Assembly (NCBI RefSeq): GCF_020905295.1
Contig: NZ_JAJJMM010000001.1
Coordinates: forward strand, 4,154,001 to 4,218,000
From: Flavobacterium piscisymbiosum
GTDB lineage: Bacteria > Bacteroidota > Bacteroidia > Flavobacteriales > Flavobacteriaceae
Direction: 5' to 3'
DNA length: 64,000 nucleotides
In this document: positions 1-64,000 of the stretch, one piece after another
Position numbering within the stretch: the stretch's first letter is position 1
Layout: each line of letters opens with the position of its first letter
Made by a program: the position numbers and the translations under genes
Notes under the pieces: model-generated
What the model was told of the DNA's origin: nothing
What the model saw: only the letters and a program-made list of their open reading frames with translations
The model's database searches: none

Positions 1-2
1 TA

Positions 3-26
3 GATGTCCTGTTGGGGATTGGTGGA
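3..26. repeat. Fragment of a dispersed decayed element (edge of window)
   Basis: This short stretch matches 48031-48054 with only a few mismatches; both share the core GTTGGGGATTG. The longest copy of the element is at 47928-48061, and a further piece is at 24403-24437. No open frame supports a gene here. It looks like the end of a degraded repeat that extends to the left of the window. Confidence 0.5.
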
Positions 27-99
27 AAATTGAGCAAGAAATGGATTTTTAATAAAAGGAACAGGATATAAATTTGTTTTGATTTAAAATATAGAAAAT

Positions 100-579
100 A
101 TGAAAAAATTTAAAATTGTCCCGTTGTCTAAAGATTTTGTAAGCCAAATTCGGAAAACAAATATTGATAATTTTGGTAATGCTGTTTACGAGCAATTGGC
201 AACGGGAAAAGGACCATGCCGAATTTCGTTGAAACCATTTAATGTTGGTCAGGATATTCGTTTGGTTTTTGCTTATAGTCCGTTTTCAGAAAACAATGCT
301 TTTAATCAATCCGGGCCTATATTTATTCACAAAAATGAAGTGGAGCAATATTTAGATATTTATAATTTTCCCACAGAATTAAAAGCAGATAAAGAAAATT
401 TCCCTTTATCTCTAATCGGCTATACCAAAGAACAAAAAATGATTTTTACTAAATTAGTTGGAGATAATGATATCGATTTACTAATTGCTGAGATCTTTGA
501 AACAAAAAGCGATGTTGAATATCTTCACGCAAGAAATTCAGAAGCCTGTTGTTTTATTTGTAAAATTGAAAGGGTATAG
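100..579 (+). CDS. DUF1203 family protein
   Basis: This is a 159-residue soluble protein with no signal peptide or membrane segment. The C-terminal ARNSEACCFICKIER stretch (residues 144-158) and the overall length fit the DUF1203 family, whose biochemical function is unknown. The start codon ATG follows an AT-rich leader without a Shine-Dalgarno sequence, as is normal for Bacteroidetes. It stands alone; the next gene is on the opposite strand beyond a 250-bp repeat. Family assignment is from recognition of the conserved C-terminal motif; no role is claimed. Confidence 0.75.
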   Translation: MKKFKIVPLSKDFVSQIRKTNIDNFGNAVYEQLATGKGPCRISLKPFNVGQDIRLVFAYSPFSENNAFNQSGPIFIHKNEVEQYLDIYNFPTELKADKENFPLSLIGYTKEQKMIFTKLVGDNDIDLLIAEIFETKSDVEYLHARNSEACCFICKIERV

Positions 580-707
580 TAAGGTACTTTTTAAAAATTG
601 AAATTACAGATAATTTAAAAGAAGTAATTTTTTCAATTAAAACTTTACTTCCCAATAAAATTTATTGGGAAGTTTCCGGGATCTTTTAAGAATTTATAAA
701 AATCCAA

Positions 708-958
708 GGTATCAACAATGAATGTTGTGGATAAACATTGAAAATTTTATATTCCCTAATTATTTTTAACGCAGAGAACTCAATCCCGATAGCTATCGGG
801 ATTCGCAAAGTTCACTAAGATTTAAGTAGTGTTTACACAATCAAAGTCCACAAAGCTTTGTGAACTTTGTGTTTTTTTCTAAACTTGGTATATTTAAAAA
901 ACTTTGCGTTCTCCGTGGTAATTTTTTCTATATCCACAGATTTTAGGATTGATCCATT
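708..958. repeat. Dispersed structured repeat, copy 1
   Basis: This stretch is nearly identical to 39220-39481. It contains a perfect palindrome CCCGATAGCTATCGGG, a second palindrome CACAAAGCTTTGTG, and outer inverted sequences: GCAGAGAAC plus CGCAAAGTT (interrupted by the first palindrome) on the left, and AACTTTGCGTTCTCCG on the right. The whole unit could fold into a long hairpin. It fills the 418-bp gap between the DUF1203 gene and the nitroreductase. No coding potential is seen. It resembles a MITE or REP-type element; no transposase is present nearby. Confidence 0.85.
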
Positions 959-997
959 GTAAGGGTTAAACGTTAAAACATATGTATTCTTATAACA

Positions 998-1627
998 TTA
1001 ATAAACTTTCGTTATCATTTCATCTATAGGTAAACGAACTTTTTTCGTAGCTGCCATATAGTCTTTTTCGGAATCCCGATATCCTAAAGCGAGGATAACT
1101 GTAGAATGCAACTCTTTTTCTTTCAATCCCAAAACCTCATCAATAGTGGCGGCATTAAATCCTTCAATAGGAGTGGCATCCACTTTCAATTCTGCTGCAG
1201 CAATAAGTGCTGTTCCTAGTGCAATATAAGCCTGTTTGGCCGCCCAAAGTGCTTTTTGCTCTGCGTTAATAGTGCTGAAATAGGAATGCAATCCATTTCT
1301 AAATCCTGATAAGGCACCAGTATCAAGACCTCTTTGCTTTTCTGTCATTGCCATATAATCGTCAATGTAAGTTGAAGACATGTCAGTGAATGCAGCAAAA
1401 ACCAATAAATGAGAGCAAGAGCTAATCTGTCCATTATACGAATCAGCACCTAATTTTTTTTGAATTTCCGGGTTGCTTACAACAAAAACACGGTAAGATT
1501 GCAGACCACAAGAAGATGCTGAAAGATTTATAGCCTCTAAGATCTGATCGATCTTCTCTTCTGTTACTTTGATGTTATTGTAAGCTTTTGTGGCGTAGCG
1601 CCATTTTAAATTTTCTATCAAATTCAT
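998..1627 (-). CDS. Nitroreductase family NAD(P)H-dependent oxidoreductase
   Basis: This is a cytoplasmic FMN enzyme of the NfsB-like nitroreductase fold that transfers electrons from NAD(P)H to nitroaromatics, quinones or flavins. The N-terminal LKWRYATKAYNN is the typical FMN-phosphate binding opening of this family, and the 209-residue length is standard. I place the start at 1627 rather than at the upstream ATG at 1654, because a -7 element TATATTTG (1659-1652, minus strand) overlaps the longer start, leaving about 20 nt of leader. It is transcribed divergently from the methionine synthase genes. Its physiological substrate cannot be read from sequence. Confidence 0.85.
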   Translation of the reverse strand: MNLIENLKWRYATKAYNNIKVTEEKIDQILEAINLSASSCGLQSYRVFVVSNPEIQKKLGADSYNGQISSCSHLLVFAAFTDMSSTYIDDYMAMTEKQRGLDTGALSGFRNGLHSYFSTINAEQKALWAAKQAYIALGTALIAAAELKVDATPIEGFNAATIDEVLGLKEKELHSTVILALGYRDSEKDYMAATKKVRLPIDEMITKVY

Positions 1628-1651
1628 TACTATTTCTATCTTAAATTTTGA

Positions 1652-1659
1652 CAAATATA
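1652..1659 (-). promoter_or_regulatory. -7 promoter element of nitroreductase
   Basis: The minus strand reads TATATTTG, an exact TAnnTTTG match to the Bacteroidetes -7 consensus, 25 bp before the ATG at 1627. No clear -33 TTG box is visible. Confidence 0.5.
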
Positions 1660-1857
1660 AATGATATTGTTTTCTTTTTTCGAGTTTTTAAAGTGCTCTG
1701 GGAAACTCCAAATCAATCATCTTAGGCCACTAAAGAATATTTATCTGTTTTACTTCATTATTACATTTGTTTAAAGGTTAATAATCTTTAAAATTTAATA
1801 TAAAAAGAATAATTAACTGATTTTAAGTATAAATAAAAATATTTAATCTTTTATATT

Positions 1858-1865
1858 CAAATTTG
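1858..1865 (+). promoter_or_regulatory. Likely -7 element of the mesX-mesD genes
   Basis: CAAATTTG matches five of the six conserved positions of the TAnnTTTG consensus and lies 31 bp before the ATG at 1896. The TTG codon at 1863 that would lengthen the frame is part of this element, which favours the ATG at 1896 as the real start. Confidence 0.4.
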
Positions 1866-1895
1866 CAGGGTAAAAAAACTAAACATTGTCATCAT

Positions 1896-2948
1896 ATGAA
1901 AGCGAACATACAAGAAGATAGGGGAATAAACGAAAAGCAAAATAATGAAAACACCCAGGATACAATCCAAAATGATTTTGCATTCACACTAAAGAGCACT
2001 TGTTTAGATGAAAACTATCACCCCTCAAGTGAAACGCGTTTGACAACCAATTTTGCAAATCTGGCCAGAGGAGGTAATCGCCAACAAAACTTACGTAATG
2101 CATTAAATATGATTAACAATCGATTCAATGCATTGGCTCATTTTGATAATCCAAAAGCTGATCGTTACCTTGTAGGACTTGAAATCATCACAGTAACGAT
2201 GAGTATTGATGATAAGAATGGTATTAACAATCTGCCGTTGATTGAAGTTTTAAAAACGAATATTTTTGACCACAAGACTAGCCAGCGTATCGAAGGTATT
2301 GCCGGAAATAATTTTTCGTCTTATGTTCGTGATTATGATTTCAGTATTTTATTGATCGAGCATAATAAAAATAAAGCTAATTTTTGTATTCCTGAAAATT
2401 TTGGTGATTTGCACGGAAAACTTTATAAGTGTTTTGTCAATTCAGCCACTTATAAAGAGCACTTTAAAATGTCACCGATCATTTGTCTAAGTGTATCGAG
2501 CAACAAAACTTATACCCGCACTGAGTATCAGCATCCGGTTCTGGGTTTTGAGTATCTGCAGGATCAGTATTCTATCACTGATGAATATTTCTCTAAAATG
2601 GGCTTAAAAGTTCGTTTTTTCATGCCTGCGAATAGTGTGGCACCGATGGCTTTTTATCATTCCGGAGATCTGCTTGCTGATTATACTGATCTTGGACTAA
2701 TCAGCTCAATCAGCACAATGGAGACTTTCCAGAAGATTTATCGCCCTGAAATTTACAATGCAAATTCAGTGGCTGGGAAAATCTATCAACCTAATCTTAA
2801 ACACGAAGATTATTCACTGACTCTTGTGGATTATGACCGCGAAGAGCGCAGCCGACTGGCTGTTGAACAGGGTAAATATGCAGAAGAGCATTTCATTAAG
2901 CCTTACAAAAGTCTCCTGGAACAATGGTCTGCTAATTTTACCTTTTAA
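1896..2948 (+). CDS. mesX: MesX, DUF1852 partner of core methionine synthase
   Basis: This is a DUF1852 protein. The family was shown by Price and colleagues (2021) to be required, together with oxygen, for the activity of the MesD type of folate-independent methionine synthase. The block ENYHPSSETRLTTNFANLARG near the N-terminus, written here as two pieces (ENYHPSSETR and LTTNFANLARG), is characteristic of the family. ATG 1896 is chosen over an upstream TTG that falls in a promoter element. mesD follows 30 bp downstream on the same strand, so the two are probably co-transcribed. Biochemically MesX is still uncharacterised; it may help supply the methyl donor. Confidence 0.85.
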   Translation: MKANIQEDRGINEKQNNENTQDTIQNDFAFTLKSTCLDENYHPSSETRLTTNFANLARGGNRQQNLRNALNMINNRFNALAHFDNPKADRYLVGLEIITVTMSIDDKNGINNLPLIEVLKTNIFDHKTSQRIEGIAGNNFSSYVRDYDFSILLIEHNKNKANFCIPENFGDLHGKLYKCFVNSATYKEHFKMSPIICLSVSSNKTYTRTEYQHPVLGFEYLQDQYSITDEYFSKMGLKVRFFMPANSVAPMAFYHSGDLLADYTDLGLISSISTMETFQKIYRPEIYNANSVAGKIYQPNLKHEDYSLTLVDYDREERSRLAVEQGKYAEEHFIKPYKSLLEQWSANFTF

Positions 2949-2978
2949 TTGATTACAACGCATTAAAATTATACTATT

Positions 2979-4010
2979 ATGAAGAAATTATTATTACCCA
3001 CCTCTATTGTTGGAAGTTTACCCAAACCTGCCTGGCTTGCACCACCCGAAAAACTTTGGTCACCATGGAAATTAGAAGGCGATCAGCTGCTTGAAGGGAA
3101 ACAAGACGCTTTACGTATTTCTTTGCAGGAACAGCAATTGGCAGATCTAGATATTATTTGTGACGGCGAGCAGACACGTCAGCATTTTGTAACGACTTTT
3201 ATCGAGCATTTAAGCGGTGTAGATTTTGAAAATCGTAAAACAGTAAAAATCCGTAACCGTTATGATGCGAGCGTTCCAGTGGTTGTAGGTGAGGTTGCAC
3301 GTCAAAAAGCAGTTTTTGTTGAAGATGCTAAATTTTTGCGTAAACAGACTAACAAGCCTATAAAATGGGCCTTGCCAGGCCCGTTGACAATGGTAGATAC
3401 CTTGTACGACGACCATTATAAAAGCCGGGAAAAATTGGCGTGGGAATTTGCGAAAGCACTCAATGAAGAAGCAAGAGAACTTCAAGACGCAGGGGTAGAT
3501 ATTATCCAGTTTGATGAACCTGCATTTAATGTGTTCTTTGATGAAGTAAACGATTGGGGAATGGCAGCATTAGAAAGAGCCATTGAAGGTTTACACTGTC
3601 AAACTGCGGTTCATATTTGCTATGGTTATGGAATACAGGCAAATACTGATTGGAAAAAGACATTAGGTTCAGAGTGGCGACAATATGAAGAAATTTTTCC
3701 GAAAATTCAAAAATCTAAAATTGATGTGGTGTCTTTAGAATGTCACAACTCTAATGTGCCTTTAAATTTAATGGAACTTGTTCGCGGTAAAAAAGTAATG
3801 GTCGGTGCCATTGATGTGGCAACCAACACTATCGAAACACCAGAAGAAGTAGCTGCTACCCTGCGTAAAGCTCTTGAGTTTGTAGATGCCGAAAATCTTT
3901 ACCCTTCTACAAATTGCGGTATGGCACCGTTATCTAGAGATGTAGCCAGAGGCAAGTTAAGTGCTTTAAGCGCAGGAGCAGAAATTATACGTAAAGAACT
4001 TGGGATTTAG
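2979..4010 (+). CDS. mesD: MesD, core methionine synthase (MetE-like, folate-independent)
   Basis: This 343-residue protein matches only the catalytic C-terminal half of MetE, so it lacks the folate-binding N-terminal domain. It starts with LLPTSIVGSLPKP, and carries QFDEPAF (around residues 179-185), a HICYGYG segment and a C-terminal NCGMAPLSRDVARGK; the His and Cys in these places are the expected zinc and homocysteine-thiol ligands. Genetic work on this family shows it makes methionine without methyl-folate or cobalamin but needs MesX and oxygen. The adjacent mesX supports assignment to MesD rather than to MesA, B or C. Confidence 0.87.
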   Translation: MKKLLLPTSIVGSLPKPAWLAPPEKLWSPWKLEGDQLLEGKQDALRISLQEQQLADLDIICDGEQTRQHFVTTFIEHLSGVDFENRKTVKIRNRYDASVPVVVGEVARQKAVFVEDAKFLRKQTNKPIKWALPGPLTMVDTLYDDHYKSREKLAWEFAKALNEEARELQDAGVDIIQFDEPAFNVFFDEVNDWGMAALERAIEGLHCQTAVHICYGYGIQANTDWKKTLGSEWRQYEEIFPKIQKSKIDVVSLECHNSNVPLNLMELVRGKKVMVGAIDVATNTIETPEEVAATLRKALEFVDAENLYPSTNCGMAPLSRDVARGKLSALSAGAEIIRKELGI

Positions 4011-4067
4011 TCTCAATATATTAATAATGAATTCCGTGCCTCCACGGAGGAATAATATTTAAACACA

Positions 4068-5060
4068 TTGAAGAAATTATTAGAAGTATTAAAAAAAGCA
4101 GGTTTCGACGGTTTCCTGTTAATGATAGCCACCATGATTCTGATGGCTTATTTTTTGCCAAAGCCAGGTATGGTCAAAGAACCTTTTTCGCTGGAGGAGA
4201 TTGCCAATGCAGGCGTTTCGTTGATTTTCTTGTTTTATGGCTTACGGCTAAGTGTTGAGAAACTAAAAGCCGGACTTTCTAATTGGAAAATGCACATTGT
4301 CGTCCAGTTGACAACCTTTTTATTTTTCCCGCTCATTGTTTTGGCATTTCGCCCTTTGTTTGTTAATAACGGCTTCGAGTTGCTTTGGCTGGGCGTATTT
4401 TTTCTGGCAGCATTACCGTCCACAGTTTCATCTTCGGTGGTCATGGTTTCCATTGCTAAGGGAAACATTCCTGCAGCCATTTTCAATGCCAGCATTTCCA
4501 GTTTGATCGGAGTAGTCGTTACGCCTCTCTGGGTTGGACTGTTTATTGCTTCTGCGACAGGCGATTTTGATGTCAGTCAAATCGTTATAAAGTTGATTCT
4601 GCAAGTCTTGCTGCCTGTCATCATTGGCATAAGCCTCAATTCGCGTTTAGGCGCCATTGCCGAAAAATACAAGAAACAGCTCAAATATTTTGATCAGGCA
4701 GTTATTCTAACGATTATCTACACGTCGTTTTGCAAGTCATTTTCCGAACATCTTTTTGAAGGCTTCACCGCCCTTGAACTTGCCGGACTCGCTGCAGGGA
4801 TGATGGCGTTGTTTTTTGCCGTATTCTTTTGTGTCGGAGTACTGAGCCGCCTGCTTGGTTTTTCAGATGAAGACCGTATTACTGTCTTATTCTGCGGGTC
4901 TAAAAAGTCATTGGTACACGGCACCGTTATGTCAAAAGTACTGTTTCAGCACAGTACTATCACCGGCATCGTATTGCTGCCGCTCATGCTTTACCATGCC
5001 TTGCAATTGATTGCCGCCAGCATCATTGCTCAGGGTATGGCTCGACGAAAAGAATTATAA
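4068..5060 (+). CDS. Bile acid:sodium symporter family carrier
   Basis: This 330-residue integral membrane protein has about nine to ten hydrophobic segments and fits the SBF-like (PF13593/YfeH type) bile acid:Na+ symporter superfamily. Signature-like stretches include SLIFLFYGLRLS in the second segment and AALPSTVSSSVVMVS in the fourth. The only start in frame is a TTG at 4068, preceded at 4046-4050 by GGAGG. It lies 57 bp behind mesD on the same strand, so it may belong to the methionine operon and import a precursor or methyl source; that link is inference. Substrates of the bacterial branch are mostly unknown. Confidence 0.8.
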   Translation: MKKLLEVLKKAGFDGFLLMIATMILMAYFLPKPGMVKEPFSLEEIANAGVSLIFLFYGLRLSVEKLKAGLSNWKMHIVVQLTTFLFFPLIVLAFRPLFVNNGFELLWLGVFFLAALPSTVSSSVVMVSIAKGNIPAAIFNASISSLIGVVVTPLWVGLFIASATGDFDVSQIVIKLILQVLLPVIIGISLNSRLGAIAEKYKKQLKYFDQAVILTIIYTSFCKSFSEHLFEGFTALELAGLAAGMMALFFAVFFCVGVLSRLLGFSDEDRITVLFCGSKKSLVHGTVMSKVLFQHSTITGIVLLPLMLYHALQLIAASIIAQGMARRKEL

Positions 5061-5066
5061 TTTTTA

Positions 5067-5131
5067 TTTATAGCGTGGCCCTTTATCTTTTTTTTGATAA
5101 AGGAACCAAGGAGAGCGCTCCCTGCTATAAA
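5067..5131 (+). other. Structured element with three nested or adjacent stems
   Basis: TTTATAGC (5067-5074) pairs with GCTATAAA (5124-5131). Inside it, CCTTTATC (5080-5087) pairs with GATAAAGG (5096-5103), a stem extended by TGG/CCA, and GGAG (5110-5113) pairs with CTCC (5118-5121) across an AGCG loop. The layout is a three-way junction directly behind the symporter stop codon. It could act as a complex terminator or a 3' RNA structure; the loop of the first hairpin is a T-run. Confidence 0.5.
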
Positions 5132-5290
5132 ATATTACCATTAAGATTTTTATACTGTAAATATACGTTTTGAAGGTTTTTGTGTTTTTAATTTGTTTAA
5201 AATAAGGTTTTTGTGTTGTTTTTAATTGTATTTAAAGAATTTTATTCTAATTTAGAAATAAATTAAATCAAAATTCAAAATAAAAATTTT

Positions 5291-5743
5291 ATGGAGCAGA
5301 TAGACGATATTGATCTTCAGTTATTAAATATACTACACGATAATTCTAAATATACTGTAAAAGAGCTTGCTAAAATGGTAAATCTTTCGGCATCGCCTGT
5401 TTTTGAACGAATTAAAAGATTGGAAAACAATGGTTATATTAAAAAATATATTGCCCTCCTTGATGCAGAAAAATTAAACAGAGGGTTTATTGTTTTTTGT
5501 AATATCAAACTTAAACAGCACGATCGTAATATCGGGAATCAATTTGTTAGTGATATTATGAAAATAGAAGAAGTTGTAGAATGTTATAATATCTCCGGTG
5601 ATTACGATTTTTTAATGAAAGTTTCTGCCAAAGACATGAAGCATTATCAGGATTTTGTGTTTAATAAATTGGGATCAGTTGAAAGTATAGGGAGTACTCA
5701 AAGTACCTTTGTTATGTCGGAGATAAAAAATCTCTACGGATAG
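5291..5743 (+). CDS. Lrp/AsnC family transcriptional regulator
   Basis: This 150-residue protein has an N-terminal winged helix-turn-helix (DIDLQLLNILHDNSKYTVKE followed by LAKMVNLSASPVFERIKRLE, about residues 5-45) and a C-terminal RAM/AsnC effector domain (ECYNISGDYDFLMKV, about residues 98-112). Lrp/AsnC proteins sense amino acids or related ligands and often regulate neighbouring genes. Its place 230 bp behind the mesX-mesD-symporter genes suggests a role in methionine or amino-acid control, by inference only. It ends in its own gap before tRNA-Arg. Confidence 0.88.
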   Translation: MEQIDDIDLQLLNILHDNSKYTVKELAKMVNLSASPVFERIKRLENNGYIKKYIALLDAEKLNRGFIVFCNIKLKQHDRNIGNQFVSDIMKIEEVVECYNISGDYDFLMKVSAKDMKHYQDFVFNKLGSVESIGSTQSTFVMSEIKNLYG

Positions 5744-5844
5744 TTCCGCGATGGTTTATTTATTTGAAATTCGCCTTAGCTTTTGTGACAGAAAATGTAT
5801 TAAGTCCATTTTGGAGTTATTTTATATTTAACATCAAACAACTG

Positions 5845-6034
5845 CGATAAACCAAAAGAGAAAAAAATCTATATCCTAAACGGGATTTCGAACCATCGTT
5901 CAGCTTCGATTAAATCTTTAATGAAGCCACTTTTTGATTGTTTATTTCAGACAGTATAAGGATTTCTTATGAAAAACTCGAAACATGAAATGTTAGGTTG
6001 TAAAGGCTTGAAAAATTTACATATTAGTGCATAA
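5845..6034. repeat. Dispersed repeat, copy A (behind tRNA-Arg)
   Basis: The 328-bp gap between the Lrp gene and the tRNA holds this repeat. Its first part (5845-5920) resembles 27971-28049 and 33233-33285, and its last part (about 5988-6034) resembles 33287-33335 and 39487-39530. Copy C at 33 kb looks like this copy with the middle removed. No coding potential is seen. Confidence 0.6.
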
Positions 6035-6069
6035 AAAAAGAGACAACTATTATATAGATGTCTCTTTTT
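6035..6069 (-). terminator. Terminator of tRNA-Arg
   Basis: AAAAAGAGACA (6035-6045) pairs perfectly with TGTCTCTTTTT (6059-6069), an 11-bp stem. On the minus strand it begins 1 nt after the tRNA 3' end and ends in a run of T, as an intrinsic terminator should. Confidence 0.8.
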
Positions 6070-6070
6070 G

Positions 6071-6144
6071 TGACCTCGACTGGATTCAAACCAGTAACCT
6101 CTTGAGCCGTAATCAAGTGCGCTATTCAGTTGCGCCACGAGGCC
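6071..6144 (-). tRNA. tRNA-Arg (anticodon ACG)
   Basis: The minus strand folds into a full cloverleaf of 74 nt. The acceptor stem is GGCCTCG/CGAGGTC with one G-U pair and discriminator A. The anticodon arm is CTTGA-TTACGGC-TCAAG, giving anticodon ACG, and the T arm is ACTGG-TTTGAAT-CCAGT. The 3' CCA is not encoded. A terminator follows immediately. A fragment identical to part of the T arm recurs at 47796-47811. Confidence 0.95.
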
Positions 6145-6429
6145 ATTTCGCTATCAATTAGCTAATTTTTTGTCGCTTTGTTGATTGCTTATTGCGGGTG
6201 CAAAGATAGACATAAATGCGAGATATGCAATCTGATCGCTAGGATATATGCAACGATAACGCGGAAATTCTTTCCGTGCTCATCCTTAATATTAATAAAA
6301 AATTGATTTTTAATATATTAGTATATACTTTTCGGGCACGGATTACAAATCTGCATGATCGTGTTCGCTTCCATTATCTGCTATGGTATTATTTTAAATT
6401 AAAATTCGCTTATTTGAGTAATTATTTAA

Positions 6430-8007
6430 TTAACTAGAAGTTGCCATTTGCTGTTGAAATGTCAGAACGATAAATTCAGCAGGATGAACAACAGCAATTT
6501 TTATTGTTACATTCATATAACCATTTAAAAGATCATCTGCAGTCATTGTCGAGCCCAATCCGCACGCTACAGAAAAAGCGTCAGAAGAACTGGCTCCCTG
6601 CAAACCTCCTTGTTTCCAGATTGAAGTAAGAAAATTGCTGATCATAGAAATTACAGCTTCCCAGGTGTTTTTATCATTAGGCTGAAATGCGTATGCCTGA
6701 GCAGCGAGTTTACAAGATTGTTCTAAGAATATCATTGTTCTTCTCACGGGAATATACCGCCAGTCCGGGCTGTTTCCGTCTAGTGTTCTTGCTCCCCAGA
6801 TTAGAATACCCAGACCGTTAAATGTTCTAATAGCATTAATCGATTTACCAGACACGGGATCGAGGTTTAAATTGGCTTGGTGGCTGTCCGAAAGAGAAAT
6901 AGGTAACGATGCTGCACCAACAATAGAAGTATTTGCAGGTGCTTGCCACGGACCAGCGGCATTATCTACTGTAGTAATCACTCCTGCAATACCTCCACTT
7001 GGAGGAAGAATATTGGCATCAGCGATGATGTGTTTAATTATCAAGGAATAAGTCTGGCTTGCAATAAGGAGCGCATTGTGATTTTGGGCGACAGTCAAAG
7101 TGCTTGCAGGATTTTGAATATTGGCAATAATTGCGGCAACTGCAGAATTAGGAGCGCTTGGAGGATTAAGAATGGCTTCTAACTGTTTTAAATCTCCGCC
7201 AAATAAATTGGTGTAATCAAAATCAGAATCTTGCATTATTGTTGTTCCTATAAAAGGATAATATGCCATTCCGTAGCTTAACCCAACAGAACCTGTGTTC
7301 ATTCTGAAATTTGTAATGTCTTGAGTATACAAAACAGGATCTGGGGCATTACCGCCAATAATGTCAAACAGGCACATTGCTGTTTGCATTTTTGCAGCCT
7401 GAAGAAGCATTGACTGCATTAATGTTCCATTGTCTTCTATATTTAATAAAGTGGCTTCGGGACAAATGTACATTGTTGGTTCTTGTTCATTTGTAAATAA
7501 AGAAAGACCTTTGATTAAATCATCCAGCTGCACATTTAGGTTTACAACTGGAACTCCAAGAGCCGCTGGTTTTTTTAACGGAGGTCCATAACTGCCTACA
7601 GAAACTATATAAGCATCTCCACCGCCATTTTCATAAAAAAACTTTACGCTGTTATATAAATAGTAAACCGTGTTAGGATCTTGAACTATTGAATAATAGG
7701 TTCCTGCAATGATGATGTAGTCTCCCTTTAATGGCTGGCTTTTTTCTGCCACTAAATAATATTGAGGATTGTACTGTTTAGAAGGATTTACAAGTGCAGG
7801 TGGATCTGGCAAACAGAAAAAAGCCTGAAAATCAGCAAATGATGTGATTTTTACTGGCACATTCGTATACGATTTCCCTTCGTAAGCAGCCTGTGGTGTG
7901 TATCCTATAAATGCTGGTACTGCTGTAGGAACTGCAACAACAGAATTAGGAAAAGCATTTAATTCCTGAATGTAAACACCAGGAGTCTGAATGGTAGATA
8001 AATTCAT
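6430..8007 (-). CDS. Contractile tail sheath protein (orphan)
   Basis: This 525-residue protein has the hallmarks of phage and contractile-injection-system sheath proteins: the N-terminal TPGVYIQELNAFPNSV segment, a middle subtilisin-like sheath domain (LIWGARTLDG, WRYIPVRRTMIFLEQS) and a C-terminal sheath domain (VACGLGSTMTADDLLNG, then HPAEFIVLTFQQQ). It has no signal peptide, as expected. What is odd is the context: no tube, baseplate, spike, ATPase or terminator gene lies within the flanking 6 kb; the neighbours are tRNA-Arg and an efflux operon. It may be a remnant of a prophage or eCIS, or one part of a system encoded at several loci. Length and domain order look intact. Confidence 0.85.
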   Translation of the reverse strand: MNLSTIQTPGVYIQELNAFPNSVVAVPTAVPAFIGYTPQAAYEGKSYTNVPVKITSFADFQAFFCLPDPPALVNPSKQYNPQYYLVAEKSQPLKGDYIIIAGTYYSIVQDPNTVYYLYNSVKFFYENGGGDAYIVSVGSYGPPLKKPAALGVPVVNLNVQLDDLIKGLSLFTNEQEPTMYICPEATLLNIEDNGTLMQSMLLQAAKMQTAMCLFDIIGGNAPDPVLYTQDITNFRMNTGSVGLSYGMAYYPFIGTTIMQDSDFDYTNLFGGDLKQLEAILNPPSAPNSAVAAIIANIQNPASTLTVAQNHNALLIASQTYSLIIKHIIADANILPPSGGIAGVITTVDNAAGPWQAPANTSIVGAASLPISLSDSHQANLNLDPVSGKSINAIRTFNGLGILIWGARTLDGNSPDWRYIPVRRTMIFLEQSCKLAAQAYAFQPNDKNTWEAVISMISNFLTSIWKQGGLQGASSSDAFSVACGLGSTMTADDLLNGYMNVTIKIAVVHPAEFIVLTFQQQMATSS

Positions 8008-8387
8008 TGATTTTAGTTTTTAGCGTTTATTTTTAAGATAGAACGTATTTTTTAGATTAAAAAACAAGTCTTCTTGGTTGGGGAATAATGGCACTGAATT
8101 TATTTATTTTTTAATAATCATGTTTCATAGGTGGTATAGATAGATTAAAAAGCCCTCGAGTTCACTGCATTTTTCGTGAAACTTTTCCCTTTATTAATTC
8201 ACGGAAGTAATTATTACAGATAAAAGGCGGTTTTTAAAATACAATGTGAATTCTAAGATTCGACTGCGACCATTTTTGCTTTAATATCTTTTTATTGTAA
8301 TACTAAAGTACTGTGAATAAATATTTTGAGAGTACGTATATTTACCTGTTTTTTGCAAACCAGCTTGTTTTGAGGTACTAAAAAAAC
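8008..8387. other. Intergenic region without recognised gene
   Basis: This stretch lies between the start of the sheath gene and the terminator of the efflux operon. I see no frame with coding character and no recognisable RNA. It must hold the promoter of the sheath gene, but no exact TAnnTTTG box is visible in front of it. Confidence 0.5.
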
Positions 8388-8415
8388 AAAGCCCATTTCG
8401 TTTGAAATGGGCTTT
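8388..8415. terminator. Terminator of the RND efflux operon
   Basis: AAAGCCCATTTC pairs perfectly with GAAATGGGCTTT across a GTTT loop, and the minus-strand side runs into a stretch of T. It lies 37 bp beyond the stop of the RND permease. The plus-strand flank (8424-8445) is a 22-bp sequence found identically at 33368-33389. Confidence 0.8.
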
Positions 8416-8451
8416 TGAGCTTGTGACAGGAACAGGACAAATTTCCTGAAT

Positions 8452-11400
8452 TTAATTAAGCGGTTCTTTAGTATCAATTTCGATACTTGGTGGCATAAGC
8501 TTGTACATTACAGGAGTTACAATTCTCGATAGAATGGTCGAACTTATCAGTCCGCCGATAAGAACAATGGCTAGCGGTGCAATTAAAGGATTCGAATTCA
8601 AAGCTAGAGGAATAAGACCGCAGATTGCCGTTATCGAAGTCAGAACTACCGGTAGAAAGCGTGTTTCTCCGGCAATTGCAATTGCCTCATCTATGGAGTG
8701 TCCTTCTTGTCGGAGCTGATTGGTAAAATCTACCAGTAAGAGTGAATTTTTAACCTGAATACCCGACAGACCGATAAAACCAATAATAGCCACTAACGAC
8801 ATAGGACTTCCGTTAATAAGTAATAATACAACCCCTCCTAAAATTCCCAACGGAATAATGGAAAGTACAATGATGATTCCTTTGAATGTTTTGAACTGCA
8901 ATAGCAGTACACCAATGAAAAGGAATGTGCTTAAAATAATTACCGAAAGGAAATTCCCTCCCAGAGCATCTCCTTCAGACTCTTTTTCGCCTGATAATTT
9001 ATAGTAATAACCTTTTGGCATTTTAAGTTTATTGAGTTTGGGGATGATCTCTGTTAATAAATCATTAGCATAATAACCTTTGTCTGATAATGCTGTAACC
9101 TTTGCAAAACGGGATTTATTGAAATGATTAATCGTTGTTGGCGAAGTTTCAAAAGAGATTTCTGCAATTTGGTTCAATGCAATTGGCGTTCCCTGAATAT
9201 TATTTACATAAAGATTTTTTAAAGCGTCCAGATTAGAAAATTTATCTCTTGGCAGCGTAAGGGTAACATTTCTGGCATCACCTCTGTCATCGATGTAATC
9301 GCCAACCGTTAATCCGGCTACAGCAAGACGTACAACTTTATCTGCCTCACTTGTCATTACACCTAATGTTCTTGCCTTTTCTTTATTAATTTTTACTTTG
9401 ACATCTGTTTTGTACGTGTTGAGTTCATTGTTGATATAAACTGTTCCTTTCTGATTTCGTAAAATAGTTTCAACTTGAGAAGAAAGCTTACGCAAAACGG
9501 CCGGATCTTCTCCAAAGAGCCTCACTACAATGTTGGCCTCGAGGGGAGTTCCCTGCTCAAAATCTTTAACTTCTATTTTAGCGTAAGGCATTGTTTTGAA
9601 TTTCTCTCGTAGCCTTTTAATCAAAGCTGTTTTTTCGGTAGGTTTTGCCTCATCTTCCAACTGCACAAAAATCTGTGCAAAATCAGGTTTTCTGTCCTGC
9701 GGGTGCACATTGTAATAAATCTGTGGGTTTCCCTTGCCGACATTCGCCGTATAAAAGACAATTTCTTTATGGTTTTTCAGTTCGGCTTCGACCAGTTTTG
9801 TTACCCTGTCGCTTTCGGTCAAATTGGCTTGAAGCGGCATTTTTATATTAATAAGAAACATTGGTTTCTCTGAAGTTGGGAATAACTTAAATCCGGTAGC
9901 CTTAAAAAGTCCAAAGGCAGTTATGCTCAATGCTATCGAAATAGCAATTGTTGTTTTTGGAAACTGCAATGCTTTAGGCATAACCCTGCTGTAAGAACGT
10001 GTCAGGAACTTTTGCAGGTATTGAAGAAAAACATTTCCCTCGCCATGTTCGTGTGTTTTTAAAAATCGGCTTCCCAGAAACGGAACCAATGTCATGGCCA
10101 CAATCATTGACGCCAGAACACTCGTAATAATTGCCATAGGAAGACTTCTTATAAACTCACCTGAAACATCAGGAAGAAAAGCCAGCGGTAAAAAAGCAAT
10201 AACAAGAGTAGCGGTACAACCAACAACTGCAAGACCAATTTGTTTCGTGCCCTTTAGAACAGCATCCATTTTAGAATGACCTTCACGAAGCCAGCGCTCG
10301 ATGTTTTCGACGACCACAATACTATCATCCACCAGAAGTCCTAAAGCGACCACCAAACCTACAATGCTCAACTGATTTAAGGAATAGCCGAATGCATTCA
10401 TGACAATAAGTCCCAAAGCCAGTGAGAGCGGTATGGATATCATTACAATTAAGGAAGCTCTTGATCCTAATGGTAAAAGCGTAATGATCACCAGAACAAT
10501 CGCAAGGGTAAAATCAAAGCCTAAATGCCCCAAACGCTGCGATACCATATTGGCCTGATCAAAGTTTTTAACCAGCTTTATATTTTGAGGCAGGTCTTTA
10601 GAGAAATCTTCTACGATTGGTAAAAATTGTTTTTGAACGTCAGTTATATTTACGTTGTCTTTCATACCTACGGTAACCAGAACACAACGATGACCATTTA
10701 TACGGGTAATATGATCTACTGTTTCAGATTTGTAACCTACTTCGGCAACATCCTTCATATAGATTATTTTACCATTTGCGTTGTATATAACCGTATTAGC
10801 AACATCATCGGCATTTTTAAATTTACCGCTTGTCTTTACATTAAATACCTTACTGTCAAGATTGATGCTTCCTCCGGGAATATCGGCAGCTTCACTCTGA
10901 AGACTTCCCATAACGACATTCAAGGGGATTTTTAACTGCGCGAGTTTATCCAGCTGCAGATCAATTCTTATTTCCTGTTCGGGTATTCCGGCATATTTTA
11001 CGTCTTTAAGATTGGTGATTTTTTCAAGTCTTGTCTTCAATTCGTCTGCAGCATCACGTAGTTTTTTATCTGATGCATTTTCTGAAATTAAGGCCACCTG
11101 AAGAATTTTTACATCTGAAGAAGCAATTTTCTCTGTTTTGATGAGGTAAATATCCTTAGGAAGTTCGCTGTTTTGAAGCGCTTTCATTTCCGTAGAAATT
11201 TCCTGATACTTATTATCTACATCAACTCCATATTTAAATTTTACCTGAAAAGCAGCTACTCCGTCTTCAACAGTAGTAAGGATTTTATCAATATTCTCAA
11301 GTCCGTAAATTTTATTTTCAATAGGTTTTACTACTTGTTCTTCCATATCCTTTGGACTAGTTCCGGGATAAATAACCGTAATTAGATATTGCGGAGGATG

Positions 11401-11520
11401 AGTAGAAGGATCTTCTGATCGCGGCATTGAAAACAGGGTCAGATACCCTACAACAGACACGAGAAGAAATATAATCAGTGTGAACTGATAGTTTTTAACG
11501 GCAAAGTTTGTAATCTTCAT
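8452..11520 (-). CDS. RND efflux permease, AcrB/MexB-like
   Basis: This 1022-residue inner-membrane proton antiporter subunit forms the pump of a tripartite exporter. The family layout is present: TM1 at the N-terminus, two large periplasmic loops, and two groups of TM segments. TM4 has the proton-relay pair Asp398-Asp399 within GLLVDDSIVVVENIER, as in AcrB. The second half contains GFIGLSGIQVKNSLLLVDF. It is the last gene of an operon and lies 8 bp after the adaptor gene. The exported substrates are probably hydrophobic drugs or metabolites; the protein is closer to the drug-type than to the heavy-metal-type pumps, judged from the TM4 motif only. Confidence 0.9.
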   Translation of the reverse strand: MKITNFAVKNYQFTLIIFLLVSVVGYLTLFSMPRSEDPSTHPPQYLITVIYPGTSPKDMEEQVVKPIENKIYGLENIDKILTTVEDGVAAFQVKFKYGVDVDNKYQEISTEMKALQNSELPKDIYLIKTEKIASSDVKILQVALISENASDKKLRDAADELKTRLEKITNLKDVKYAGIPEQEIRIDLQLDKLAQLKIPLNVVMGSLQSEAADIPGGSINLDSKVFNVKTSGKFKNADDVANTVIYNANGKIIYMKDVAEVGYKSETVDHITRINGHRCVLVTVGMKDNVNITDVQKQFLPIVEDFSKDLPQNIKLVKNFDQANMVSQRLGHLGFDFTLAIVLVIITLLPLGSRASLIVMISIPLSLALGLIVMNAFGYSLNQLSIVGLVVALGLLVDDSIVVVENIERWLREGHSKMDAVLKGTKQIGLAVVGCTATLVIAFLPLAFLPDVSGEFIRSLPMAIITSVLASMIVAMTLVPFLGSRFLKTHEHGEGNVFLQYLQKFLTRSYSRVMPKALQFPKTTIAISIALSITAFGLFKATGFKLFPTSEKPMFLINIKMPLQANLTESDRVTKLVEAELKNHKEIVFYTANVGKGNPQIYYNVHPQDRKPDFAQIFVQLEDEAKPTEKTALIKRLREKFKTMPYAKIEVKDFEQGTPLEANIVVRLFGEDPAVLRKLSSQVETILRNQKGTVYINNELNTYKTDVKVKINKEKARTLGVMTSEADKVVRLAVAGLTVGDYIDDRGDARNVTLTLPRDKFSNLDALKNLYVNNIQGTPIALNQIAEISFETSPTTINHFNKSRFAKVTALSDKGYYANDLLTEIIPKLNKLKMPKGYYYKLSGEKESEGDALGGNFLSVIILSTFLFIGVLLLQFKTFKGIIIVLSIIPLGILGGVVLLLINGSPMSLVAIIGFIGLSGIQVKNSLLLVDFTNQLRQEGHSIDEAIAIAGETRFLPVVLTSITAICGLIPLALNSNPLIAPLAIVLIGGLISSTILSRIVTPVMYKLMPPSIEIDTKEPLN

Positions 11521-11528
11521 GGTGCTTA

Positions 11529-12650
11529 TTATTTAATGATCTTAATCTTTGATTCTTCGTTAAGATAGGCGCTGTTCGAGATCACTATCTGGTCTGTTTT
11601 CTCAAGGCCGTCTTTGATGTACACGATTTTGTTTTCAAATTTGTAAATGGTCACAGGCTGTCTTCTTACTTTATTATTTTCAACTAAAAAAACAAAAGCC
11701 TTATTACCGTCTGCTTCAATAAGTGCATCGTAAGGGATCGTGATTAAATCCTGAGCAGTATCGGCACGTATTTCGGCTTTGCCAAACATACCCACGGCAG
11801 GTTTACTGTTTTTCATGTCCAGTTTTAATTCTACCTGAAAAGATCCCAAGGCTGCATCTGCAGATTGAGATTTTCTAAAAACCACGGCATCAAAGTTTTT
11901 GTCAGGATAACCATCCAATGTAACAGATGCTTTTTGGCCAATTTTAACCGATGCCCATTCCTTATCTGTAAGTCCAATTTTTAACAGGTAATTATTGTTG
12001 TGGGATGTTTCATTTATGGCTAAAACAGGAGAGCCGGGACCTGTAACTTCGCCCTCGCTTGCTATTTTTTGAGATACAAAACCATCTGTTGCCGCATATA
12101 TTTTGGCATAACGGGCATTAAAAGCAACCGCATCTTTTTGTTTTCGAGCAATGTCGAGACCTGTCTTTGTGTTTTGAAGCTGTTCTAAAGTATATACGCT
12201 GTCCTGATAGAGATTTTTGGCTCGGGTATAATCCCTCTCGTATTTTTTTACATTTAAATCAGTCTGGTTCAAACCCGCACTGATTTCGGTTTCATCCAAT
12301 GCGGCTAAAAGCTGTCCTTTTTTAAAGAAATGCCCTTCTTCGACATAAATGTGCCTTACGATACCACCAATTTTAAAGCTGTAATTGGCAGTGTTTTCTG
12401 TTGTGACTAAACCGGAAGCATTGATGTTACTCGTAAGCGCTAAAGATACTGCTGGTGCTGTTTTAATGGATACAATATCTGCAGTTTCAAATTGGTTATG
12501 CTCTTTTTTTTCTTCTTTACAAGCATAAAAAACAGGAAAGGCAAAAAGACATATTACTATTGATTTTTTACTCACAAGCGTAAAATATTTTTTTTTGTGT
12601 TCGTGCCCCTCGTCTGATAGGCGAACGGATGAATTAATCTTCGATTTCAT
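11529..12650 (-). CDS. RND efflux periplasmic adaptor (membrane fusion protein)
   Basis: This protein bridges the RND permease and the TolC channel. A hydrophobic signal ending in FPVFYAC suggests a lipoprotein. It then shows the biotinyl-lipoyl-like half ASGLVTTENTANYSFKIGG and GHFFKKGQLLAALDETE, a coiled-coil hairpin (about residues 120-165), the second half AATDGFVSQKIASEGEVTGPG, and the beta-barrel. ATG at 12650 gives a 373-residue product with an unusually long region before the signal; a GTG at 12575 would give a compact lipoprotein signal and may be the true start. It sits 16 bp behind tolC. Confidence 0.88.
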   Translation of the reverse strand: MKSKINSSVRLSDEGHEHKKKYFTLVSKKSIVICLFAFPVFYACKEEKKEHNQFETADIVSIKTAPAVSLALTSNINASGLVTTENTANYSFKIGGIVRHIYVEEGHFFKKGQLLAALDETEISAGLNQTDLNVKKYERDYTRAKNLYQDSVYTLEQLQNTKTGLDIARKQKDAVAFNARYAKIYAATDGFVSQKIASEGEVTGPGSPVLAINETSHNNNYLLKIGLTDKEWASVKIGQKASVTLDGYPDKNFDAVVFRKSQSADAALGSFQVELKLDMKNSKPAVGMFGKAEIRADTAQDLITIPYDALIEADGNKAFVFLVENNKVRRQPVTIYKFENKIVYIKDGLEKTDQIVISNSAYLNEESKIKIIK

Positions 12651-12666
12651 AAGTATTGTTTTTGGA

Positions 12667-14001
12667 TTATTTTAAAGTAAAAGTGGCATTGGCTCTTTCT
12701 AATTCTGCATAGGCAATCCAGGAATTATAAAGAGATATATTCGTATTAAGCTGTGCATTTACCCATTGATTCTGTGCATCCAGAAGTTCAATGTAGATGG
12801 CTTGTCCTTCTTTATATAATTTGGTTATGTCCTCATTATATTTTTTGGCCGCTGCTTTTTGATTTTTATCGGCATTGAATTGTTCCAAAGCAGCTATTAA
12901 ATTATTTCGGTTAACCTGAAATTGAAGCAGCAGCTGCTGTTTTACATTATCAGTCTGTGAGTTTATTTTATTGCTTTCTTCCTGAACCTGTTTAAGTCTG
13001 TATTTGTTTTTATTGCCTGAGAAAATAGTCCATTCTAAAGCGGCACCGGCAAAATAGTATCGGGATTGTTTATCTACTTCGAAATCAAAGTCCTGAAATC
13101 CGAAATCAGCAAAACCACTCAATTTTGGATACCAATACGATTGGGTGAGCTTACTTACATTTTCATTTATATCTTTGGCCATAGTAAGCTTTGAAAGTTC
13201 TTCTCTGCCTGAGGTGTTTTCCTGTACCAATGCACTCGGCAGGCTTTCTTTATCAGAATCAACTTCAATTTCGCTGTCAAGCTTTTGATTAATTAGAAAA
13301 TTAAAATATGTTTTCGCATTATTGCTGACTTGTTTTGCTGTTTCCAGATTAGCCTCGATACGAATTACTTCATTATCACTTCTAAGAACTGCCGTACGGT
13401 TTATCTTGTCATTTTTAAATAAAGACTGATTAACCCTTTGATTTTCTTTTACCAATGCTAAAGCATCCTCATAAATATTAATTCCTTCAATTGACTGCAG
13501 GTATTTATAGTATGCGGTTTTTATTTCTTTAACCAGTTCCCTTTGATAGATTTCAAGTTCTATTTTTTGTAAAGAAGTTTGTTGGCTTTTGATTCTCTTG
13601 TTATAGATAATTTCATAGTTCAGCAACGGCATTGTCGTATGAATTTTAGCATCATAAAAATTATCGGGATTAATCAAAACCGACTGGTTCTGCAGAGAAG
13701 GAAAAGCATTCGAATTGGTTATTTGATTGAGCGTGCTGTATACAGGGTTCAGCATATCCCCAATCGGAATATCAATGGTTCTTCCGCCATCGGCCTTAGT
13801 ATAATTGGCATTCAGGGAAACAGTAGGGTAGAACAGGGAACGGGCTTCCTGCAAGGCATACATACTTTTATTGATATCGAAGTTGTGCTGTTTGATTACC
13901 TCATTGCTTTTTAATCCAATCTGGATATAATTATCGAGTTTGCTTTGGGAATATCCTATAAATCCAAAACAAAGAATGGTTAATGTAATTGCTTTTTTCA
14001 T
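12667..14001 (-). CDS. TolC family outer-membrane efflux protein
   Basis: This protein is the outer-membrane channel of the tripartite pump. A Sec signal (MKKAITLTILCFGFIGYSQS) is followed by two internally related helical halves rich in Asn, Gln and Ala, typical of OEP/TolC proteins. I choose ATG 14001 because the longer start at 14031 lies inside a palindrome TGAACATTGTTCA that looks like the operator for the neighbouring TetR protein. The length, about 444 residues, is standard. It is the second gene of the TetR-led cluster. Confidence 0.88.
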   Translation of the reverse strand: MKKAITLTILCFGFIGYSQSKLDNYIQIGLKSNEVIKQHNFDINKSMYALQEARSLFYPTVSLNANYTKADGGRTIDIPIGDMLNPVYSTLNQITNSNAFPSLQNQSVLINPDNFYDAKIHTTMPLLNYEIIYNKRIKSQQTSLQKIELEIYQRELVKEIKTAYYKYLQSIEGINIYEDALALVKENQRVNQSLFKNDKINRTAVLRSDNEVIRIEANLETAKQVSNNAKTYFNFLINQKLDSEIEVDSDKESLPSALVQENTSGREELSKLTMAKDINENVSKLTQSYWYPKLSGFADFGFQDFDFEVDKQSRYYFAGAALEWTIFSGNKNKYRLKQVQEESNKINSQTDNVKQQLLLQFQVNRNNLIAALEQFNADKNQKAAAKKYNEDITKLYKEGQAIYIELLDAQNQWVNAQLNTNISLYNSWIAYAELERANATFTLK

Positions 14002-14024
14002 TTTATTGTACATTGTTTTTAAAT

Positions 14025-14037
14025 TGAACATTGTTCA
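14025..14037. promoter_or_regulatory. TetR-type operator O2 in front of tolC
   Basis: TGAACATTGTTCA is a perfect inverted repeat (TGAACA-N-TGTTCA) between tetR and tolC. The same palindrome with a different centre base lies at 14700-14712 in front of tetR, both flanked by T-runs. Paired identical sites at the regulator and its target genes fit TetR autoregulation plus control of the pump. Confidence 0.7.
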
Positions 14038-14058
14038 TTTTTTTGATCAAAAAAAAGT

Positions 14059-14676
14059 TTAAAGTTTCTTTATTATTTTTAAATATTCATTGTATCCCTC
14101 AGAAAGGATGGTATCCGGGTTAGAAAATTTTACGCCTTTTGTTCTTTGGCGTATTTCCAGACAGCACATTCCGTGTACTAAACTCCAAATCATAAAAGAT
14201 AATGCTTCTAATGAATGTCCTTCAAAATGCCCTTCGTTCATACATTCTTCCACGGTTTTCTTTAAAGCACCAAAAGTGTCAGCTCCTTCATTCCATGCTT
14301 CTTTCTCAGTACTTTCAATAAATTCCATCGGCGCTTTTACGATGAACATTAAATCATACATTTCAGAATTTTCCATGGCAAATTTCAAATAGGTAAATCC
14401 CATTTTTCGAAGACGTTCCATTGGATCTTTTATAGCGAACAATTCGGTAAAATACCCGCCTAGTTCCTGAAAACCAATAGAGTGTAGGTCGTGAAGAATA
14501 GCATTTTTATCTTTGAAATAAACATACACAGTTCCAACGCTGTAGTCAATTTCATCAGCGATGTTTCGAATCGTAGTCTGTTCAATGCCTCTCTCCAAAA
14601 AGAGTTTTTTAGCTCCTTTTAGGATCAGCATTTTTAAGGCTTCTTTTTCACGTGCTTTTCTTTCTGCTGTACTCAT
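14059..14676 (-). CDS. TetR/AcrR family repressor of the efflux operon
   Basis: This 205-residue regulator has an N-terminal TetR helix-turn-helix (ERGIEQTTIRNIADEIDYSVGTVYVYFKDK, given here only as its key parts TTIRNIADEIDYSVGTVYVYF at about residues 36-56) and a ligand-binding C-terminus. It heads the tolC-adaptor-RND genes and is presumably their repressor. A -7 box TACCTTTG lies at 14688-14681, only 5 bp before the ATG, so the message may be almost leaderless. The palindrome at 14700-14712 directly upstream suggests autorepression. Confidence 0.88.
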   Translation of the reverse strand: MSTAERKAREKEALKMLILKGAKKLFLERGIEQTTIRNIADEIDYSVGTVYVYFKDKNAILHDLHSIGFQELGGYFTELFAIKDPMERLRKMGFTYLKFAMENSEMYDLMFIVKAPMEFIESTEKEAWNEGADTFGALKKTVEECMNEGHFEGHSLEALSFMIWSLVHGMCCLEIRQRTKGVKFSNPDTILSEGYNEYLKIIKKL

Positions 14677-14680
14677 GCGG

Positions 14681-14688
14681 CAAAGGTA
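14681..14688 (-). promoter_or_regulatory. -7 element of tetR
   Basis: The minus strand reads TACCTTTG, an exact TAnnTTTG match, ending 5 bp before the tetR start codon. The operator palindrome at 14700-14712 sits just upstream, where a bound repressor would block RNA polymerase. Confidence 0.55.
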
Positions 14689-14699
14689 TGTATATTTTT

Positions 14700-14712
14700 T
14701 GAACAGTGTTCA
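14700..14712. promoter_or_regulatory. TetR-type operator O1 in front of tetR
   Basis: TGAACAGTGTTCA is a perfect 6-1-6 inverted repeat, the same as the site at 14025-14037 apart from the centre. It lies 12 bp upstream of the tetR -7 element. Confidence 0.7.
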
Positions 14713-14848
14713 TTTTTTTAATAATAATTTTAAATTAGCTTATTTTTTGATCATTTTTGCTTCACGTTTTCTTCTAAATAATTTAATTATTTGCTTTTAA
14801 AATGAGTAAGAATTGAGATTTTAAGGTTTTTAACAAGTTTGAATTTCT

Positions 14849-14856
14849 TAACTTTG
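14849..14856 (+). promoter_or_regulatory. -7 element of AraC-type gene
   Basis: TAACTTTG is an exact TAnnTTTG match, ending 4 bp before the ATG at 14861, so the transcript would be leaderless or nearly so. Confidence 0.5.
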
Positions 14857-14860
14857 CATA

Positions 14861-15739
14861 ATGAAAGACAAGGTAATAAGAGAAGTTTCCAAGTTTAATA
14901 ACGAACTGAAACTGCAAGGCTTTAAAGCATTTCAGATAGAAGATGATGGTGCAGAAACCAGATCTTACAGTAGAAAGGAGTTTTATAAAATCTGCCTGAC
15001 AACTGGTAAAAGCAAGATTCATTATTCTGATAAAACCTATGAGCAGGAGGGTACGATTCTCTTTTTTGGAAATCCTCATATTCCATATTCATGGGAAACC
15101 ATTTCTACGACTTATGTTGGTTATACGATCTTATTTTCGGAAGAGTTTTTTAAAAACTCCGAGCGTTCTGAAAGTCTGCAGCAATCTTCTTTTTTTAAAA
15201 TTGGAGGAACACCGGTTTTGAAAATAACAGAAGAGCAAAGAGGTTTTCTTAATACTATTTTTCATAAAATGATTTCGGAACAAAAAAGTGATTATGTTTT
15301 TAAAGATGAACTCATTCGCAATTACATCAGTCTCATTATACACGAATCTTTAAAGATGGAACCTTCTAAAAATTTCGAACATAATAAGAATGCATCTTCC
15401 AGATTGTCATCTGTATTTTTGGAATTACTCGAAAGACAATTTCCAATTGAAACAACTTCCAATCCACTTCAATTAAGAACGGCACAACATTATGCACAAC
15501 ATCTGAATGTGCATGTCAATTATCTGAATCGAGCCGTAAAAGAAGTTACAGGAAAATCGACAACAACTCATATTACCGAGCGGATTATAACAGAAGCCAA
15601 AGCGCTATTGCTCCATACTGATTGGAGTGTTTCTGAAATTGGTTATGCGCTTGGGTTTGAATATCCAACTTACTTTAATAATTTCTTCAAAAAGAATACC
15701 GGCACCAATCCTTCTGCATTTCGTCAATCGGAAGTTTGA
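14861..15739 (+). CDS. AraC family transcriptional regulator
   Basis: This 292-residue regulator has an N-terminal cupin-like sensing domain (FFGNPHIPYSWE, about residues 67-78) and a C-terminal double helix-turn-helix with the family's IGYALGFEYPTYFNNFFKKNTGTNP signature near residues 262-286, whose core GFEYPTYFNNFFKKNTG fixes the family. It is transcribed divergently from the tetR efflux operon and ahead of an acetyltransferase and an alpha/beta hydrolase, which it may control. Its ligand is unknown. Confidence 0.88.
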   Translation: MKDKVIREVSKFNNELKLQGFKAFQIEDDGAETRSYSRKEFYKICLTTGKSKIHYSDKTYEQEGTILFFGNPHIPYSWETISTTYVGYTILFSEEFFKNSERSESLQQSSFFKIGGTPVLKITEEQRGFLNTIFHKMISEQKSDYVFKDELIRNYISLIIHESLKMEPSKNFEHNKNASSRLSSVFLELLERQFPIETTSNPLQLRTAQHYAQHLNVHVNYLNRAVKEVTGKSTTTHITERIITEAKALLLHTDWSVSEIGYALGFEYPTYFNNFFKKNTGTNPSAFRQSEV

Positions 15740-15768
15740 ATTTCTTAATCTTTGGTTTGATAATCGTT

Positions 15769-15789
15769 ACTGCCTTGCTTAAAGGCAGT
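15769..15789 (+). terminator. Hairpin behind AraC gene, abutting next promoter
   Basis: ACTGCCTT (15769-15776) pairs perfectly with AAGGCAGT (15782-15789). It follows the AraC stop by 29 bp. Only a short T-rich stretch follows, and a -7 box TATCTTTG begins 3 bp later, so it may be a weak terminator or part of the promoter control of the acetyltransferase. Confidence 0.45.
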
Positions 15790-15791
15790 CT

Positions 15792-15799
15792 TATCTTTG
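15792..15799 (+). promoter_or_regulatory. -7 element of acetyltransferase gene
   Basis: TATCTTTG is an exact match to TAnnTTTG, 25 bp before the ATG at 15825. It directly follows a hairpin at 15769-15789. Confidence 0.5.
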
Positions 15800-15824
15800 T
15801 ATCTGGTTATTTAATTCAAATATT

Positions 15825-16421
15825 ATGTCAGATTCAAACCTTATTTCCGATGCCGCACCATTTCAAAAAGATATTTTTGAGAGACTTTTAGCAGGTGAAA
15901 CGATACTTCCTAACGATTCGCAAATTGGCAGATTGAGAGAAGAGGCCTTTGCCGTGAAAGCATTACTTAATCAGATGAATAATGCTGTAAATCCTGAAGA
16001 AATCACACAGATACTAAGCAGGATTTTAGCTAAAGAACTTCAGGATGTTGCCGTATTTACACCTCTTTATATCAATTGCGGAAAACATATTACAATTGGT
16101 AAAAACGTATTTATCAATTTTGACTGCACTTTTTTGGCATTGGGCGGAATTACCATTGAAGACGATGTTTTAATTGGCCCGAAAGTCAGTCTCATTACCG
16201 AAAATCATCCGCTAAATCCTGAGGAAAGAAAAGGACTAACAGCTAAATCAATTCTCATCAAAAAAAATGCATGGATTGGTGCCAATGCTACGATTTTGTC
16301 CGGCGTAACAATTGGAAAAAATGCAGTTGTCGCAGCAGGAGCAGTAGTCTCTAAAGATGTTCCCGATAATACCATCGTTGGTGGAATTCCTGCAAAATTC
16401 ATTAAAAATGTTCAACCTTAA
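15825..16421 (+). CDS. Hexapeptide-repeat O-acetyltransferase (maltose/galactoside type)
   Basis: This 198-residue protein transfers an acetyl group from acetyl-CoA to a sugar or similar hydroxyl. The C-terminal two thirds is a left-handed beta-helix built from hexapeptide repeats (ITIGKNVFINFDCTFL, ITIEDDVLIGPKVSL), with the catalytic-type His in ENHPLNPEERK and the end NTIVGGIPAKFIK. The N-terminal helix region is a variant of the Mac domain. No signal peptide is present. It resembles Maa/LacA/NodL enzymes; the acceptor cannot be told from sequence. It lies between an AraC gene and a hydrolase on the same strand. Confidence 0.83.
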   Translation: MSDSNLISDAAPFQKDIFERLLAGETILPNDSQIGRLREEAFAVKALLNQMNNAVNPEEITQILSRILAKELQDVAVFTPLYINCGKHITIGKNVFINFDCTFLALGGITIEDDVLIGPKVSLITENHPLNPEERKGLTAKSILIKKNAWIGANATILSGVTIGKNAVVAAGAVVSKDVPDNTIVGGIPAKFIKNVQP

Positions 16422-16513
16422 AAGAGATAATTATGAAGCTGAACTGTAGTGGTGAAATTTGAAAACAATTAAACTCAAATGAAAAATATAAAATTGAAAG
16501 CAATTAAAAGAAA

Positions 16514-17560
16514 ATGAAAAAAACATTCGCAATCGCAATATTATTATTGATAACAGGACAAGTATCTGCACAAAAAGTACAATCAAATTTAGAAAAAATG
16601 AACACATCAAAAGAACATTATACATTTCAGCTTAGTGACAAAGTAATACGTCAAAAAGTGAGCTTCAAAAACCGTTACGGCATTACATTAAGCGGAGATT
16701 TATACTTGCCGAAAAACGCAGGAAACGAAAAATTGTCTGCATTAGCCATTAGCGGACCTTTTGGAGCGGTGAAACAACAATCATCCGGATTATATGCCAA
16801 TCAAATGGCAGAACGTGGTTTTATAGCTTTGGCTTTTGATCCATCTTATACAGGTGAAAGTGGGGGTGAACCAAGAAACATGGCTTCTCCGGAAATCAAT
16901 ACAGAAGATTTTAGCGCTGCGGTTGATTTTTTAGGATTACAAAAGAACGTTGACAGAAATAAAATTGGCATCATTGGGATTTGTGGTTTTGGCGGTTTTG
17001 CATTAAATGCGACTGCTATTGATAAACGTGTAAAAGCCGTTGCGACGACAAGTTTGTATGATATGACCAGAGTAATATCAAAAGGATACAATGATTCTGT
17101 AACATTAGAACAAAGAACCAAAACATTGGAAGCTTTAGGTGAGCAGCGTTGGAAAGATGCCGAAAGCGGAAAACCGGCAGATGGACCAAGAAATTTACCG
17201 GAAAAATTGAAAGGCGATGAACCGCAATTTGTAAAAGAATATTTTGATTATTACAGAACGTCGCGTGGTTTTCAAGTTAATTCTGTGAATTCAAATGGAG
17301 CCTGGCTGGTAACAAATCCGATATCTTTTATGAATATGCCAATACTTACTTATGTAAAAGAAATTTCGCCAAGACCAATGCTTTTAATTGCAGGAGAAAA
17401 TGCGCACTCAAGATATTTTAGTGAAGATATTTTTAAAGAGGCAAATGAACCAAAAGAGTTAATAATTATCCCAAATGCAGTTCATGTCGATTTGTATGAC
17501 AAAGTAGAGGTAATTCCGTTTAATAAATTAGATGATTTTTTTAAAAAATATTTGAAGTAA
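16514..17560 (+). CDS. Exported alpha/beta hydrolase, dienelactone-hydrolase-like
   Basis: This 348-residue hydrolase has a Sec signal (MKKTFAIAILLLITGQVSAQ) and so acts outside the cytoplasm. The nucleophile elbow reads GICGFGG, with Cys where serine hydrolases have Ser, as in dienelactone hydrolases. The candidate catalytic His is in PNAVHVDLYDK near the C-terminus. It is a clear paralogue of the protein at 45904-46953, sharing the GESGGEPR/GASGGEPR and GICG motifs. Its substrate is unknown. A terminator follows at 17574-17599. Confidence 0.82.
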   Translation: MKKTFAIAILLLITGQVSAQKVQSNLEKMNTSKEHYTFQLSDKVIRQKVSFKNRYGITLSGDLYLPKNAGNEKLSALAISGPFGAVKQQSSGLYANQMAERGFIALAFDPSYTGESGGEPRNMASPEINTEDFSAAVDFLGLQKNVDRNKIGIIGICGFGGFALNATAIDKRVKAVATTSLYDMTRVISKGYNDSVTLEQRTKTLEALGEQRWKDAESGKPADGPRNLPEKLKGDEPQFVKEYFDYYRTSRGFQVNSVNSNGAWLVTNPISFMNMPILTYVKEISPRPMLLIAGENAHSRYFSEDIFKEANEPKELIIIPNAVHVDLYDKVEVIPFNKLDDFFKKYLK

Positions 17561-17573
17561 AAGCCAGATAAAA

Positions 17574-17599
17574 AAACCGTTGACATTCATCAACGGTTT
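17574..17599. terminator. Bidirectional terminator between convergent genes
   Basis: AAACCGTTGA pairs perfectly with TCAACGGTTT across a CATTCA loop, flanked by A-runs and T-rich sequence. It separates the hydrolase (plus) from the SnoaL-like gene (minus). Confidence 0.8.
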
Positions 17600-17625
17600 C
17601 TATATTTAAAGCTAAAAATAGGGCT

Positions 17626-18087
17626 TTATTTCACAGCATCATTTACAGTTTGGCTATCTACAAACTGTTCGAAACTGATAATTTTTCGGTCTTTCAATTT
17701 CCAAAGGTGAGCCACTCTGGCATTGATTGATTTGCCTGTGATTTTATAAGTGCCTGTGTAAGTTCCGTAAGCAACTACTTTATCATCGCTGGCAACATAA
17801 TCTTCGGGAGTAAATTTGTAATCAATCCATTCGCTTCCTAATCGGTTAAAGACATTTTTCTTTATATTTTCTAAACCAATATAAGTTCCTGCATAGGGAA
17901 AACCTTTAGCTTCTGTCCACGAAATATCTTTGGCAACATATTTAGCCAAATTTTGACCATTCTCTTCCGAAGTTTTTCCTTCGTAAGTGCTTTTAACTAT
18001 TTCAAGATTTGTCATTGTCTTTTTATTTAAAGAACAGCCTGACAATACAAAGAGTATCGTCAGGCTGTAAATGATTGATTTTACCAT
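17626..18087 (-). CDS. SnoaL/NTF2-like lipoprotein
   Basis: This 153-residue protein has a lipoprotein signal (LTILFVLSGCSLNKK, Cys18) and one NTF2/SnoaL-like cone domain: YEGKTSEENGQNLAKYVAKD, WTEAKGFPYAGTYIG, and a closing HLWKLKDRKIISFEQFVD. Such domains may be small enzymes or ligand binders. It overlaps the end of the MBL-fold gene by 7 bp, so the two form one operon and probably act on the same compound in the envelope. No catalytic residues can be assigned with confidence. Confidence 0.75.
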   Translation of the reverse strand: MVKSIIYSLTILFVLSGCSLNKKTMTNLEIVKSTYEGKTSEENGQNLAKYVAKDISWTEAKGFPYAGTYIGLENIKKNVFNRLGSEWIDYKFTPEDYVASDDKVVAYGTYTGTYKITGKSINARVAHLWKLKDRKIISFEQFVDSQTVNDAVK

Positions 18088-18971
18088 TTCATTTCTCCAG
18101 TATTCACTTTTGCACCAATCATTAGGGCAGTTTCAAAAGTAAGTGTTGGATATTTTGTTTTCAAAGCCGTAATCAAAGCTTCTGATGTTTTGTTGGTTTT
18201 CAAAGCTTCTTCGTAGAATTGAATATAACTTTTCGTGTGATTTACAGCAGCGATATCAAATGGAGAATTAGAATTAGCATGAGCCGGAATTACAATTTCA
18301 GGTTTCAAAGCCGAGATTTTATCTAAAACGGCAATCCAGTTTTTACGGGCTTCTGTAGTTTGAGCATCAGCCATCCAAAGATGGAAACTAGTTCCAAAAA
18401 TATTAATTCCGCCTACAACTGTTTTGATAGAAGGAATCCATACAAAAGTTTTATTTGGAAAATCTTCCAAACCAATGATTTCTAATTTCTGACCTTCCAA
18501 TTCAATGCTGTTTCCCTTTAAAACCTGCGGCAAAACAACATTTGACGTAATTGCTTTACCTAATCGTTCGCCCCAAACGTCTAATTTTTTTTGCGCTGTA
18601 GCCTTAATTGCTTCTACAGAAGCAGGTGATGCATAAGCAACTACATCCGGGAAATATTTTTTAAATATCTCCAATCCAAAATAGTAATCAGGATCTGCGT
18701 GAGAAACAAAAATGGTAGTTAATTTTTTACCGCTTGCTTTAATCTCCTGCGCTACTTTTTCGGCATCCGCCAAAGTAAATTGCGCGTCAATTAAAATCGC
18801 ATCTGTTTTTCCCGATACAATTACCGATGCTACACCAAAGCTATTTTCTGATGCGTTGTAAACCTGAAGTTTTAAATCTTTAGTTTCAATTGTTTTGAAA
18901 CTTTGTGCTTGTGATTCCATATTCAATAAAATTAAAATTGTTATAAATACTCTTGAGATAGTGTGTTTCAT
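18081..18971 (-). CDS. Exported MBL-fold hydrolase with altered metal motif
   Basis: This 296-residue protein has a Sec signal and the metallo-beta-lactamase fold (ASVIVSGKTDAILIDAQFT opening, IFVSHADPDYYFGLEIF motif, PAHANSNSP later). The canonical HxHxDH is replaced by HADPDY: the first His and the Asp are kept, while the second His is Asp and the last His is Tyr. Relatives usually have HAHPDHY here, so metal binding may differ. It is first in an operon with the SnoaL-like gene. A palindrome ATTAAACTAGTTTAAT lies 58 bp upstream of the start, with a -7-like CATCTTTG between. Confidence 0.8.
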   Translation of the reverse strand: MKHTISRVFITILILLNMESQAQSFKTIETKDLKLQVYNASENSFGVASVIVSGKTDAILIDAQFTLADAEKVAQEIKASGKKLTTIFVSHADPDYYFGLEIFKKYFPDVVAYASPASVEAIKATAQKKLDVWGERLGKAITSNVVLPQVLKGNSIELEGQKLEIIGLEDFPNKTFVWIPSIKTVVGGINIFGTSFHLWMADAQTTEARKNWIAVLDKISALKPEIVIPAHANSNSPFDIAAVNHTKSYIQFYEEALKTNKTSEALITALKTKYPTLTFETALMIGAKVNTGEMKW

Positions 18972-18998
18972 TTCTTGTGTTGGTTTAAATTAACACTG

Positions 18999-19006
18999 CA
19001 AAGATG
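18999..19006 (-). promoter_or_regulatory. -7-like element of the MBL operon
   Basis: The minus strand reads CATCTTTG, five of six conserved positions of TAnnTTTG. Its last base lies 37.5 bp from the centre of the palindrome at 19029-19044, the same geometry as at the tautomerase promoter (28343-28350). Confidence 0.5.
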
Positions 19007-19028
19007 AAACGAAATGAGATCTTAAAAC

Positions 19029-19044
19029 ATTAAACTAGTTTAAT
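19029..19044. promoter_or_regulatory. Shared palindromic operator, site 1 (MBL operon)
   Basis: ATTAAACTAGTTTAAT is a perfect 16-bp palindrome. The same core TTAAACTAGTTTAA occurs at 28259-28274 and 33128-33143, and a 14/16 variant at 30006-30021. Its position relative to the -7 element fits a class II activator site near -41.5. The binding protein is unknown; Crp/Fnr-type genes lie at 19060, 21877 and 30850. Confidence 0.65.
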
Positions 19045-19059
19045 AAATAAAGGGAAATC

Positions 19060-19641
19060 TTATTTTTTAACAGCAATTTTCTTTCGAATATTACTCAGGA
19101 AAACATTGGTAATGCCCAAATAAGCAGCTATTTGTATGTTAGAAAGTCGTTGAATAAGGTGTGGGTATTTTTCTATAAATTCGATATAACGGGATTCTGC
19201 TGTTTTACTAAGGTTATCTATCATTCTTCGTTGAAGTGCAACGTGCGTTTTTTGTGTCATTACCCGAAATAGCTTTTCGATTTCAGGTAAGTTGGCATAA
19301 GCAAACTCCTTATCTTTTTTAGAAATTACAAGTACTTCGCTGTCTTCGAGAGCTTCTATAAAAAGTTGTGATGGCACTTCATTAGTAAAACTGTCAATAT
19401 CAGTAATCCACCAATTTTCAATAGCAAAATAGAGTATTTGCTCAAAACCATTTTTATCAATATGATAAACCCGAAAAAGCCCTTTGGTAACAAAACCTTC
19501 AAATTTACAAATCTCACCTTCTCTGAGTAAAAAGTTTTTTTTAGGGATTAACTTTTGCTCAAATAAATTGCAAAAATTTTCTATTTCATTTTCTGAAAGA
19601 GAAATATGTTTAGCGATATTTTGTTTTAAAAGCGCTTTCAT
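19060..19641 (-). CDS. Crp/Fnr family transcriptional regulator
   Basis: This 193-residue regulator has an N-terminal cyclic-nucleotide-binding-type jelly roll (FLLREGEICKFEGFVTKGLFRVY, core LREGEICKFEGFVTKG at residues 39-54) and a C-terminal helix-turn-helix (SNIQIAAYLGITNVFLSNIRKK, core IAAYLGITNVFLSNIRKK). It has no Cys cluster of the Fnr type. It lies just upstream of the MBL operon on the same strand; the palindrome at 19029 sits between the two and could be its site. Its effector is unknown. Confidence 0.87.
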   Translation of the reverse strand: MKALLKQNIAKHISLSENEIENFCNLFEQKLIPKKNFLLREGEICKFEGFVTKGLFRVYHIDKNGFEQILYFAIENWWITDIDSFTNEVPSQLFIEALEDSEVLVISKKDKEFAYANLPEIEKLFRVMTQKTHVALQRRMIDNLSKTAESRYIEFIEKYPHLIQRLSNIQIAAYLGITNVFLSNIRKKIAVKK

Positions 19642-19907
19642 ATAACAGTATGTAAAAGTGTTGCTAAAATATTTCTTTGCCTGAGCTAAGGTACATAAAT
19701 ATGTAATTAAGCTATTGATTTTGACAAAGGATAATACATTTCAATACCTTATAGAAGACTTCTTAAAACAAATCAGTTTATATTATCCTACTATCATTTA
19801 GTATTTTAACTCAATAGTTTAATTATATAAAATTTGACTGATATGGGTTAAGAAAATTATGCAGACAGAGACCTTTAGTAAAAAAGATATAAATTGTTTC
19901 AACTTAT

Positions 19908-20543
19908 TTATTGGGCTTTTGTAAGCGACATTTTAATTGCCAAAGCGGTCAAAACTCCAGCCATAAACCATTTTTGTATTTTTACCCAAACCGGATTATT
20001 TGAAAAGAAAACGGAAACTTTTGATGCCGTTAAAACGATTATAAAATTAACACTAAAACTCACTATGATTTGAGTAATACCTAATTGAATACTTTGAGTA
20101 AAAATAGAACCATATTCAGGTTTTATGAATTGCGGAAAAAAGGATAAATAAAAAACGGCAACTTTTGGATTCAAAACATTGGTTAGAAAACCGATTCTGA
20201 ATAATTTGCCTGGTTTATCTGGTGATAAATTATTCGGGGTTTCAAAAATTCCCTTACTATTTGGTTTTATGGCTTGAAACGCTAAATACAAAAGATAAAC
20301 AACTCCAATTGTTTTTAGAATGGTATAAGCTATTGGTACGGCAAAAAGAATAGCTGTCAGACCAAAAGAAACCATAGTAATGTGAAATAAAAAACCACAA
20401 ATTACTCCGGCAAGCGATATTATACCTGCTTTTTTTCCCTGTGTAATGGAACGTGAAATCAAATAAAGCATATTTGGACCTGGGCTAATGACCAGTACAA
20501 ATGCGGCTAGTGAGAAAAGTAAAATTTCATTAAAAGGTATCAT
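19908..20543 (-). CDS. LysE family exporter
   Basis: This 211-residue inner-membrane protein has about six TM segments and the N-terminal LysE/RhtB signature (FALAAFVLVISPGPNMLYLISRS is the region; core SPGPNMLYLISRSITQGKK, about residues 20-38). Members export amino acids or related metabolites. It stands alone between two intergenic regions. The substrate cannot be told. Confidence 0.87.
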   Translation of the reverse strand: MIPFNEILLFSLAAFVLVISPGPNMLYLISRSITQGKKAGIISLAGVICGFLFHITMVSFGLTAILFAVPIAYTILKTIGVVYLLYLAFQAIKPNSKGIFETPNNLSPDKPGKLFRIGFLTNVLNPKVAVFYLSFFPQFIKPEYGSIFTQSIQLGITQIIVSFSVNFIIVLTASKVSVFFSNNPVWVKIQKWFMAGVLTALAIKMSLTKAQ

Positions 20544-20797
20544 GTTTTATCGTTTATAAATTAAATTTGAAATACTTTTTTAAGTACTTCTGGTTAAAAA
20601 TATAGATTCTTAACCAGAAGATTACTTACTAAGATTTTGATTTTATCAGGTTATATACTAACATTTTTTGACTTTATCCAGTTAAGGAATTAGAATTGCC
20701 TTATAAATTTTAGTGCAAAAACGGTATAAAACTACGAAAGTTTAATTTATTATCTAGGCTCAACTTGCACAAAACCGATGCTAATTACATAGTGTTC

Positions 20798-21814
20798 TTA
20801 TAGGTTTGAATGCTGTTGGTTTTCTTGTAAGTACAACATTGCTTCTTTGACTGCTTGTATTGTGTTTTTGGGATGAAAACCCAATTCAGTTCTCGCTTTT
20901 GTGATGTCGAAGTTTTGTTGAAGTCCTGAAAACATGGCGATATCTTTGATGCTCAATAAGGGAGCTTTTCCATTTATCTTACTGCCAATTTCCATAAACC
21001 AGGCAATGGTAAATAATATTGGTTTTGGAACTGCCATAGGAAGTTTTATTTTCAAGTCTGGAAATAACTCCTGTGCAATTTGTGTTGTCTCTTTTATAGA
21101 AGTGCATTTTTCATTTGCCAGGATATAACGTTCGCCGTTTTTTCCTTTTGTTGCTGCTAAATAACAACCTTGAGCAACATCTTTTACATCAATCCAATCT
21201 AAAGTGATGTTTGTTTCAACGGGTATTTGCTTTTCGAGAATCAAAGAAATAATATTATAAGAAACACTTAAAGGTTTGAAAGCGGTGCTGCCAATCATTG
21301 CAGATGGTAAAACGGCAACCAATTCTATATTGTGCTTTCGGGACAATTCAAAAGCTAGTTTTTCGCCATCATTTTTTGAATTGTAGTACATATCCCTACG
21401 GTCAGGATTTTGTCCGTAACTCTCTTTAGTAGGAAGCTTGGAATAGTTTAAAGCTGCAATAGAACTTACGTACACAATTCGTTTTACACCTGCTTCTGCT
21501 GCGGCTTCAACAATATTTTTGGTACCTTGAATATTGACATCATAAATTTCTTTTTTGGGGTCTTTGGCCCAAAGTTTAAAGACTGCTCCAACTGCGTAAA
21601 ATGTTTCTACACCTTGTAAAGCGTTTACTAAGGACTGTTTATCGGAAATATCAGATTGTACGACTTCACAATTTAAGCCCGTAAAAGGTTCTTTATTTTT
21701 GATGTTGCGAACCGAAGCTCTTACCGGAATACCTTTGCTGATAAGCAATCTTACCAAGTTGTTGCCAAGATGCCCATTTGCTCCTGTAACCAATGCTAAA
21801 TTTTTCTGTGCCAT
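20798..21814 (-). CDS. NAD-dependent epimerase/dehydratase (dihydroflavonol reductase-like SDR)
   Basis: This 338-residue extended-SDR protein has the Rossmann motif VTGANGHLGNNLVRLL (residues 9-24), a substrate-side YYNSKNDGEK (Tyr-x3-Lys-like, about residues 143-152, here Y-N-S-K) and later GERYILANEK. It resembles dihydroflavonol-4-reductase and cholesterol-dehydrogenase-like bacterial proteins that reduce aldehydes or ketones with NAD(P)H. It is cytoplasmic. Its gene lies head-to-tail behind a Crp/Fnr gene (62 bp away), which may regulate it. Confidence 0.83.
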   Translation of the reverse strand: MAQKNLALVTGANGHLGNNLVRLLISKGIPVRASVRNIKNKEPFTGLNCEVVQSDISDKQSLVNALQGVETFYAVGAVFKLWAKDPKKEIYDVNIQGTKNIVEAAAEAGVKRIVYVSSIAALNYSKLPTKESYGQNPDRRDMYYNSKNDGEKLAFELSRKHNIELVAVLPSAMIGSTAFKPLSVSYNIISLILEKQIPVETNITLDWIDVKDVAQGCYLAATKGKNGERYILANEKCTSIKETTQIAQELFPDLKIKLPMAVPKPILFTIAWFMEIGSKINGKAPLLSIKDIAMFSGLQQNFDITKARTELGFHPKNTIQAVKEAMLYLQENQQHSNL

Positions 21815-21876
21815 TTTATTTGTTTTTATTATGGCACAAAATTGGGATATGATTTTTTTAAAATGCTTCGCAAATG

Positions 21877-22452
21877 TTACCTAATCATTTGCTTCCTGAT
21901 TCTGCTCAAACTTTTTGGGTTCATTCCTAAAAACGAAGCAATGTATTGAAGAGGAACATTGTGTATAATTTCAGGATAATTCTCAACCAACTTTTTATAA
22001 CGCTCTTCTGCCGTTAAGGTTGCTAAATCTTTTGAGCGGTTTTCGTTGTATGTAAGGGATTGCTCAAACACCCACATACTAAAATCTTTAAATGACGCAC
22101 TACTTTGAAGAAGAAAATCCAAGTCAGTTTTTGCAATTCTCAAAAGTTCACATTCAGTAATACATTCTACATTTTCATTAGATTTTGTCTGGTTGATAAA
22201 ATTGGTATAAGAAGTAAAAAAACCTGGCGGACAGTTGATATGGGTGGTAACTTCATCTCCTAAATTATTGTAATAAAACAGTCTCATAAAACCCGACAGG
22301 ACAAAGTAAAGATATTTAGGGACTTTACCCTCTTCTTCAATAATCCGATTTTTAGGAAATAATACTGGTTCAAAATACTTTTTACATAGTTCTTTGTCCG
22401 GGTCAGTAAGTACAATTTTAGTACTTATCAGGTTCAATAATTGGTCGTGCAT
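21877..22452 (-). CDS. Crp/Fnr family transcriptional regulator
   Basis: This 191-residue protein has a cNMP-binding-type N-terminal domain (IIEEEGKVPKYLYFVLSG, residues 37-54) and a C-terminal helix-turn-helix (IASFLGMNPKSLSRIRKQ). It precedes the SDR gene on the same strand and is a plausible regulator of it. No effector residues can be named. Confidence 0.85.
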   Translation of the reverse strand: MHDQLLNLISTKIVLTDPDKELCKKYFEPVLFPKNRIIEEEGKVPKYLYFVLSGFMRLFYYNNLGDEVTTHINCPPGFFTSYTNFINQTKSNENVECITECELLRIAKTDLDFLLQSSASFKDFSMWVFEQSLTYNENRSKDLATLTAEERYKKLVENYPEIIHNVPLQYIASFLGMNPKSLSRIRKQMIR

Positions 22453-22844
22453 TTACTAATATTAGAATATCTGTTACTTTTTAGTCTATTTGATTGATTG
22501 GCGCTAACGTTCCTGCTATTGGGAGGGTTGCATATTTAATAACGAAGTATTTTCTACCAAGCGAAAATACGATTAATATTATTAAACTTAAGTTGATCAT
22601 TATAATTTGTAATTAATTCTACTCTAAAGTATTGTTAGTAATAGTCTAATGTTTTGTTGATCATGTTACGAAGTTCATAAAGTTATTGATTACAAGAAAA
22701 AGTTATTAAACAATCTATTTGAATTAAAAGAAACCATCTTAACTTTTTGTGGCAAATTTTAAGGCAGTTCCATAAAGGTCATGTTAAGTTTATTCAATAA
22801 TAATTAAAGAATGTTTTTTTTCGTAAACCTTATGATCCTGGATA
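22453..22844. other. Intergenic region, no gene seen
   Basis: The 392-bp AT-rich stretch between the Crp/Fnr gene and the amidohydrolase contains a GC-richer patch near 22500-22570 that looks like degraded repeat DNA, but no second copy is present in the window. I see no coding frame or terminator hairpin that I can defend. Confidence 0.35.
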
Positions 22845-24179
22845 TTATTTGTCAAGTATATTTTTATAAGTGATTCCATCTTTTATAATCAACAATAATA
22901 TTTTGTCATAATCTTCCATTATACTTAAATTTAGCATAGGATTTCCATCTACTAATAAAAGGTCGGCATAAGCACCTTCTTCTATAACACCCAATTTGTT
23001 AGGATAGGGATTGCGTGGTCCGCTCATGGCAAGTAATTCTGCATTTGTAGATGTAGCCATTTTTAATATTTCATAAGGCTTGTACCAGCGTAACAACTTT
23101 ACAAGATCTCCTGCTCTTTTTGCCGAATGCTCAGGCTCAAAAAGACAATCCGTTCCAAAGGCAGTTTTAATATTATATTTTTTTGCAAAATTGTAGGCTT
23201 TATCAGTACCGCTCATCATAGTTTGTTGTTTTATACGGTTTGGTGAACCATCAGCATAAAGGCTTTTGCCGTCATCTATAAAAGGTTGCAGACTTAACCA
23301 TGCCTTTTTATCTGCTAACATTTTTGCTGTTGTATCATCAATAAGTTGAGCATGATCTATACAACGCACTCCTGCACGTAAAGCAGTTTGTATGGCTCTT
23401 GGTGTATAGGCGTGAACGGTGACATACGTACCCCAGTTTTCTGCTGCGTCAACTGCAGCTTTCATTTCTGCTTCTGTAAATTGAGATACATCTAAAGGAT
23501 CATAAGTTGAAGAAACGCCACCACCAGCCGCTAATTTTATTTGTGTGGCACCAAGGCGAAGTTGTTCCCGCACACGTTTCAGGACTTGGTCTGCACCGTC
23601 TGCTATAACACCGAAATTATTACGTTCTGTAAAATCAAGGCTTGCCGCCAAATCTCTTGGAACAGCATTAGGAGTTAGAAAGTCTCCATGACCTCCGGTT
23701 TGGGAAATCATAGCGCCTGAAGGATAAATACGTGGACCAATTATTAAGCCTCTGTCAATAGCCTTTTGTAATCCTCCGGCAGGACCGGCAAGATCTCTGA
23801 AAGTTGTAAAGCCCTGCATTAGGTCTTTTTCTGCAGATTTAATAGCATTTGCAGTAATGTATTCTATATCACTATTCATCAATTCCATAACACCCATCGA
23901 TTCCATCATGATATGCGTATGGGCATCAATAAGGCCTGGCATTAAGAATTTTCCTTTGCCATCAATAATAGTAGTATTTGTGCTTTTATCAGTTGGTATT
24001 GGTGATGTAGAAATTTTACTAATCAGATTATTAACAATCAAAATATTTCCCTTAGTTGTTTTTTCATCCTTACCATTAAAAATTTCAACATCGTTGATGA
24101 GAATTGTTTTTTGAGTCATTCCATAAAATGAACTCAGTAAAATTGCCATGACCAATAATTTTCGTTTTATAGGATACAT
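22845..24179 (-). CDS. Exported amidohydrolase (imidazolonepropionase/Xaa-Pro dipeptidase-like)
   Basis: This 444-residue metal-dependent hydrolase has a Sec signal. The metal motif DAHTHIMME (HxH near residue 87), a Lys in QIKLAAGGG that would be carboxylated, His in VTVHAYTP and DHAQL, and the Asp in AFGTDCLFEP are all present, so the active site looks complete. Members of this branch cleave C-N bonds in cyclic amides or dipeptides. It stands alone on the minus strand, divergent from the DUF1254 gene; the natural substrate is unknown. Confidence 0.85.
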   Translation of the reverse strand: MYPIKRKLLVMAILLSSFYGMTQKTILINDVEIFNGKDEKTTKGNILIVNNLISKISTSPIPTDKSTNTTIIDGKGKFLMPGLIDAHTHIMMESMGVMELMNSDIEYITANAIKSAEKDLMQGFTTFRDLAGPAGGLQKAIDRGLIIGPRIYPSGAMISQTGGHGDFLTPNAVPRDLAASLDFTERNNFGVIADGADQVLKRVREQLRLGATQIKLAAGGGVSSTYDPLDVSQFTEAEMKAAVDAAENWGTYVTVHAYTPRAIQTALRAGVRCIDHAQLIDDTTAKMLADKKAWLSLQPFIDDGKSLYADGSPNRIKQQTMMSGTDKAYNFAKKYNIKTAFGTDCLFEPEHSAKRAGDLVKLLRWYKPYEILKMATSTNAELLAMSGPRNPYPNKLGVIEEGAYADLLLVDGNPMLNLSIMEDYDKILLLIIKDGITYKNILDK

Positions 24180-24696
24180 ATCTAGAGGGGTGTTTTGAAG
24201 TTATAGTACTAATATAGTAAATGTTATATTATTTTATTGATTTTTAGTGAGATATTAATCAGGGTATTAGCTTATTTAAAACAACAGAAAAAAGGTCAAT
24301 TTTGAAGATATATTTTTGGTGTAAAAAAAGTATTTGCATCTTGTTGTTTGATTCTAAAAAAGAAAATAAAAGCAAAACGAGTCAAACTCACACATTTAGT
24401 ATCTGTCTTTCATTGACTTTATAAATTTGGTTTGGATAGCTTGTCGTTTCCAATTATTAATACTAGAGTATTATTAAAAACATCAATTAAGTTAAAATGA
24501 AATTTCTTTTTGTCCTCTGTTTGGTTTCATTTTATAAAATGAAACGTATTTGTTAAGCTATAAATCTATCCTTGTCAATCAATTGGGTAAATTTATTTAA
24601 GAAACAATTTTCATAAAATAAAAAAGACAGAAACTCCTGTAAACCTTGAATAACAAGCCCTTTATAAGTTTATCATAAAATAAAAAATCAAAAAAG
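24180..24696. other. Divergent intergenic region with a repeat fragment
   Basis: This 517-bp stretch separates the amidohydrolase and DUF1254 genes and must hold both promoters. Positions 24403-24437 match 47999-48033 at all but two positions and are a fragment of the decayed dispersed element. No coding frame is supported. Confidence 0.55.
24403..24437. repeat. Fragment of the decayed dispersed element
   Basis: This 35-bp stretch differs from 47999-48033 at two positions. The longer copy at 47928-48061 follows a terminator-like hairpin; this one does not. Confidence 0.6.
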
Positions 24697-26184
24697 ATGA
24701 AAAAGAAAATATTTACATTTAGCACATTGACATTTATAGTGATTAGCCTGATTTCCTCCTGTAAAAAAGAGGTCAAAGAGAACGACACAGCTGTTGTAAA
24801 AGAAAGTGATTCTGTTAAAACGGAAATTATTTCAGGGCCGATACCCAATACCAATATGACGCCAGAATATATTAAAACATTATCAGCTAATATTTATTTA
24901 TGGGCATGGCCAATGGTTAATATGCATAATCGTAAATTGATGTTTGAAAAAGTACCCTATCCGGTGCTAGGTAAGGGAATACTTCCTCTTTCTTCAATTA
25001 ACCATATTGCAATGCTTACCGATTACGTTGATGCCGAAGAAAGAGAGGTTGCATGTCCTAATCAGGATGTTGTTTACGGACTGGCACCATTAGATTTAAC
25101 TAAAGACGCTGTTATTGTGCAGGTGCCTGATTTTGGAGATCGTTTTTGGGTTTATCAGGTTTGTGATCAGCGCACAGAAGGTTTTGCTAAACTTGGAAAA
25201 ATGTACGGTAGTAAGCCGGGATTTTATCTGTTAACGAGCAGCGACTGGAAAGGTAAGGTTCCTGATGGAATCAACGCTGTATTTAAATCAACAACTACAT
25301 TTAATGTAGTGATTCCGCGTGCTTTCCAATCTGATGATCCAAGCGATAAAAAAGCTATTCAGCCTTTGATTAGTCAGATAAATGTTTATCCATTAGCAGA
25401 TTTCGATGGAAAAATGAAAAAAGTAGATTACTCAAAATTGCCTAAAACTCCAGCTGATAAAGTAGTAGCAAAACAAGAAACACAATGGGTAAAACCAGAA
25501 CTATTTTTTGACCAGCTTTCAACTGTTTTAAAAGAAGTTCCTCCGCTTAAAGGCGAAGAAGTTTGGTACGCTCAAGTACAATCATTTTTGGATGCCATTA
25601 ACAAAGATCCTAAGCTAAAGGCAATTGCAAGACAATCAGCAATAGATTCTGAAAAAAATCTCATAAAACCTTTGTTTCAATTTGAAAATGTAGGATATCC
25701 GGTGAAATTTAATTGGACCACACAAAAAAATGGAGCGCAGTTTGGAACCGATTATTTAACTAGAACTGCGTGTGCCAAATCAAACATATTTGTAAACAGA
25801 TCAATTGAATCTAAATATTTTTATCAGGATTTTGATTCCACAAGAACTAAATTATCAGGTGCTAATAAATACACCATTACTTTTGCAAAAGGACAAACCC
25901 CACCTGTAAAAGGATTTTGGTCACTTACCCTTTATGACGAACACCACTTTTTTGCATCAAATGAGCTCAAACGTTACTCTTTAGGAACAAAAAACAAGAA
26001 TTTAAAATATAATGCCGATGGCTCACTAACGCTGTATGTGCAAAATTCCAAACCAGATAGTGATAAAATCGACAATTGGCTTCCTGCTCCAAAAGGCACT
26101 TTTTCTTTATATGTAAGGTGTTATTGGCCTGAAGAAAAAACTTTAAAAGATGAATGGAGTCCGCCGGCAGTTATCAAAACTTAA
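24697..26184 (+). CDS. DUF1254/DUF1214 lipoprotein
   Basis: This 495-residue protein has a lipoprotein signal (IVISLISSCKKEVKE) and the two-part DUF1254-DUF1214 architecture. The DUF1254 part includes NIYLWAWPMVNMHNRKL and QDVVYGLAPLDLTKD; the C-terminal DUF1214 part includes PPVKGFWSLTLYDEHHFF and NWLPAPKGTFSLYVRCYWPE, quoted here as separate pieces. The family's function is unknown despite wide distribution. It is exported and single. A terminator at 26298-26343 separates it from the convergent DUF417 gene. Confidence 0.87.
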   Translation: MKKKIFTFSTLTFIVISLISSCKKEVKENDTAVVKESDSVKTEIISGPIPNTNMTPEYIKTLSANIYLWAWPMVNMHNRKLMFEKVPYPVLGKGILPLSSINHIAMLTDYVDAEEREVACPNQDVVYGLAPLDLTKDAVIVQVPDFGDRFWVYQVCDQRTEGFAKLGKMYGSKPGFYLLTSSDWKGKVPDGINAVFKSTTTFNVVIPRAFQSDDPSDKKAIQPLISQINVYPLADFDGKMKKVDYSKLPKTPADKVVAKQETQWVKPELFFDQLSTVLKEVPPLKGEEVWYAQVQSFLDAINKDPKLKAIARQSAIDSEKNLIKPLFQFENVGYPVKFNWTTQKNGAQFGTDYLTRTACAKSNIFVNRSIESKYFYQDFDSTRTKLSGANKYTITFAKGQTPPVKGFWSLTLYDEHHFFASNELKRYSLGTKNKNLKYNADGSLTLYVQNSKPDSDKIDNWLPAPKGTFSLYVRCYWPEEKTLKDEWSPPAVIKT

Positions 26185-26297
26185 TTTTATAAGTTCAAAA
26201 AATAAAATTATCTCCGTTGTAAATTTTCTAAAGATGAGCCACAAAGATTTTATATTTTCTGGACAAGAACAATTTTAAATCATATAATAAGTTTATC

Positions 26298-26343
26298 AAA
26301 AAAGCTACCAGTCATTATATTATAAATGATTGATAGCTTTTTT
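26298..26343. terminator. Bidirectional terminator
   Basis: AAAAAAGCTA (26298-26307) pairs with TAGCTTTTTT (26334-26343); further imperfect pairing lies inside the loop. It separates the convergent DUF1254 and DUF417 genes. Confidence 0.75.
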
Positions 26344-26380
26344 GAATTGATAATTTTAAGGTTTTTTTTGAATCTTAAAT

Positions 26381-26947
26381 TTATATATTTTTTCTTTTGA
26401 GATAAAGTGATGCTGACTGGCTCATTGTAATTAATGAGGCTCCAAGTATAACAATATCTTTAAGCACTAATCGTCCGCGCCCTGATAAATAAGGAAATCC
26501 ATATTGTTGATCTGTCAAATGCGGTACCCAGCTTTCAGGGGTTGTCACTAAAAATGAAAGTGTACCAAGAGTAAGAATAAATACCAGTATACTACCAAAC
26601 ATACTTGCCAGAGGAGCCCAGTTATGAATGGCAACCAGAAAAGCGATACCAATTAATAAAATTCCTAAGCCATTTGCAAAAACATAGGTATTGTTTTGAA
26701 TGTTCCATTGATGATTTTCGGTAATCAGTTCACCTTCTTTATTGCTGTATTGTTTATAATCAGATGGATTGTTATAGAAAAAAGACATAAAAGGACTGTT
26801 TGCCACAAAAGGCACTATTCCATCAGCTTCATAGGTGAAAAATTTAAGTCCGCCAATCCATAAAAAAACGATTACGATACTGGCACGTATGGCATTTTTT
26901 CCCAGATTATCAAGATTTGCTATTGTGTTTAAAAGAGAATTTTTCAT
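26381..26947 (-). CDS. DUF417 (YkgB-like) membrane protein
   Basis: This 188-residue protein has four TM segments. Conserved YkgB/DUF417 features are SIVIVFLWIGGLKFFTYEADGI (core WIGGLKFFTYEADGI), PFVANSPFMSFFY near the N-terminus, and TLSFLVTTPESWVP followed by LSGRGRLVLKDIVILGASL, quoted in parts. In other bacteria these genes often respond to chlorine or aldehyde stress through AraC or Rrf2-type regulators. An AraC gene lies just upstream on the same strand. A -7 element TAAATTTG is at 26991-26984. Confidence 0.87.
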   Translation of the reverse strand: MKNSLLNTIANLDNLGKNAIRASIVIVFLWIGGLKFFTYEADGIVPFVANSPFMSFFYNNPSDYKQYSNKEGELITENHQWNIQNNTYVFANGLGILLIGIAFLVAIHNWAPLASMFGSILVFILTLGTLSFLVTTPESWVPHLTDQQYGFPYLSGRGRLVLKDIVILGASLITMSQSASLYLKRKNI

Positions 26948-26983
26948 TGCTTTGTTTTTAAATATTAGTAATAATTAACAAGG

Positions 26984-26991
26984 CAAATTTA
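26984..26991 (-). promoter_or_regulatory. -7 element of the DUF417 gene
   Basis: The minus strand reads TAAATTTG, an exact TAnnTTTG match, 37 bp before the ATG at 26947. It supports separate transcription from the AraC gene upstream. Confidence 0.5.
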
Positions 26992-27030
26992 GAGCTGAAA
27001 TAAGAATTAAGAAATGGATAAAAAATGCTA

Positions 27031-27879
27031 TTACTTAGACAAATCTGCCACAATAGAGATACCAGTTGTTTTCCTGAAGGTTTGAGGAGAAACTTTTGTG
27101 TTTTTTTTAAATACCCGACTGAAATAATATTCATCCTGAAATTTTAGGACATAAGCAATTTCCTTAATACTTAATCGGGTAAGGTGAAGTTGTTTCTTTG
27201 CTTCCAAAATTAATCTTTCCTGAATCATTTGAGTGGGCGTTTTATTAAAACGTTTATTGCATTGTTTCGTGAAGTTATTTGCAGTCATTGAAAGTAATGT
27301 AGCATAATCACTCGCTTTATGAAGGGTTAAGAAATTTTCTTCCAGCAATATTTTAAACTGGTCCATCTTTTCATCTTTTTTAAAATTTTGTTTATCACTA
27401 TTTATTTTCAGACTGCTCGATTTGGCCAGTATCAATTGAAGATAAGATCTTAATACAATTTCTGAAGGAGTTGGCTGTTTAATCTCATCAATAATATGAT
27501 CAACTAACACACAATATAATTGATGTTGTTCGGTACTTAATTTTATGGAGGGTTCAGCATAAATATTATTAAATAGTAAGCCATTGCAGGCAACTTCATT
27601 TCTATGGTATTCAATGCAGTAAAAATCACCGTGAAATTGTAATGTCGTGTAGTTTACCGGTTTGATTTCGCTAATGGAAATTGATTGCTGTGGTGTCGAA
27701 AATAATATTGCCGGAGCTTTAAATGCAAACGATGCAAAATCGACATGATAAATTCCTTCTCCTTTACTTATCAATAAGATAGTATATTCTCCAAATTGTA
27801 AAGGGGTATTGAATACATTAATTTCAGATTTTTCTATTCCTAAGAGTAAGGTACCATTTTCTGAAATTACTTTGTTCAT
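27031..27879 (-). CDS. AraC family transcriptional regulator
   Basis: This 282-residue protein has an N-terminal cupin-like sensor (LLISKGEGIYHVDF, residues 31-44) and a C-terminal AraC double helix-turn-helix (LSIKEIAYVLKFQDEYYFSRVFKK, core IAYVLKFQDEYYFSRVFK). It lies upstream of the DUF417 gene in the same direction and is its likely regulator. On the other side it faces the tautomerase gene across 534 bp. Confidence 0.87.
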   Translation of the reverse strand: MNKVISENGTLLLGIEKSEINVFNTPLQFGEYTILLISKGEGIYHVDFASFAFKAPAILFSTPQQSISISEIKPVNYTTLQFHGDFYCIEYHRNEVACNGLLFNNIYAEPSIKLSTEQHQLYCVLVDHIIDEIKQPTPSEIVLRSYLQLILAKSSSLKINSDKQNFKKDEKMDQFKILLEENFLTLHKASDYATLLSMTANNFTKQCNKRFNKTPTQMIQERLILEAKKQLHLTRLSIKEIAYVLKFQDEYYFSRVFKKNTKVSPQTFRKTTGISIVADLSK

Positions 27880-27970
27880 GTTGCAGGGAGTTGGATTATG
27901 TAATTGTAAATTTAGAGAATGAATTCTTGTTATTCATTATTATTACGATACTTATTTTAAAAAAATTAAG

Positions 27971-28049
27971 ATAAACCGAAAGAGAAAAAATCCTTTATCC
28001 CTAATGAGATTTCGAACTATCGTTCAGTTTCGGTTAAATCTGCAATAAT
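27971..28049. repeat. Dispersed repeat, copy B
   Basis: This stretch resembles 5845-5920 behind tRNA-Arg and 33233-33285. The shared features are GATAAACC followed by an A-rich block and TTTCGAAC. It fills part of the 534-bp gap between the AraC and tautomerase genes, together with the operator sites at 28259-28319. No hairpin-TGAC block follows this copy. Confidence 0.55.
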
Positions 28050-28258
28050 TCACTTTTAAACCTTAATACCCACATATCCTTTTGTCCTTATTTAAGGAGC
28101 GGTTGCAGGCGGTGGATTTTTACCCTTGATACAAAACTAATAAAAGGAGCATCAATTAACTTGGATTTAAAATCAATAAAATGTTCCAACTGACCTTCTT
28201 CGCCTATGATGACCCGGGCAAATATTTTATAAATTTAGATATTGTCACCTATGATAAT

Positions 28259-28274
28259 CTTAAACTAGTTTAAG
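28259..28274. promoter_or_regulatory. Shared palindromic operator, site 2a (tautomerase promoter)
   Basis: CTTAAACTAGTTTAAG is a perfect 16-bp palindrome, identical to 33128-33143. It is the most distal of three sites whose centres (28266.5, 28289.5, 28312.5) are spaced by exactly 23 bp. Confidence 0.7.
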
Positions 28275-28282
28275 AATTACTG

Positions 28283-28296
28283 TTAAACTAAATTAA
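28283..28296. promoter_or_regulatory. Shared operator, site 2b (degenerate)
   Basis: TTAAACTAAATTAA matches the consensus TTAAACTAGTTTAA at 12 of 14 positions. Its centre is 23 bp from both neighbouring sites. Confidence 0.55.
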
Positions 28297-28305
28297 GTAT
28301 ATTTC

Positions 28306-28319
28306 TTAAACATGTTTAT
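28306..28319. promoter_or_regulatory. Shared operator, site 2c (proximal)
   Basis: TTAAACATGTTTAT contains a perfect TAAACATGTTTA palindrome. Its centre lies 37.5 bp from the last base of the -7-like element at 28343-28350, as at the MBL promoter. Confidence 0.55.
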
Positions 28320-28342
28320 AAGCAGCAACGGCAGATATGTTG

Positions 28343-28350
28343 CAATTTTG
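28343..28350 (+). promoter_or_regulatory. -7-like element of tautomerase operon
   Basis: CAATTTTG matches five of six conserved positions of TAnnTTTG. It is 63 bp before the tautomerase ATG and in fixed register with the three operator-like sites upstream. Confidence 0.45.
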
Positions 28351-28413
28351 TATAACAAATTTACTGCTTGAAAATCAGCATAAAAAAATAATAAACCTTA
28401 AATAAAAAATAAC

Positions 28414-28635
28414 ATGCCACACGTAAATGTAAAAATGTACCTAGGAACTTCTGAGGAACAAAAAGAAAAAATTGCACAGGAAATTACTGCTGTAATTATG
28501 AAGCACACAGGCAAACCTGAAGCAGCCGTTTCTATCGCCATAAGTGAAGTTGCTGAAGATGTTTGGATGCAACAAGTATATGATAAAGAAATAAAGCCAA
28601 ATATGGAAAAGCTTTATAAAAAACCGGGATATTAA
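28414..28635 (+). CDS. 4-oxalocrotonate tautomerase family protein
   Basis: This 73-residue protein begins Met-Pro-His; after removal of Met, Pro1 would be the catalytic base of the tautomerase superfamily. The middle MKHTGKPEAAVSIAISEV and WMQQVYDKEIKP fit the PptA/4-OT-like branch. Members catalyse keto-enol tautomerisation or related reactions on small acids. It is followed 23 bp later by a SnoaL-like gene, so the two are likely co-transcribed from the operator-rich promoter upstream. Confidence 0.87.
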   Translation: MPHVNVKMYLGTSEEQKEKIAQEITAVIMKHTGKPEAAVSIAISEVAEDVWMQQVYDKEIKPNMEKLYKKPGY

Positions 28636-28658
28636 TATTCAGATCAAATGCTGAAGTA

Positions 28659-29078
28659 ATGAAAAATGCAGCTATGAATTACACAAAAGAAAAAGAAGCA
28701 ATTAGTACATTTCTGGGCAATTTTACTCAGGTACTAAATAATGGAGAAACAAACGCTATTGCTGATTTTTTTGATCGTGAGGCTATTTTTATTCCAGATG
28801 GGATGAAGAAGATTATTGGTGCTAATCAATTAGGGAAAACCGGCAATGGCTATCTTAAACGCACTGATTTTAAAATTGGCTACGCAATAGAAAGCATTAC
28901 AATAGAGAATCAATTTGCCTTTATAGAAGCTTTTGCTGCTACCACAGAAAATCGAATTTCGGATTTAAAGCCTGTACCAAAAAGAAGTATCGATTTTTTT
29001 GTTCTAAAAAAGGAAAATGAAAATTGGAAAATTTATCGCTACATATTCAACAATGTAAGAGAACTGGAAGTAATGTAA
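28659..29078 (+). CDS. SnoaL/DUF4440-like protein
   Basis: This protein of 139 residues (or 134 if translation starts at the second ATG, 28674) has one NTF2-like domain: ISTFLGNFTQVLNNGETNAI, FFDREAIFIPDG, and the closing ENWKIYRYIFNNVRELE. It has no signal peptide. It lies directly behind the tautomerase gene, suggesting both act on one small-molecule pathway. No catalytic residues can be assigned. Confidence 0.72.
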   Translation: MKNAAMNYTKEKEAISTFLGNFTQVLNNGETNAIADFFDREAIFIPDGMKKIIGANQLGKTGNGYLKRTDFKIGYAIESITIENQFAFIEAFAATTENRISDLKPVPKRSIDFFVLKKENENWKIYRYIFNNVRELEVM

Positions 29079-29100
29079 AGCATTAAAAAATGGTTGATAA

Positions 29101-29134
29101 AAAAAGGCAACCTAAAATATTAGGTTGCCTTTTT
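29101..29134. terminator. Bidirectional terminator
   Basis: AAAAAGGCAACCTA pairs perfectly with TAGGTTGCCTTTTT across a six-base loop. It separates the convergent SnoaL-like and YceI genes. Confidence 0.9.
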
Positions 29135-29157
29135 AAAAAATAATAATTAACTGTTTT

Positions 29158-29832
29158 TTATTTTTTTTCTGCCGTTACATTGATACCAATCTCGATATCT
29201 TTACTGATCATCCATTCTGCAGGATCCGCTTCAGAAGCTCCAAATTTTATATCCCAGTCTGTGCGATTTACAGTAAATTTAGCTTGTAAAGTTGCAGTTC
29301 CGTTCGCTACGGTAACTTTTGCCGGAAAAGTAACATTCACCGCTTTGCCTTTAAGAGTCAGGTTACCGCTTACTGTTTTATTAGCACCTTCCACAGCATC
29401 TTTTGCCGGAGCACCTAGGGCTGTCACACTAGTAATTTTAAAGTCAGCAGTTGGATTTTTTTCAACATCAAAAAAGTCAGCACTTTTTAAGTGAGCTTCT
29501 AATTCTGAATATTTTTTGTCTTTTTCAGTTACAGATGCTGGATCTACTTTAATAGACTGCATGTCAATTACAAAATCACCCGCAGTTAATTCATTAGCTT
29601 CAATCGAAACTTCACCTGATTTAATAGCAAGTGTTCCCCAACGAGGTGCAAAACCTCCTTTATGAAATGCTTTCCAGTCCACTTTAGAGGTTTGAAGATT
29701 TACTGCTAATACTTCTCCCTTTTTTTCGGCAACCTGTTGCTCTTCGCCCGTTGTTGTCTCATTGGAGTTTTTTTTACATGCCGTTATAAATAAAGTAACA
29801 GCTACTAATGTTAATACACTAAATTTTTTCAT
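29158..29832 (-). CDS. YceI family lipoprotein
   Basis: This 224-residue protein has a lipoprotein signal (LVAVTLFITACKKNSNE) and one YceI-like lipocalin domain that binds polyisoprenoid or amphiphilic ligands. Typical family segments are SKVDWKAFHKGGF, the KYSELEAHLKSADFFDVEKNP region (core HLKSADFFDVEKNPTADFK), and VNRTDWDIKFG near the C-terminus. It acts in the periplasm and is transcribed alone. Confidence 0.88.
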   Translation of the reverse strand: MKKFSVLTLVAVTLFITACKKNSNETTTGEEQQVAEKKGEVLAVNLQTSKVDWKAFHKGGFAPRWGTLAIKSGEVSIEANELTAGDFVIDMQSIKVDPASVTEKDKKYSELEAHLKSADFFDVEKNPTADFKITSVTALGAPAKDAVEGANKTVSGNLTLKGKAVNVTFPAKVTVANGTATLQAKFTVNRTDWDIKFGASEADPAEWMISKDIEIGINVTAEKK

Positions 29833-30005
29833 TGTTTACGTTTTAAAAGATTCGTTAATGACTAAATCTTATTTTAATTCAAAGTTCATTGATTAAAAAA
29901 AGAAAGGGTTATACTAATCGGAAATTTAGTTACAATTTAAGGAAAAAATCTACAGTATACCATATCAATTTTTTTTTAAACCGTTTTATGAGGTTAAGCG
30001 TATTT

Positions 30006-30021
30006 CTTAATATAGTTTAAG
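30006..30021. promoter_or_regulatory. Shared operator, site 3 (variant, FMN reductase)
   Basis: CTTAATATAGTTTAAG matches CTTAAACTAGTTTAAG at 14 of 16 positions. It is 164 bp upstream of the FMN reductase start. No -7 element stands at the 37.5-bp distance seen at the other promoters, so this site is less certain. Confidence 0.4.
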
Positions 30022-30092
30022 GGTATACCAGATTTATGAACATTAAACATTTAAATTTATGGAAATTACAGCAGCAATAATAATTGAAAAAT

Positions 30093-30115
30093 TGCCGGGA
30101 GACCGGCATTTTTTT
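30093..30115 (+). terminator. Terminator-like hairpin in the leader of FMN reductase
   Basis: TGCCGG (30093-30098) pairs with CCGGCA (30103-30108) across GAGA, followed by seven T (30109-30115). This is a small but complete intrinsic-terminator shape upstream of the start codon at 30185, so it may attenuate transcription from a promoter near 30010-30050. Confidence 0.55.
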
Positions 30116-30184
30116 GTAAATTACATAGTAAATCAGGCTGTTGAAAATCAGACTGACCGAAAAATTAATATAAAACACGAAATC

Positions 30185-30745
30185 ATGAGCAAAGTAATTG
30201 GTATAATCGCAGGAAGTTTGCGTAAAGAATCGTTTTCAAAAAAATTAGCAAAAGCAGTACAAGATATGGCACCCGAGGGATTTGATTTCAAGATAATCAG
30301 ACTCGATGAATTGCTTGTTTATAATCAGGATTTTGATGATAATAATGAAGTTCCGCCTGCTTATGTAACATTTAGGAATGAAGTAAAGCAGCTTGACGGA
30401 TTTATTTTTATTACACCAGAGTACAACAGATCTGTGCCGGCTGTACTTAAAAATGCGCTAGACATAGGCTCACGCCCGTATGGTAAAAGTGTGTGGGACG
30501 GGAAGCCGGGGGCGATTTTTAGTAATTCTCCGGGAGCTGTTGGTGGGTTTGGTGCAAACCATCATTTAAGACAAAGTCTTGTGTTTTTGAACATTCCCGT
30601 TATGCAGCAGCCAGAAGTTTATCTTGCCAAAATTAATGATGCGTTTGAAGAAAACGGTAGTATTAAAGAAGGCGCAACCAAAGAGTTTATTAAAAAAGCT
30701 GTTGACGCCTTTATAGTTTGGTTTAACCAAAATAAAAACAAATAA
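30185..30745 (+). CDS. NADPH-dependent FMN reductase (NAD(P)H:quinone/azo type)
   Basis: This 186-residue flavodoxin-fold enzyme uses NADPH to reduce FMN, quinones or similar acceptors. The start of the fold is IIAGSLRKESFSKKLAKAV (residues 6-24), and the FMN-binding FITPEYNRSVPAVLKNALD (core PEYNRSVPAVLKN) and PGAVGGFGANHHLRQ are typical. I use ATG 30185, because the longer frame starting at 30059 runs through a terminator-like hairpin and adds residues the family lacks. It is transcribed toward a Crp/Fnr gene 104 bp further on. Confidence 0.86.
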   Translation: MSKVIGIIAGSLRKESFSKKLAKAVQDMAPEGFDFKIIRLDELLVYNQDFDDNNEVPPAYVTFRNEVKQLDGFIFITPEYNRSVPAVLKNALDIGSRPYGKSVWDGKPGAIFSNSPGAVGGFGANHHLRQSLVFLNIPVMQQPEVYLAKINDAFEENGSIKEGATKEFIKKAVDAFIVWFNQNKNK

Positions 30746-30849
30746 GCTCTTGTTTTTTTAGTATTCTTATTAATAAGTAGTAAATGATTTTTAGTTGGAT
30801 TCTGTAAAATACGAGTGACATTTCTTATATTTACTACTTAAAGAATACA

Positions 30850-31461
30850 ATGAATACAGATATAGGATTAGCAGATAAAGGATCTCCGATTGAGCAGTTA
30901 ATTCGTTTTTTCAACGGATATTTTGCTCTTAATGAAAAAGAATGTGAAGAGGTCATTCGGCTTTTTTCGCAAAGAAATATCAGACGAAAAGGATATATCC
31001 TGCAGGAAGGTGATGTTTGCCGACATTACTTTTTTATTATTTCGGGCTGTTTTAAAATGTTTGCAGTAGATCCGGCCGGTAAAGAGCATAATCTTCAATT
31101 TGCAGCGGAAAACGATTGGATAAGTGATCTGCACAGTTTTTATTCCCAAGAACCAAGCCGAATGTATATAGAGGCAATAGAGCCTTCGATTGTACTTCAA
31201 ATCGAACATGACGACTTATTGTACTTATTTATCAATTACCACAAATTCGATCGTAATTTCAGGATTATAACAGAGCGAAAATACATCAATTTTCAAAACC
31301 GAATATTGCAGAATATTAGTTCTACGGCAGAGGAGCGCTATGTTAGTTTCACAAAGCAATATCCGGCAATGATTAATAGAATTCCCAATACACAAATCGC
31401 TTCGTATCTGGGTATTACTCCTGAGTTCCTGAGCAAGATCAGAAAGAAGATTGTTACCTAG
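30850..31461 (+). CDS. Crp/Fnr family transcriptional regulator
   Basis: This 203-residue protein has a cNMP-binding-type N-terminal domain (YILQEGDVCRHYFFIISG, residues 55-72) and a C-terminal helix-turn-helix (TQIASYLGITPEFLSKIRKK). It is closely similar in layout to the regulator at 19060-19641. It lies near the middle of the cluster of genes that share the CTTAAACTAGTTTAAG operator and is one candidate for the protein that binds it. Confidence 0.86.
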   Translation: MNTDIGLADKGSPIEQLIRFFNGYFALNEKECEEVIRLFSQRNIRRKGYILQEGDVCRHYFFIISGCFKMFAVDPAGKEHNLQFAAENDWISDLHSFYSQEPSRMYIEAIEPSIVLQIEHDDLLYLFINYHKFDRNFRIITERKYINFQNRILQNISSTAEERYVSFTKQYPAMINRIPNTQIASYLGITPEFLSKIRKKIVT

Positions 31462-31487
31462 TCTTACTTTTTTATTATTGACATCTC

Positions 31488-32165
31488 TTATTGTTGTTTA
31501 TCTATAACAAGATCTTTAAAGAAACCTTCTGTTCCTATGTCTACAAAAAGGCCGATGGCACCTATGGCATCTTTCCCTAATTTAAGATCATTTACAATCA
31601 AAGAAGGTTCTTTGCGCCCGTCCAAATATAGTTTTGCCTGTTGCTGCCTCACTACGATTTTAATAGATATCCATTTGTCAAGTTCCATTTCCTGGTATGA
31701 TTCATAAACTCCTGGAGCAGTTTTTCTGCTGTCAGTAAATTTAAAATCAGGATAAGCAAAGTATTGTGTCGAGCGATTTCTGCGCAGCTGATCCTCTGCC
31801 ATAGCATTTGCCGGCCTGATATATATAGCTTCAAATTTAGAATCATCCTCATTAATGTGAAAAGCTACGCCAATGAATCCGCGTGCGTGGGAAGGAGCAT
31901 TTTTTAAAATTTTGCTTAATACTTTAACTTCGATAATTCCCTGAGTAAATTCAAGATCCCTGATTCTGGCATAAGTAGGTTCATCATCTAAAACTATAGT
32001 GGAATCTTTAACTACCCTTAAGGCTTTACTGCCCAGTATTTTATTTTCGGAAATGTAGCTGCCTACCGCGCTGATATTGTTTTGGTCAAGCTTGATTTTT
32101 TGGCCAAAAAAAATAAATGGGCTAAATAACAGCAGTACAATAGCATATTTTGAAATACTTGTCAT
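31488..32165 (-). CDS. Exported concanavalin-like (DUF1080-type) protein
   Basis: This 225-residue protein has a Sec signal (IVLLLFSPFIFFGQK) and one jelly-roll domain resembling 3-keto-disaccharide hydrolase/DUF1080 or LamG-type folds: DLEFTQGIIEVKVLS, GFIGVAFHINEDDSKFEAIY, KWISIKIVVRQQQAKLYLDG, and a closing GAIGLFVDIGTEGFFKDLVI. No catalytic residue is certain. It is the second gene of an operon, 18 bp behind an exported alpha/beta hydrolase, and may bind or process the same extracellular compound. Confidence 0.65.
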   Translation of the reverse strand: MTSISKYAIVLLLFSPFIFFGQKIKLDQNNISAVGSYISENKILGSKALRVVKDSTIVLDDEPTYARIRDLEFTQGIIEVKVLSKILKNAPSHARGFIGVAFHINEDDSKFEAIYIRPANAMAEDQLRRNRSTQYFAYPDFKFTDSRKTAPGVYESYQEMELDKWISIKIVVRQQQAKLYLDGRKEPSLIVNDLKLGKDAIGAIGLFVDIGTEGFFKDLVIDKQQ

Positions 32166-32183
32166 CTTTATTAGTACTCTGTA

Positions 32184-33050
32184 TTAATGTTTTAAAAAAT
32201 AGTTGACCGTTGGCCATGCTACGGCCCATTTTTCCAAAAAAGCAGCATGACCGGCACCAGGAATGACACTCAGCTGTCCTTTTGGAATAAATTTAGAAGC
32301 ATATTCGGCATGTTCAACAGTAATAAAATTGTCATGATCACCGACCATTACCAATACGGGACATTTAATGGTGCTGAATAGCTTTTCATCGGCGACAAGT
32401 TTGGTATTAAATTCTTCCTGAACGCGAGTAAAGAGTTCCTGGAGTCTTTTAGGATCTGGCATTAGAGCGAGCTGCTGATCCCAAAATGGCTTGTCCAGTT
32501 CTAAAGCCTGTTTTACGGTAATAGCATTTGGCTGGTCTCCGGGATGTCTTTCTCCGGCACCTATTACCACTAATTTTTTGACTTTTGAAGGATAAAGACT
32601 CGCAAGCATGTAACCTGTATAACCACCGTCGCTAAAACCTATCACTGTTGCGCTATCTTTTGTTACGGCATTTAATACATTTGCCGCATCGTTTGCTTTT
32701 AGCTGATAGGTATGAGGCTGGTTTCCCAGTTCTGATTTTCCATGTCCTCTTGTAGAAATGGCTATTACCTGATGATTAACCCTTAGACTGTCAATGAAAT
32801 GGTACATTTCAAAGGTAGAGCCGAATATTCCTCCATGCAGGACTACAACGGGTGTTCCGTTGCCATAAATTTCATAATAGATCTTTGCATCGTCAGATGT
32901 TATGTAATGGCCTGCTGTTGCATTGTTGCCGTACGGAGTGGTGTTTAGAGGTGCGGCAATTGACTGAAGCGCATAACGCATCGTTTTTGCCTGCTGTGCG
33001 TATAACGATGCAGTGAAAATTATAATTGCCGATAGAAATAAATTTTTCAT
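32184..33050 (-). CDS. Exported alpha/beta hydrolase
   Basis: This 288-residue hydrolase has a Sec signal (MKNLFLSAIIIFTASLYAQQ). The oxyanion region is VVLHGGIFGS, the nucleophile elbow GFSDGG (Ser), and the catalytic His is in PGAGHAAFLEKW near the C-terminus, so the triad looks complete. It heads an operon with the DUF1080-type gene. Its promoter carries a perfect copy of the shared palindrome (33128-33143) and a degenerate one 23 bp nearer the gene. Confidence 0.85.
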   Translation of the reverse strand: MKNLFLSAIIIFTASLYAQQAKTMRYALQSIAAPLNTTPYGNNATAGHYITSDDAKIYYEIYGNGTPVVVLHGGIFGSTFEMYHFIDSLRVNHQVIAISTRGHGKSELGNQPHTYQLKANDAANVLNAVTKDSATVIGFSDGGYTGYMLASLYPSKVKKLVVIGAGERHPGDQPNAITVKQALELDKPFWDQQLALMPDPKRLQELFTRVQEEFNTKLVADEKLFSTIKCPVLVMVGDHDNFITVEHAEYASKFIPKGQLSVIPGAGHAAFLEKWAVAWPTVNYFLKH

Positions 33051-33074
33051 AAAATTGATTTAATATATATCGTG

Positions 33075-33082
33075 CAAATTTC
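33075..33082 (-). promoter_or_regulatory. -7-like element of hydrolase operon
   Basis: The minus strand reads GAAATTTG, five of six conserved positions of TAnnTTTG, 25 bp before the ATG. The centres of the two operator-like sites are 37.5 and 60.5 bp from its last base. Confidence 0.45.
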
Positions 33083-33104
33083 GCACTCAAAATACTATAC
33101 GAGC

Positions 33105-33120
33105 AATAACATACTTTAAT
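33105..33120. promoter_or_regulatory. Shared operator, site 4a (degenerate)
   Basis: AATAACATACTTTAAT matches ATTAAACTAGTTTAAT at 12 of 16 positions. Its centre is 23 bp from the perfect site at 33128-33143 and 37.5 bp from the -7-like element, which is the same spacing as at the tautomerase promoter. Confidence 0.45.
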
Positions 33121-33127
33121 AAAAAAC

Positions 33128-33143
33128 CTTAAACTAGTTTAAG
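33128..33143. promoter_or_regulatory. Shared palindromic operator, site 4b
   Basis: CTTAAACTAGTTTAAG is a perfect palindrome identical to 28259-28274, located 78 bp upstream of the hydrolase start codon. Confidence 0.7.
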
Positions 33144-33232
33144 AGTTTTATAAACCAAGAACGACATTCAGGTAGATAAGAAAGAGGCTAAAGTTATTTA
33201 GGAATTAACTATATTTAGTATCAAAAAATCAC

Positions 33233-33335
33233 GACAAACCAAGAGAAAAAAAACATTATATCCTTAACAGGACTTCGAACCATAAAATTTTAGGCCGTAA
33301 AGGCTTGAGAAATCTAGAAAGTTGTGTATAAAAAA
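33233..33335. repeat. Dispersed repeat, copy C
   Basis: This stretch shares its first part with 5845-5900 and 27971-28020, and its second part (33287-33335) with 5988-6034 behind tRNA-Arg. It is followed by a hairpin (33336-33360) and a TGAC block (33368-33389) identical over 22 bp to 8424-8445. With the operators and the hairpin at 33593-33628, it fills the 655-bp gap before the YjbR gene. Confidence 0.6.
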
Positions 33336-33360
33336 AGACACAACTATATAATAGTTGTCT
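33336..33360. terminator. Terminator-like hairpin in repeat copy C
   Basis: The left arm AGACACAACTAT pairs with ATAGTTGTCT with a two-base bulge. It resembles the hairpins at 6035-6069 and 39532-39560 but has a poor T-run, and no gene ends directly beside it. It is probably a decayed copy. Confidence 0.45.
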
Positions 33361-33592
33361 CCTTAAATGACAGGAACAGGACAAATTTCTATAAGATTTA
33401 TGGACGATTTGAGGAGATTGTCATACAATGTCTTTCAGATTATAATACGATATAAACAAATGGAATTCGACTGAGGTTTTTTTAACCAACTTCAGAGAAT
33501 AATTTGAAAACAATACACTCTCACTGGCGTTTATGCGTTCGATGGATATTGTATTTGATCCTGAGAAAGAAATTGTATCGTGATCATAGCAT

Positions 33593-33628
33593 AGATTTCA
33601 TTTCAGATTGGTTTCTGAAATGAAATCT
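33593..33628. other. Perfect 15-bp inverted repeat
   Basis: AGATTTCATTTCAGA pairs without mismatch with TCTGAAATGAAATCT across a six-base loop. No T-run follows, so it is not a standard terminator. It is 78 bp upstream of the YjbR gene and could be an operator or an RNA hairpin in its leader. Confidence 0.6.
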
Positions 33629-33705
33629 GTACCTTTCTAGAAAATGGTTTAGGAGTTATGTTAATGAACACAAGTAATCTGTTGTAATTAAAATAGTAAA
33701 TTAAT

Positions 33706-34449
33706 ATGAATGTTGAAGATTTTAGAGAATACTGCCTATCTCTGAAAGGCGCCCATGACAAACTTATTTTTAAAAACTCAAATTCAGAATACGACAAGGA
33801 TATACTTGTCTTCTTTGTAGCTGAAAAATGGTTTGCGTTTGCTAACATAGAAGTTTTTGACTTTTGCAATTTAAAGTGTAACCCTGAGGAATCTCAGGAA
33901 CTACAGGCAAAATATGAGGAGATTACTCCTGGGTACCATATGAATAAAAAGCATTGGATAAGTGTGGGGTTTAATGGTAAAATTCCTGATACGCTTATTA
34001 AAGATCTGGTTAGAAAATCTTATGACCTAGTAGTGGCTACGCTTACAATAAAGGAAAGGCAAGATTTGAACGATTCCACATCAGGAGGTAATTCAAAATG
34101 TTTAAAAATGAATATTGAACAATTTCGTGACTATTGTCTATCGTTTGAACAGACATCAGAAAAAATGCCCTTTGCAGGATTTTTTAGGAATTCAAAATCC
34201 ATTCTTGTATTCTATGTAAAAAACAAAATTTTCTGTCTTTTAGATATTGATTCATTTGATAGTATCACGATCAAATGTGATAGTTCGAAAATTGAAGAAT
34301 TAAAGGAAAACTACAGTGCCATTAGCAAGCCATTCAATCTCAGCCATAAGCATTGGATCAGTATTAAGTTTCATGAGGATATGTCAGATGATGAAATAAA
34401 GTTAATGGTTGAAAATTCTTATCATTTGGTTGCAAAATCAATTAGATAA
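33706..34449 (+). CDS. Tandem-duplicated MmcQ/YjbR family protein
   Basis: This 247-residue protein is built from two YjbR-like domains in a row. The first starts MNVEDFREYCLSLKGAHDKL and the second (about residue 133) MNIEQFRDYCLSFEQTSEKM; both end in KKHWISV or HKHWISI followed by a short helix. Single-domain relatives are about 115-120 residues, so this is an internal duplication. The fold is a CyaY-like DNA-binding type, but function is unknown. It is cytoplasmic and single. Confidence 0.82.
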   Translation: MNVEDFREYCLSLKGAHDKLIFKNSNSEYDKDILVFFVAEKWFAFANIEVFDFCNLKCNPEESQELQAKYEEITPGYHMNKKHWISVGFNGKIPDTLIKDLVRKSYDLVVATLTIKERQDLNDSTSGGNSKCLKMNIEQFRDYCLSFEQTSEKMPFAGFFRNSKSILVFYVKNKIFCLLDIDSFDSITIKCDSSKIEELKENYSAISKPFNLSHKHWISIKFHEDMSDDEIKLMVENSYHLVAKSIR

Positions 34450-34705
34450 GAAAGATCGGTAACATTTTCATCACCTCAGCGGCAGTTGTGACATAAAGCT
34501 TAATCAGCTGGTCAATTCAAAGTACTATCTGTTTAATGAGAGTCCTATTCAGCAGTATTTTTCATAGATTGACAATGGCATTCTTTTCGCATTGTATTAG
34601 TCTTATTGGTATAGGTGTTTTTTAAGTTATTGTACAAAAACAGATTTATGAAATCTTTTTATTGCAGTTTTGCAGTAATTTAGTAATTAAATATATTTTA
34701 CTGAA

Positions 34706-35689
34706 ATGATCTTCGAATTTACAACAGCTTTCGGTTTTGATTTTATTACATTTTTTGCAAAACATATTAATGGTACTGTAAGAGATAATTTCATGGAAAT
34801 CCCAAATTCATTGGGAGAAGGCTATGTGCGTAAAATTGAATTTGGAAGCGATTTTAAATTAACGATACATCGCTATACATTGAAGGAAGATTTAATTATC
34901 AAGCGAAATCCTTCCCCGGAGACCAGCAGTGTGCGCACTTTTTTCTTTTATAATACCAAACAGGATCTTGAAGTAAAATATGAGAATGAGGAAAATATAC
35001 CATTTTCACAAAAAAATGATGCTTCTATACTGTTATCTACAAATGACCTGAGGACAAAAATACATTTTCCAGCCAACATTAGTATTCAATATGTCGTAGT
35101 CGCGATTGCTGCTGATAGACTGCGTGCCATTCTATCTATTGAAAACCCTAATAGCACAATAAAAACTATCACAGCGGAAAATGCTTCATTTCTTTTTTTC
35201 GAAAGCCTGGATACTGAAATGCAATTGCTTTTGAAAAATATTGTATCTGTTGATATGAATAACTCTATGAATAATTTCTATGTCCAAATTAAGGTTCAGG
35301 AATTAATGTACCTGCTTTTCAGTAAGCTGTCACTTAGGGAGAATACAACTTTTAAAAGTATAAATAGTAATGATGCAGAGAAGCTACTGAATGTTCGCAA
35401 TGAAATATTGAAAGACCTCAGCACACCGCCTGTTTTGAATCAATTAGCTATTATTGCTTCAATGAGCGAAACTAAACTTAAACAACTCTTTAAGCAGACC
35501 TTTGGAGATACAATCTATAATTATTACCAAAAGGCAAGAATGGAAGAAGCTGCTTTTTTGCTAAAACAGGCAAAACATTCCGTTTCGGAGGTTGGTTACG
35601 AACTAGGATTTTCTAATCTTAGCCACTTCAGCAGACTGTTCGAGAAGCAGTATGGTATCACACCCAAAAAATTTTCATACACTTCATAA
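34706..35689 (+). CDS. AraC family transcriptional regulator
   Basis: This 327-residue protein has a poorly conserved N-terminal sensor region and a C-terminal AraC domain (LNQLAIIASMSETKLKQLFKQ, core IASMSETKLKQLFKQTFG, then SEVGYELGFSNLSHFSRLFEK, core GYELGFSNLSHFSRLF). It precedes the quinone oxidoreductase-SDR-OYE genes on the same strand and probably controls them. It resembles AraC proteins of the PchR type in its C-terminal half. Confidence 0.86.
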   Translation: MIFEFTTAFGFDFITFFAKHINGTVRDNFMEIPNSLGEGYVRKIEFGSDFKLTIHRYTLKEDLIIKRNPSPETSSVRTFFFYNTKQDLEVKYENEENIPFSQKNDASILLSTNDLRTKIHFPANISIQYVVVAIAADRLRAILSIENPNSTIKTITAENASFLFFESLDTEMQLLLKNIVSVDMNNSMNNFYVQIKVQELMYLLFSKLSLRENTTFKSINSNDAEKLLNVRNEILKDLSTPPVLNQLAIIASMSETKLKQLFKQTFGDTIYNYYQKARMEEAAFLLKQAKHSVSEVGYELGFSNLSHFSRLFEKQYGITPKKFSYTS

Positions 35690-35942
35690 AAATTCTTTTT
35701 TATAAGTTTATAACTGTCGGATAGGACTATTTTTGTGTCTTTTCCGGTTATTTTACCTATTTAATAGCTTTTAAATTTGTCCATGTAATTAAGCATGACA
35801 AAATGAGAAAGATATTTATCCACATTACTTAAGGCTTCTGAAAATTAATAAAGTTTCTGGTGATAGCACTCATAACCAGAAAGCGGCCTTGTTGACCATT
35901 TCGAAAAAATATTTTCCTCAATCATCTTGACTACAGCACATT

Positions 35943-35965
35943 GTATTCTTTAAAAAAAAGAATAC
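35943..35965. promoter_or_regulatory. Inverted repeat in front of the quinone oxidoreductase operon
   Basis: GTATTCTTT (35943-35951) and AAAGAATAC (35957-35965) form a perfect 9-5-9 inverted repeat, 31 bp before the ATG at 35997. It could be an operator. The rest of the 307-bp gap behind the AraC gene shows nothing else I can defend. Confidence 0.5.
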
Positions 35966-35996
35966 TACACTATTTATTCAATTTATAATTAAAATA

Positions 35997-36920
35997 ATGA
36001 AAGCAATCCAATACAGAACTTATGGAAGTTCAGATGTGATCGAACAAGTTGAAGTTCCAATTCCTTCGATGCAAAGTGAAAATGACGTTTTAATCAAGGT
36101 TAAGGCAGTAGGTATAAATCCAATAGATATGAAAATACGCATGGGATTTATGAAGCAGATCCGTCCCGTTGAAATGCCCTTTGTACCTGGCGGCGAAGCA
36201 TCAGGAATAATTGCTGCAGTTGGCGCGGGCGTTACAAAATTTAAGTTAGGTGACGAGGTTATCGCCCTTACAAAGAAAAATTCATATGCGCAATATGTGA
36301 CTGCGAACGAGAATTTCGTTTTGCTTAAACCTAAGGATTTGTCTTTTGAAGAAGCAGCTTCAATAGGTGTCAGCATAGGCACAGCACAATCTGTTCTATT
36401 TTTAGAAGGTAAATTAGAAAAAGGTCAAAAAGTTTTAATCCAGGGCGGTGGCGGCGCTGTTGGCGGCGCCATGGTTCAGATGGCAAAAGCTGCCGGTGCG
36501 TATGTTATTGCTACAGCGTCAGGTGAAGGTGTGGCTTTGGCAAAAAAATTAGGTGCCGACGAAGTGATCGATTATAAATTAAATGATATAGCTACTGTAG
36601 CTAAAGATATTGATCTGGTAGCAGATACAGCCGGAGGTGATGCTCAGGCAAAGCTTTTTCAGGTTTTAAAGCCAGGAGGCAAGCTACTTAGCATCGCCAT
36701 ACAGCCATCACAGGATCTGGCGGGACAGTATAATGTGATGGCCTATTTTGTAGCTTCGGATATATCACCGGAAAATTTAAAGCAGGGGATTGACCTTATA
36801 GAGGCAGGTAAATTTTTACCGATAGTTTCCAAAACATTTAAACTCGAGTACGCAGCAATAGCACAGGATTTTTTAGCAGCCGGAGGGGTGAATGGTAAGG
36901 TTGTTCTTTTAGTTGAATAA
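35997..36920 (+). CDS. NADP-dependent quinone oxidoreductase (MDR, zinc-free)
   Basis: This 307-residue medium-chain dehydrogenase/reductase has the N-terminal GroES-like domain (KAVGINPIDMKIRMG, PFVPGGEASGIIAAVG) and the Rossmann motif VLIQGGGGAVGGAMVQMAKA, core GGGGAVGGAMVQMA near residue 146. No zinc-binding Cys/His set is visible, so it fits the quinone oxidoreductase branch, which reduces quinones or enones with NADPH. It is first of three genes (SDR, old yellow enzyme) that all act on electrophilic carbonyls or enones. Confidence 0.86.
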   Translation: MKAIQYRTYGSSDVIEQVEVPIPSMQSENDVLIKVKAVGINPIDMKIRMGFMKQIRPVEMPFVPGGEASGIIAAVGAGVTKFKLGDEVIALTKKNSYAQYVTANENFVLLKPKDLSFEEAASIGVSIGTAQSVLFLEGKLEKGQKVLIQGGGGAVGGAMVQMAKAAGAYVIATASGEGVALAKKLGADEVIDYKLNDIATVAKDIDLVADTAGGDAQAKLFQVLKPGGKLLSIAIQPSQDLAGQYNVMAYFVASDISPENLKQGIDLIEAGKFLPIVSKTFKLEYAAIAQDFLAAGGVNGKVVLLVE

Positions 36921-36950
36921 ATAGTAAAATAATAATTTAAAGAGATAAGA

Positions 36951-37868
36951 ATGAATACAAAAAAAGTTATCGTTGCCGGTGCAACAGGATTTTTGGGCAG
37001 TCAGATTGTGAAAGAGCTACTGCAGCAGGGAGCAGAAGTTACTGCTATGGTTAGAGCCAGCAGCAATAGAAGTGAACTTACCCAAATAGGAGTTAAAAAT
37101 TTTGTAGTGGGAGATATGATGGATGCGGCCTCTTTAAGGCAGGCTCTTTTGCCTAAGCATGGTTTTGATATAATAGTTGCCAGCGCAGCAGGTTATACAC
37201 GTCGTAAAAAAAGTGACAGTGCAGCAACAGATACAATCGGTTATCAAAATCTGGTTGATGCGACCAAGGAAGCTGGCATTCCCCGTTTTGTGCTAATCTC
37301 TATTCTTGAATCTGATAAGGCGAGATCGGTACCTCACTTTCACAATAAATACCTGATCGAGCAATATCTTAAAAAGAAAAATCAGCCTTTTATAGCGCTC
37401 AGGCCAGGTGCATTCCTTGATCAAACGCCTGATTTTATAATCAATAAAATCAAAAAAGGAATACTCCCAACTTTCCTAAGCGGAAGCTATGGAATTATTT
37501 ACACACCACAATTGGCCAGATATACAGCTTTGGCTGCAGTTGTTTTATCCAATTCAGAATTGAACACTTCCATAGATGTTGGCTGGGACAGACCAGTAAA
37601 CGAGCAGATACTGGCAGCAGCATTTTCAAGTGTTCTTAAAAAAGAAATTAAAACTGAGCCGGTTATCCCTGCATTCGTACTGAAATTTGTTCTTCCGTTA
37701 GTCGCACGTTTTAATGACAACATTAAAGATATGGTTGAAATGATAAAGTGGATCGATAAAGGTATTTACATAAGCACAAATCCGCAAAAGCAAAAAGAAC
37801 TTTTCGGCGAGCTGCCAACTCCTGAACAAAGCGTAAGAGAATATTGTCGTGACAAAGGATTAATCTAA
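36951..37868 (+). CDS. NAD(P)-binding SDR/NmrA-like protein
   Basis: This 305-residue protein begins with the Rossmann motif VAGATGFLGSQIVKELL (residues 8-24). The classical Tyr-x3-Lys is only weakly represented (HNKYLIEQYLKKK, around residue 131), as in the NmrA/atypical-SDR group of NAD(P)H-binding proteins. It lies 30 bp behind the quinone oxidoreductase and 61 bp ahead of the old yellow enzyme, so the three are probably co-transcribed. Confidence 0.8.
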   Translation: MNTKKVIVAGATGFLGSQIVKELLQQGAEVTAMVRASSNRSELTQIGVKNFVVGDMMDAASLRQALLPKHGFDIIVASAAGYTRRKKSDSAATDTIGYQNLVDATKEAGIPRFVLISILESDKARSVPHFHNKYLIEQYLKKKNQPFIALRPGAFLDQTPDFIINKIKKGILPTFLSGSYGIIYTPQLARYTALAAVVLSNSELNTSIDVGWDRPVNEQILAAAFSSVLKKEIKTEPVIPAFVLKFVLPLVARFNDNIKDMVEMIKWIDKGIYISTNPQKQKELFGELPTPEQSVREYCRDKGLI

Positions 37869-37929
37869 AGAAAGATATTTTCAACATGATAAAGTACACT
37901 GTACATCTAATATTAAAAAATAATACACT

Positions 37930-39009
37930 ATGAAATTACTAGAAAAGGTAACATTAGGAAAACAAACATTAAAAAATGCAATGGCGATGGCGCCTATGAC
38001 TCGCAGCAGAGCTAACAGCGCAGGTGTAGTATCAGATCTGACTGTATTGTATTACACACAGCGTGCGAGCGCCGGACTGTTGCTGACCGAGGCTATAAAT
38101 ATTTCAGAGCAGGCTTTGGGCAGTCCACTGACACCAAGCCTCTATAATCAGGAGCAAATCGATGCATGGAAGAAAGTAAACAAGTCAGTTCATGATAACG
38201 GAGGAGTAATCTATGCGCAGCTTTGGCATACTGGTCGTGTCGGACATTCAGTGGATAGAGACGGAAAACTTCCTGTAGCACCATCGGCGATTGGAATAAA
38301 AGGACAGCAGCATTTCACCTCTCAGGGAATGAAAGATTATGAAACTCCTCAAGAGCTAACAGTATTACAGATCAAAGAGATTGTTAAGGATTATGGTCAG
38401 GCTGCCAAAAATGCAATTGAAGCCGGTTTTGATGGTGTTGAACTGCATGCCGCATTTGGATATCTGCCTAATCAATTTTTATCTGAAAGTGCAAACCTTA
38501 GAACTGATGAATATGGCGGGAGCGTAGAGAACAGGAACCGTTTTGTGCTGGAAGTAATGCATGAATTAGTTACTGCTATCGGAAGCGATAAAGTTGGTAT
38601 AAAGCTATCGCCAACTGTCTATTACAATAATATTGAGAATAGCGATCCTGAGGCACAATTCAAGCCATTAATACAGGCTTTGAATGAATTACCGTTGTCA
38701 TATATTCATCTTATGAATGGGATGTTGCCCCTGGATAATCATCCAAACTATCCTAAAAACGCAGTGGAAACTTTTGGAAGTATAAGCAAACATCTGGTAA
38801 TTGCAAATGCAGGGTTCAATAAGGAAACCGGGGAGGCAGAACTTGAAAAAGGGATTGCAAAAATAATTGCCTATGGTTCACTATTTCTTGCCAATCCTGA
38901 TCTGCCAAGAAGATTCGAATTGAATGCAGAGTTCAATCAGCTTGATCACGCGACAATGTACGGTGGAGGTGAGCACGGATATACAGATTATCCGTTACTG
39001 AAAGATTGA
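37930..39009 (+). CDS. Old yellow enzyme family alkene reductase with changed active-site residue
   Basis: This 359-residue TIM-barrel flavoenzyme reduces the C=C bond of enones, nitroalkenes or similar using NAD(P)H and FMN. MAPMTRSRA at the N-terminus, QLWHTGRVGH, RTDEYGGSVENRNRF and the C-terminal YGSLFLANPDLPRRF are standard. The substrate-binding motif, usually HGAN- or HGAHGYL, reads HAAFGYL: the first His and the catalytic Tyr remain, but the second His/Asn is Phe. This may alter substrate polarisation. It closes a three-gene operon; a terminator follows. Confidence 0.88.
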   Translation: MKLLEKVTLGKQTLKNAMAMAPMTRSRANSAGVVSDLTVLYYTQRASAGLLLTEAINISEQALGSPLTPSLYNQEQIDAWKKVNKSVHDNGGVIYAQLWHTGRVGHSVDRDGKLPVAPSAIGIKGQQHFTSQGMKDYETPQELTVLQIKEIVKDYGQAAKNAIEAGFDGVELHAAFGYLPNQFLSESANLRTDEYGGSVENRNRFVLEVMHELVTAIGSDKVGIKLSPTVYYNNIENSDPEAQFKPLIQALNELPLSYIHLMNGMLPLDNHPNYPKNAVETFGSISKHLVIANAGFNKETGEAELEKGIAKIIAYGSLFLANPDLPRRFELNAEFNQLDHATMYGGGEHGYTDYPLLKD

Positions 39010-39085
39010 ACCTTAAGCTATCCATTATATGGCTCCCATGAGATAATTTAAAAACAATAAAATCAAAGAGATATTTTATAGAATT

Positions 39086-39113
39086 GAGCTCACACCTTAA
39101 GTAGTGTGGGCTC
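39086..39113 (+). terminator. Terminator of the OYE operon
   Basis: GAGCTCACAC pairs with GTGTGGGCTC (one G-U pair) across CTTAAGTA, followed by TTTTGCTTTT. It lies 77 bp after the OYE stop codon. Confidence 0.8.
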
Positions 39114-39219
39114 TTTTGCTTTTGTCGCTTTCATTCAACTAAAGTGATAATAGGATTTCTCTAATAAATAAAATAACTAAAAAAAAGGATTAGTTTGAAG
39201 CCAAATTTTACGATTTTAT

Positions 39220-39481
39220 GGTATCAACACTAAATGTTGTGGAGAAACATTAAAAATTTTATATTCCCTAATTATTTTTTAATGCAGAGAACGCAATCCC
39301 GATAGCTATCGGGATTCGCAAAGTTCACTAAGATTTAAGTAGTGTTTACACAATCAAAGTCCACAAAGCTTTGTGTCCCGAGGCTTCGGGATGTGTTTTT
39401 TCTAAACCTAGTATATTTAAAAAACTTTGCGTTCTCCGTGGTAATTTTTTCTATATCCACAGGTTTTCGTGTTGATCCATT
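39220..39481. repeat. Dispersed structured repeat, copy 2
   Basis: This stretch is nearly identical to 708-958. It keeps the CCCGATAGCTATCGGG palindrome and the outer inverted sequences. It differs by a second small palindrome, TCCCGAGGCTTCGGGA (39376-39391), which replaces a few bases found in copy 1. So short CCCGA-type palindromes appear to insert into the larger element. The 775-bp gap behind the OYE operon consists of this repeat, the terminator, and the hairpin-TGAC block at 39532-39590. Confidence 0.85.
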
Positions 39482-39531
39482 TTATGCTAACTAATAAAGA
39501 TGTGAAAAATCTACATATTTGTGTATAAAAA

Positions 39532-39560
39532 AAGAGACAACTATTTACTAGTTGTCTCTT
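39532..39560. terminator. Terminator-like hairpin of repeat copy D
   Basis: AAGAGACAACTA pairs perfectly with TAGTTGTCTCTT across a five-base loop. The stem shares AAGAGACAACTA with the arm of the tRNA-Arg terminator at 6035-6069, and the upstream flank (39487-39530) also matches the tRNA flank. TGACC follows at 39565, but no tRNA gene is present. It has no obvious client gene. Confidence 0.55.
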
Positions 39561-39783
39561 TAAGTGACCGTTACTGAACAATTTACAAACCATTTTATAA
39601 ATGATTTAAAGAAATTGGCTTACTTTCAAGTGAATTTGTAAGATAATTATTTTGTATTTTTATTTAGGGGCGGTTTGTATGTATCGTAATGGTTAAATGT
39701 TAAAAAGGCTACTTTTAAATGTAATTGAATTATTGAAAATATATATTCAGATTGAAATCCATAAGATTATTTGATTTATTTTC

Positions 39784-40680
39784 TCAATTCACAGTTCTAT
39801 ACTCATTAGGAGTACTTCCAACATGCTGTTTAAAAAAACGAGTAAAATGCTGTGGGTATTTAAAACCTAATTCATATGCCACCTCATTGATTGTCTTTGT
39901 AGAATCGAATATTTTGTCTTTTGCAGTTTCAATAATTTTATTCTGAATGTATTCCTGAGCTGATTTTCCTGTTTCTTTTTTAATAAGATCACCAAAATAA
40001 TTCGCAGATAAGTTAAGTTCACTGGCATAATAGGCAACAGAAGGCAATCCTATAATATTCGGTTTGTCGGAAGAAAAATAACTGTTTAAAAGTTCTTCAA
40101 ACTTTTCAACGATCCCTTTATTGGTAGTATCTCTGGTAATAAATTGTCTGTCGTAAAATCTTTCGCAATAATTTAAAAACAATTCAATATTTGATGCAAT
40201 CAGTTTCTTGCTGTGTTTGTCAATAGACTGTTTTAATTCTACTTCAATTTTAGCAAAGCAGTCAAAAACAAGCTGTTTTTCTTTTTCTGATAAATGAAGC
40301 GCTTCACGGGTATCATAACCGAAAAAACTATATTCAGTAATACTTTTAGCAAGTGATGTACCGCGGATTAAATCAGGATGAAAAACCAATCCGTGTCCAG
40401 CGGGCTGGTAAATATCTACTTTATTTTCTACATCTATAGTTTGTCCGGGCTTTATAAAAACTAAAGTTCCTTCCTGATAATCGTAATAATTACGACCGTA
40501 TTTTAAGTCTCCGCACTTTACCTGTTTTAAGAATATACAATATAATTCAAAGTTCATTTTAGAACCGGTTCTTGGTTCTGCTTTATTAAAATCAATTATA
40601 CTAACTAAAGGATGTAATGTTTCATGATTATTAAAATCATTGTATTCACTAATTGTCTCGAAGTTAAATACTTGTCCCAT
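39784..40680 (-). CDS. AraC family transcriptional regulator
   Basis: This 298-residue protein has an N-terminal cupin sensor (YQEGTLVFIKPGQTIDV, about residues 65-81) and a C-terminal AraC domain (EVAYELGFKYPQHFTRFFKQH, core YELGFKYPQHFTRFFKQ). It is divergent from the long aldo-keto reductase gene run starting at 40842 and is the natural candidate for its regulator. Confidence 0.88.
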   Translation of the reverse strand: MGQVFNFETISEYNDFNNHETLHPLVSIIDFNKAEPRTGSKMNFELYCIFLKQVKCGDLKYGRNYYDYQEGTLVFIKPGQTIDVENKVDIYQPAGHGLVFHPDLIRGTSLAKSITEYSFFGYDTREALHLSEKEKQLVFDCFAKIEVELKQSIDKHSKKLIASNIELFLNYCERFYDRQFITRDTTNKGIVEKFEELLNSYFSSDKPNIIGLPSVAYYASELNLSANYFGDLIKKETGKSAQEYIQNKIIETAKDKIFDSTKTINEVAYELGFKYPQHFTRFFKQHVGSTPNEYRTVN

Positions 40681-40712
40681 GTCTTTCGTTATTTATTACA
40701 CAAATTTAGCTA

Positions 40713-40729
40713 TTTAAGTATAGCTTAAA
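40713..40729. promoter_or_regulatory. Inverted repeat between AraC and aldo-keto reductase genes
   Basis: TTTAAG-TATAG-CTTAAA is a perfect 6-5-6 inverted repeat in the divergent promoter region, 33 bp upstream of the AraC start codon. It may be an operator or simply chance in AT-rich DNA. Confidence 0.35.
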
Positions 40730-40739
40730 CAGCAGTTAG

Positions 40740-41693
<954 letters not shown>

Positions 41694-41714
41694 CAAATAC
41701 GAAATAATATTTAA

Positions 41715-42857
<1,143 letters not shown>

Positions 42858-42952
42858 TTTTAATTTATTATAACTAAATTCTTACCGGTACCTTTTAAAG
42901 GTGTGTCAAATTTATAAATAGAAAAAAATACGAATTAAAAATTTACATCATT

Positions 42953-43396
42953 ATGAAAAAATCACTTTTTGGATTGCTTGTACTTATTCTAATTGCAAAC
43001 AAGTCTTTCGCACAAAATACTACTGCTGAAAAGGAAGTAATTCAACTTTCACATCAAAAATGGCAGTGGATGTCCGATAAAAACGTCGATAAACTTACAC
43101 CATTGTTTGATGATAAATCTGTTTTCGTTCATATGGGAGGAAGTTGGGGTAAAACTCAGGAAATCAATGTGATTAAAAGTGGAGGAATTCATTACAAGAA
43201 AGCAGACGTTCACGAGGTTTCAGTAAATATTATAGGTGATACGGCAATACTTTTGAGTAAAATTACATTATTAGCAGTAGTAGGAGGAAATGAAGTTACT
43301 AATCCATTTATTGTGACAGAAGTGTATATAAAAAACAGTAATGGTTGGAAATTAGGATCATTGTCTTTTACAAAGCTAATGACTCCTGGACAATAA
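42953..43396 (+). CDS. Exported SnoaL/DUF4440-like protein
   Basis: This 147-residue protein has a Sec signal (MKKSLFGLLVLILIANKSFA) and one NTF2-like domain (LSHQKWQWMSDKNVDKLTPL, FDDKSVFVHMGGSWGK). It lies 95 bp behind the Tat-exported reductase and 28 bp before an exported hydrolase. Such small domains often bind or isomerise the substrate of neighbouring enzymes; its role here is not known. Confidence 0.75.
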   Translation: MKKSLFGLLVLILIANKSFAQNTTAEKEVIQLSHQKWQWMSDKNVDKLTPLFDDKSVFVHMGGSWGKTQEINVIKSGGIHYKKADVHEVSVNIIGDTAILLSKITLLAVVGGNEVTNPFIVTEVYIKNSNGWKLGSLSFTKLMTPGQ

Positions 43397-43424
43397 ATTT
43401 TAGAAATTGAGAAAAGAAAATATT

Positions 43425-44510
43425 ATGAAAAACATAATCAGTGCAAGATGGAGCATTTTCTGTTTGTTACTTGTAGTAAGCAGTTCCTCGCTAACAGCGC
43501 AGAAGAAAGCCAAACAAAAGCCAATAGTTATTGAAGAGCAGGGAAGTTTTGCAGTAGGAGGAACCATGATTGAGAATCCCGGTACATTTGATCCCTATAA
43601 TATTACTCCAGAAGGACAGACTTTTAGAGGTGATCACGCTTATGTTTTTTATCAAATACCTGTCCAAGCGCGCAAATATCCTTTGGTAATGTGGCACGGT
43701 ATAGGTCAGTTCTCTAAAACATGGGAAACTACACCAGACGGACGTGAGGGATTTCAGAATATTTTTCTTCGCAGAAAATTTCCTGTTTATTTGATAGATC
43801 AGCCCAGAAGAGGAAATGCAGGACGAAGTACTTCAGAAGCTTTGATAAAACCTGTTCCTGATGAACAACAATGGTTTGGTGTTTTCCGTGTAGGTATTTG
43901 GCCCAATTATTTTGATGGTGTTCAATTTTCCAGTGATCAGGAAACACTTAATCAATACTTCCGCTCCATGACACCGAATCTGGGAACAATTGATATAAAG
44001 GTTACTACAGATGCAGCTTCTGCACTTTTTACAAAAATTGGCCCTGCCATTCTGGTTACGCATTCACACTCTGGCGGAATGGGCTGGATTACGGCTATTA
44101 AAAATGAAAATGTAAAAGCCATTGTATCTTATGAGCCGGGAAGCGGATTCTTATTCCCTGATGGTGAAGTTCCGTCTCCAATTGCCAGTTCAGCAGGTGC
44201 TCTGGAAGCAACAGCTGTTCCACTAGAAGACTTTATGAAACTGACGAAAATTCCGATAGTAATTTATTATGGAGATAACATTCCAGACAAACCATCAAAA
44301 AATTCAGGTGCTGACGGATGGAGAGCACGCTTGGAAATGGCAAGATTATGGCGTGATGCTGTAAACAAAAAAGGTGGAGATGTTACTGTAGTTCATCTTC
44401 CTGAAATCGGAATTAAAGGCAATACACATTTTCCATTTTCTGATTTGAATAATATTCAGGTTGCTGATCTGATGGCTCAATGGCTGAAAGAAAAAGGATT
44501 AGAAAAATAA
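43425..44510 (+). CDS. Exported alpha/beta hydrolase (esterase-like)
   Basis: This 361-residue hydrolase has a Sec signal (SIFCLLLVVSSSSLTAQ). WHGIGQFSKTWE is the oxyanion region, VTHSHSGGMGW holds the nucleophile Ser, and the His in KGNTHFPFSD near the end is the likely catalytic base. ATG 43425 is preferred to the TTG at 43407 that would add six residues. It belongs to the run of exported proteins between the reductases and the cupin gene. Confidence 0.82.
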   Translation: MKNIISARWSIFCLLLVVSSSSLTAQKKAKQKPIVIEEQGSFAVGGTMIENPGTFDPYNITPEGQTFRGDHAYVFYQIPVQARKYPLVMWHGIGQFSKTWETTPDGREGFQNIFLRRKFPVYLIDQPRRGNAGRSTSEALIKPVPDEQQWFGVFRVGIWPNYFDGVQFSSDQETLNQYFRSMTPNLGTIDIKVTTDAASALFTKIGPAILVTHSHSGGMGWITAIKNENVKAIVSYEPGSGFLFPDGEVPSPIASSAGALEATAVPLEDFMKLTKIPIVIYYGDNIPDKPSKNSGADGWRARLEMARLWRDAVNKKGGDVTVVHLPEIGIKGNTHFPFSDLNNIQVADLMAQWLKEKGLEK

Positions 44511-44529
44511 TTTTGCTAAACTTAATTCA

Positions 44530-45159
44530 ATGAAGAAATCATCAACATTCTTGTTTGTAATAACTGCAGTCATCTGCTTATTTTCAAGTTGTAGTAAAGC
44601 ACAGGAATCAGCTCAAAATAAAGCAGAATTGTCTAAAGATAAAAATATATTTATTGTGTATTTTTCGCGCACTAAAAACACCAAGGCTGTTGCTGAAATC
44701 ATTCATAAAAATGTCGGCGGTGCATTACTAGAACTTGAATTGCAAAAACCGTATCCTGAAGATTATAAAGCAATAGTCAGTCAGGTAGCAAATGAAAATG
44801 AAACAGGTTTTCTGCCTCCGCTAAAAACAAAAATAACAAATATTGAAAAATTTGACATTGTATTTGTAGGTTTTCCAACTTGGGGAATGCAGCTGCCCCC
44901 TCCAATGAAAAGTTTTTTAAAAGAATATAATTTGGAAGGAAAAATGGTTATTCCCTTCAATACCAATGCTGGTTATGGAATTGGAAGCAGTTTTCAAACT
45001 GTCAAAGAGTTATGTCCAAAAAGCATTGTTTTAGAAGGTTTCTCAGTCAAAGGAGGCATTGAAAGAGATGGAATTTTATTTGTAATGGAAGGCGAAAAAG
45101 AAAAACAAGTTCAGGTTGAAATCCAAAATTGGCTGAAGAAAATAAAAATGGTTAATTAA
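44530..45159 (+). CDS. Exported flavodoxin-like lipoprotein
   Basis: This 209-residue protein has a lipoprotein signal (VITAVICLFSSCSKAQE, Cys21) followed by a long-chain-type flavodoxin domain: IFIVYFSRTKNTKAVAEII (the phosphate loop SRTKNTK, residues 49-55), FVGFPTWGMQLPPPMKSF for the FMN ring, and PFNTNAGYGIGSS. Flavodoxins are normally cytoplasmic; an exported one could carry electrons to the periplasmic enzymes of this operon. Neighbours are 20 and 8 bp away. Confidence 0.85.
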   Translation: MKKSSTFLFVITAVICLFSSCSKAQESAQNKAELSKDKNIFIVYFSRTKNTKAVAEIIHKNVGGALLELELQKPYPEDYKAIVSQVANENETGFLPPLKTKITNIEKFDIVFVGFPTWGMQLPPPMKSFLKEYNLEGKMVIPFNTNAGYGIGSSFQTVKELCPKSIVLEGFSVKGGIERDGILFVMEGEKEKQVQVEIQNWLKKIKMVN

Positions 45160-45166
45160 TTATTCA

Positions 45167-45901
45167 ATGAAAATGAAAGCACTTTTAAAATCAATATTAT
45201 TTACAATCGCAATATTTACTTTAACAACAATGGAAGCTCAAACGGATACAATTAAAAGTTTAGATAATAAACAAAAAGCGATTGTTAGAATTGCTGCTGT
45301 GACTGCAAAAGGCGATTTAATAAAACTTAAAGAAGAACTAAATACAGGATTAGATACTGGTTTAACAATCAATCAAATCAAAGAAAGTATTGTTCATCTT
45401 TATGCTTATTGCGGATTTCCGCGCAGTATTCGTGGATTACAGACCTTTATGAATGCGCTGGACGAGCGAAAAGCCAAAGGTCTTACTGATGTTGTTGGTG
45501 TTGAAGCATCCCCAATAAAAGAAGAAAGCAGTAAATATGAAAGAGGCAAAGCAATCTTGGAAAAGCTAACCAGAGCAAAGCAAGACGGTCCAAAAACAGG
45601 TTATTCAGCATTTGCACCTGAAATAGATACGTTTCTTAAAGAACATCTCTTTGCAGATATTTTTGAAAGAGATGTTTTAACTTATGCTGAAAGAGAATTA
45701 GTAACCATTTCTGTAATAGCTAGTATTGGCGACGCAGAACCTATGTTGCAGTCACATTTAAATATTTGCCTCAATGTTGGCCTTACCCCAAGTCAGTTAA
45801 AAGATTTTGTGGGCGAAATTAAAGCAGCAACTGGTAATAAAGAAGCAAAGGCTGCGCAAAAAGTACTAGAAGAAGTGCTAAAAACAAGATTTAAAAAATA
45901 A
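45167..45901 (+). CDS. Exported carboxymuconolactone decarboxylase-like protein, two domains
   Basis: This 244-residue protein has a Sec signal and two CMD/AhpD-like helical domains. The first contains SIVHLYAYCGFPRSIRGLQTF (core YAYCGFPRSIRGLQ, near residue 85); the second contains YAERELVTISVIASIGDAEP and LKDFVGEIKAATG. No CxxC pair is seen, so peroxidase activity of the AhpD type is unlikely and a lyase or isomerase role more plausible. It ends 2 bp before the following hydrolase, so the two are translationally close. Confidence 0.83.
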   Translation: MKMKALLKSILFTIAIFTLTTMEAQTDTIKSLDNKQKAIVRIAAVTAKGDLIKLKEELNTGLDTGLTINQIKESIVHLYAYCGFPRSIRGLQTFMNALDERKAKGLTDVVGVEASPIKEESSKYERGKAILEKLTRAKQDGPKTGYSAFAPEIDTFLKEHLFADIFERDVLTYAERELVTISVIASIGDAEPMLQSHLNICLNVGLTPSQLKDFVGEIKAATGNKEAKAAQKVLEEVLKTRFKK

Positions 45902-45903
45902 AG

Positions 45904-46953
45904 ATGAAAAAAATAATATTGATAATTGCATTAATAACAATAAACATGACAAATGCACAATCTATTCAAAAAAAGTATGAGCAAAATGCTTTTACACTGG
46001 TATACGACGGCGCAATAACCAAGAACGAAAAAGGAAAAGTAAACATTCATCCGGTTTCTTACAAAGTAGATGGGATTGATATTGCAGCTAATGTATATAC
46101 ACCGGCAAATTACGATGCTTCAAAAAAATATCCAGTAGTTGTTGTCGCTCATCCTAACGGTGGTATAAAGGAACAAACAGCCGGGCTTTATGCGCAGCGT
46201 TTAGCAGAATCAGGTTACATAACCATTACTGCCGATGCAGCCTATCAGGGAGCAAGCGGAGGAGAGCCTCGTCATACGGATAAACCTGCCAGCCGTATAG
46301 AAGATATTCATGGAATGGCCGATTTTATTACACAATACGCGGGAGTTGATGCAAATCGTTTGGGTGTTTTAGGTATTTGCGGTGGCGGCGGATATACTTT
46401 GAAAGCAGTACAATCAGACAAACGCTTTAAAGCAGTTGCAACTTTGAGTATGTTTAATTCAGGAGAAGTAAGACGCAATGGTTTTCAGAATTCTCAATTG
46501 GCAACTATTCAGGAGCGCCTCAAAAAAGCATCAGAAGCCCGCGCACAGGAAGCTGCAGGAGGGAAAATGATTTATGCAGGTGTAGCAAGTATTACAGATG
46601 AAGAAATTGCTAAAACTACAACCGATTTATACCGTGAAGGATATGAGTATTATTACAGAACCTATGCGCATCCAAATTCAACTTTTCTATACACAATGAG
46701 TAGTTTACTGGATTTAATGACATGGGATGCTGCCACCAATATGGATTTGATTAATCAGCCTCTTTTAATGATAGCAGGTGGTAAGGCTGATACAAAATAT
46801 TTGACCGATGAAGCATTTCCTAAAGCAGTAAATGCAAAGAGTAAAGAGCTATTTGTAATTGAGGGAGCAACTCATATTCAAACGTATTGGAAACCAGAAT
46901 ATGTATCACAGATTGTAACCAAATTAAAGGAATTTTACCAAAGTAATCTTTAA
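45904..46953 (+). CDS. Exported alpha/beta hydrolase, dienelactone-hydrolase-like
   Basis: This 349-residue hydrolase has a Sec signal (ILIIALITINMTNAQ). The nucleophile elbow GICGGGG carries Cys, as in dienelactone hydrolase, and the candidate catalytic His is in EGATHIQTYWK. It is a paralogue of the enzyme at 16514-17560. In the operon it follows the carboxymuconolactone decarboxylase-like gene directly, a pairing reminiscent of aromatic ring-cleavage pathways, though both products are exported here. Confidence 0.83.
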   Translation: MKKIILIIALITINMTNAQSIQKKYEQNAFTLVYDGAITKNEKGKVNIHPVSYKVDGIDIAANVYTPANYDASKKYPVVVVAHPNGGIKEQTAGLYAQRLAESGYITITADAAYQGASGGEPRHTDKPASRIEDIHGMADFITQYAGVDANRLGVLGICGGGGYTLKAVQSDKRFKAVATLSMFNSGEVRRNGFQNSQLATIQERLKKASEARAQEAAGGKMIYAGVASITDEEIAKTTTDLYREGYEYYYRTYAHPNSTFLYTMSSLLDLMTWDAATNMDLINQPLLMIAGGKADTKYLTDEAFPKAVNAKSKELFVIEGATHIQTYWKPEYVSQIVTKLKEFYQSNL

Positions 46954-47015
46954 GATCAAGAATTGGATTGTTGTTGACTACTATCAAGCATTAGAAATCA
47001 AAAAAACAGAAATTA

Positions 47016-47513
47016 ATGAAGAAAATGAATTTTAAGAAGAGTCTAAAAATACTTATTATATTCTGCATTACAGTGGGTGCTATATCTTGTAATAATAAGA
47101 AAGATCAACTAGATAATAATACTCCAACTCCAAATGAAATTTTTTCAAAGGGAGAAAAAGTTACTAATACTAATTTTACAGGAAACGTCTGGCTGAATAA
47201 TCTGGCTCAAGCTGATAGTATTAATCAGAACGCCGTAGGCAGTGTAACATTTGAACCAGGTGCAAGAACTAAATGGCACAGTCATCCTGCCGGACAGATT
47301 ATATTGGCTCTTGAAGGAGTTGGGTATTATCAGGAAAAAGGAAGTCCAAAAATTATTGTTAACAAAGGAGACGTTATTAAATGTCCCGCTGATATTCAGC
47401 ATTGGCACGGAGCAAGTAAAGACACCAAATTTGTTCAGGTTGCAATAACAGGAAGAGAAAAAGGGGAAACAATTTGGCTGGAAAAAGTGAGTGACACCGA
47501 GTATAGTAAATAA
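47016..47513 (+). CDS. Cupin-domain lipoprotein
   Basis: This 165-residue protein has a lipoprotein signal (IFCITVGAISCNNKKDQ) and one cupin barrel. Motif 1 reads TKWHSHPAGQIILALEGVGY (core WHSHPAGQIILALEGVG) and motif 2 IKCPADIQHWHGA, so the metal-binding His set is present. It could be a dioxygenase, isomerase or binding protein in the periplasm. It is the last gene of the aldo-keto reductase operon, 62 bp behind the hydrolase. Confidence 0.83.
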   Translation: MKKMNFKKSLKILIIFCITVGAISCNNKKDQLDNNTPTPNEIFSKGEKVTNTNFTGNVWLNNLAQADSINQNAVGSVTFEPGARTKWHSHPAGQIILALEGVGYYQEKGSPKIIVNKGDVIKCPADIQHWHGASKDTKFVQVAITGREKGETIWLEKVSDTEYSK

Positions 47514-47575
47514 AAAAATTAAAGGTATTTATAGTGTTTATTAATATTTATTTGATTGGCTCTCTTTTTCTTTAC

Positions 47576-47728
47576 TTAAAAATTTCGCACAACTACAGTA
47601 GCCATATCGGTTAGAAATTTTAAGATTTCACCTGCCTCATCAACACTAACATTCATTCCTTCATCTTTAAGCATTTTTTGTGCTGCTTGAGGTGTTATTT
47701 TGCCTTTATATTTTTCTTCACATTCCAT
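47576..47728 (-). CDS. Small conserved-type protein (50 residues)
   Basis: A 50-residue frame, starting MECEEKYKGKITPQ and ending ATVVVRNF, has balanced codon use and an acidic-helical character with the pattern TPQAAQKMLKDEGMNV followed by DEAGEILKFLTDMA. Short proteins of this kind are frequent next to mobile or accessory regions of Bacteroidetes, from my memory and not checked. It lies between the cupin gene and a tRNA-fragment and repeat region. No function is known. Confidence 0.6.
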   Translation of the reverse strand: MECEEKYKGKITPQAAQKMLKDEGMNVSVDEAGEILKFLTDMATVVVRNF

Positions 47729-47795
47729 TAGCTAAAATTTTATTAAGATAAAGATAATAATTTTAATAGAAAGTTGGTTTGTAGTTAATTATGCT

Positions 47796-47811
47796 TGGTT
47801 TGAATCCAGTC
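47796..47811 (+). repeat. tRNA T-arm remnant
   Basis: TGGTTTGAATCCAGTC is identical to the T arm region of tRNA-Arg (minus strand, 6071-6144) and is followed by AGGTTGAC, close to the tRNA's GAGGTCA end. The rest of a tRNA is missing. It may be a leftover attachment site from past integration into a tRNA gene. Confidence 0.55.
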
Positions 47812-47890
47812 AGGTTGACCTTGCTGAATTTACAAACCGCTTATGTCTATAAGTTAAAGTGGGTTAAATTATGTGAAAAAGGCATAAAAA

Positions 47891-47917
47891 AAACGCTAAA
47901 ACTGATGTTTTAACGTT
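47891..47917. terminator. Terminator-like hairpin of repeat copy E
   Basis: AAACGCTAAAAC pairs with GTTTTAACGTTT (one mismatch) across TGAT, flanked by A- and T-runs on both sides. TGACC follows at 47928, as at the other loci of this type. Confidence 0.6.
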
Positions 47918-47927
47918 TTTTTAAGAG

Positions 47928-48061
47928 TGACCCCAAAAGGACAAATCACGCACCATTTTATGGAGGATTTGAAGAGATTGGCTTACTGGAAGTAGAGGCT
48001 GTCTTTCATTGGCTTTATGAATTTGGTTTGGATGTCCCGTTGGGGATTGATGGAATTCGTA
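47928..48061. repeat. Longest copy of the decayed dispersed element
   Basis: The stretch begins with TGACC behind a hairpin. Parts of it recur at 33368-33420, 39565-39630, 24403-24437 and 3-26. Read in one forward frame it gives an open 45-codon stretch with sense-like composition, including VEAVFHWLYEFGLDVPLG, which may be a relic of a coding sequence. With the small gene and the tRNA remnant, it fills the 677-bp gap between the cupin and Ric genes. Confidence 0.6.
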
Positions 48062-48190
48062 TCTAATCTTTAATAGGAGAGCTGCGAATTCTAACCTTAA
48101 GATTTAGTAATTGATTTAGAAGGAATATTATTTTTCAGAATAGTATGTGCAACGATTGTGTGATAAAACTAATAATTTAAAGAACTTTAT

Positions 48191-48907
48191 CTAAGCTTTT
48201 TCAAGTGCTACGGATTTTGGAAATAAAATATTATTCTCAAGATGAATATGCTTGTGCAGGTCACGTTCAAATTCTTTAAGCATTGCAAAAGTTACTTTAT
48301 AAGTATTGCAGGTATCTGCTGGAGCGGTATAATTTTTGGTTAATGCAGCAATTTTTTTAAAGCGTTGTCCTACTGTATCATGTTCTTCTTTAATTAAAAG
48401 CATTTGATTTTCAAGAGTTCCAAAGTGTGCTATCTCTAAAAATAATCCTTTCGCATGCGCCTCATTTATTTTTTTTATAAAAGGAAAAAGGATCTGTTCT
48501 TTTTTTCTCATATTAGCAGAGAGATCTAAGGCAGATTCAGTAAATAAAGTATTAATTTCAAAGAGGTCAGGATATGTTTCACCATGAAGAGTACATAATT
48601 CATTTAATAATTTAAGCAACACGGGTGTTTTTTCAGCCACATATCGATGATGTGTTTTTTCTATATAGTCTGCCAACAGATCCGATGACCATGATTTATA
48701 ATTAAAAGATTGGTTGGCCGAATTATTTGTTGCACGATCAAGCTCCTCAATTAAAAGAGACTCCTCAATGCCTCGTTTTTTGCAGGCTTCTTTTAAGGTA
48801 CGATGACCTTTATAACAAAAATCAATGCTATATTTTGAAAAAATTGCTGCCGTCCTAAAATCATCAGCTGCGATTTCGCCAATTGTGGTTTTGTTTGTTG
48901 TTTTCAT
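48191..48907 (-). CDS. ric: Iron-sulfur cluster repair di-iron protein (Ric/ScdA/YtfE)
   Basis: This 238-residue protein repairs Fe-S clusters damaged by nitric oxide or oxidants. It has the N-terminal DUF542/ScdA_N domain (YSIDFCYKGHRTLKEACKK, core DFCYKGHRTL) and a C-terminal hemerythrin-like four-helix domain with the di-iron His/Glu set (HHRYVAEK, HGETYPDLFE, EEHDTVGQRF, HKHIHLENNILFP). It is cytoplasmic. The gene lies 29 bp behind nadB on the same strand and within an island of NO and N2O reduction genes, which fits a protective role during denitrification. Confidence 0.9.
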   Translation of the reverse strand: MKTTNKTTIGEIAADDFRTAAIFSKYSIDFCYKGHRTLKEACKKRGIEESLLIEELDRATNNSANQSFNYKSWSSDLLADYIEKTHHRYVAEKTPVLLKLLNELCTLHGETYPDLFEINTLFTESALDLSANMRKKEQILFPFIKKINEAHAKGLFLEIAHFGTLENQMLLIKEEHDTVGQRFKKIAALTKNYTAPADTCNTYKVTFAMLKEFERDLHKHIHLENNILFPKSVALEKA

Positions 48908-48936
48908 AGGAAGTTATAAAGACTTAAGGTTATTAA

Positions 48937-50448
48937 TTAGTATGAATGTTCTTTTTCAGGTTGGCATTGTTTAATAATAATTAAGGCCGTCGTTAGCATA
49001 TTTGAGAAATCAATAAATGGAATTGTAATTTCATTTTTATCTATAAGATTTTCTGCTTCATTTTTTAGCATTTTTATTTTTAGCATTGCTAAATGCGTGT
49101 CGTGTTCATCGCTGGCATAAAATGAAGTTATAAGTTTCTGTAGTTCTTTTTTTAAAATTTGGTACGGTTCGTAGTTATTTTTAATATTTACGGTTGAAAA
49201 TTTGGGAAGAAGGATTTTGGAAGAAAAAATAAATGCGGCAATAGTTTTATCAATGTTGTTGGATGCCTGATGAGCAAAAACCAAAGCTTCAAGAAGTGAA
49301 TTAGATGCCAATCTATTTTTCCCATGTAATCCTGTCCGGGCACATTCACCAATGGCATATAAATTTTTGATTGTCGTAACACCGTTGCGGTCTACTTTAA
49401 TACCACCACATTGGTAATGAGCCGCAGGAACAATTGGAACCAGATCTTTTTCCGGATATAAACCTATTGCATTGCAATGGGCGGAAATAGAAGGAAAATG
49501 TTTAAAAAAATCATCTTGATCTAAATGTCTACAATCCAGATATACATGTTTTTTTTGAGTTTCGAGCATTTCGATACTAATAGCACGGGAAACAATATCT
49601 CGGGTAGCTAGTTCACCTCTTAAATCGTATTTAAAAAGAAATCTTTTGTGTTCGTCGTTTATAATATAGGCTCCAAAACCTCTTACAGCTTCTGAAATTA
49701 AGAATAGCGGATTTTTATTCCCGGAAGCTAATGCTGTAGGGTGAAATTGCATGTATTGCATATCTTTGATTTCGACTCCTGCACGAGCCGCCATTGCAAT
49801 TCCGTCACCAGTAGCAATTGCAGGATTGGTTGTGTTTTCAAAGAGTTGTCCGCAGCCACCTGTGCTAAGCACAATAGCTCTGGTACGTATATATTTTATT
49901 GCGTTATTGTTCTTATCATAAAAAAAAGCACCGGTGCAATTCACTTCATTGCGCTTTGTTTCAGTATTTAATTCTATGACCTGATGATTTTCTAAAAGTT
50001 CAATATTTGCTGTTTGAGTGATAATTGAAAGGAGCTTTTTTTCAATTTCTAATCCTGAACTGTCTTTATGATGTAGAATTCGATGTTGTGAATGGCCACC
50101 TTCTAGTCCTAAATCCCATTGGCCTTCCTTATTTTTATCAAATATGGCACCAAGTTCTATTAGTTCTTCTAATCTTTCGGGAGCTTGTTGAATAACCATT
50201 TTAACAATTTCTTCATCACAAAGTCCAGCGCCAGATTTCAGCGTATCTTTTATATGCTGTTCAAAACTATCTTTCAATTGATTGGTGACTACAGCTATTC
50301 CTCCTTGCGCAAGTTGCGTATTGGTGTTGTTAGCCTTTTCTTTTGTCATGATACAAATAGATAAATCGGGGCGTTTTCTTGCCGTTTTAATGGCAAAAAA
50401 TAGTCCTGAAATACCAGAACCTACTATTAGAATGTCAGTCTTAGGCAT
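48937..50448 (-). CDS. nadB: L-aspartate oxidase NadB
   Basis: This 503-residue flavoenzyme oxidises L-aspartate to iminoaspartate, the first step of NAD synthesis, and can use fumarate instead of oxygen. The FAD-binding motif VGSGISGLFFAIKTA, NTQLAQGGIAVV, EAVRGFGAYI, ELATRDIVSRAI, HYQCGGI and HGKNRLASNSLLEALVF are all present. nadA and nadC are not in the window. Its position between ric and the quinol NO reductase is notable, because the partner NadA is an NO-sensitive [4Fe-4S] enzyme. Confidence 0.93.
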   Translation of the reverse strand: MPKTDILIVGSGISGLFFAIKTARKRPDLSICIMTKEKANNTNTQLAQGGIAVVTNQLKDSFEQHIKDTLKSGAGLCDEEIVKMVIQQAPERLEELIELGAIFDKNKEGQWDLGLEGGHSQHRILHHKDSSGLEIEKKLLSIITQTANIELLENHQVIELNTETKRNEVNCTGAFFYDKNNNAIKYIRTRAIVLSTGGCGQLFENTTNPAIATGDGIAMAARAGVEIKDMQYMQFHPTALASGNKNPLFLISEAVRGFGAYIINDEHKRFLFKYDLRGELATRDIVSRAISIEMLETQKKHVYLDCRHLDQDDFFKHFPSISAHCNAIGLYPEKDLVPIVPAAHYQCGGIKVDRNGVTTIKNLYAIGECARTGLHGKNRLASNSLLEALVFAHQASNNIDKTIAAFIFSSKILLPKFSTVNIKNNYEPYQILKKELQKLITSFYASDEHDTHLAMLKIKMLKNEAENLIDKNEITIPFIDFSNMLTTALIIIKQCQPEKEHSY

Positions 50449-50614
50449 ATTTTTAGGTTTAAGAAAGTTTAAGATTTTTATGGGTTTGTGCGTTTCACGC
50501 TTCTCTTATTACATTTATTTTAATCCGCAACATTTGTTTTGTGATGTAGATAAGCTGTTTTAGGTGTATTTATCTTAATAAAGATTTGTTTACCAATTAG
50601 TCTTGTGTGGAAGG

Positions 50615-50672
50615 AGTCGGAATCAGCTTTTTATAAAATACTGCTTTTAAAGACTCGCACACGATTCCGACT
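50615..50672. other. Inverted repeat, possible structured RNA
   Basis: AGTCGGAATC (50615-50624) pairs perfectly with GATTCCGACT (50663-50672) around a 38-nt loop. It is GC-richer than its surroundings. It could be an RNA leader element of nadB on the minus strand, about 170 bp upstream of its start, or a degraded repeat. I recognise no riboswitch class in it. Confidence 0.4.
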
Positions 50673-50940
50673 TCTGTAGCCACAATGAAAACGGTAGTAG
50701 GGGCCCGTTTTAATAAATTAAATAATGACTTATGTCAACCAATATCAAGCTACCTTTAAAATATGAATTCATATTCTTGATGTGCAACATTTTTAGAGGT
50801 TCGGTATTTTTTGAATTTTCAAACATCTAAAGCACTAATAATACCGAGTTTTTTTTGAACATCACTCCTTAAATGTTCGCCAAAGATCATTTTTTATTTT
50901 AAGTACAAAACAAGTTGCTCAAGGCTTTGATTGAAAGAAC

Positions 50941-50968
50941 ATCTGGGAGTATATTCTCCCAGATGTTT
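50941..50968. terminator. Terminator of the NO reductase gene
   Basis: ACATCTGGGAG pairs perfectly with CTCCCAGATGT across TATATT, followed on the minus strand by TTCTTTC. It is 14 bp beyond the qNor stop codon. Confidence 0.85.
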
Positions 50969-50981
50969 CTATTTTAGTTTA

Positions 50982-53216
50982 CTAACTTTTTTTTCTAAGG
51001 GTAAGGTCAAAGACAAACCAGCACAATGCCAATACTCCAAATCCGAAAATAGTATCGCCGATAGCCCTAAGCCATTTCAAGGTTACCATCGCTGGCTGCT
51101 GCATTAGTTCGGCCGAACGTGCATACCACATTCCGTGCTCGATACTTTCTATAGCTTGCCAAATTCCAACAGGAAGAAGACTCAATAAAGCCATAGCCAG
51201 CAATCCAATATTGGTAGACCAGAATATGAATTTCATTGCTTTTTCATTCCATATCTCATGTCTGTACAAACTGCGGAGCACAAATAGCATCAAACCAATT
51301 CCGAGCATTCCATAGACTCCAAATAAGGCAGTATGTCCATGCAAAGGCGTTGTGTTTAAGCCCTGAACGTAATATAAAGCAATAGGCGGATTAATGATAA
51401 AACCAAATACTCCGGCTCCTAAGAAATTCCAGAAAGCAACAGCAATCATAAAATAGATAGGCCATTTATAATCCTTGATCCATTGTGTTGATTTTGAAAG
51501 TTTGTAGTTATGGTAGGCTTCATACCCAATTAAAACCAGAGGCACAATCTCCAAAGCGCTAAAGGTTGCCCCAAGAGCCATCACAGCAGTTGGCGTTCCT
51601 GAGAAATAAAGATGATGAAATGTTCCTAAAATTCCTCCAGACATAAAAATAATAGTAGAGAAAATAACATTCAGCGTTGCTGTTTTTGTTTTTAACAGAC
51701 CTAAACGAACAAATAAGAAAGCAATTACTACAGTAGCAAACACTTCAAAAAAGCCTTCTACCCATAGATGCACAACCCACCATCTCCAATATTCAGCAAT
51801 TGCCAGATTGGTCTGTCTTCCCCACATTAGGCCAGCTGCATAGAAAGTAGCAATAGCGGTACATGAGATTAGGAACATTATGATAAGATTTCTTTCGCCT
51901 GTTTTTTTCTTCAGTACCGGAAGTAAAGGACGAACCATTAATGCCAGCCAAAGAAACAATCCTACAAGAAGGAATATTTGCCAGAATCGACCTAAATCTA
52001 CATATTCGTAACCTTGATGACCAAACCAGAAGTTTTCTACCAAATTAAGTTTCTGCATTACCCCAAACCATTGTCCGGCCATTGAGCCTAATACAATTAG
52101 AATTAAAGCATAGAATAAAAAATCAACACCAAATGTTTGAAATTTTGGGTCTTTCCCTGCAACAGCCGGTGCAATGTATAATCCAGTTGCAAGCCAAGCG
52201 GTTGCTATCCAGAATATAGCCAGTTGAGTATGCCAGGTTCTTGTTACTGCGTAAGGCAGAATCTGATCCAGAGGAATACCAAAGAATCCGTTTCCTTCTA
52301 CACCGTAATGTGCGGTAATGACCCCCATTACAACTTGCAATACAATTAATAGACTTACGACCCAAAGATATTTTTTTATGCGAAACATCGAAGGTGTCAT
52401 TCCTTGTTTTAATAGTGGATCCTGAACTGGTATTTCGAAATGCTCATCTTCACCTGATCGCACATGATAAAAAATTAGAACACCGATGCAAAATAGCAGC
52501 AGTATGATACTAACTCCTGACCATACCAGAAGATCTTTGGTAGCCACATTTCCAACTAATTCATCAGATGGCCAGTTGTGTGTGTATGAAATTTTCTGAT
52601 TTGGCCTTTCTGTTACAGTTGCCCAGGTTGCCCAAAAGAAAAAAGCGTTCATTTTATGCATTCTTTCCGGATCTTTTATAGACATTTTGGGAATTGCATA
52701 ATTATGGCGTAATGTCTCAAATTTGGGATCATCCATAAACAATCCTTCATAATACTTACTCAAATAGGCTATGGCTTCAATCCTGTTTTGAGAAATGGTT
52801 ATGATGCCAGTACTACTGTCGTAGGTATTTCTACGAACATCATTTTGAAGCCTGATTTTCATTGTGGCCTGTTGCTCTTTTGTCAGTTCTGCAAAAGTTT
52901 TTGAATATTCCTTTTCGGACAATTTATCCAAAATAAACACGGCTTCTCTATGCAGCCAGTCTGCAGTCCAGTCTGGGGCTACATAGGCACCATGTCCCCA
53001 AATAGTACCAACTTCCTGTCCACCCATACTTTGCCATACATTCTGCCCATCCTTAATTTCCTCAGCGGTAAAGATTACGGTGTTGTTTGGCCCAACTATT
53101 TCGGTTGGAATAGGAGGTGCTTCCTGATAGATCTCATATCCGTAATATCCTAAGGCAGAAAAAGAGATACTCATCACAAGTGCAAAACCTATCCACAGTT
53201 TTTTTTCCTTGTTCAT
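50982..53216 (-). CDS. norZ: Quinol-dependent nitric oxide reductase (qNor)
   Basis: This 744-residue inner-membrane enzyme reduces two NO to N2O with electrons from quinol. It is the single-subunit qNor type: an N-terminal cytochrome-c-like periplasmic extension without haem (GGQEVGTIWGHGAYVAPDWTADWL, core GSIWGHG-like GTIWGHGAYVAPDW) fused to a NorB-like domain of 12-14 TM segments. Key His and Glu residues for haems and FeB are in RTWHTQLAIFW, HLWVEGFFEVF and GTFHHLYFSG. It lies 38 bp behind the azurin-like gene, forming an operon. Confidence 0.92.
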   Translation of the reverse strand: MNKEKKLWIGFALVMSISFSALGYYGYEIYQEAPPIPTEIVGPNNTVIFTAEEIKDGQNVWQSMGGQEVGTIWGHGAYVAPDWTADWLHREAVFILDKLSEKEYSKTFAELTKEQQATMKIRLQNDVRRNTYDSSTGIITISQNRIEAIAYLSKYYEGLFMDDPKFETLRHNYAIPKMSIKDPERMHKMNAFFFWATWATVTERPNQKISYTHNWPSDELVGNVATKDLLVWSGVSIILLLFCIGVLIFYHVRSGEDEHFEIPVQDPLLKQGMTPSMFRIKKYLWVVSLLIVLQVVMGVITAHYGVEGNGFFGIPLDQILPYAVTRTWHTQLAIFWIATAWLATGLYIAPAVAGKDPKFQTFGVDFLFYALILIVLGSMAGQWFGVMQKLNLVENFWFGHQGYEYVDLGRFWQIFLLVGLFLWLALMVRPLLPVLKKKTGERNLIIMFLISCTAIATFYAAGLMWGRQTNLAIAEYWRWWVVHLWVEGFFEVFATVVIAFLFVRLGLLKTKTATLNVIFSTIIFMSGGILGTFHHLYFSGTPTAVMALGATFSALEIVPLVLIGYEAYHNYKLSKSTQWIKDYKWPIYFMIAVAFWNFLGAGVFGFIINPPIALYYVQGLNTTPLHGHTALFGVYGMLGIGLMLFVLRSLYRHEIWNEKAMKFIFWSTNIGLLAMALLSLLPVGIWQAIESIEHGMWYARSAELMQQPAMVTLKWLRAIGDTIFGFGVLALCWFVFDLTLRKKS

Positions 53217-53253
53217 TATAATGATTTTAGCTTTTTATATTAAAAAAATTGCT

Positions 53254-53778
53254 TTATTCTACAATTAATTTTCCTTTCATCATCGATACATGTCCAGGGA
53301 ATGAGCAGATAAAATCGTAAGTTCCTGGTTCGTCTATTGTAAACTCAATAACATCGCTTTCGCCGCCGCCAATTATTTTTGTATGGGCAATTACTTTTGC
53401 TTTTTCAGATGCAGGTATGTAATCTGTATCTTTTGCATCTACAGCTTTAAGTGTAAAATCAGAAATATCAGTTCCAGGTTTTAGAATTACTAAATTATGT
53501 CCCATTGCGATTTTTTCCATCTTGCCGACATGTTTTAGTGTAAGGGTAATTTTTCCTGCGGGAGCTCTTAATTCAGTTACAGAATATTGCATTTGATCAT
53601 TGCTCTCAATCTGAAGATCATTTGTAGCGACTGGGGTTTCGATCGGACTTTCTTCGTAAGGTTCCTCAGTTGTGGGTGTTGCAACTGGTTCTATGTCTTT
53701 TGAATCTTTTTTTCCGCATGAGAATAAACTGAAAATTGCAAAGGCTGCTACGAGGGTAATCTTGAAAGACTTTTTCAT
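53254..53778 (-). CDS. Azurin/plastocyanin-like cupredoxin lipoprotein
   Basis: This 174-residue protein has a lipoprotein signal (LVAAFAIFSLFSCGKKDSK) and a C-terminal azurin-type blue-copper domain. The copper ligands are readable: His in KIAMGHNLVI, then Cys158 in FICSFPGH, His163 and Met166/167. It probably carries electrons in the periplasm, perhaps to nitrogen-oxide reductases. It heads the azurin-qNor operon. A perfect 20-bp palindrome of the Crp/Fnr type lies 65 bp upstream of its start. Confidence 0.9.
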   Translation of the reverse strand: MKKSFKITLVAAFAIFSLFSCGKKDSKDIEPVATPTTEEPYEESPIETPVATNDLQIESNDQMQYSVTELRAPAGKITLTLKHVGKMEKIAMGHNLVILKPGTDISDFTLKAVDAKDTDYIPASEKAKVIAHTKIIGGGESDVIEFTIDEPGTYDFICSFPGHVSMMKGKLIVE

Positions 53779-53816
53779 TGTTTTTGGTATTTAAATGTTA
53801 TTAAATTTTATTACTG

Positions 53817-53824
53817 TAAAAGTA
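53817..53824 (-). promoter_or_regulatory. -7-like element of the azurin-qNor operon
   Basis: The minus strand reads TACTTTTA, five of six conserved positions of TAnnTTTG. Its last base is 36.5 bp from the centre of the palindrome at 53844-53863. Confidence 0.5.
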
Positions 53825-53843
53825 TGGCTATCGTTTTTTTTGG

Positions 53844-53863
53844 TTTATGATTCTAATCATAAA
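53844..53863. promoter_or_regulatory. Crp/Fnr-type palindrome in front of azurin-qNor
   Basis: TTTATGATTCTAATCATAAA is a perfect 8-4-8 palindrome with half-site TATGA and TCATA separated by six bases. The same half-sites at the same spacing occur at 57298-57313 between the nos and copper-uptake genes. Centre position fits class II activation near -41.5. Confidence 0.75.
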
Positions 53864-53888
53864 GGCGGATTAATTTTTGCTTCCAATC

Positions 53889-55883
53889 TTAGTGAAAACT
53901 ATAAGTAAGATTTATAAAGGCATTGCGTCCCATTCGTGGTATTTTGTTCCAGTCTGAAAAAGTAGCGTAATATTTATCAAAAATATTTTCAATACCTGTT
54001 TGCGCTTTTATTTTGTTTTGATTCCAATTAAAGCTATAACCTGCATTGATATTAAATATCAGGTAATCGGGTGCTTTAATTTGTCCGTATACTTTTGCGA
54101 AGTTATTTTGTGCAAGATTTCCAGAGGCAAATATTCCCGCATTGATTTTTTCTTTTTTAAACTCTATTCCGGCATAATATCGGAGCGGACTTATAAAAGG
54201 AAGGTCGTTTTCCTGATCATCTTTACCCAGACTGTAGGCGATCTGTGTTTTTATATTCCAGTTTTGCAAAAAGAAGTATTCCAGATTAAAATCAGTATTA
54301 AAAATCGAAGCATAATTAATAGCGTCGTAGATTTTTACACCCGATGCTCCAATAGTCATGGGCAGTATTTTTGGATCAATTTTTCCGATGATATAATTTG
54401 AGATATGGAAATATGAAGCCGTAACTTTCGAAGTTAGTCGGCTGTTTTTAAATCCAAAAGACAAGTTTCCTTCAACAGCCTTTTCATTTTTCAAATTTGG
54501 ATTTCCTATATAATCATAAAAATCATTACTGTTATACAGATAAAAGCCATAGCCCTCAGAAACAGAAGGTGCTCTTTCGGCGTAAGCCAAACCAAATCCG
54601 AGTTCAAGTTTACCAGCATTTTTGGTATAATTTCCAGAGAGACTTTTTAAGAATCGGTTTTGTGTGGCATTCATTTCAGGATAAAAAATACGAAGGCTTT
54701 GTAGTCCAAAATCATTGGCTACTGTATTAGAATGAAAACCTAGATTAGTGCTGATTCTAAGAATGGTTTCGGGAGAGATTGTAATATTATCTTCTAATGA
54801 TAATCCGTTATATAGCGTTCGAACATCAGGCCAGGTGTACATAAACATCAGATTTTCAGTTAGATCAGCAGGATACATTGTCATCTCGGCTACCGCCTTA
54901 TTATAAAAAGAATTCAAATCGGCTAGAAATTCATGATTTTCGTGTTTTCCTTTTATTTTAGAATAAAAACCATAGGTGTCAGACCAGCCCGGCATATCCA
55001 TATGAATAGGAACTGCTGGTCTTTTAGTATCATCCATTTTATGGGTAATGGTATTAAAATATCCTTTTGTTTCCCAATCAGAAATAACACCAGAATCTGG
55101 AATGTACTTGTAACTCAATGAAATGATTTTAGCTTCTGCCAATAAAACATCCATTGGAAGCGCCGGATAGCCAACATTCACAGCTTTATCATAAATAATC
55201 GAAGTTTCCAGTACATTCTTCTTATCGATAAAATAGCCAGCATTTGCCGAAATATTGTACTTGGTAAATTGAGAAAAATTAATTTCTTTTTCGTTTCCCG
55301 CTTTGTAGTTTTCGGCATCACGATGCATAAAATCAACATGCGCAAAAAAGGTACTGTCAGTATAACCTAAAGCGGCACCAATAATCTTTTGCTGGTTATT
55401 GCTTTCATAACCAGAAGATAAACTGCCATTCCAGCCGTTTTTTCTGTGTTTATATTGATTTCGTTTTAGATCTATCGAACCTCCAATCGTAGCGCCATGA
55501 CAGCTGGCCTGCTGACCTGAGGCAACTGTTGCCTCAGATAAATTTGAAATCTCGACATAAGAAGTCACAGGATCCATTTTATCGGTACAGGCACCAAAAA
55601 TCCGCATACCATCAATTGTAATTACAGTACGCTCGGTCGACATATTGTTAATGGTAGGTTCCCATGCATATGCACCTCTTTTAATCATATTCATTTTTGA
55701 AGAACCCATTAGATAATCTTCTACAGAGGTTAACGATTTGGGCTGTTTAAGATTCAAAGGTGTTTTTTTTCCTATAACTATAATTTCATTGAGATTTACA
55801 GCTGCAAGAGTATCATTCTTTTTTTCTTGTGCCCAGCACACTGTCGAAAAGATAACTAAAAGGATCGCTGTTATATTTTTCAT
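53889..55883 (-). CDS. TonB-dependent receptor, probable copper importer (OprC/NosA-like)
   Basis: This 664-residue outer-membrane protein has a Sec signal, a plug domain and a 22-strand barrel ending in Phe-His. The plug contains CTDKM (Cys99, Met103) in FGACTDKMDPVTSY, and the barrel contains THKMDD (His281, Met283). These match the CxxxM and HxM copper ligands described for OprC of Pseudomonas. It lies next to a Met/His-rich lipoprotein and opposite the nos operon. Copper supply for NosZ, azurin and related proteins is the likely role. Confidence 0.87.
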   Translation of the reverse strand: MKNITAILLVIFSTVCWAQEKKNDTLAAVNLNEIIVIGKKTPLNLKQPKSLTSVEDYLMGSSKMNMIKRGAYAWEPTINNMSTERTVITIDGMRIFGACTDKMDPVTSYVEISNLSEATVASGQQASCHGATIGGSIDLKRNQYKHRKNGWNGSLSSGYESNNQQKIIGAALGYTDSTFFAHVDFMHRDAENYKAGNEKEINFSQFTKYNISANAGYFIDKKNVLETSIIYDKAVNVGYPALPMDVLLAEAKIISLSYKYIPDSGVISDWETKGYFNTITHKMDDTKRPAVPIHMDMPGWSDTYGFYSKIKGKHENHEFLADLNSFYNKAVAEMTMYPADLTENLMFMYTWPDVRTLYNGLSLEDNITISPETILRISTNLGFHSNTVANDFGLQSLRIFYPEMNATQNRFLKSLSGNYTKNAGKLELGFGLAYAERAPSVSEGYGFYLYNSNDFYDYIGNPNLKNEKAVEGNLSFGFKNSRLTSKVTASYFHISNYIIGKIDPKILPMTIGASGVKIYDAINYASIFNTDFNLEYFFLQNWNIKTQIAYSLGKDDQENDLPFISPLRYYAGIEFKKEKINAGIFASGNLAQNNFAKVYGQIKAPDYLIFNINAGYSFNWNQNKIKAQTGIENIFDKYYATFSDWNKIPRMGRNAFINLTYSFH

Positions 55884-55945
55884 TATAAAGTAATTATAAG
55901 AAAGAGATAAATGCTCACTATCTCTTTCTTGTTAGTATTCAATAT

Positions 55946-56797
55946 TTAGAATTCGATTTCTAAGAAAAGACTGCTTGCAGGATTTTCTGTCGTTACAGGC
56001 TCTCCTTTAAGTACATCATTCGAAGCATTTAAAAGTTGAAGATTAATTTTCCAATAGCCAGTCATAGTCAAAGAAAGTTTTCCGTTGTAAAAGCCATCGG
56101 TTGTAGATTGTGTTAAATCGGTATTATTAGGCGAACCGTGATTACCCATGCTGGGCATTCTTGGATCCATTTTTATTTTGAGATTATTCACGACAGGAAA
56201 CGTCATCATATCCTGCATTTTATAAACCCCAACGCTAATATCGTTCGTGGCTACTTTTGGGTTTTGAGGTGCGATGGAGGCAATGAGGTAACGAACGCCA
56301 TCAGATCCTTTAAAGGAGCTAACAGTTCGTTTTGCCGAAGCCTGAACTTTGATAATATCAGTAACAGTATACGAAATAGTATTAACAGTATAAGTAAGAG
56401 TCAGATCCCAATATTCAGTATCATTTTCAGCCATTTGAAAGATGATATCGCCTTCGTACAGAGTTTGTTTGTCTGAGGTTTTGGTCACAGCAGATTTTGG
56501 ACATGAATGCTCCATCATAGCCATATGCATAATTGGCAACCAGCTTATTTTGGCATCTTTAATATAGGCATTCGTTTTTTTGTCTTTAATGCTAAGTGTA
56601 ATATGATTGTAACCCTGAATTAAAGAGCCGCTTTGGGAATAGAGTTCGAAAGTATGAGTTTCATTTGATATTTCCTGAATTTTTTGAAGGCCAGCGGTTT
56701 CATCAATTGGAATCTGAGTGGAGGAATTATCATCTGAGGAGCATGAGAACAGAGAAATGGACAGAACTAAAATGGCTATGTGTTTTAAAATTTTCAT
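55946..56797 (-). CDS. Met/His-rich lipoprotein with two YtkA-like domains, probable copper binder
   Basis: This 283-residue lipoprotein (signal ending SISLFSCSSDD) has two beta-sandwich halves. Each carries a Met/His motif in the place used for copper in CopC/YtkA-type proteins: WLPIMHMAMMEHSCP (about residues 86-100) in the first half and KMDPRMPSMGNHGSP (about 210-224) in the second. It lies 62 bp upstream of the copper-type TonB receptor gene in the same direction. It may receive or relay copper at the outer membrane. Family naming is tentative. Confidence 0.72.
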   Translation of the reverse strand: MKILKHIAILVLSISLFSCSSDDNSSTQIPIDETAGLQKIQEISNETHTFELYSQSGSLIQGYNHITLSIKDKKTNAYIKDAKISWLPIMHMAMMEHSCPKSAVTKTSDKQTLYEGDIIFQMAENDTEYWDLTLTYTVNTISYTVTDIIKVQASAKRTVSSFKGSDGVRYLIASIAPQNPKVATNDISVGVYKMQDMMTFPVVNNLKIKMDPRMPSMGNHGSPNNTDLTQSTTDGFYNGKLSLTMTGYWKINLQLLNASNDVLKGEPVTTENPASSLFLEIEF

Positions 56798-56877
56798 TTG
56801 AATTTTAATTTAAATTATGAATATAAGGCTTCTGTCGAATGTAAATTCGAAGGAGAAGTAATTAGATAATCGAAAAA

Positions 56878-57249
56878 TTAATACTTGAAAATGGGGGGAT
56901 GGAATACAAAATAAGTGTTCAGATAAACGTAAAGATTTTTATATCCTGAGTTTATTTCTAAGATGACTTTTTGGTTATTTTGAAAATTAAAAACGGGAAT
57001 GTTTTCAAAGTATAGCAAAATAGTTTCCGTGATTTCACCTTTTTTCTCACTCGAGGAAGGTGTTTCATTTTTTAAGGCTTTTGCCAACTCTTTCTTCAAA
57101 TGGCATTTGCCATTACACTCTAATTTTGGAGTGTTCCTGTTTTCGCATAATTCTGCAGAAATATAATTGTAATTCAGTGCGTAATCCAAGATTGGAAATA
57201 CCGGTCTGAACAATACTGCAAAAAGGAATATGTAAATACAAAATTTCAT
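56878..57249 (-). CDS. Small anchored protein with CEN-x-CxGKC motif
   Basis: This 123-residue protein has an N-terminal hydrophobic segment and then CENRNTPKLECNGKCHLKKE (residues 36-55), with three Cys and a His that could bind copper or form a disulfide. I recall similar small proteins beside copper TonB receptors in Bacteroidetes, which is not checked. It is the first gene of the copper-uptake group and lies divergently from cytochrome c-nosZ, sharing the promoter region with the Crp/Fnr-type site. Confidence 0.65.
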   Translation of the reverse strand: MKFCIYIFLFAVLFRPVFPILDYALNYNYISAELCENRNTPKLECNGKCHLKKELAKALKNETPSSSEKKGEITETILLYFENIPVFNFQNNQKVILEINSGYKNLYVYLNTYFVFHPPIFKY

Positions 57250-57268
57250 TACCTGTATTTTGAAAGTA

Positions 57269-57276
57269 CGAAGGTA
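57269..57276 (-). promoter_or_regulatory. -7-like element of the copper-uptake genes
   Basis: The minus strand reads TACCTTCG, five of six conserved positions of TAnnTTTG. Its last base is 36.5 bp from the centre of the shared palindrome at 57297-57314, exactly mirroring the nos side. Confidence 0.45.
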
Positions 57277-57296
57277 TCATGATCTTTTTTTTCATG

Positions 57297-57314
57297 TTAT
57301 GATTATGGTCATAC
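57297..57314. promoter_or_regulatory. Crp/Fnr-type site in the divergent nos/copper promoter
   Basis: TTATGATTATGGTCATAC contains TATGA-N6-TCATA, the same half-sites as the perfect palindrome upstream of azurin-qNor. It is 60 bp before the cytochrome c start and 47 bp before the start of the divergent small protein, with -7-like boxes at 36.5 bp on both sides. Confidence 0.7.
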
Positions 57315-57334
57315 TTTATGTAATACAAGTTTTG

Positions 57335-57342
57335 GAATTTTG
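57335..57342 (+). promoter_or_regulatory. -7-like element of the nos operon
   Basis: GAATTTTG matches five of six conserved positions of TAnnTTTG, 32 bp before the cytochrome c start codon and 36.5 bp from the centre of the Crp/Fnr-type site. Confidence 0.45.
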
Positions 57343-57374
57343 ATCCAAAGTTTAACAAATTAAAAACCTTAGTA

Positions 57375-57851
57375 ATGAACAGATTATTTTTATTAGCGAT
57401 GTTTGGTTCTTTCTTGCTCGTATCGTGTGGGAAAGAAAAATCGAATACTGATCAGGATTTTTCAACTCCTACAGCTACAGAAAATACAGCCGAAGCCGAA
57501 TCATACGATCCTAAAAGAGGCCTTGGAAAATTTTCTACAGTTGAATTAGGCGCTTCCTTGGATAAGCCACTGGCTGAAAAAGGATTAAAAGTAGCCGAAG
57601 TAAAATGTACATCCTGTCACAAAACTACAGATGAAAAATTGGTAGGGCCTGGATGGAAAGGCGTTACAGGACGCAGAACTCCTCAATGGATTATGAATTT
57701 TATTACCAATCCTGATCCTATGATTGATAAAGATCCTGAATTGCAGGCTCAATTAGAACTCTGTATGATTCGTATGCCTAATCAAGGTCTGACCGATGAT
57801 GAGGCCAGAAGTGTACTCGAATACATGCGCCAGAACGACGGTGTGAAATAA
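57375..57851 (+). CDS. Cytochrome c lipoprotein of the nos operon
   Basis: This 158-residue protein has a lipoprotein signal (LAMFGSFLLVSCGKE) and one haem c domain with CTSCH (residues 78-82) and a candidate axial Met in CMIRMPNQGLT. It is probably the electron donor to the N2O reductase encoded 35 bp downstream. Gene order cytochrome c-nosZ at the head of the operon is known from clade II nos clusters of Bacteroidetes. Confidence 0.88.
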   Translation: MNRLFLLAMFGSFLLVSCGKEKSNTDQDFSTPTATENTAEAESYDPKRGLGKFSTVELGASLDKPLAEKGLKVAEVKCTSCHKTTDEKLVGPGWKGVTGRRTPQWIMNFITNPDPMIDKDPELQAQLELCMIRMPNQGLTDDEARSVLEYMRQNDGVK

Positions 57852-57886
57852 CCAGAATAAAAAATTCAAATTCAAATGAGAATGTT

Positions 57887-59860
57887 ATGAAAAATAAATT
57901 ATTAAAATCAGTTTTTGCCGTTGCGTTAGGCTGTGCCTTCTTTGTTTCCTGCAAGCCCAAGGATTCCAGCGATACTGTCGATGGAGATGCTGCGCAAAAA
58001 GTTTACGTTGCTCCAGGTAAGTATGATGAGTTCTACAATTTTGTATCTGGTGGTTTCAGCGGTCAGGTAAGTGTTTATGGACTTCCTAGCGGTAGATTGT
58101 TAAGGGTTATGCCGGTGTTCTCAGAAGATCCACAAAGTGGCTATGGTTACAGTGAAGAAACAAAAGCCATGTTGAATACTTCGCATGGTTATGTCCCGTG
58201 GGATGATCAGCATCATTTAGATTTATCTCAAACCAATGGAGAAGTTGACGGGCGCTGGCTTTTTGCCAATGCCAATAATACGCCAAGGATTGCACGTATT
58301 GACCTGAAAACTTTTAAAACAGCTGAGATAATCGAGCTTCCAAATTGTGGAGGAAACCATTCTTCTCCTTTTATCACGCAAAACACAGAGTATATTGTGG
58401 GGGCAAGCCGTTTTAGCGTTCCCGCAGATAATGACGATGGAGATGTACCCATTAATACATATAAGAAAAACTTTAAAGGACACCTTAGTTTTGTAAAAGT
58501 GGGTAAAGAAGGAGAGTTGGATCTTGCTTTTCAGATCGTAACTCCGGGTGTTAATTTTGATCTTAGTCATCCGGGGAAAAAAGAATCTCACGGTTGGTTC
58601 TTTTTCTCCTGTTACAACACTGAGCAGGCCAATACCCTGCTTGAGGTAAACGCTTCTAAAAATGATAAGGATTTTATCATGGCCGTCAATTGGAAAAAAG
58701 CTGAAGAGTATATTAAAGCTGGAAAAGGAAAACGTGTACCGGCAAATTATGTTCATAATACCTGGGATGAGAAAACCCAAACGGCTAAATCTGAAATCAA
58801 GAAAGAAGTATTGATTCTGGATGCTGCTGAACTGAAAGATATCTGTTATATGATTCCCTGTCCTAAATCTCCACACGGGTGTGATATTGATCCAACTGGT
58901 GAATATATTGTTGGAAGTGGAAAACTAGCAGCCCTTATTCCTGTATTTAGTTTTACGAAACTGAAAAATGCTATTGCCAAAAAACAATTTGATGGTAGTT
59001 ATGCAGGAATTCCTGTGATTAAGTATGAGGCCGCTCTTCATGGCGAAGTTCAAAAACCGGGTTTAGGACCGCTACATACCGAATTTGACGGAAAAGGGAA
59101 TGCCTATACTACAATGTTTGTTTCTTCTGAAGTAGTAAAATGGAGCATAAAAGATTTAAAAGTTTTAGATAGAAAAGCCACCTATTATTCTCCAGGGCAT
59201 TTAATGATTCCGGGAGGCAATACAGAGAAACCATTTGGAAAATATATGGTGGTTTATAATAAAATCACTAAAGACCGCTTTTTACCAACTGGCCCGGAAT
59301 TAGCGCAAAGTGCACAATTATTTGACATTAGCGGGGATAAAATGAAGCTTTTATTGGATTATCCAACCATTGGAGAACCTCATTATGCGCAAGGTATTCC
59401 AGCTGATAAAATACGCAATAACGGTCAATTGAAATATTACAAAATGGCAGATAATCTGCATCCTTACGTTGCCAGAGGTGAAAAAGAAACCAAAGTGGTC
59501 CGAGAGGGAAAAAAAGTACATGTTTATATGACTTGTATACGTTCGCATTTTGCTCCCGATAATATTGAAGGTATACGAGTAGGGGATGAAGTTTATTTCC
59601 ACGTTACCAATTTGGAACAGGATTGGGACGTTCCTCACGGATTTGCTATTAAAGGGGCAAATACTGCTGAGTTGCTGATCATGCCCGGAGAAACGATTAC
59701 ACTAAAATGGGTTCCTCAGAAAAAAGGAATTTTTCCATTTTATTGCACGGATTTCTGCAGTGCACTTCATCAGGAAATGCAGGGTTATGTTAGAGTTTCA
59801 CCTGCAGGAAGTAATGTGCCAATTACGTATAGTTTGGGTACGAATTTACCAAAGGAATAA
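57887..59860 (+). CDS. nosZ: Nitrous-oxide reductase NosZ, clade II
   Basis: This 657-residue enzyme reduces N2O to N2 in the periplasm. The N-terminus is a Sec lipoprotein-like signal (VALGCAFFVSCKPKD) and not a Tat signal, which marks clade II. The N-terminal beta-propeller contributes His ligands to the CuZ cluster (DDQHHLDL, GGNHSSPF, KSPHGCDI, LHTEFDGKGNAY); the C-terminal CuA domain has Cys620, Cys624, His628 and Met631 in YCTDFCSALHQEM. The active site appears complete. It is followed by its maturation genes. Confidence 0.95.
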   Translation: MKNKLLKSVFAVALGCAFFVSCKPKDSSDTVDGDAAQKVYVAPGKYDEFYNFVSGGFSGQVSVYGLPSGRLLRVMPVFSEDPQSGYGYSEETKAMLNTSHGYVPWDDQHHLDLSQTNGEVDGRWLFANANNTPRIARIDLKTFKTAEIIELPNCGGNHSSPFITQNTEYIVGASRFSVPADNDDGDVPINTYKKNFKGHLSFVKVGKEGELDLAFQIVTPGVNFDLSHPGKKESHGWFFFSCYNTEQANTLLEVNASKNDKDFIMAVNWKKAEEYIKAGKGKRVPANYVHNTWDEKTQTAKSEIKKEVLILDAAELKDICYMIPCPKSPHGCDIDPTGEYIVGSGKLAALIPVFSFTKLKNAIAKKQFDGSYAGIPVIKYEAALHGEVQKPGLGPLHTEFDGKGNAYTTMFVSSEVVKWSIKDLKVLDRKATYYSPGHLMIPGGNTEKPFGKYMVVYNKITKDRFLPTGPELAQSAQLFDISGDKMKLLLDYPTIGEPHYAQGIPADKIRNNGQLKYYKMADNLHPYVARGEKETKVVREGKKVHVYMTCIRSHFAPDNIEGIRVGDEVYFHVTNLEQDWDVPHGFAIKGANTAELLIMPGETITLKWVPQKKGIFPFYCTDFCSALHQEMQGYVRVSPAGSNVPITYSLGTNLPKE

Positions 59861-59916
59861 CTAATAACCAGTGAAGGGGACAAAGTTTTCTTTGTTCCCT
59901 TTTTATTTGAATCATC

Positions 59917-60921
59917 ATGAAAAATAAAATACTTTCAATTTTTTCAAGAGCAGTACTTTTTGTGTGTGGCTTTCTGTTAATAGGGTCCATTTTTGTTCCC
60001 ATGTGGAAAATTGAACTGACAGCTCCACAATATCCTGAAGGTTTGGTTTTAAAACTTCATGCCACAAAAATTGCAGGAGATGTAGATATTATCAACGGAT
60101 TGAATCATTATATAGGTATGAAAACACTTCATACCGAAGATTTTATCGAGTTTAAAATCCTGCCTTACATTTTAGGATTGTTTGGCATCATTGCTTTAAG
60201 CTGCTCTTTTTATGCTAAGCGAAATTCCTTGTATATATTGTTTTGTTCTTTTGTGCTTTTCGGAGTTTTAGCTGCTATTGATTTTTACCGGTGGAATTAC
60301 GACTATGGCCATAATTTAGACCCGAATGCTGCCATACGGGTTCCAGGTATGGCATACCAGCCTCCATTACTGGGCTATAAACAGTTGCTGAATTTTGGCG
60401 CTTATTCTATACCTGATATAGGTGGATGGATGCTCATTACAGTTGGTGTCTTGCTTTTTCTGGCTATAATTAAAGAGAGGAAATCAGCTTTAGGATTTAA
60501 TAAATTTTTTAGCGTTTTAATTATTGCTTCTTTTCTTTTTTCATGTTCAGGAGATAGACCAATTTCCATCAAAATAAATACAGACAATTGTGATTATTGT
60601 AAAATGGGAATAAGTGACGGTAAATATGGCTCAGAAATTATTACCCAAAAAGGACGGGCATATAAGTTTGATGATATTGCCTGTATGGTCAACTATTGTA
60701 AAGAACATTCAGATATGAAGGTTAAGAGTTATTATGTACATGATTATACAAAGGAAAATGAACTAATTCAGGCAGAAAAAGCTTTTTTTATTTCAGGCGG
60801 CACAATAAAAAGTCCGATGCATGGTAACATTGCGGCGTTCTCCACTGAAAGCCAATCACAAGCATTTGGAGCAGAATCACAGGGAACAGAGATACAATGG
60901 GCGTCAATTTTAGAAAAATAA
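59917..60921 (+). CDS. nosL: Fusion of a four-TM membrane protein with NosL
   Basis: This 334-residue protein joins two parts. Residues 1-190 form a membrane domain with four TM segments, a periplasmic loop and the pattern PGMAYQPPLLGYKQL. Residues 195 onward look like a complete NosL lipoprotein: a hydrophobic stretch ending FLFSCSG (Cys210), then NCDYCKMGISDGKYG (Cys225, Cys228, Met230), the NosL copper-binding motif, and YKFDDIACMVNYC. NosL delivers copper to NosZ. The lipobox-like Cys now lies inside the chain. It is between nosZ and nosD. Confidence 0.87.
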   Translation: MKNKILSIFSRAVLFVCGFLLIGSIFVPMWKIELTAPQYPEGLVLKLHATKIAGDVDIINGLNHYIGMKTLHTEDFIEFKILPYILGLFGIIALSCSFYAKRNSLYILFCSFVLFGVLAAIDFYRWNYDYGHNLDPNAAIRVPGMAYQPPLLGYKQLLNFGAYSIPDIGGWMLITVGVLLFLAIIKERKSALGFNKFFSVLIIASFLFSCSGDRPISIKINTDNCDYCKMGISDGKYGSEIITQKGRAYKFDDIACMVNYCKEHSDMKVKSYYVHDYTKENELIQAEKAFFISGGTIKSPMHGNIAAFSTESQSQAFGAESQGTEIQWASILEK

Positions 60922-60957
60922 TTTTGGGACGAAAATGCTAATTACAATCAATTAAAC

Positions 60958-62190
60958 ATGAAAATACTTCTCTGTCTTTGCTTCTCATTTTTTTTTACCT
61001 GTCTTCATTCTCAAAAGATTGAAGTAGGAAAAAATAGAGCCATAAAAACCATAAAAAAAGCTATACAACTGGCCAATCCCGGCGATACGGTGTTGGTTTA
61101 CAAAGGTGTTTATAGAGAAGGAAACATAGTGATAGATAAAAAAATAATATTGCAGGGAATTGGCTTTCCTATCCTCGATGGCCAAAAAAAATATGAAGTG
61201 GTTTCTATCAAAGCTGATAGTGTAACCATTGCAGGTTTTAAAGTCATAAATTCAGGGTATGCCTCCCTGAATGATCCCTGCGGTATTAAAATATATAACA
61301 AAACAGGGGTTACCATAAAAGAAAATATTCTGGAGAATAATTTTTTTGGTATTTATGTTCAAAAAGGAATTGGCTGTATTATAAAAAATAACACAATAAA
61401 AGCCCATCAAAAACAAGAGCAGCGTATTGGGAATGGCATTCATTGCTGGAAAAGTGAAAACCTGCAAATTGTCGGAAACCAAGTCTCAGGACATCGGGAC
61501 GGGATTTACTTTGAATTTGTGTCTAATTCTATTATTTGGAGGAACATCTCAAAGAGTAATATTCGATACGGACTTCATTTTATGTTTTCTAATGATGATT
61601 CGTACATCTCCAATGTGTTTAAAAATAATGGGGCAGGAGTGGCAGTCATGTTTACCAAAAATGTAAAAATGTTCCATAATTATTTTGCAGAAAACTGGGG
61701 AGATGCCGCGTATGGTTTATTGCTAAAAGAAATTTCTGATAGTTACATCATAGGAAACAAATTCATCAGAAATACTTCGGGAATTTATATGGAAGGAACC
61801 AGCCGGGTAGCCCTCTCAAAAAATATTTTTAGAGATAACGGGTGGGGTATGAAAATTCAGGCAAGCTGTATGGAAAACGAAATTTCCTTTAATAATTTTA
61901 TCGCCAATACATTTGATATAAGCACCAATGGCAGTTTAGTTCTTAACCATTTCAATAATAATTATTGGGATAAATATGAAGGTTATGACCTTAATAAGGA
62001 CGGAATTGGAGATGTACCTTTTCACCCTTTGAGCCTTTTTGCAGTGCTTACAGAAAACAATCCCTCTGCAATGTTATTATTCAGGAGCTTTATGATTACG
62101 CTTCTTGATAAGTCAGAAAAGATTCTGCCAAGTATTACCCCGGATAATTTTGTTGACCAAACCCCCGAAATGAAATCTCTTGTGTTATGA
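60958..62190 (+). CDS. nosD: NosD, N2O reductase maturation protein
   Basis: This 410-residue periplasmic protein has a Sec signal (LLCLCFSFFFTCLHSQ) and a right-handed beta-helix of CASH/pectate-lyase-like repeats (VTIKENILENNFFGIYVQ, GIYMEGTSRVALSKNIF, core parts). It works with the ABC transporter NosFY in CuZ assembly on NosZ. Its stop overlaps the start of nosF (ATGA), so the two are translationally coupled. Confidence 0.93.
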   Translation: MKILLCLCFSFFFTCLHSQKIEVGKNRAIKTIKKAIQLANPGDTVLVYKGVYREGNIVIDKKIILQGIGFPILDGQKKYEVVSIKADSVTIAGFKVINSGYASLNDPCGIKIYNKTGVTIKENILENNFFGIYVQKGIGCIIKNNTIKAHQKQEQRIGNGIHCWKSENLQIVGNQVSGHRDGIYFEFVSNSIIWRNISKSNIRYGLHFMFSNDDSYISNVFKNNGAGVAVMFTKNVKMFHNYFAENWGDAAYGLLLKEISDSYIIGNKFIRNTSGIYMEGTSRVALSKNIFRDNGWGMKIQASCMENEISFNNFIANTFDISTNGSLVLNHFNNNYWDKYEGYDLNKDGIGDVPFHPLSLFAVLTENNPSAMLLFRSFMITLLDKSEKILPSITPDNFVDQTPEMKSLVL

Positions 62191-62909
62191 TTACTTTACA
62201 AAATATAAACAAAAAATTTGGCAAGCTTCAGGTATTGCAAAATGTAAACCTGAAATTTAACGCAGGTGAGTGCATTGCACTTATTGGTCCAAATGGTTGC
62301 GGAAAAACGACCTTGATAAAATCCATCCTGGGAATGGTTTTACCGGACAGCGGTGATATTTTATTCAATAAAGAATCTATTCTTAGAAAGTTTGAATATA
62401 GAAATAATATTGGCTATATGCCTCAGATAGGCCGCTATCCAGATCATATGACTATTGGACAAATTATTGCCATGATCAAGCAAATCAGGAATTCGAAAGA
62501 CATTCTGGATGAAGATTTAGTTAAAGCTTTTAAACTTGATAAGATGGATGATAAACAAATGCGCACGCTTTCCGGCGGAACAACCCAAAAAGTAAGTGCA
62601 ACATTAGCCTTTCTTTTTAACCCTGACGTCCTTATACTTGATGAGCCAACTGCAGGATTGGATCCCCTGGCATCAGAAATCCTGAAGGAGAAAATTATTA
62701 AAGAAAAGGAAAAAGGAAAATTAATTTTGATTACCTCTCATTTGTTAAGCGAACTTGACGATATGATTACCCAGATTATTTTTATGCAGGATGGTAAAGT
62801 GCATTTTCATAGAAATATAAACGAACTGCTTGAATCAACGGGTGAAATCAAAATTTCAAAAGCCATATCTAAAATTTTAAAGCAAAAGAGTCATGAACAG
62901 GATCATTAA
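62187..62909 (+). CDS. nosF: NosF, ABC transporter ATP-binding subunit
   Basis: This 240-residue ATPase has Walker A GPNGCGKTT (residues 34-42), signature LSGGTTQK, Walker B VLILDEPTAGLDP and a switch His in ITSHLLSEL. With NosY it powers the step needed for copper-sulfide cluster assembly in NosZ. It overlaps nosD by 4 bp and nosY by 17 bp. Confidence 0.93.
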   Translation: MITLQNINKKFGKLQVLQNVNLKFNAGECIALIGPNGCGKTTLIKSILGMVLPDSGDILFNKESILRKFEYRNNIGYMPQIGRYPDHMTIGQIIAMIKQIRNSKDILDEDLVKAFKLDKMDDKQMRTLSGGTTQKVSATLAFLFNPDVLILDEPTAGLDPLASEILKEKIIKEKEKGKLILITSHLLSELDDMITQIIFMQDGKVHFHRNINELLESTGEIKISKAISKILKQKSHEQDH

Positions 62910-63660
62910 AATTGTATTGTTGGATATTCTTAAAAATAAAATCGTTCTGAGTTACACTTTTGTTTTGGCCTTGCTCTCCTGGGGATCTTTTGGCCTTGAA
63001 GACAATTCTGCTAAAGGGCTGTTGACAATTTTGAATGTAATTTTATTTACAGTTCCATTAGTTTCGATACTTTTTTCGACGATATATATTTATAACAGTT
63101 CTGAATTTATTGAACTGTTACTCAGCCAGCCATTAAGGCGAAAAAAAATATGGATCAGTTTATTTGCCGGGCTTTCCATTGCAATGATTTTGGCTTTTTT
63201 GCTGGGTGCGGGAATCCCCCTTGTAATTAATGCGCCTGATGCTTCAGGTGTTATGATGCTTTTGTCAGGATGTTTAATCTCGGCTGTTTTTGTGTCTTTA
63301 GCTTTTTTGAGCTGTATTTTGACTCGTGATAAAGCAAAAGGAATTGGTGTAGCGATTATGTTTTGGATGTATTTTGCAATACTATTTGACGCTTTGGTTT
63401 TATTTCTGTTGTTTCAGTTTGCCGAGTATCCTATTGAAGAGGCAATGGTGGGGGTAACGGCCCTGAGCCCAATAGATCTTGCACGTATTCAGATTCTCTT
63501 ACATCTTGATCAGTCAGCTATGATGGGTTACACAGGCGCAATTTTTAAAGATTTTTTTGGGACAACTATTGGATTGATTATCTCTTTTTTTCTATTGATT
63601 TTATGGATTGCGATACCTTTTTTTATTTCAGTCAGAAAATTTAATAAAAAAGATCTTTAA
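62893..63660 (+). CDS. nosY: NosY, ABC transporter permease
   Basis: This 255-residue membrane protein has six TM segments and fits the ABC-2 permease NosY. It forms the membrane part of the NosFY transporter that acts with NosD. Its ATG lies inside the end of nosF. A truncated haemoglobin gene follows after 23 bp. Confidence 0.92.
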   Translation: MNRIIKIVLLDILKNKIVLSYTFVLALLSWGSFGLEDNSAKGLLTILNVILFTVPLVSILFSTIYIYNSSEFIELLLSQPLRRKKIWISLFAGLSIAMILAFLLGAGIPLVINAPDASGVMMLLSGCLISAVFVSLAFLSCILTRDKAKGIGVAIMFWMYFAILFDALVLFLLFQFAEYPIEEAMVGVTALSPIDLARIQILLHLDQSAMMGYTGAIFKDFFGTTIGLIISFFLLILWIAIPFFISVRKFNKKDL

Positions 63661-63683
63661 CAATTAATATTTAATACTCAATT

Positions 63684-64000
63684 ATGAAGGAGAAGATAAA
63701 AACAGATATTAAAAACAGACAGGATATCAAAATATTGGTTGATGCTTTTTATGGTAAGGTTCAGACAGATGCTACTATCGGATATTTATTTACCAAAGTG
63801 GCGAATGTTAATTGGGAAAAACATCTTCCAATTATGTATGATTTTTGGGATAATATCCTTTTTCATTCCGGAAATTTTGAAGGAAACCCGATGATGAAGC
63901 ATTGGATTTTAAATCAGAAAAGCCCCTTAACTGAAACTCATTTTAAACATTGGAATAAGTTGTGGAAAAAAACTGTTGATGATTTATTTGAAGGACCAAA
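63684..64000 (+). CDS. Group 3 truncated haemoglobin (partial, runs off window)
   Basis: The frame opens at ATG 63684 and remains open to the window edge (105 residues seen). The start DIKNRQDIKILVDAFYGKVQ, the YDFWDNILFHSGNFEGNPM segment and HWILNQKSPLTETHFKHWNKLW, quoted in part, fit group 3 truncated haemoglobins. Such proteins bind O2 or NO. It lies in the nos operon, 23 bp behind nosY, which fits a role in NO detoxification during denitrification. The 3' end is outside the window. Confidence 0.85.
   Translation, partial: MKEKIKTDIKNRQDIKILVDAFYGKVQTDATIGYLFTKVANVNWEKHLPIMYDFWDNILFHSGNFEGNPMMKHWILNQKSPLTETHFKHWNKLWKKTVDDLFEGP

Follow-up and report, generated by a model that had tools for sequence, protein, structure and literature searches.

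Crp/Fnr-type proteins and the two candidate regulators

FNR carries four cysteines for a 4Fe-4S cluster, the E. coli FNR site reads TTGATNNNNATCAA, and CRP class II promoters are centred about -41.5. CRP/FNR target motifs were reportedly surveyed by Matsui et al. in 2013, and the structure PDB 3dn7, listed as 'Cyclic nucleotide binding regulatory protein', presumably derives from Cytophaga hutchinsonii. The Crp homologue CrpPg of Porphyromonas gingivalis is reported to bind DNA without ligand (PMC12040651), and the box TAnnTTTG is placed at -12 to -5 in F. psychrophilum (PMC9723704).

Here, a stretch of 64,000 nucleotides from Flavobacterium piscisymbiosum (the window) was analyzed, for which a sequence-only reading had proposed that one palindrome at four promoters marks a single stress or detoxification regulon under a dimeric Crp/Fnr-type activator (Table 1). 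Both candidate regulators, 19060 and 30850, exceeded the PF00027 cut-off of 27.5 bits (36.4 and 50.6 bits, respectively), indicating the cyclic-nucleotide-binding fold, and residues 5-189 of 19060 matched PDB 3dn7 in phmmer (E 3.3e-37). No Crp-type HTH model of Pfam matched at E<=1, the C-terminus of 19060 giving only HTH_6 and GerE under their cut-offs, and a recognition-helix-like stretch, GITNVFLSN, was recognized by eye. With the NCBIfam FNR and CRP models (cut-offs, 228 and 266 bits), 19060 scored 28 and 20.7 bits and 30850 scored 28.6 and 21.8 bits. Since 19060 has two cysteines only, C24 and C45, instead of the four of FNR, it should hold no FNR-type cluster; C45 was present in 79 of 79 rows and C24 in 81%. 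Judged from the DNA, a symmetric operator of FNR/CRP size appears to be present in the form of a 14-bp palindrome adjoining crp genes.

Table 1. Predicted operators, promoter boxes, target genes and candidate regulators in the window
Feature	Position	Strand	Remark
SnoaL-like protein, second gene of MBL operon	17626..18087	-	PF12680
MBL-fold hydrolase, first gene of target operon	18081..18971	-	PF00753
MBL-SnoaL promoter, TTTG of -7 box CATCTTTG	18999..19002	-	TTTG end 31 bp past operator
MBL-SnoaL promoter, operator TTAAACTAGTTTAA	19030..19043	-	perfect palindrome, single copy
Crp/Fnr-type regulator 19060, top candidate reader of MBL operator	19060..19641	-	PF00027, adjacency, co-occurrence
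Tautomerase promoter, distal operator	28260..28273	+	perfect palindrome
Tautomerase promoter, middle operator TTAAACTAAATTAA	28283..28296	+	23 bp on from distal
Tautomerase promoter, proximal operator TTAAACATGTTTAT	28306..28319	+	31 bp to end of TTTG
Tautomerase promoter, TTTG of -7 box CAATTTTG	28347..28350	+	
Tautomerase (4-oxalocrotonate tautomerase-like), first gene of target operon	28414..28635	+	PF01361
SnoaL/DUF4440-like protein, second gene of tautomerase operon	28659..29078	+	weak family match, under cut-off
Fourth site TTAATATAGTTTAA	30007..30020	+	two mismatches; identical operator in two congeners
Crp/Fnr-type regulator 30850, top candidate reader of tautomerase and hydrolase arrays	30850..31461	+	PF00027, co-occurrence
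Second gene of hydrolase operon, weakly similar to 3-keto-disaccharide hydrolase	31488..32165	-	PF06439, E=0.016, under cut-off
Alpha/beta hydrolase, target gene	32184..33050	-	PF00561
Hydrolase promoter, TTTG of -7 box GAAATTTG	33075..33078	-	
Hydrolase promoter, proximal degenerate operator TTAAAGTATGTTAT	33106..33119	-	31 bp to end of TTTG
Alpha/beta-hydrolase promoter, distal operator	33129..33142	-	perfect palindrome

Copies, promoter spacing and conservation of the palindrome

The palindrome TTAAACTAGTTTAA has three exact copies in the 6.49-Mb genome, all inside the window and spanning 14.1 kb, and these and the two-mismatch fourth copy lie between genes at the places given by the sequence-only reading. 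The 16-mer CTTAAACTAGTTTAAG of that reading matches two of the three exact copies, while 19029-19044 reads ATTAAACTAGTTTAAT. An exact copy appeared in none of 100 dinucleotide-shuffled versions of the window, against three in the real sequence. With up to three mismatches, the window holds 18 copies against 16.0 expected, so loose matching is of no use here, and because copies with up to two or three mismatches are frequent, the fourth copy alone is uninformative. The whole-genome search with up to two mismatches that had been proposed as a check gave no excess either (119 copies per strand versus 237 for the reversed control). The promoter-spaced pattern TTAAACNNNNTTA occurred at two places in the genome, both in the window, versus nine for the reversed control, and revealed no further members, and the exact core in reversed form was present in more congeners than the core itself; support therefore comes from position and conservation instead of such counts. 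The wider pattern TTAANNTANNTTAA occurred at nine places versus five in the control. The regulated set seems local instead of genome-wide, as exact copies and promoter-spaced TTAAACNNNNTTA sites are confined to this window. No paper containing the operator strings was found in the literature searched, which covered few subscription papers, so that an earlier description is possible; nor did a site of this kind for the Crp/Fnr proteins of these bacteria turn up among its listings.

At the MBL and tautomerase promoters, 31 bp separate the end of the promoter-nearest site from the end of TTTG; for the exact site of the hydrolase promoter this distance is 54 bp (31+23). These values agree with the earlier spacings of 37.5, 60.5 and 83.5 bp. 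In relatives, the distance from palindrome end to the TTTG of the -7 box is 30-31 bp, which puts the centre near -42; with the -7 position given for F. psychrophilum (PMC9723704), the computed spacing yields centres at -42.5 or -41.5, as for class II promoters. A motif-blind scan of 128 loci detected, downstream of crp, dyads (at least 6 of 7 pairs) at 31 bp before TTTG in 35 loci and at 30 bp in 15, with 0 to 3 at any one of the 30 remaining offsets and 0 to 3 at all offsets upstream of crp. Among 80 named loci (the best 80 of 126, overlapping the genus set), 65 dyads were at 31 bp, 6 at 30 bp and at most 4 at any other offset; the loci of four Chryseobacterium GVTPESLS proteins had none. A weight matrix, trained on the same loci that it counts, placed an operator downstream of crp in 97 of 151 loci and upstream in 3 (wrong offsets: mean 3.25, maximum 8); 54 of the 151 had no scored operator. 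A sister set of TTAATCTAGGTTAA-type sites in this genome shares the geometry of the window set (31 bp to TTTG, with TTTC before the site), whereas its five promoters are dispersed; the genes, named by eye from protein starts, are VOC-like, YceI-like, pirin-like (two) and hydrolase-like (one).

Tandem sites were found at 8 of 9 scored loci of the 30850 clade versus 1 of 87 others, and tandem dyads occur outside this clade too, at locus L045 and, with a low-scored proximal site, at L023 and L047. The proximal hydrolase operator, overlooked previously, has a counterpart in the equal place in three relatives (compared by eye on printed sequences). As for the genes served, the top NCBIfam match of the MBL-fold hydrolase was NF040580 (Vmh family), with a score under its cut-off, and the SnoaL/DUF4440-like gene corresponds in two congeners to a neighbour with 61-62% identity. 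The 3-keto-disaccharide hydrolase family (PF06439) formerly bore the name DUF1080.

In the genus set (299 genomes, a sample of a larger group), the exact motif was present in 24 of 298 other congeners (28 copies). Examination of 24 of these copies in 3-kb loci revealed a 19060 homologue adjoining the motif in 18, and in all 18 crp is followed by the palindrome and then by the next gene, in one direction; the remaining six had no crp within 3 kb, one of them being the hydrolase promoter. Congeners also show the MBL operator at equal spacing next to orthologous crp genes. Of 19 genomes with a 19060 orthologue of at least 78% identity, 16 have the exact motif, versus 9 of 280 without such an orthologue (Fisher p 1.4e-17, kinship ignored), and the remaining three carry TTGAACTTGTTCAA in its place. 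These locus counts are not independent, because orthologous loci share descent; loci without an operator were kept in denominators, and crp regions were ranked by similarity to 19060 among the matches listed, so that distant paralogues are under-sampled. Around the 22 crp matches of the genome itself, searched at up to three mismatches, 19060 had the exact site and 30850, on its upstream side, the two-mismatch site at 30007; of the others, 10 had only copies with two or three mismatches, mostly without a correctly spaced TTTG, and 10 had no copy. An operator past its own crp gene was absent for 30850 in the window and for its three closest orthologues.

The fourth site gains meaning from relatives, since in two congeners TTAATATAGTTTAA precedes a TTTG by 31 bp ahead of the FMN reductase region; the three-way alignment was out of register here, and the comparison rests on the printed strings. 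In the window, no TTTG stands at the 31-bp spacing. Comparison of these strings indicates a site genuine by descent that has lost its -7 box, the gene served in relatives being apparently mostly gone. Of the four promoters originally proposed, the fourth (FMN reductase) looks truncated.

Recognition helices and the choice between readings

Related regulators have related palindromes, and the third base of the site tracks one residue of the recognition helix: helix N accompanied TTA..TAA in 26 of 26 cases and helix H accompanied TTG..CAA in 46 of 47. A tree test on 90 rows with both traits found this association without exception, after omission of 5 of 95 rows with unlike halves and of one of 96 operator rows (L084), whose helix fell outside the search pattern; with only two changes and one or two independent pairs, it gave no significance. 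The five rows with unlike halves strain the helix code proposed below, and so does L047 (Pro, unscored), with its TTGATC dyad.

Very probably, the palindromes are class II activator operators for two paralogous dimers of the Crp/Fnr type, whose genes lie a few kilobases away. At the level of sequence, the evidence consists of sites, spacing, adjacency, co-occurrence and matched differences of helix and site, from which we infer binding, activation instead of repression, the assignment of regulators to promoters and the signal. Each half-site (TTAAAC) would take one recognition helix, and the dimer bound at the proximal operator, centred about -42, would replace the -33 element and recruit RNA polymerase to the weak -7 box. 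Crp 19060 would activate MBL-SnoaL via one perfect site just past its own gene, and Crp 30850 would activate tautomerase-SnoaL and the hydrolase via two or three tandem sites 23 bp apart. The signal might be an electrophile or oxidant sensed via the invariant Cys45, a weak guess. The proposal of a Crp/Fnr-type dimeric activator, with 19060 and 30850 as candidates, is well supported by adjacency, co-occurrence, fixed geometry and matched helix and site differences; the single regulon probably gives way to two overlapping circuits, in which the single MBL site belongs with 19060 and the tandem arrays with 30850. The gene names are compatible with a role in stress or detoxification.

That one regulator (19060 or 30850 alone) reads all window sites, the other paralogue having different targets, seems unlikely. 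The three exact sites are identical and both clades include members beside exact TTAAACTAGTTTAA, which favour such sharing, but the architectures differ (single versus tandem), and the genome G175 keeps the exact hydrolase site and 30850 though its best 19060 match is 59% identical and adjoins TTGAACTAGTTCAA. In favour of 30850 as reader of the tandem arrays, the 4 genomes (of 299) with a close hydrolase orthologue (at least 77%) are also the 4 with a close 30850 orthologue (at least 83%). Among the 19 genomes with a 19060 orthologue of at least 78%, only G000, G079 and G235 have a close 30850 orthologue.

It is less likely still that the palindromes are repressor operators of these proteins. 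A site near -42 could hinder polymerase as well, yet repressor sites usually vary in position. The -7 box lies at 30-31 bp from the site even where the target genes are non-homologous, and of 96 promoters 51 have C and 29 have T at -12; both features fit activator dependence. Binding by another family (e.g., AraC 27031 or 34706) or by a protein not yet known is highly improbable: the gene of AraC 27031 points away from the tautomerase array, which would suit it, whereas in several classes of the phylum crp homologues precede the site, which varies with their helix. AraC was rejected as the binder, since two congeners keep the tautomerase array beside a divergent AraC-like protein of only 24% identity. 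A chance origin or a dispersed repeat has a negligible likelihood, for although AT-rich palindromes are frequent at two to three mismatches, no shuffle yielded an exact copy and the site is conserved at promoters of relatives; a repeat element was rejected, given that exact copies occur nowhere else in the genome and in no shuffle.

A possible common module plan and its relation to known systems

Taken jointly, the data leave about an even chance that Bacteroidota genomes have large sets of Crp/Fnr one-component modules, many of them on one plan, with operators told apart by a helix code. Each module would comprise the regulator gene, its own palindrome, a promoter at fixed spacing and then the target operon; the helix residue aligned by eye with Arg180 of E. 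coli CRP would set the third base, Asn or Pro giving TTA and His, Gln or Ala giving TTG; and one clade would have added tandem arrays of 23-bp period, perhaps cooperative. If true, sequence alone would suffice to assign targets and operators to many uncharacterised regulators. These bacteria have many Crp/Fnr proteins (22 matches in this genome), and the fixed geometry makes operator, promoter and first target gene readable for many of them. In addition, helix and operator swaps become testable, and small activator-promoter pairs for Flavobacterium genetics might be drawn from this source.

CrpPg is, by its description, a global regulator, unlike the window set, and the word "palindrome" is absent from that paper's text (PMC12040651). 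PDB 3dn7 shares the protein family of 19060, and its listing names no operator or target. The window set resembles E. coli FNR and CRP class II systems in its symmetric site of 14 bp, which shares the 5-4-5 layout of FNR, its centre about -41.5 and the cNMP-binding fold, and differs from them in the Bacteroidota -7 box TAnnTTTG and in an operator that often lies directly past the regulator gene.

Palindrome copies and their association with crp genes

The sequence-only reading had claimed a palindrome recurring outside genes, and this was confirmed by three exact cores and one two-change copy, all of them intergenic (see the table). The exact core was absent from all dinucleotide shuffles of the window (0 of 100), and in the F. 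piscisymbiosum genome (6,487,610 bases) it occurred three times, always inside the window and within a span of 14.1 kb. The genome-wide search at up to two mismatches proposed in that reading gave 119 matches per strand versus 237 for the reversed control; the motif is common at this stringency, and thus looser copies alone carry no weight. Among the 298 other genomes of the genus, 28 exact copies were found in 24 genomes, and the reversed control string was present in more genomes than these 24.

Coordinates of the palindrome copies and of the related sister operators (window coordinates, or G000:C1 of the own genome)
Feature	Position	Location	Loci
Exact TTAAACTAGTTTAA core	19030-19043	Intergenic	
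Exact TTAAACTAGTTTAA core	28260-28273	Intergenic	
Exact TTAAACTAGTTTAA core	33129-33142	Intergenic	
Two-change copy of TTAAACTAGTTTAA	30007-30020	Intergenic	
Sister TTAATCTAGGTTAA-type operators	G000:C1 198808, 2152000, 2152965, 3528002, 4007914	Dispersed	L290-L292, L295, L296

One 3-kb locus beside the exact motif was surveyed in each of the 24 other genomes, and 18 of the 24 loci also contained a homologue of 19060, one of the Crp/Fnr-type regulator genes (crp) of the window, another being 30850. In all 18, crp, palindrome, and next gene followed one another in one direction, with one extra gene separating crp from the palindrome in L018, L025, L028, and L033. This intervening gene was DsbA-like by eye in the first three, and a further copy of the putative operator immediately followed crp in all four (TTAAACTACTTTAA, but TTAAAATAGTTTAA in L025). 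No crp was found in the remaining six 3-kb loci (L021, L027, L029, L032, L035, and L037), of which L027 is orthologous to the hydrolase promoter of the window. Orthologues of 19060 with at least 78% identity occurred in 19 of 299 genomes, and the exact motif was detected in 16 of these 19 versus 9 of the 280 others (Fisher p 1.4e-17, kinship not corrected), while the other three carried the variant TTGAACTTGTTCAA at the same place and spacing, paired with a different recognition helix. In addition, an MBL-SnoaL-crp module with a Flavobacterium-type helix and an exact TTAAACTAGTTTAA was observed in Sphingobacterium alkalisoli (L227), from another class of the phylum, and looks like gene transfer.

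Promoter geometry

At the MBL loci, 31 bp (30 bp in some) separated the end of the palindrome from the end of TTTG, the last bases of the -7 box TAnnTTTG. A motif-blind scan, in which the 14-mer ending d bases before each TTTG downstream of crp was scored for palindromicity, was applied to 128 distinct loci whose crp was at least 40% identical to 19060 or 30850, among the matches listed by similarity to 19060. The 14-mers that paired at six or all seven of their seven positions were concentrated at d=31 (35 loci) and d=30 (15 loci), against a background of 0 to 3 loci at each of 30 other d values; upstream of crp, no spacing peak was found in the same loci (0 to 3 at every d). Among 23 more distant loci, such 14-mers were found at d=30 in five, at d=31 in one, and at d=35 in three. 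Moreover, in 80 named loci (the best 80 of 126) from several Bacteroidota classes, 65 fell at d=31 and 6 at d=30, with a maximum of 4 at any of 43 other values. A symmetric weight matrix, scored on the loci used to train it, placed a putative operator downstream of crp in 97 of 151 loci and upstream in 3, with a mean of 3.25 loci (maximum, 8) at wrong offsets. Across 96 operator-bearing promoters, 51 had C and 29 had T at -12, and most had an ATTT(C/A) stretch before the operator. The available text of PMC9723704 places the F. psychrophilum TAnnTTTG box at -12 to -5, which would put the operator centres at -42.5 or -41.5.

Next after a third Crp/Fnr gene of the window (21877; region 20798-22452) comes an epimerase gene whose weak dyad, GTAACATTTGCGAA (21867-21880), lies 30 bp before the TTTG end; this may be the same plan with another operator. 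Different dyads at 30-bp spacing also follow the more distant paralogues L049 and L050 of the own genome and L060 (AGGACATTTGTCCT, TTGACATTTGTCAA, and the weaker TCAACATATGTAAA).

Tandem sites and the FMN reductase promoter

The MBL promoter has a single site, and the tautomerase promoter has three in 23-bp steps, the last one 31 bp before the TTTG end. At the hydrolase promoter, the exact site lies at 54 bp and a degenerate site 23 bp closer, at 31; a matching arrangement (54 or 53 bp, proximal sites by eye) was observed in the congeneric genomes G175, G079, and G235. Close orthologues of the hydrolase (at least 77%) and of 30850 (at least 83%) occurred as neighbours in the same 4 of 299 genomes, three of which had the tautomerase (at least 84%); lesser matches comprised hydrolases at 49 to 53% in six more genomes and crp genes at 53 to 63% in ten more. 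G175 retained the exact hydrolase site even though its best 19060 match reached 59% and adjoined TTGAACTAGTTCAA.

Of 18 loci whose crp was closer to 30850 (at least 48%), nine had a well-scored operator, with a second site at -23 in eight of the nine, and L196 was a further tandem locus below the score limit; no scored operator was found in eight of the 18, including the window's 30850 and its three closest orthologues. Among the other 87 operator-bearing loci, a tandem occurred in one (L045); L023 and L047, also outside the clade, combine a low-scored proximal site with a perfect dyad at -23. In L036, a 30850-like crp precedes two sites 23 bp apart and then a gene like window gene 31488, a layout that links the 30850 clade to the hydrolase operon; no TTTG was found at the usual spacing from these two sites.

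The claimed fourth promoter, that of the FMN reductase, held up as a site but looks truncated as a promoter. An identical site (TTAATATAGTTTAA) lies 31 bp before the TTTG end in G079 and G235, with a partner at -23, and 24 bases around it are identical in the window, where TTTG is missing. A zinc-type dehydrogenase gene (L201 10247-11359; by eye) and then the FMN reductase follow the site in G079, and the end of a similar gene was observed in G235. Window frame 30059 starts with MEITAAI, like the G079 dehydrogenase, and then enters the stretch before the FMN reductase (30059-30185); the rest of the dehydrogenase gene is not there. From this identity, the missing TTTG, and the dehydrogenase start fused to the leader, we infer that the site is genuine by descent and that its promoter looks truncated, with 30185 probably being the true start of the FMN reductase.

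Recognition helix, sister operators, and the regulator protein

Among 79 named loci (from the best 80 of 126; two rows not typable), helix residue N was always paired with A at the third base of both half-sites (26 of 26), and H almost always with G (46 of 47; the exception lacked a site). No site was found beside four Chryseobacterium GVTP proteins. Similarly, in 95 rows of the genus set, N or P went with A, and H, Q, or A with G, with mixed halves in five rows. This association needs just two changes on the tree of the genus set, and thus a code and common ancestry are statistically indistinguishable. Suggestive of a code are L255 and L264, in which the target MBL is 90 to 91% identical to that of the window and both the regulator helix and the operator are of the other type; a counter-example is L047 (Pro), whose dyad is TTGATC, although this is not a scored operator. 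The sorting residue aligns by eye with position 180 of E. coli CRP, whose base-contacting residues are given as Arg180, Glu181, and Arg185 in the available text of PMC12531629.

A promoter-spaced pattern occurred at nine places in the own genome, compared with five for the control. Five of the nine read TTAATCTA(GG, GA or AA)TTAA, preceded by TTTC and followed by TTTG at 31 bp, and stand before VOC protein-, YceI-, two pirin-, and alpha/beta hydrolase-like genes (by eye). In congeners, this sister palindrome follows crp genes with the helix GVTPEFFSKM; a crp of this type lies at 2,158,778 in the own genome, ∼6 kb from two sister sites, and weight-matrix scoring found no operator after it.

Cys45 was present in 79 of 79 named rows (from the best 80 of 126), as were E75, W77, W78, D81, S84, and F85. 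Given the gene content and Cys45, our guess would be that the regulator senses a redox or electrophile signal. The 19060 protein scored far below the CRP and FNR cut-offs and, unlike FNR, is without the FNR cysteines; the -42.5/-41.5 region is the class II position of CRP.
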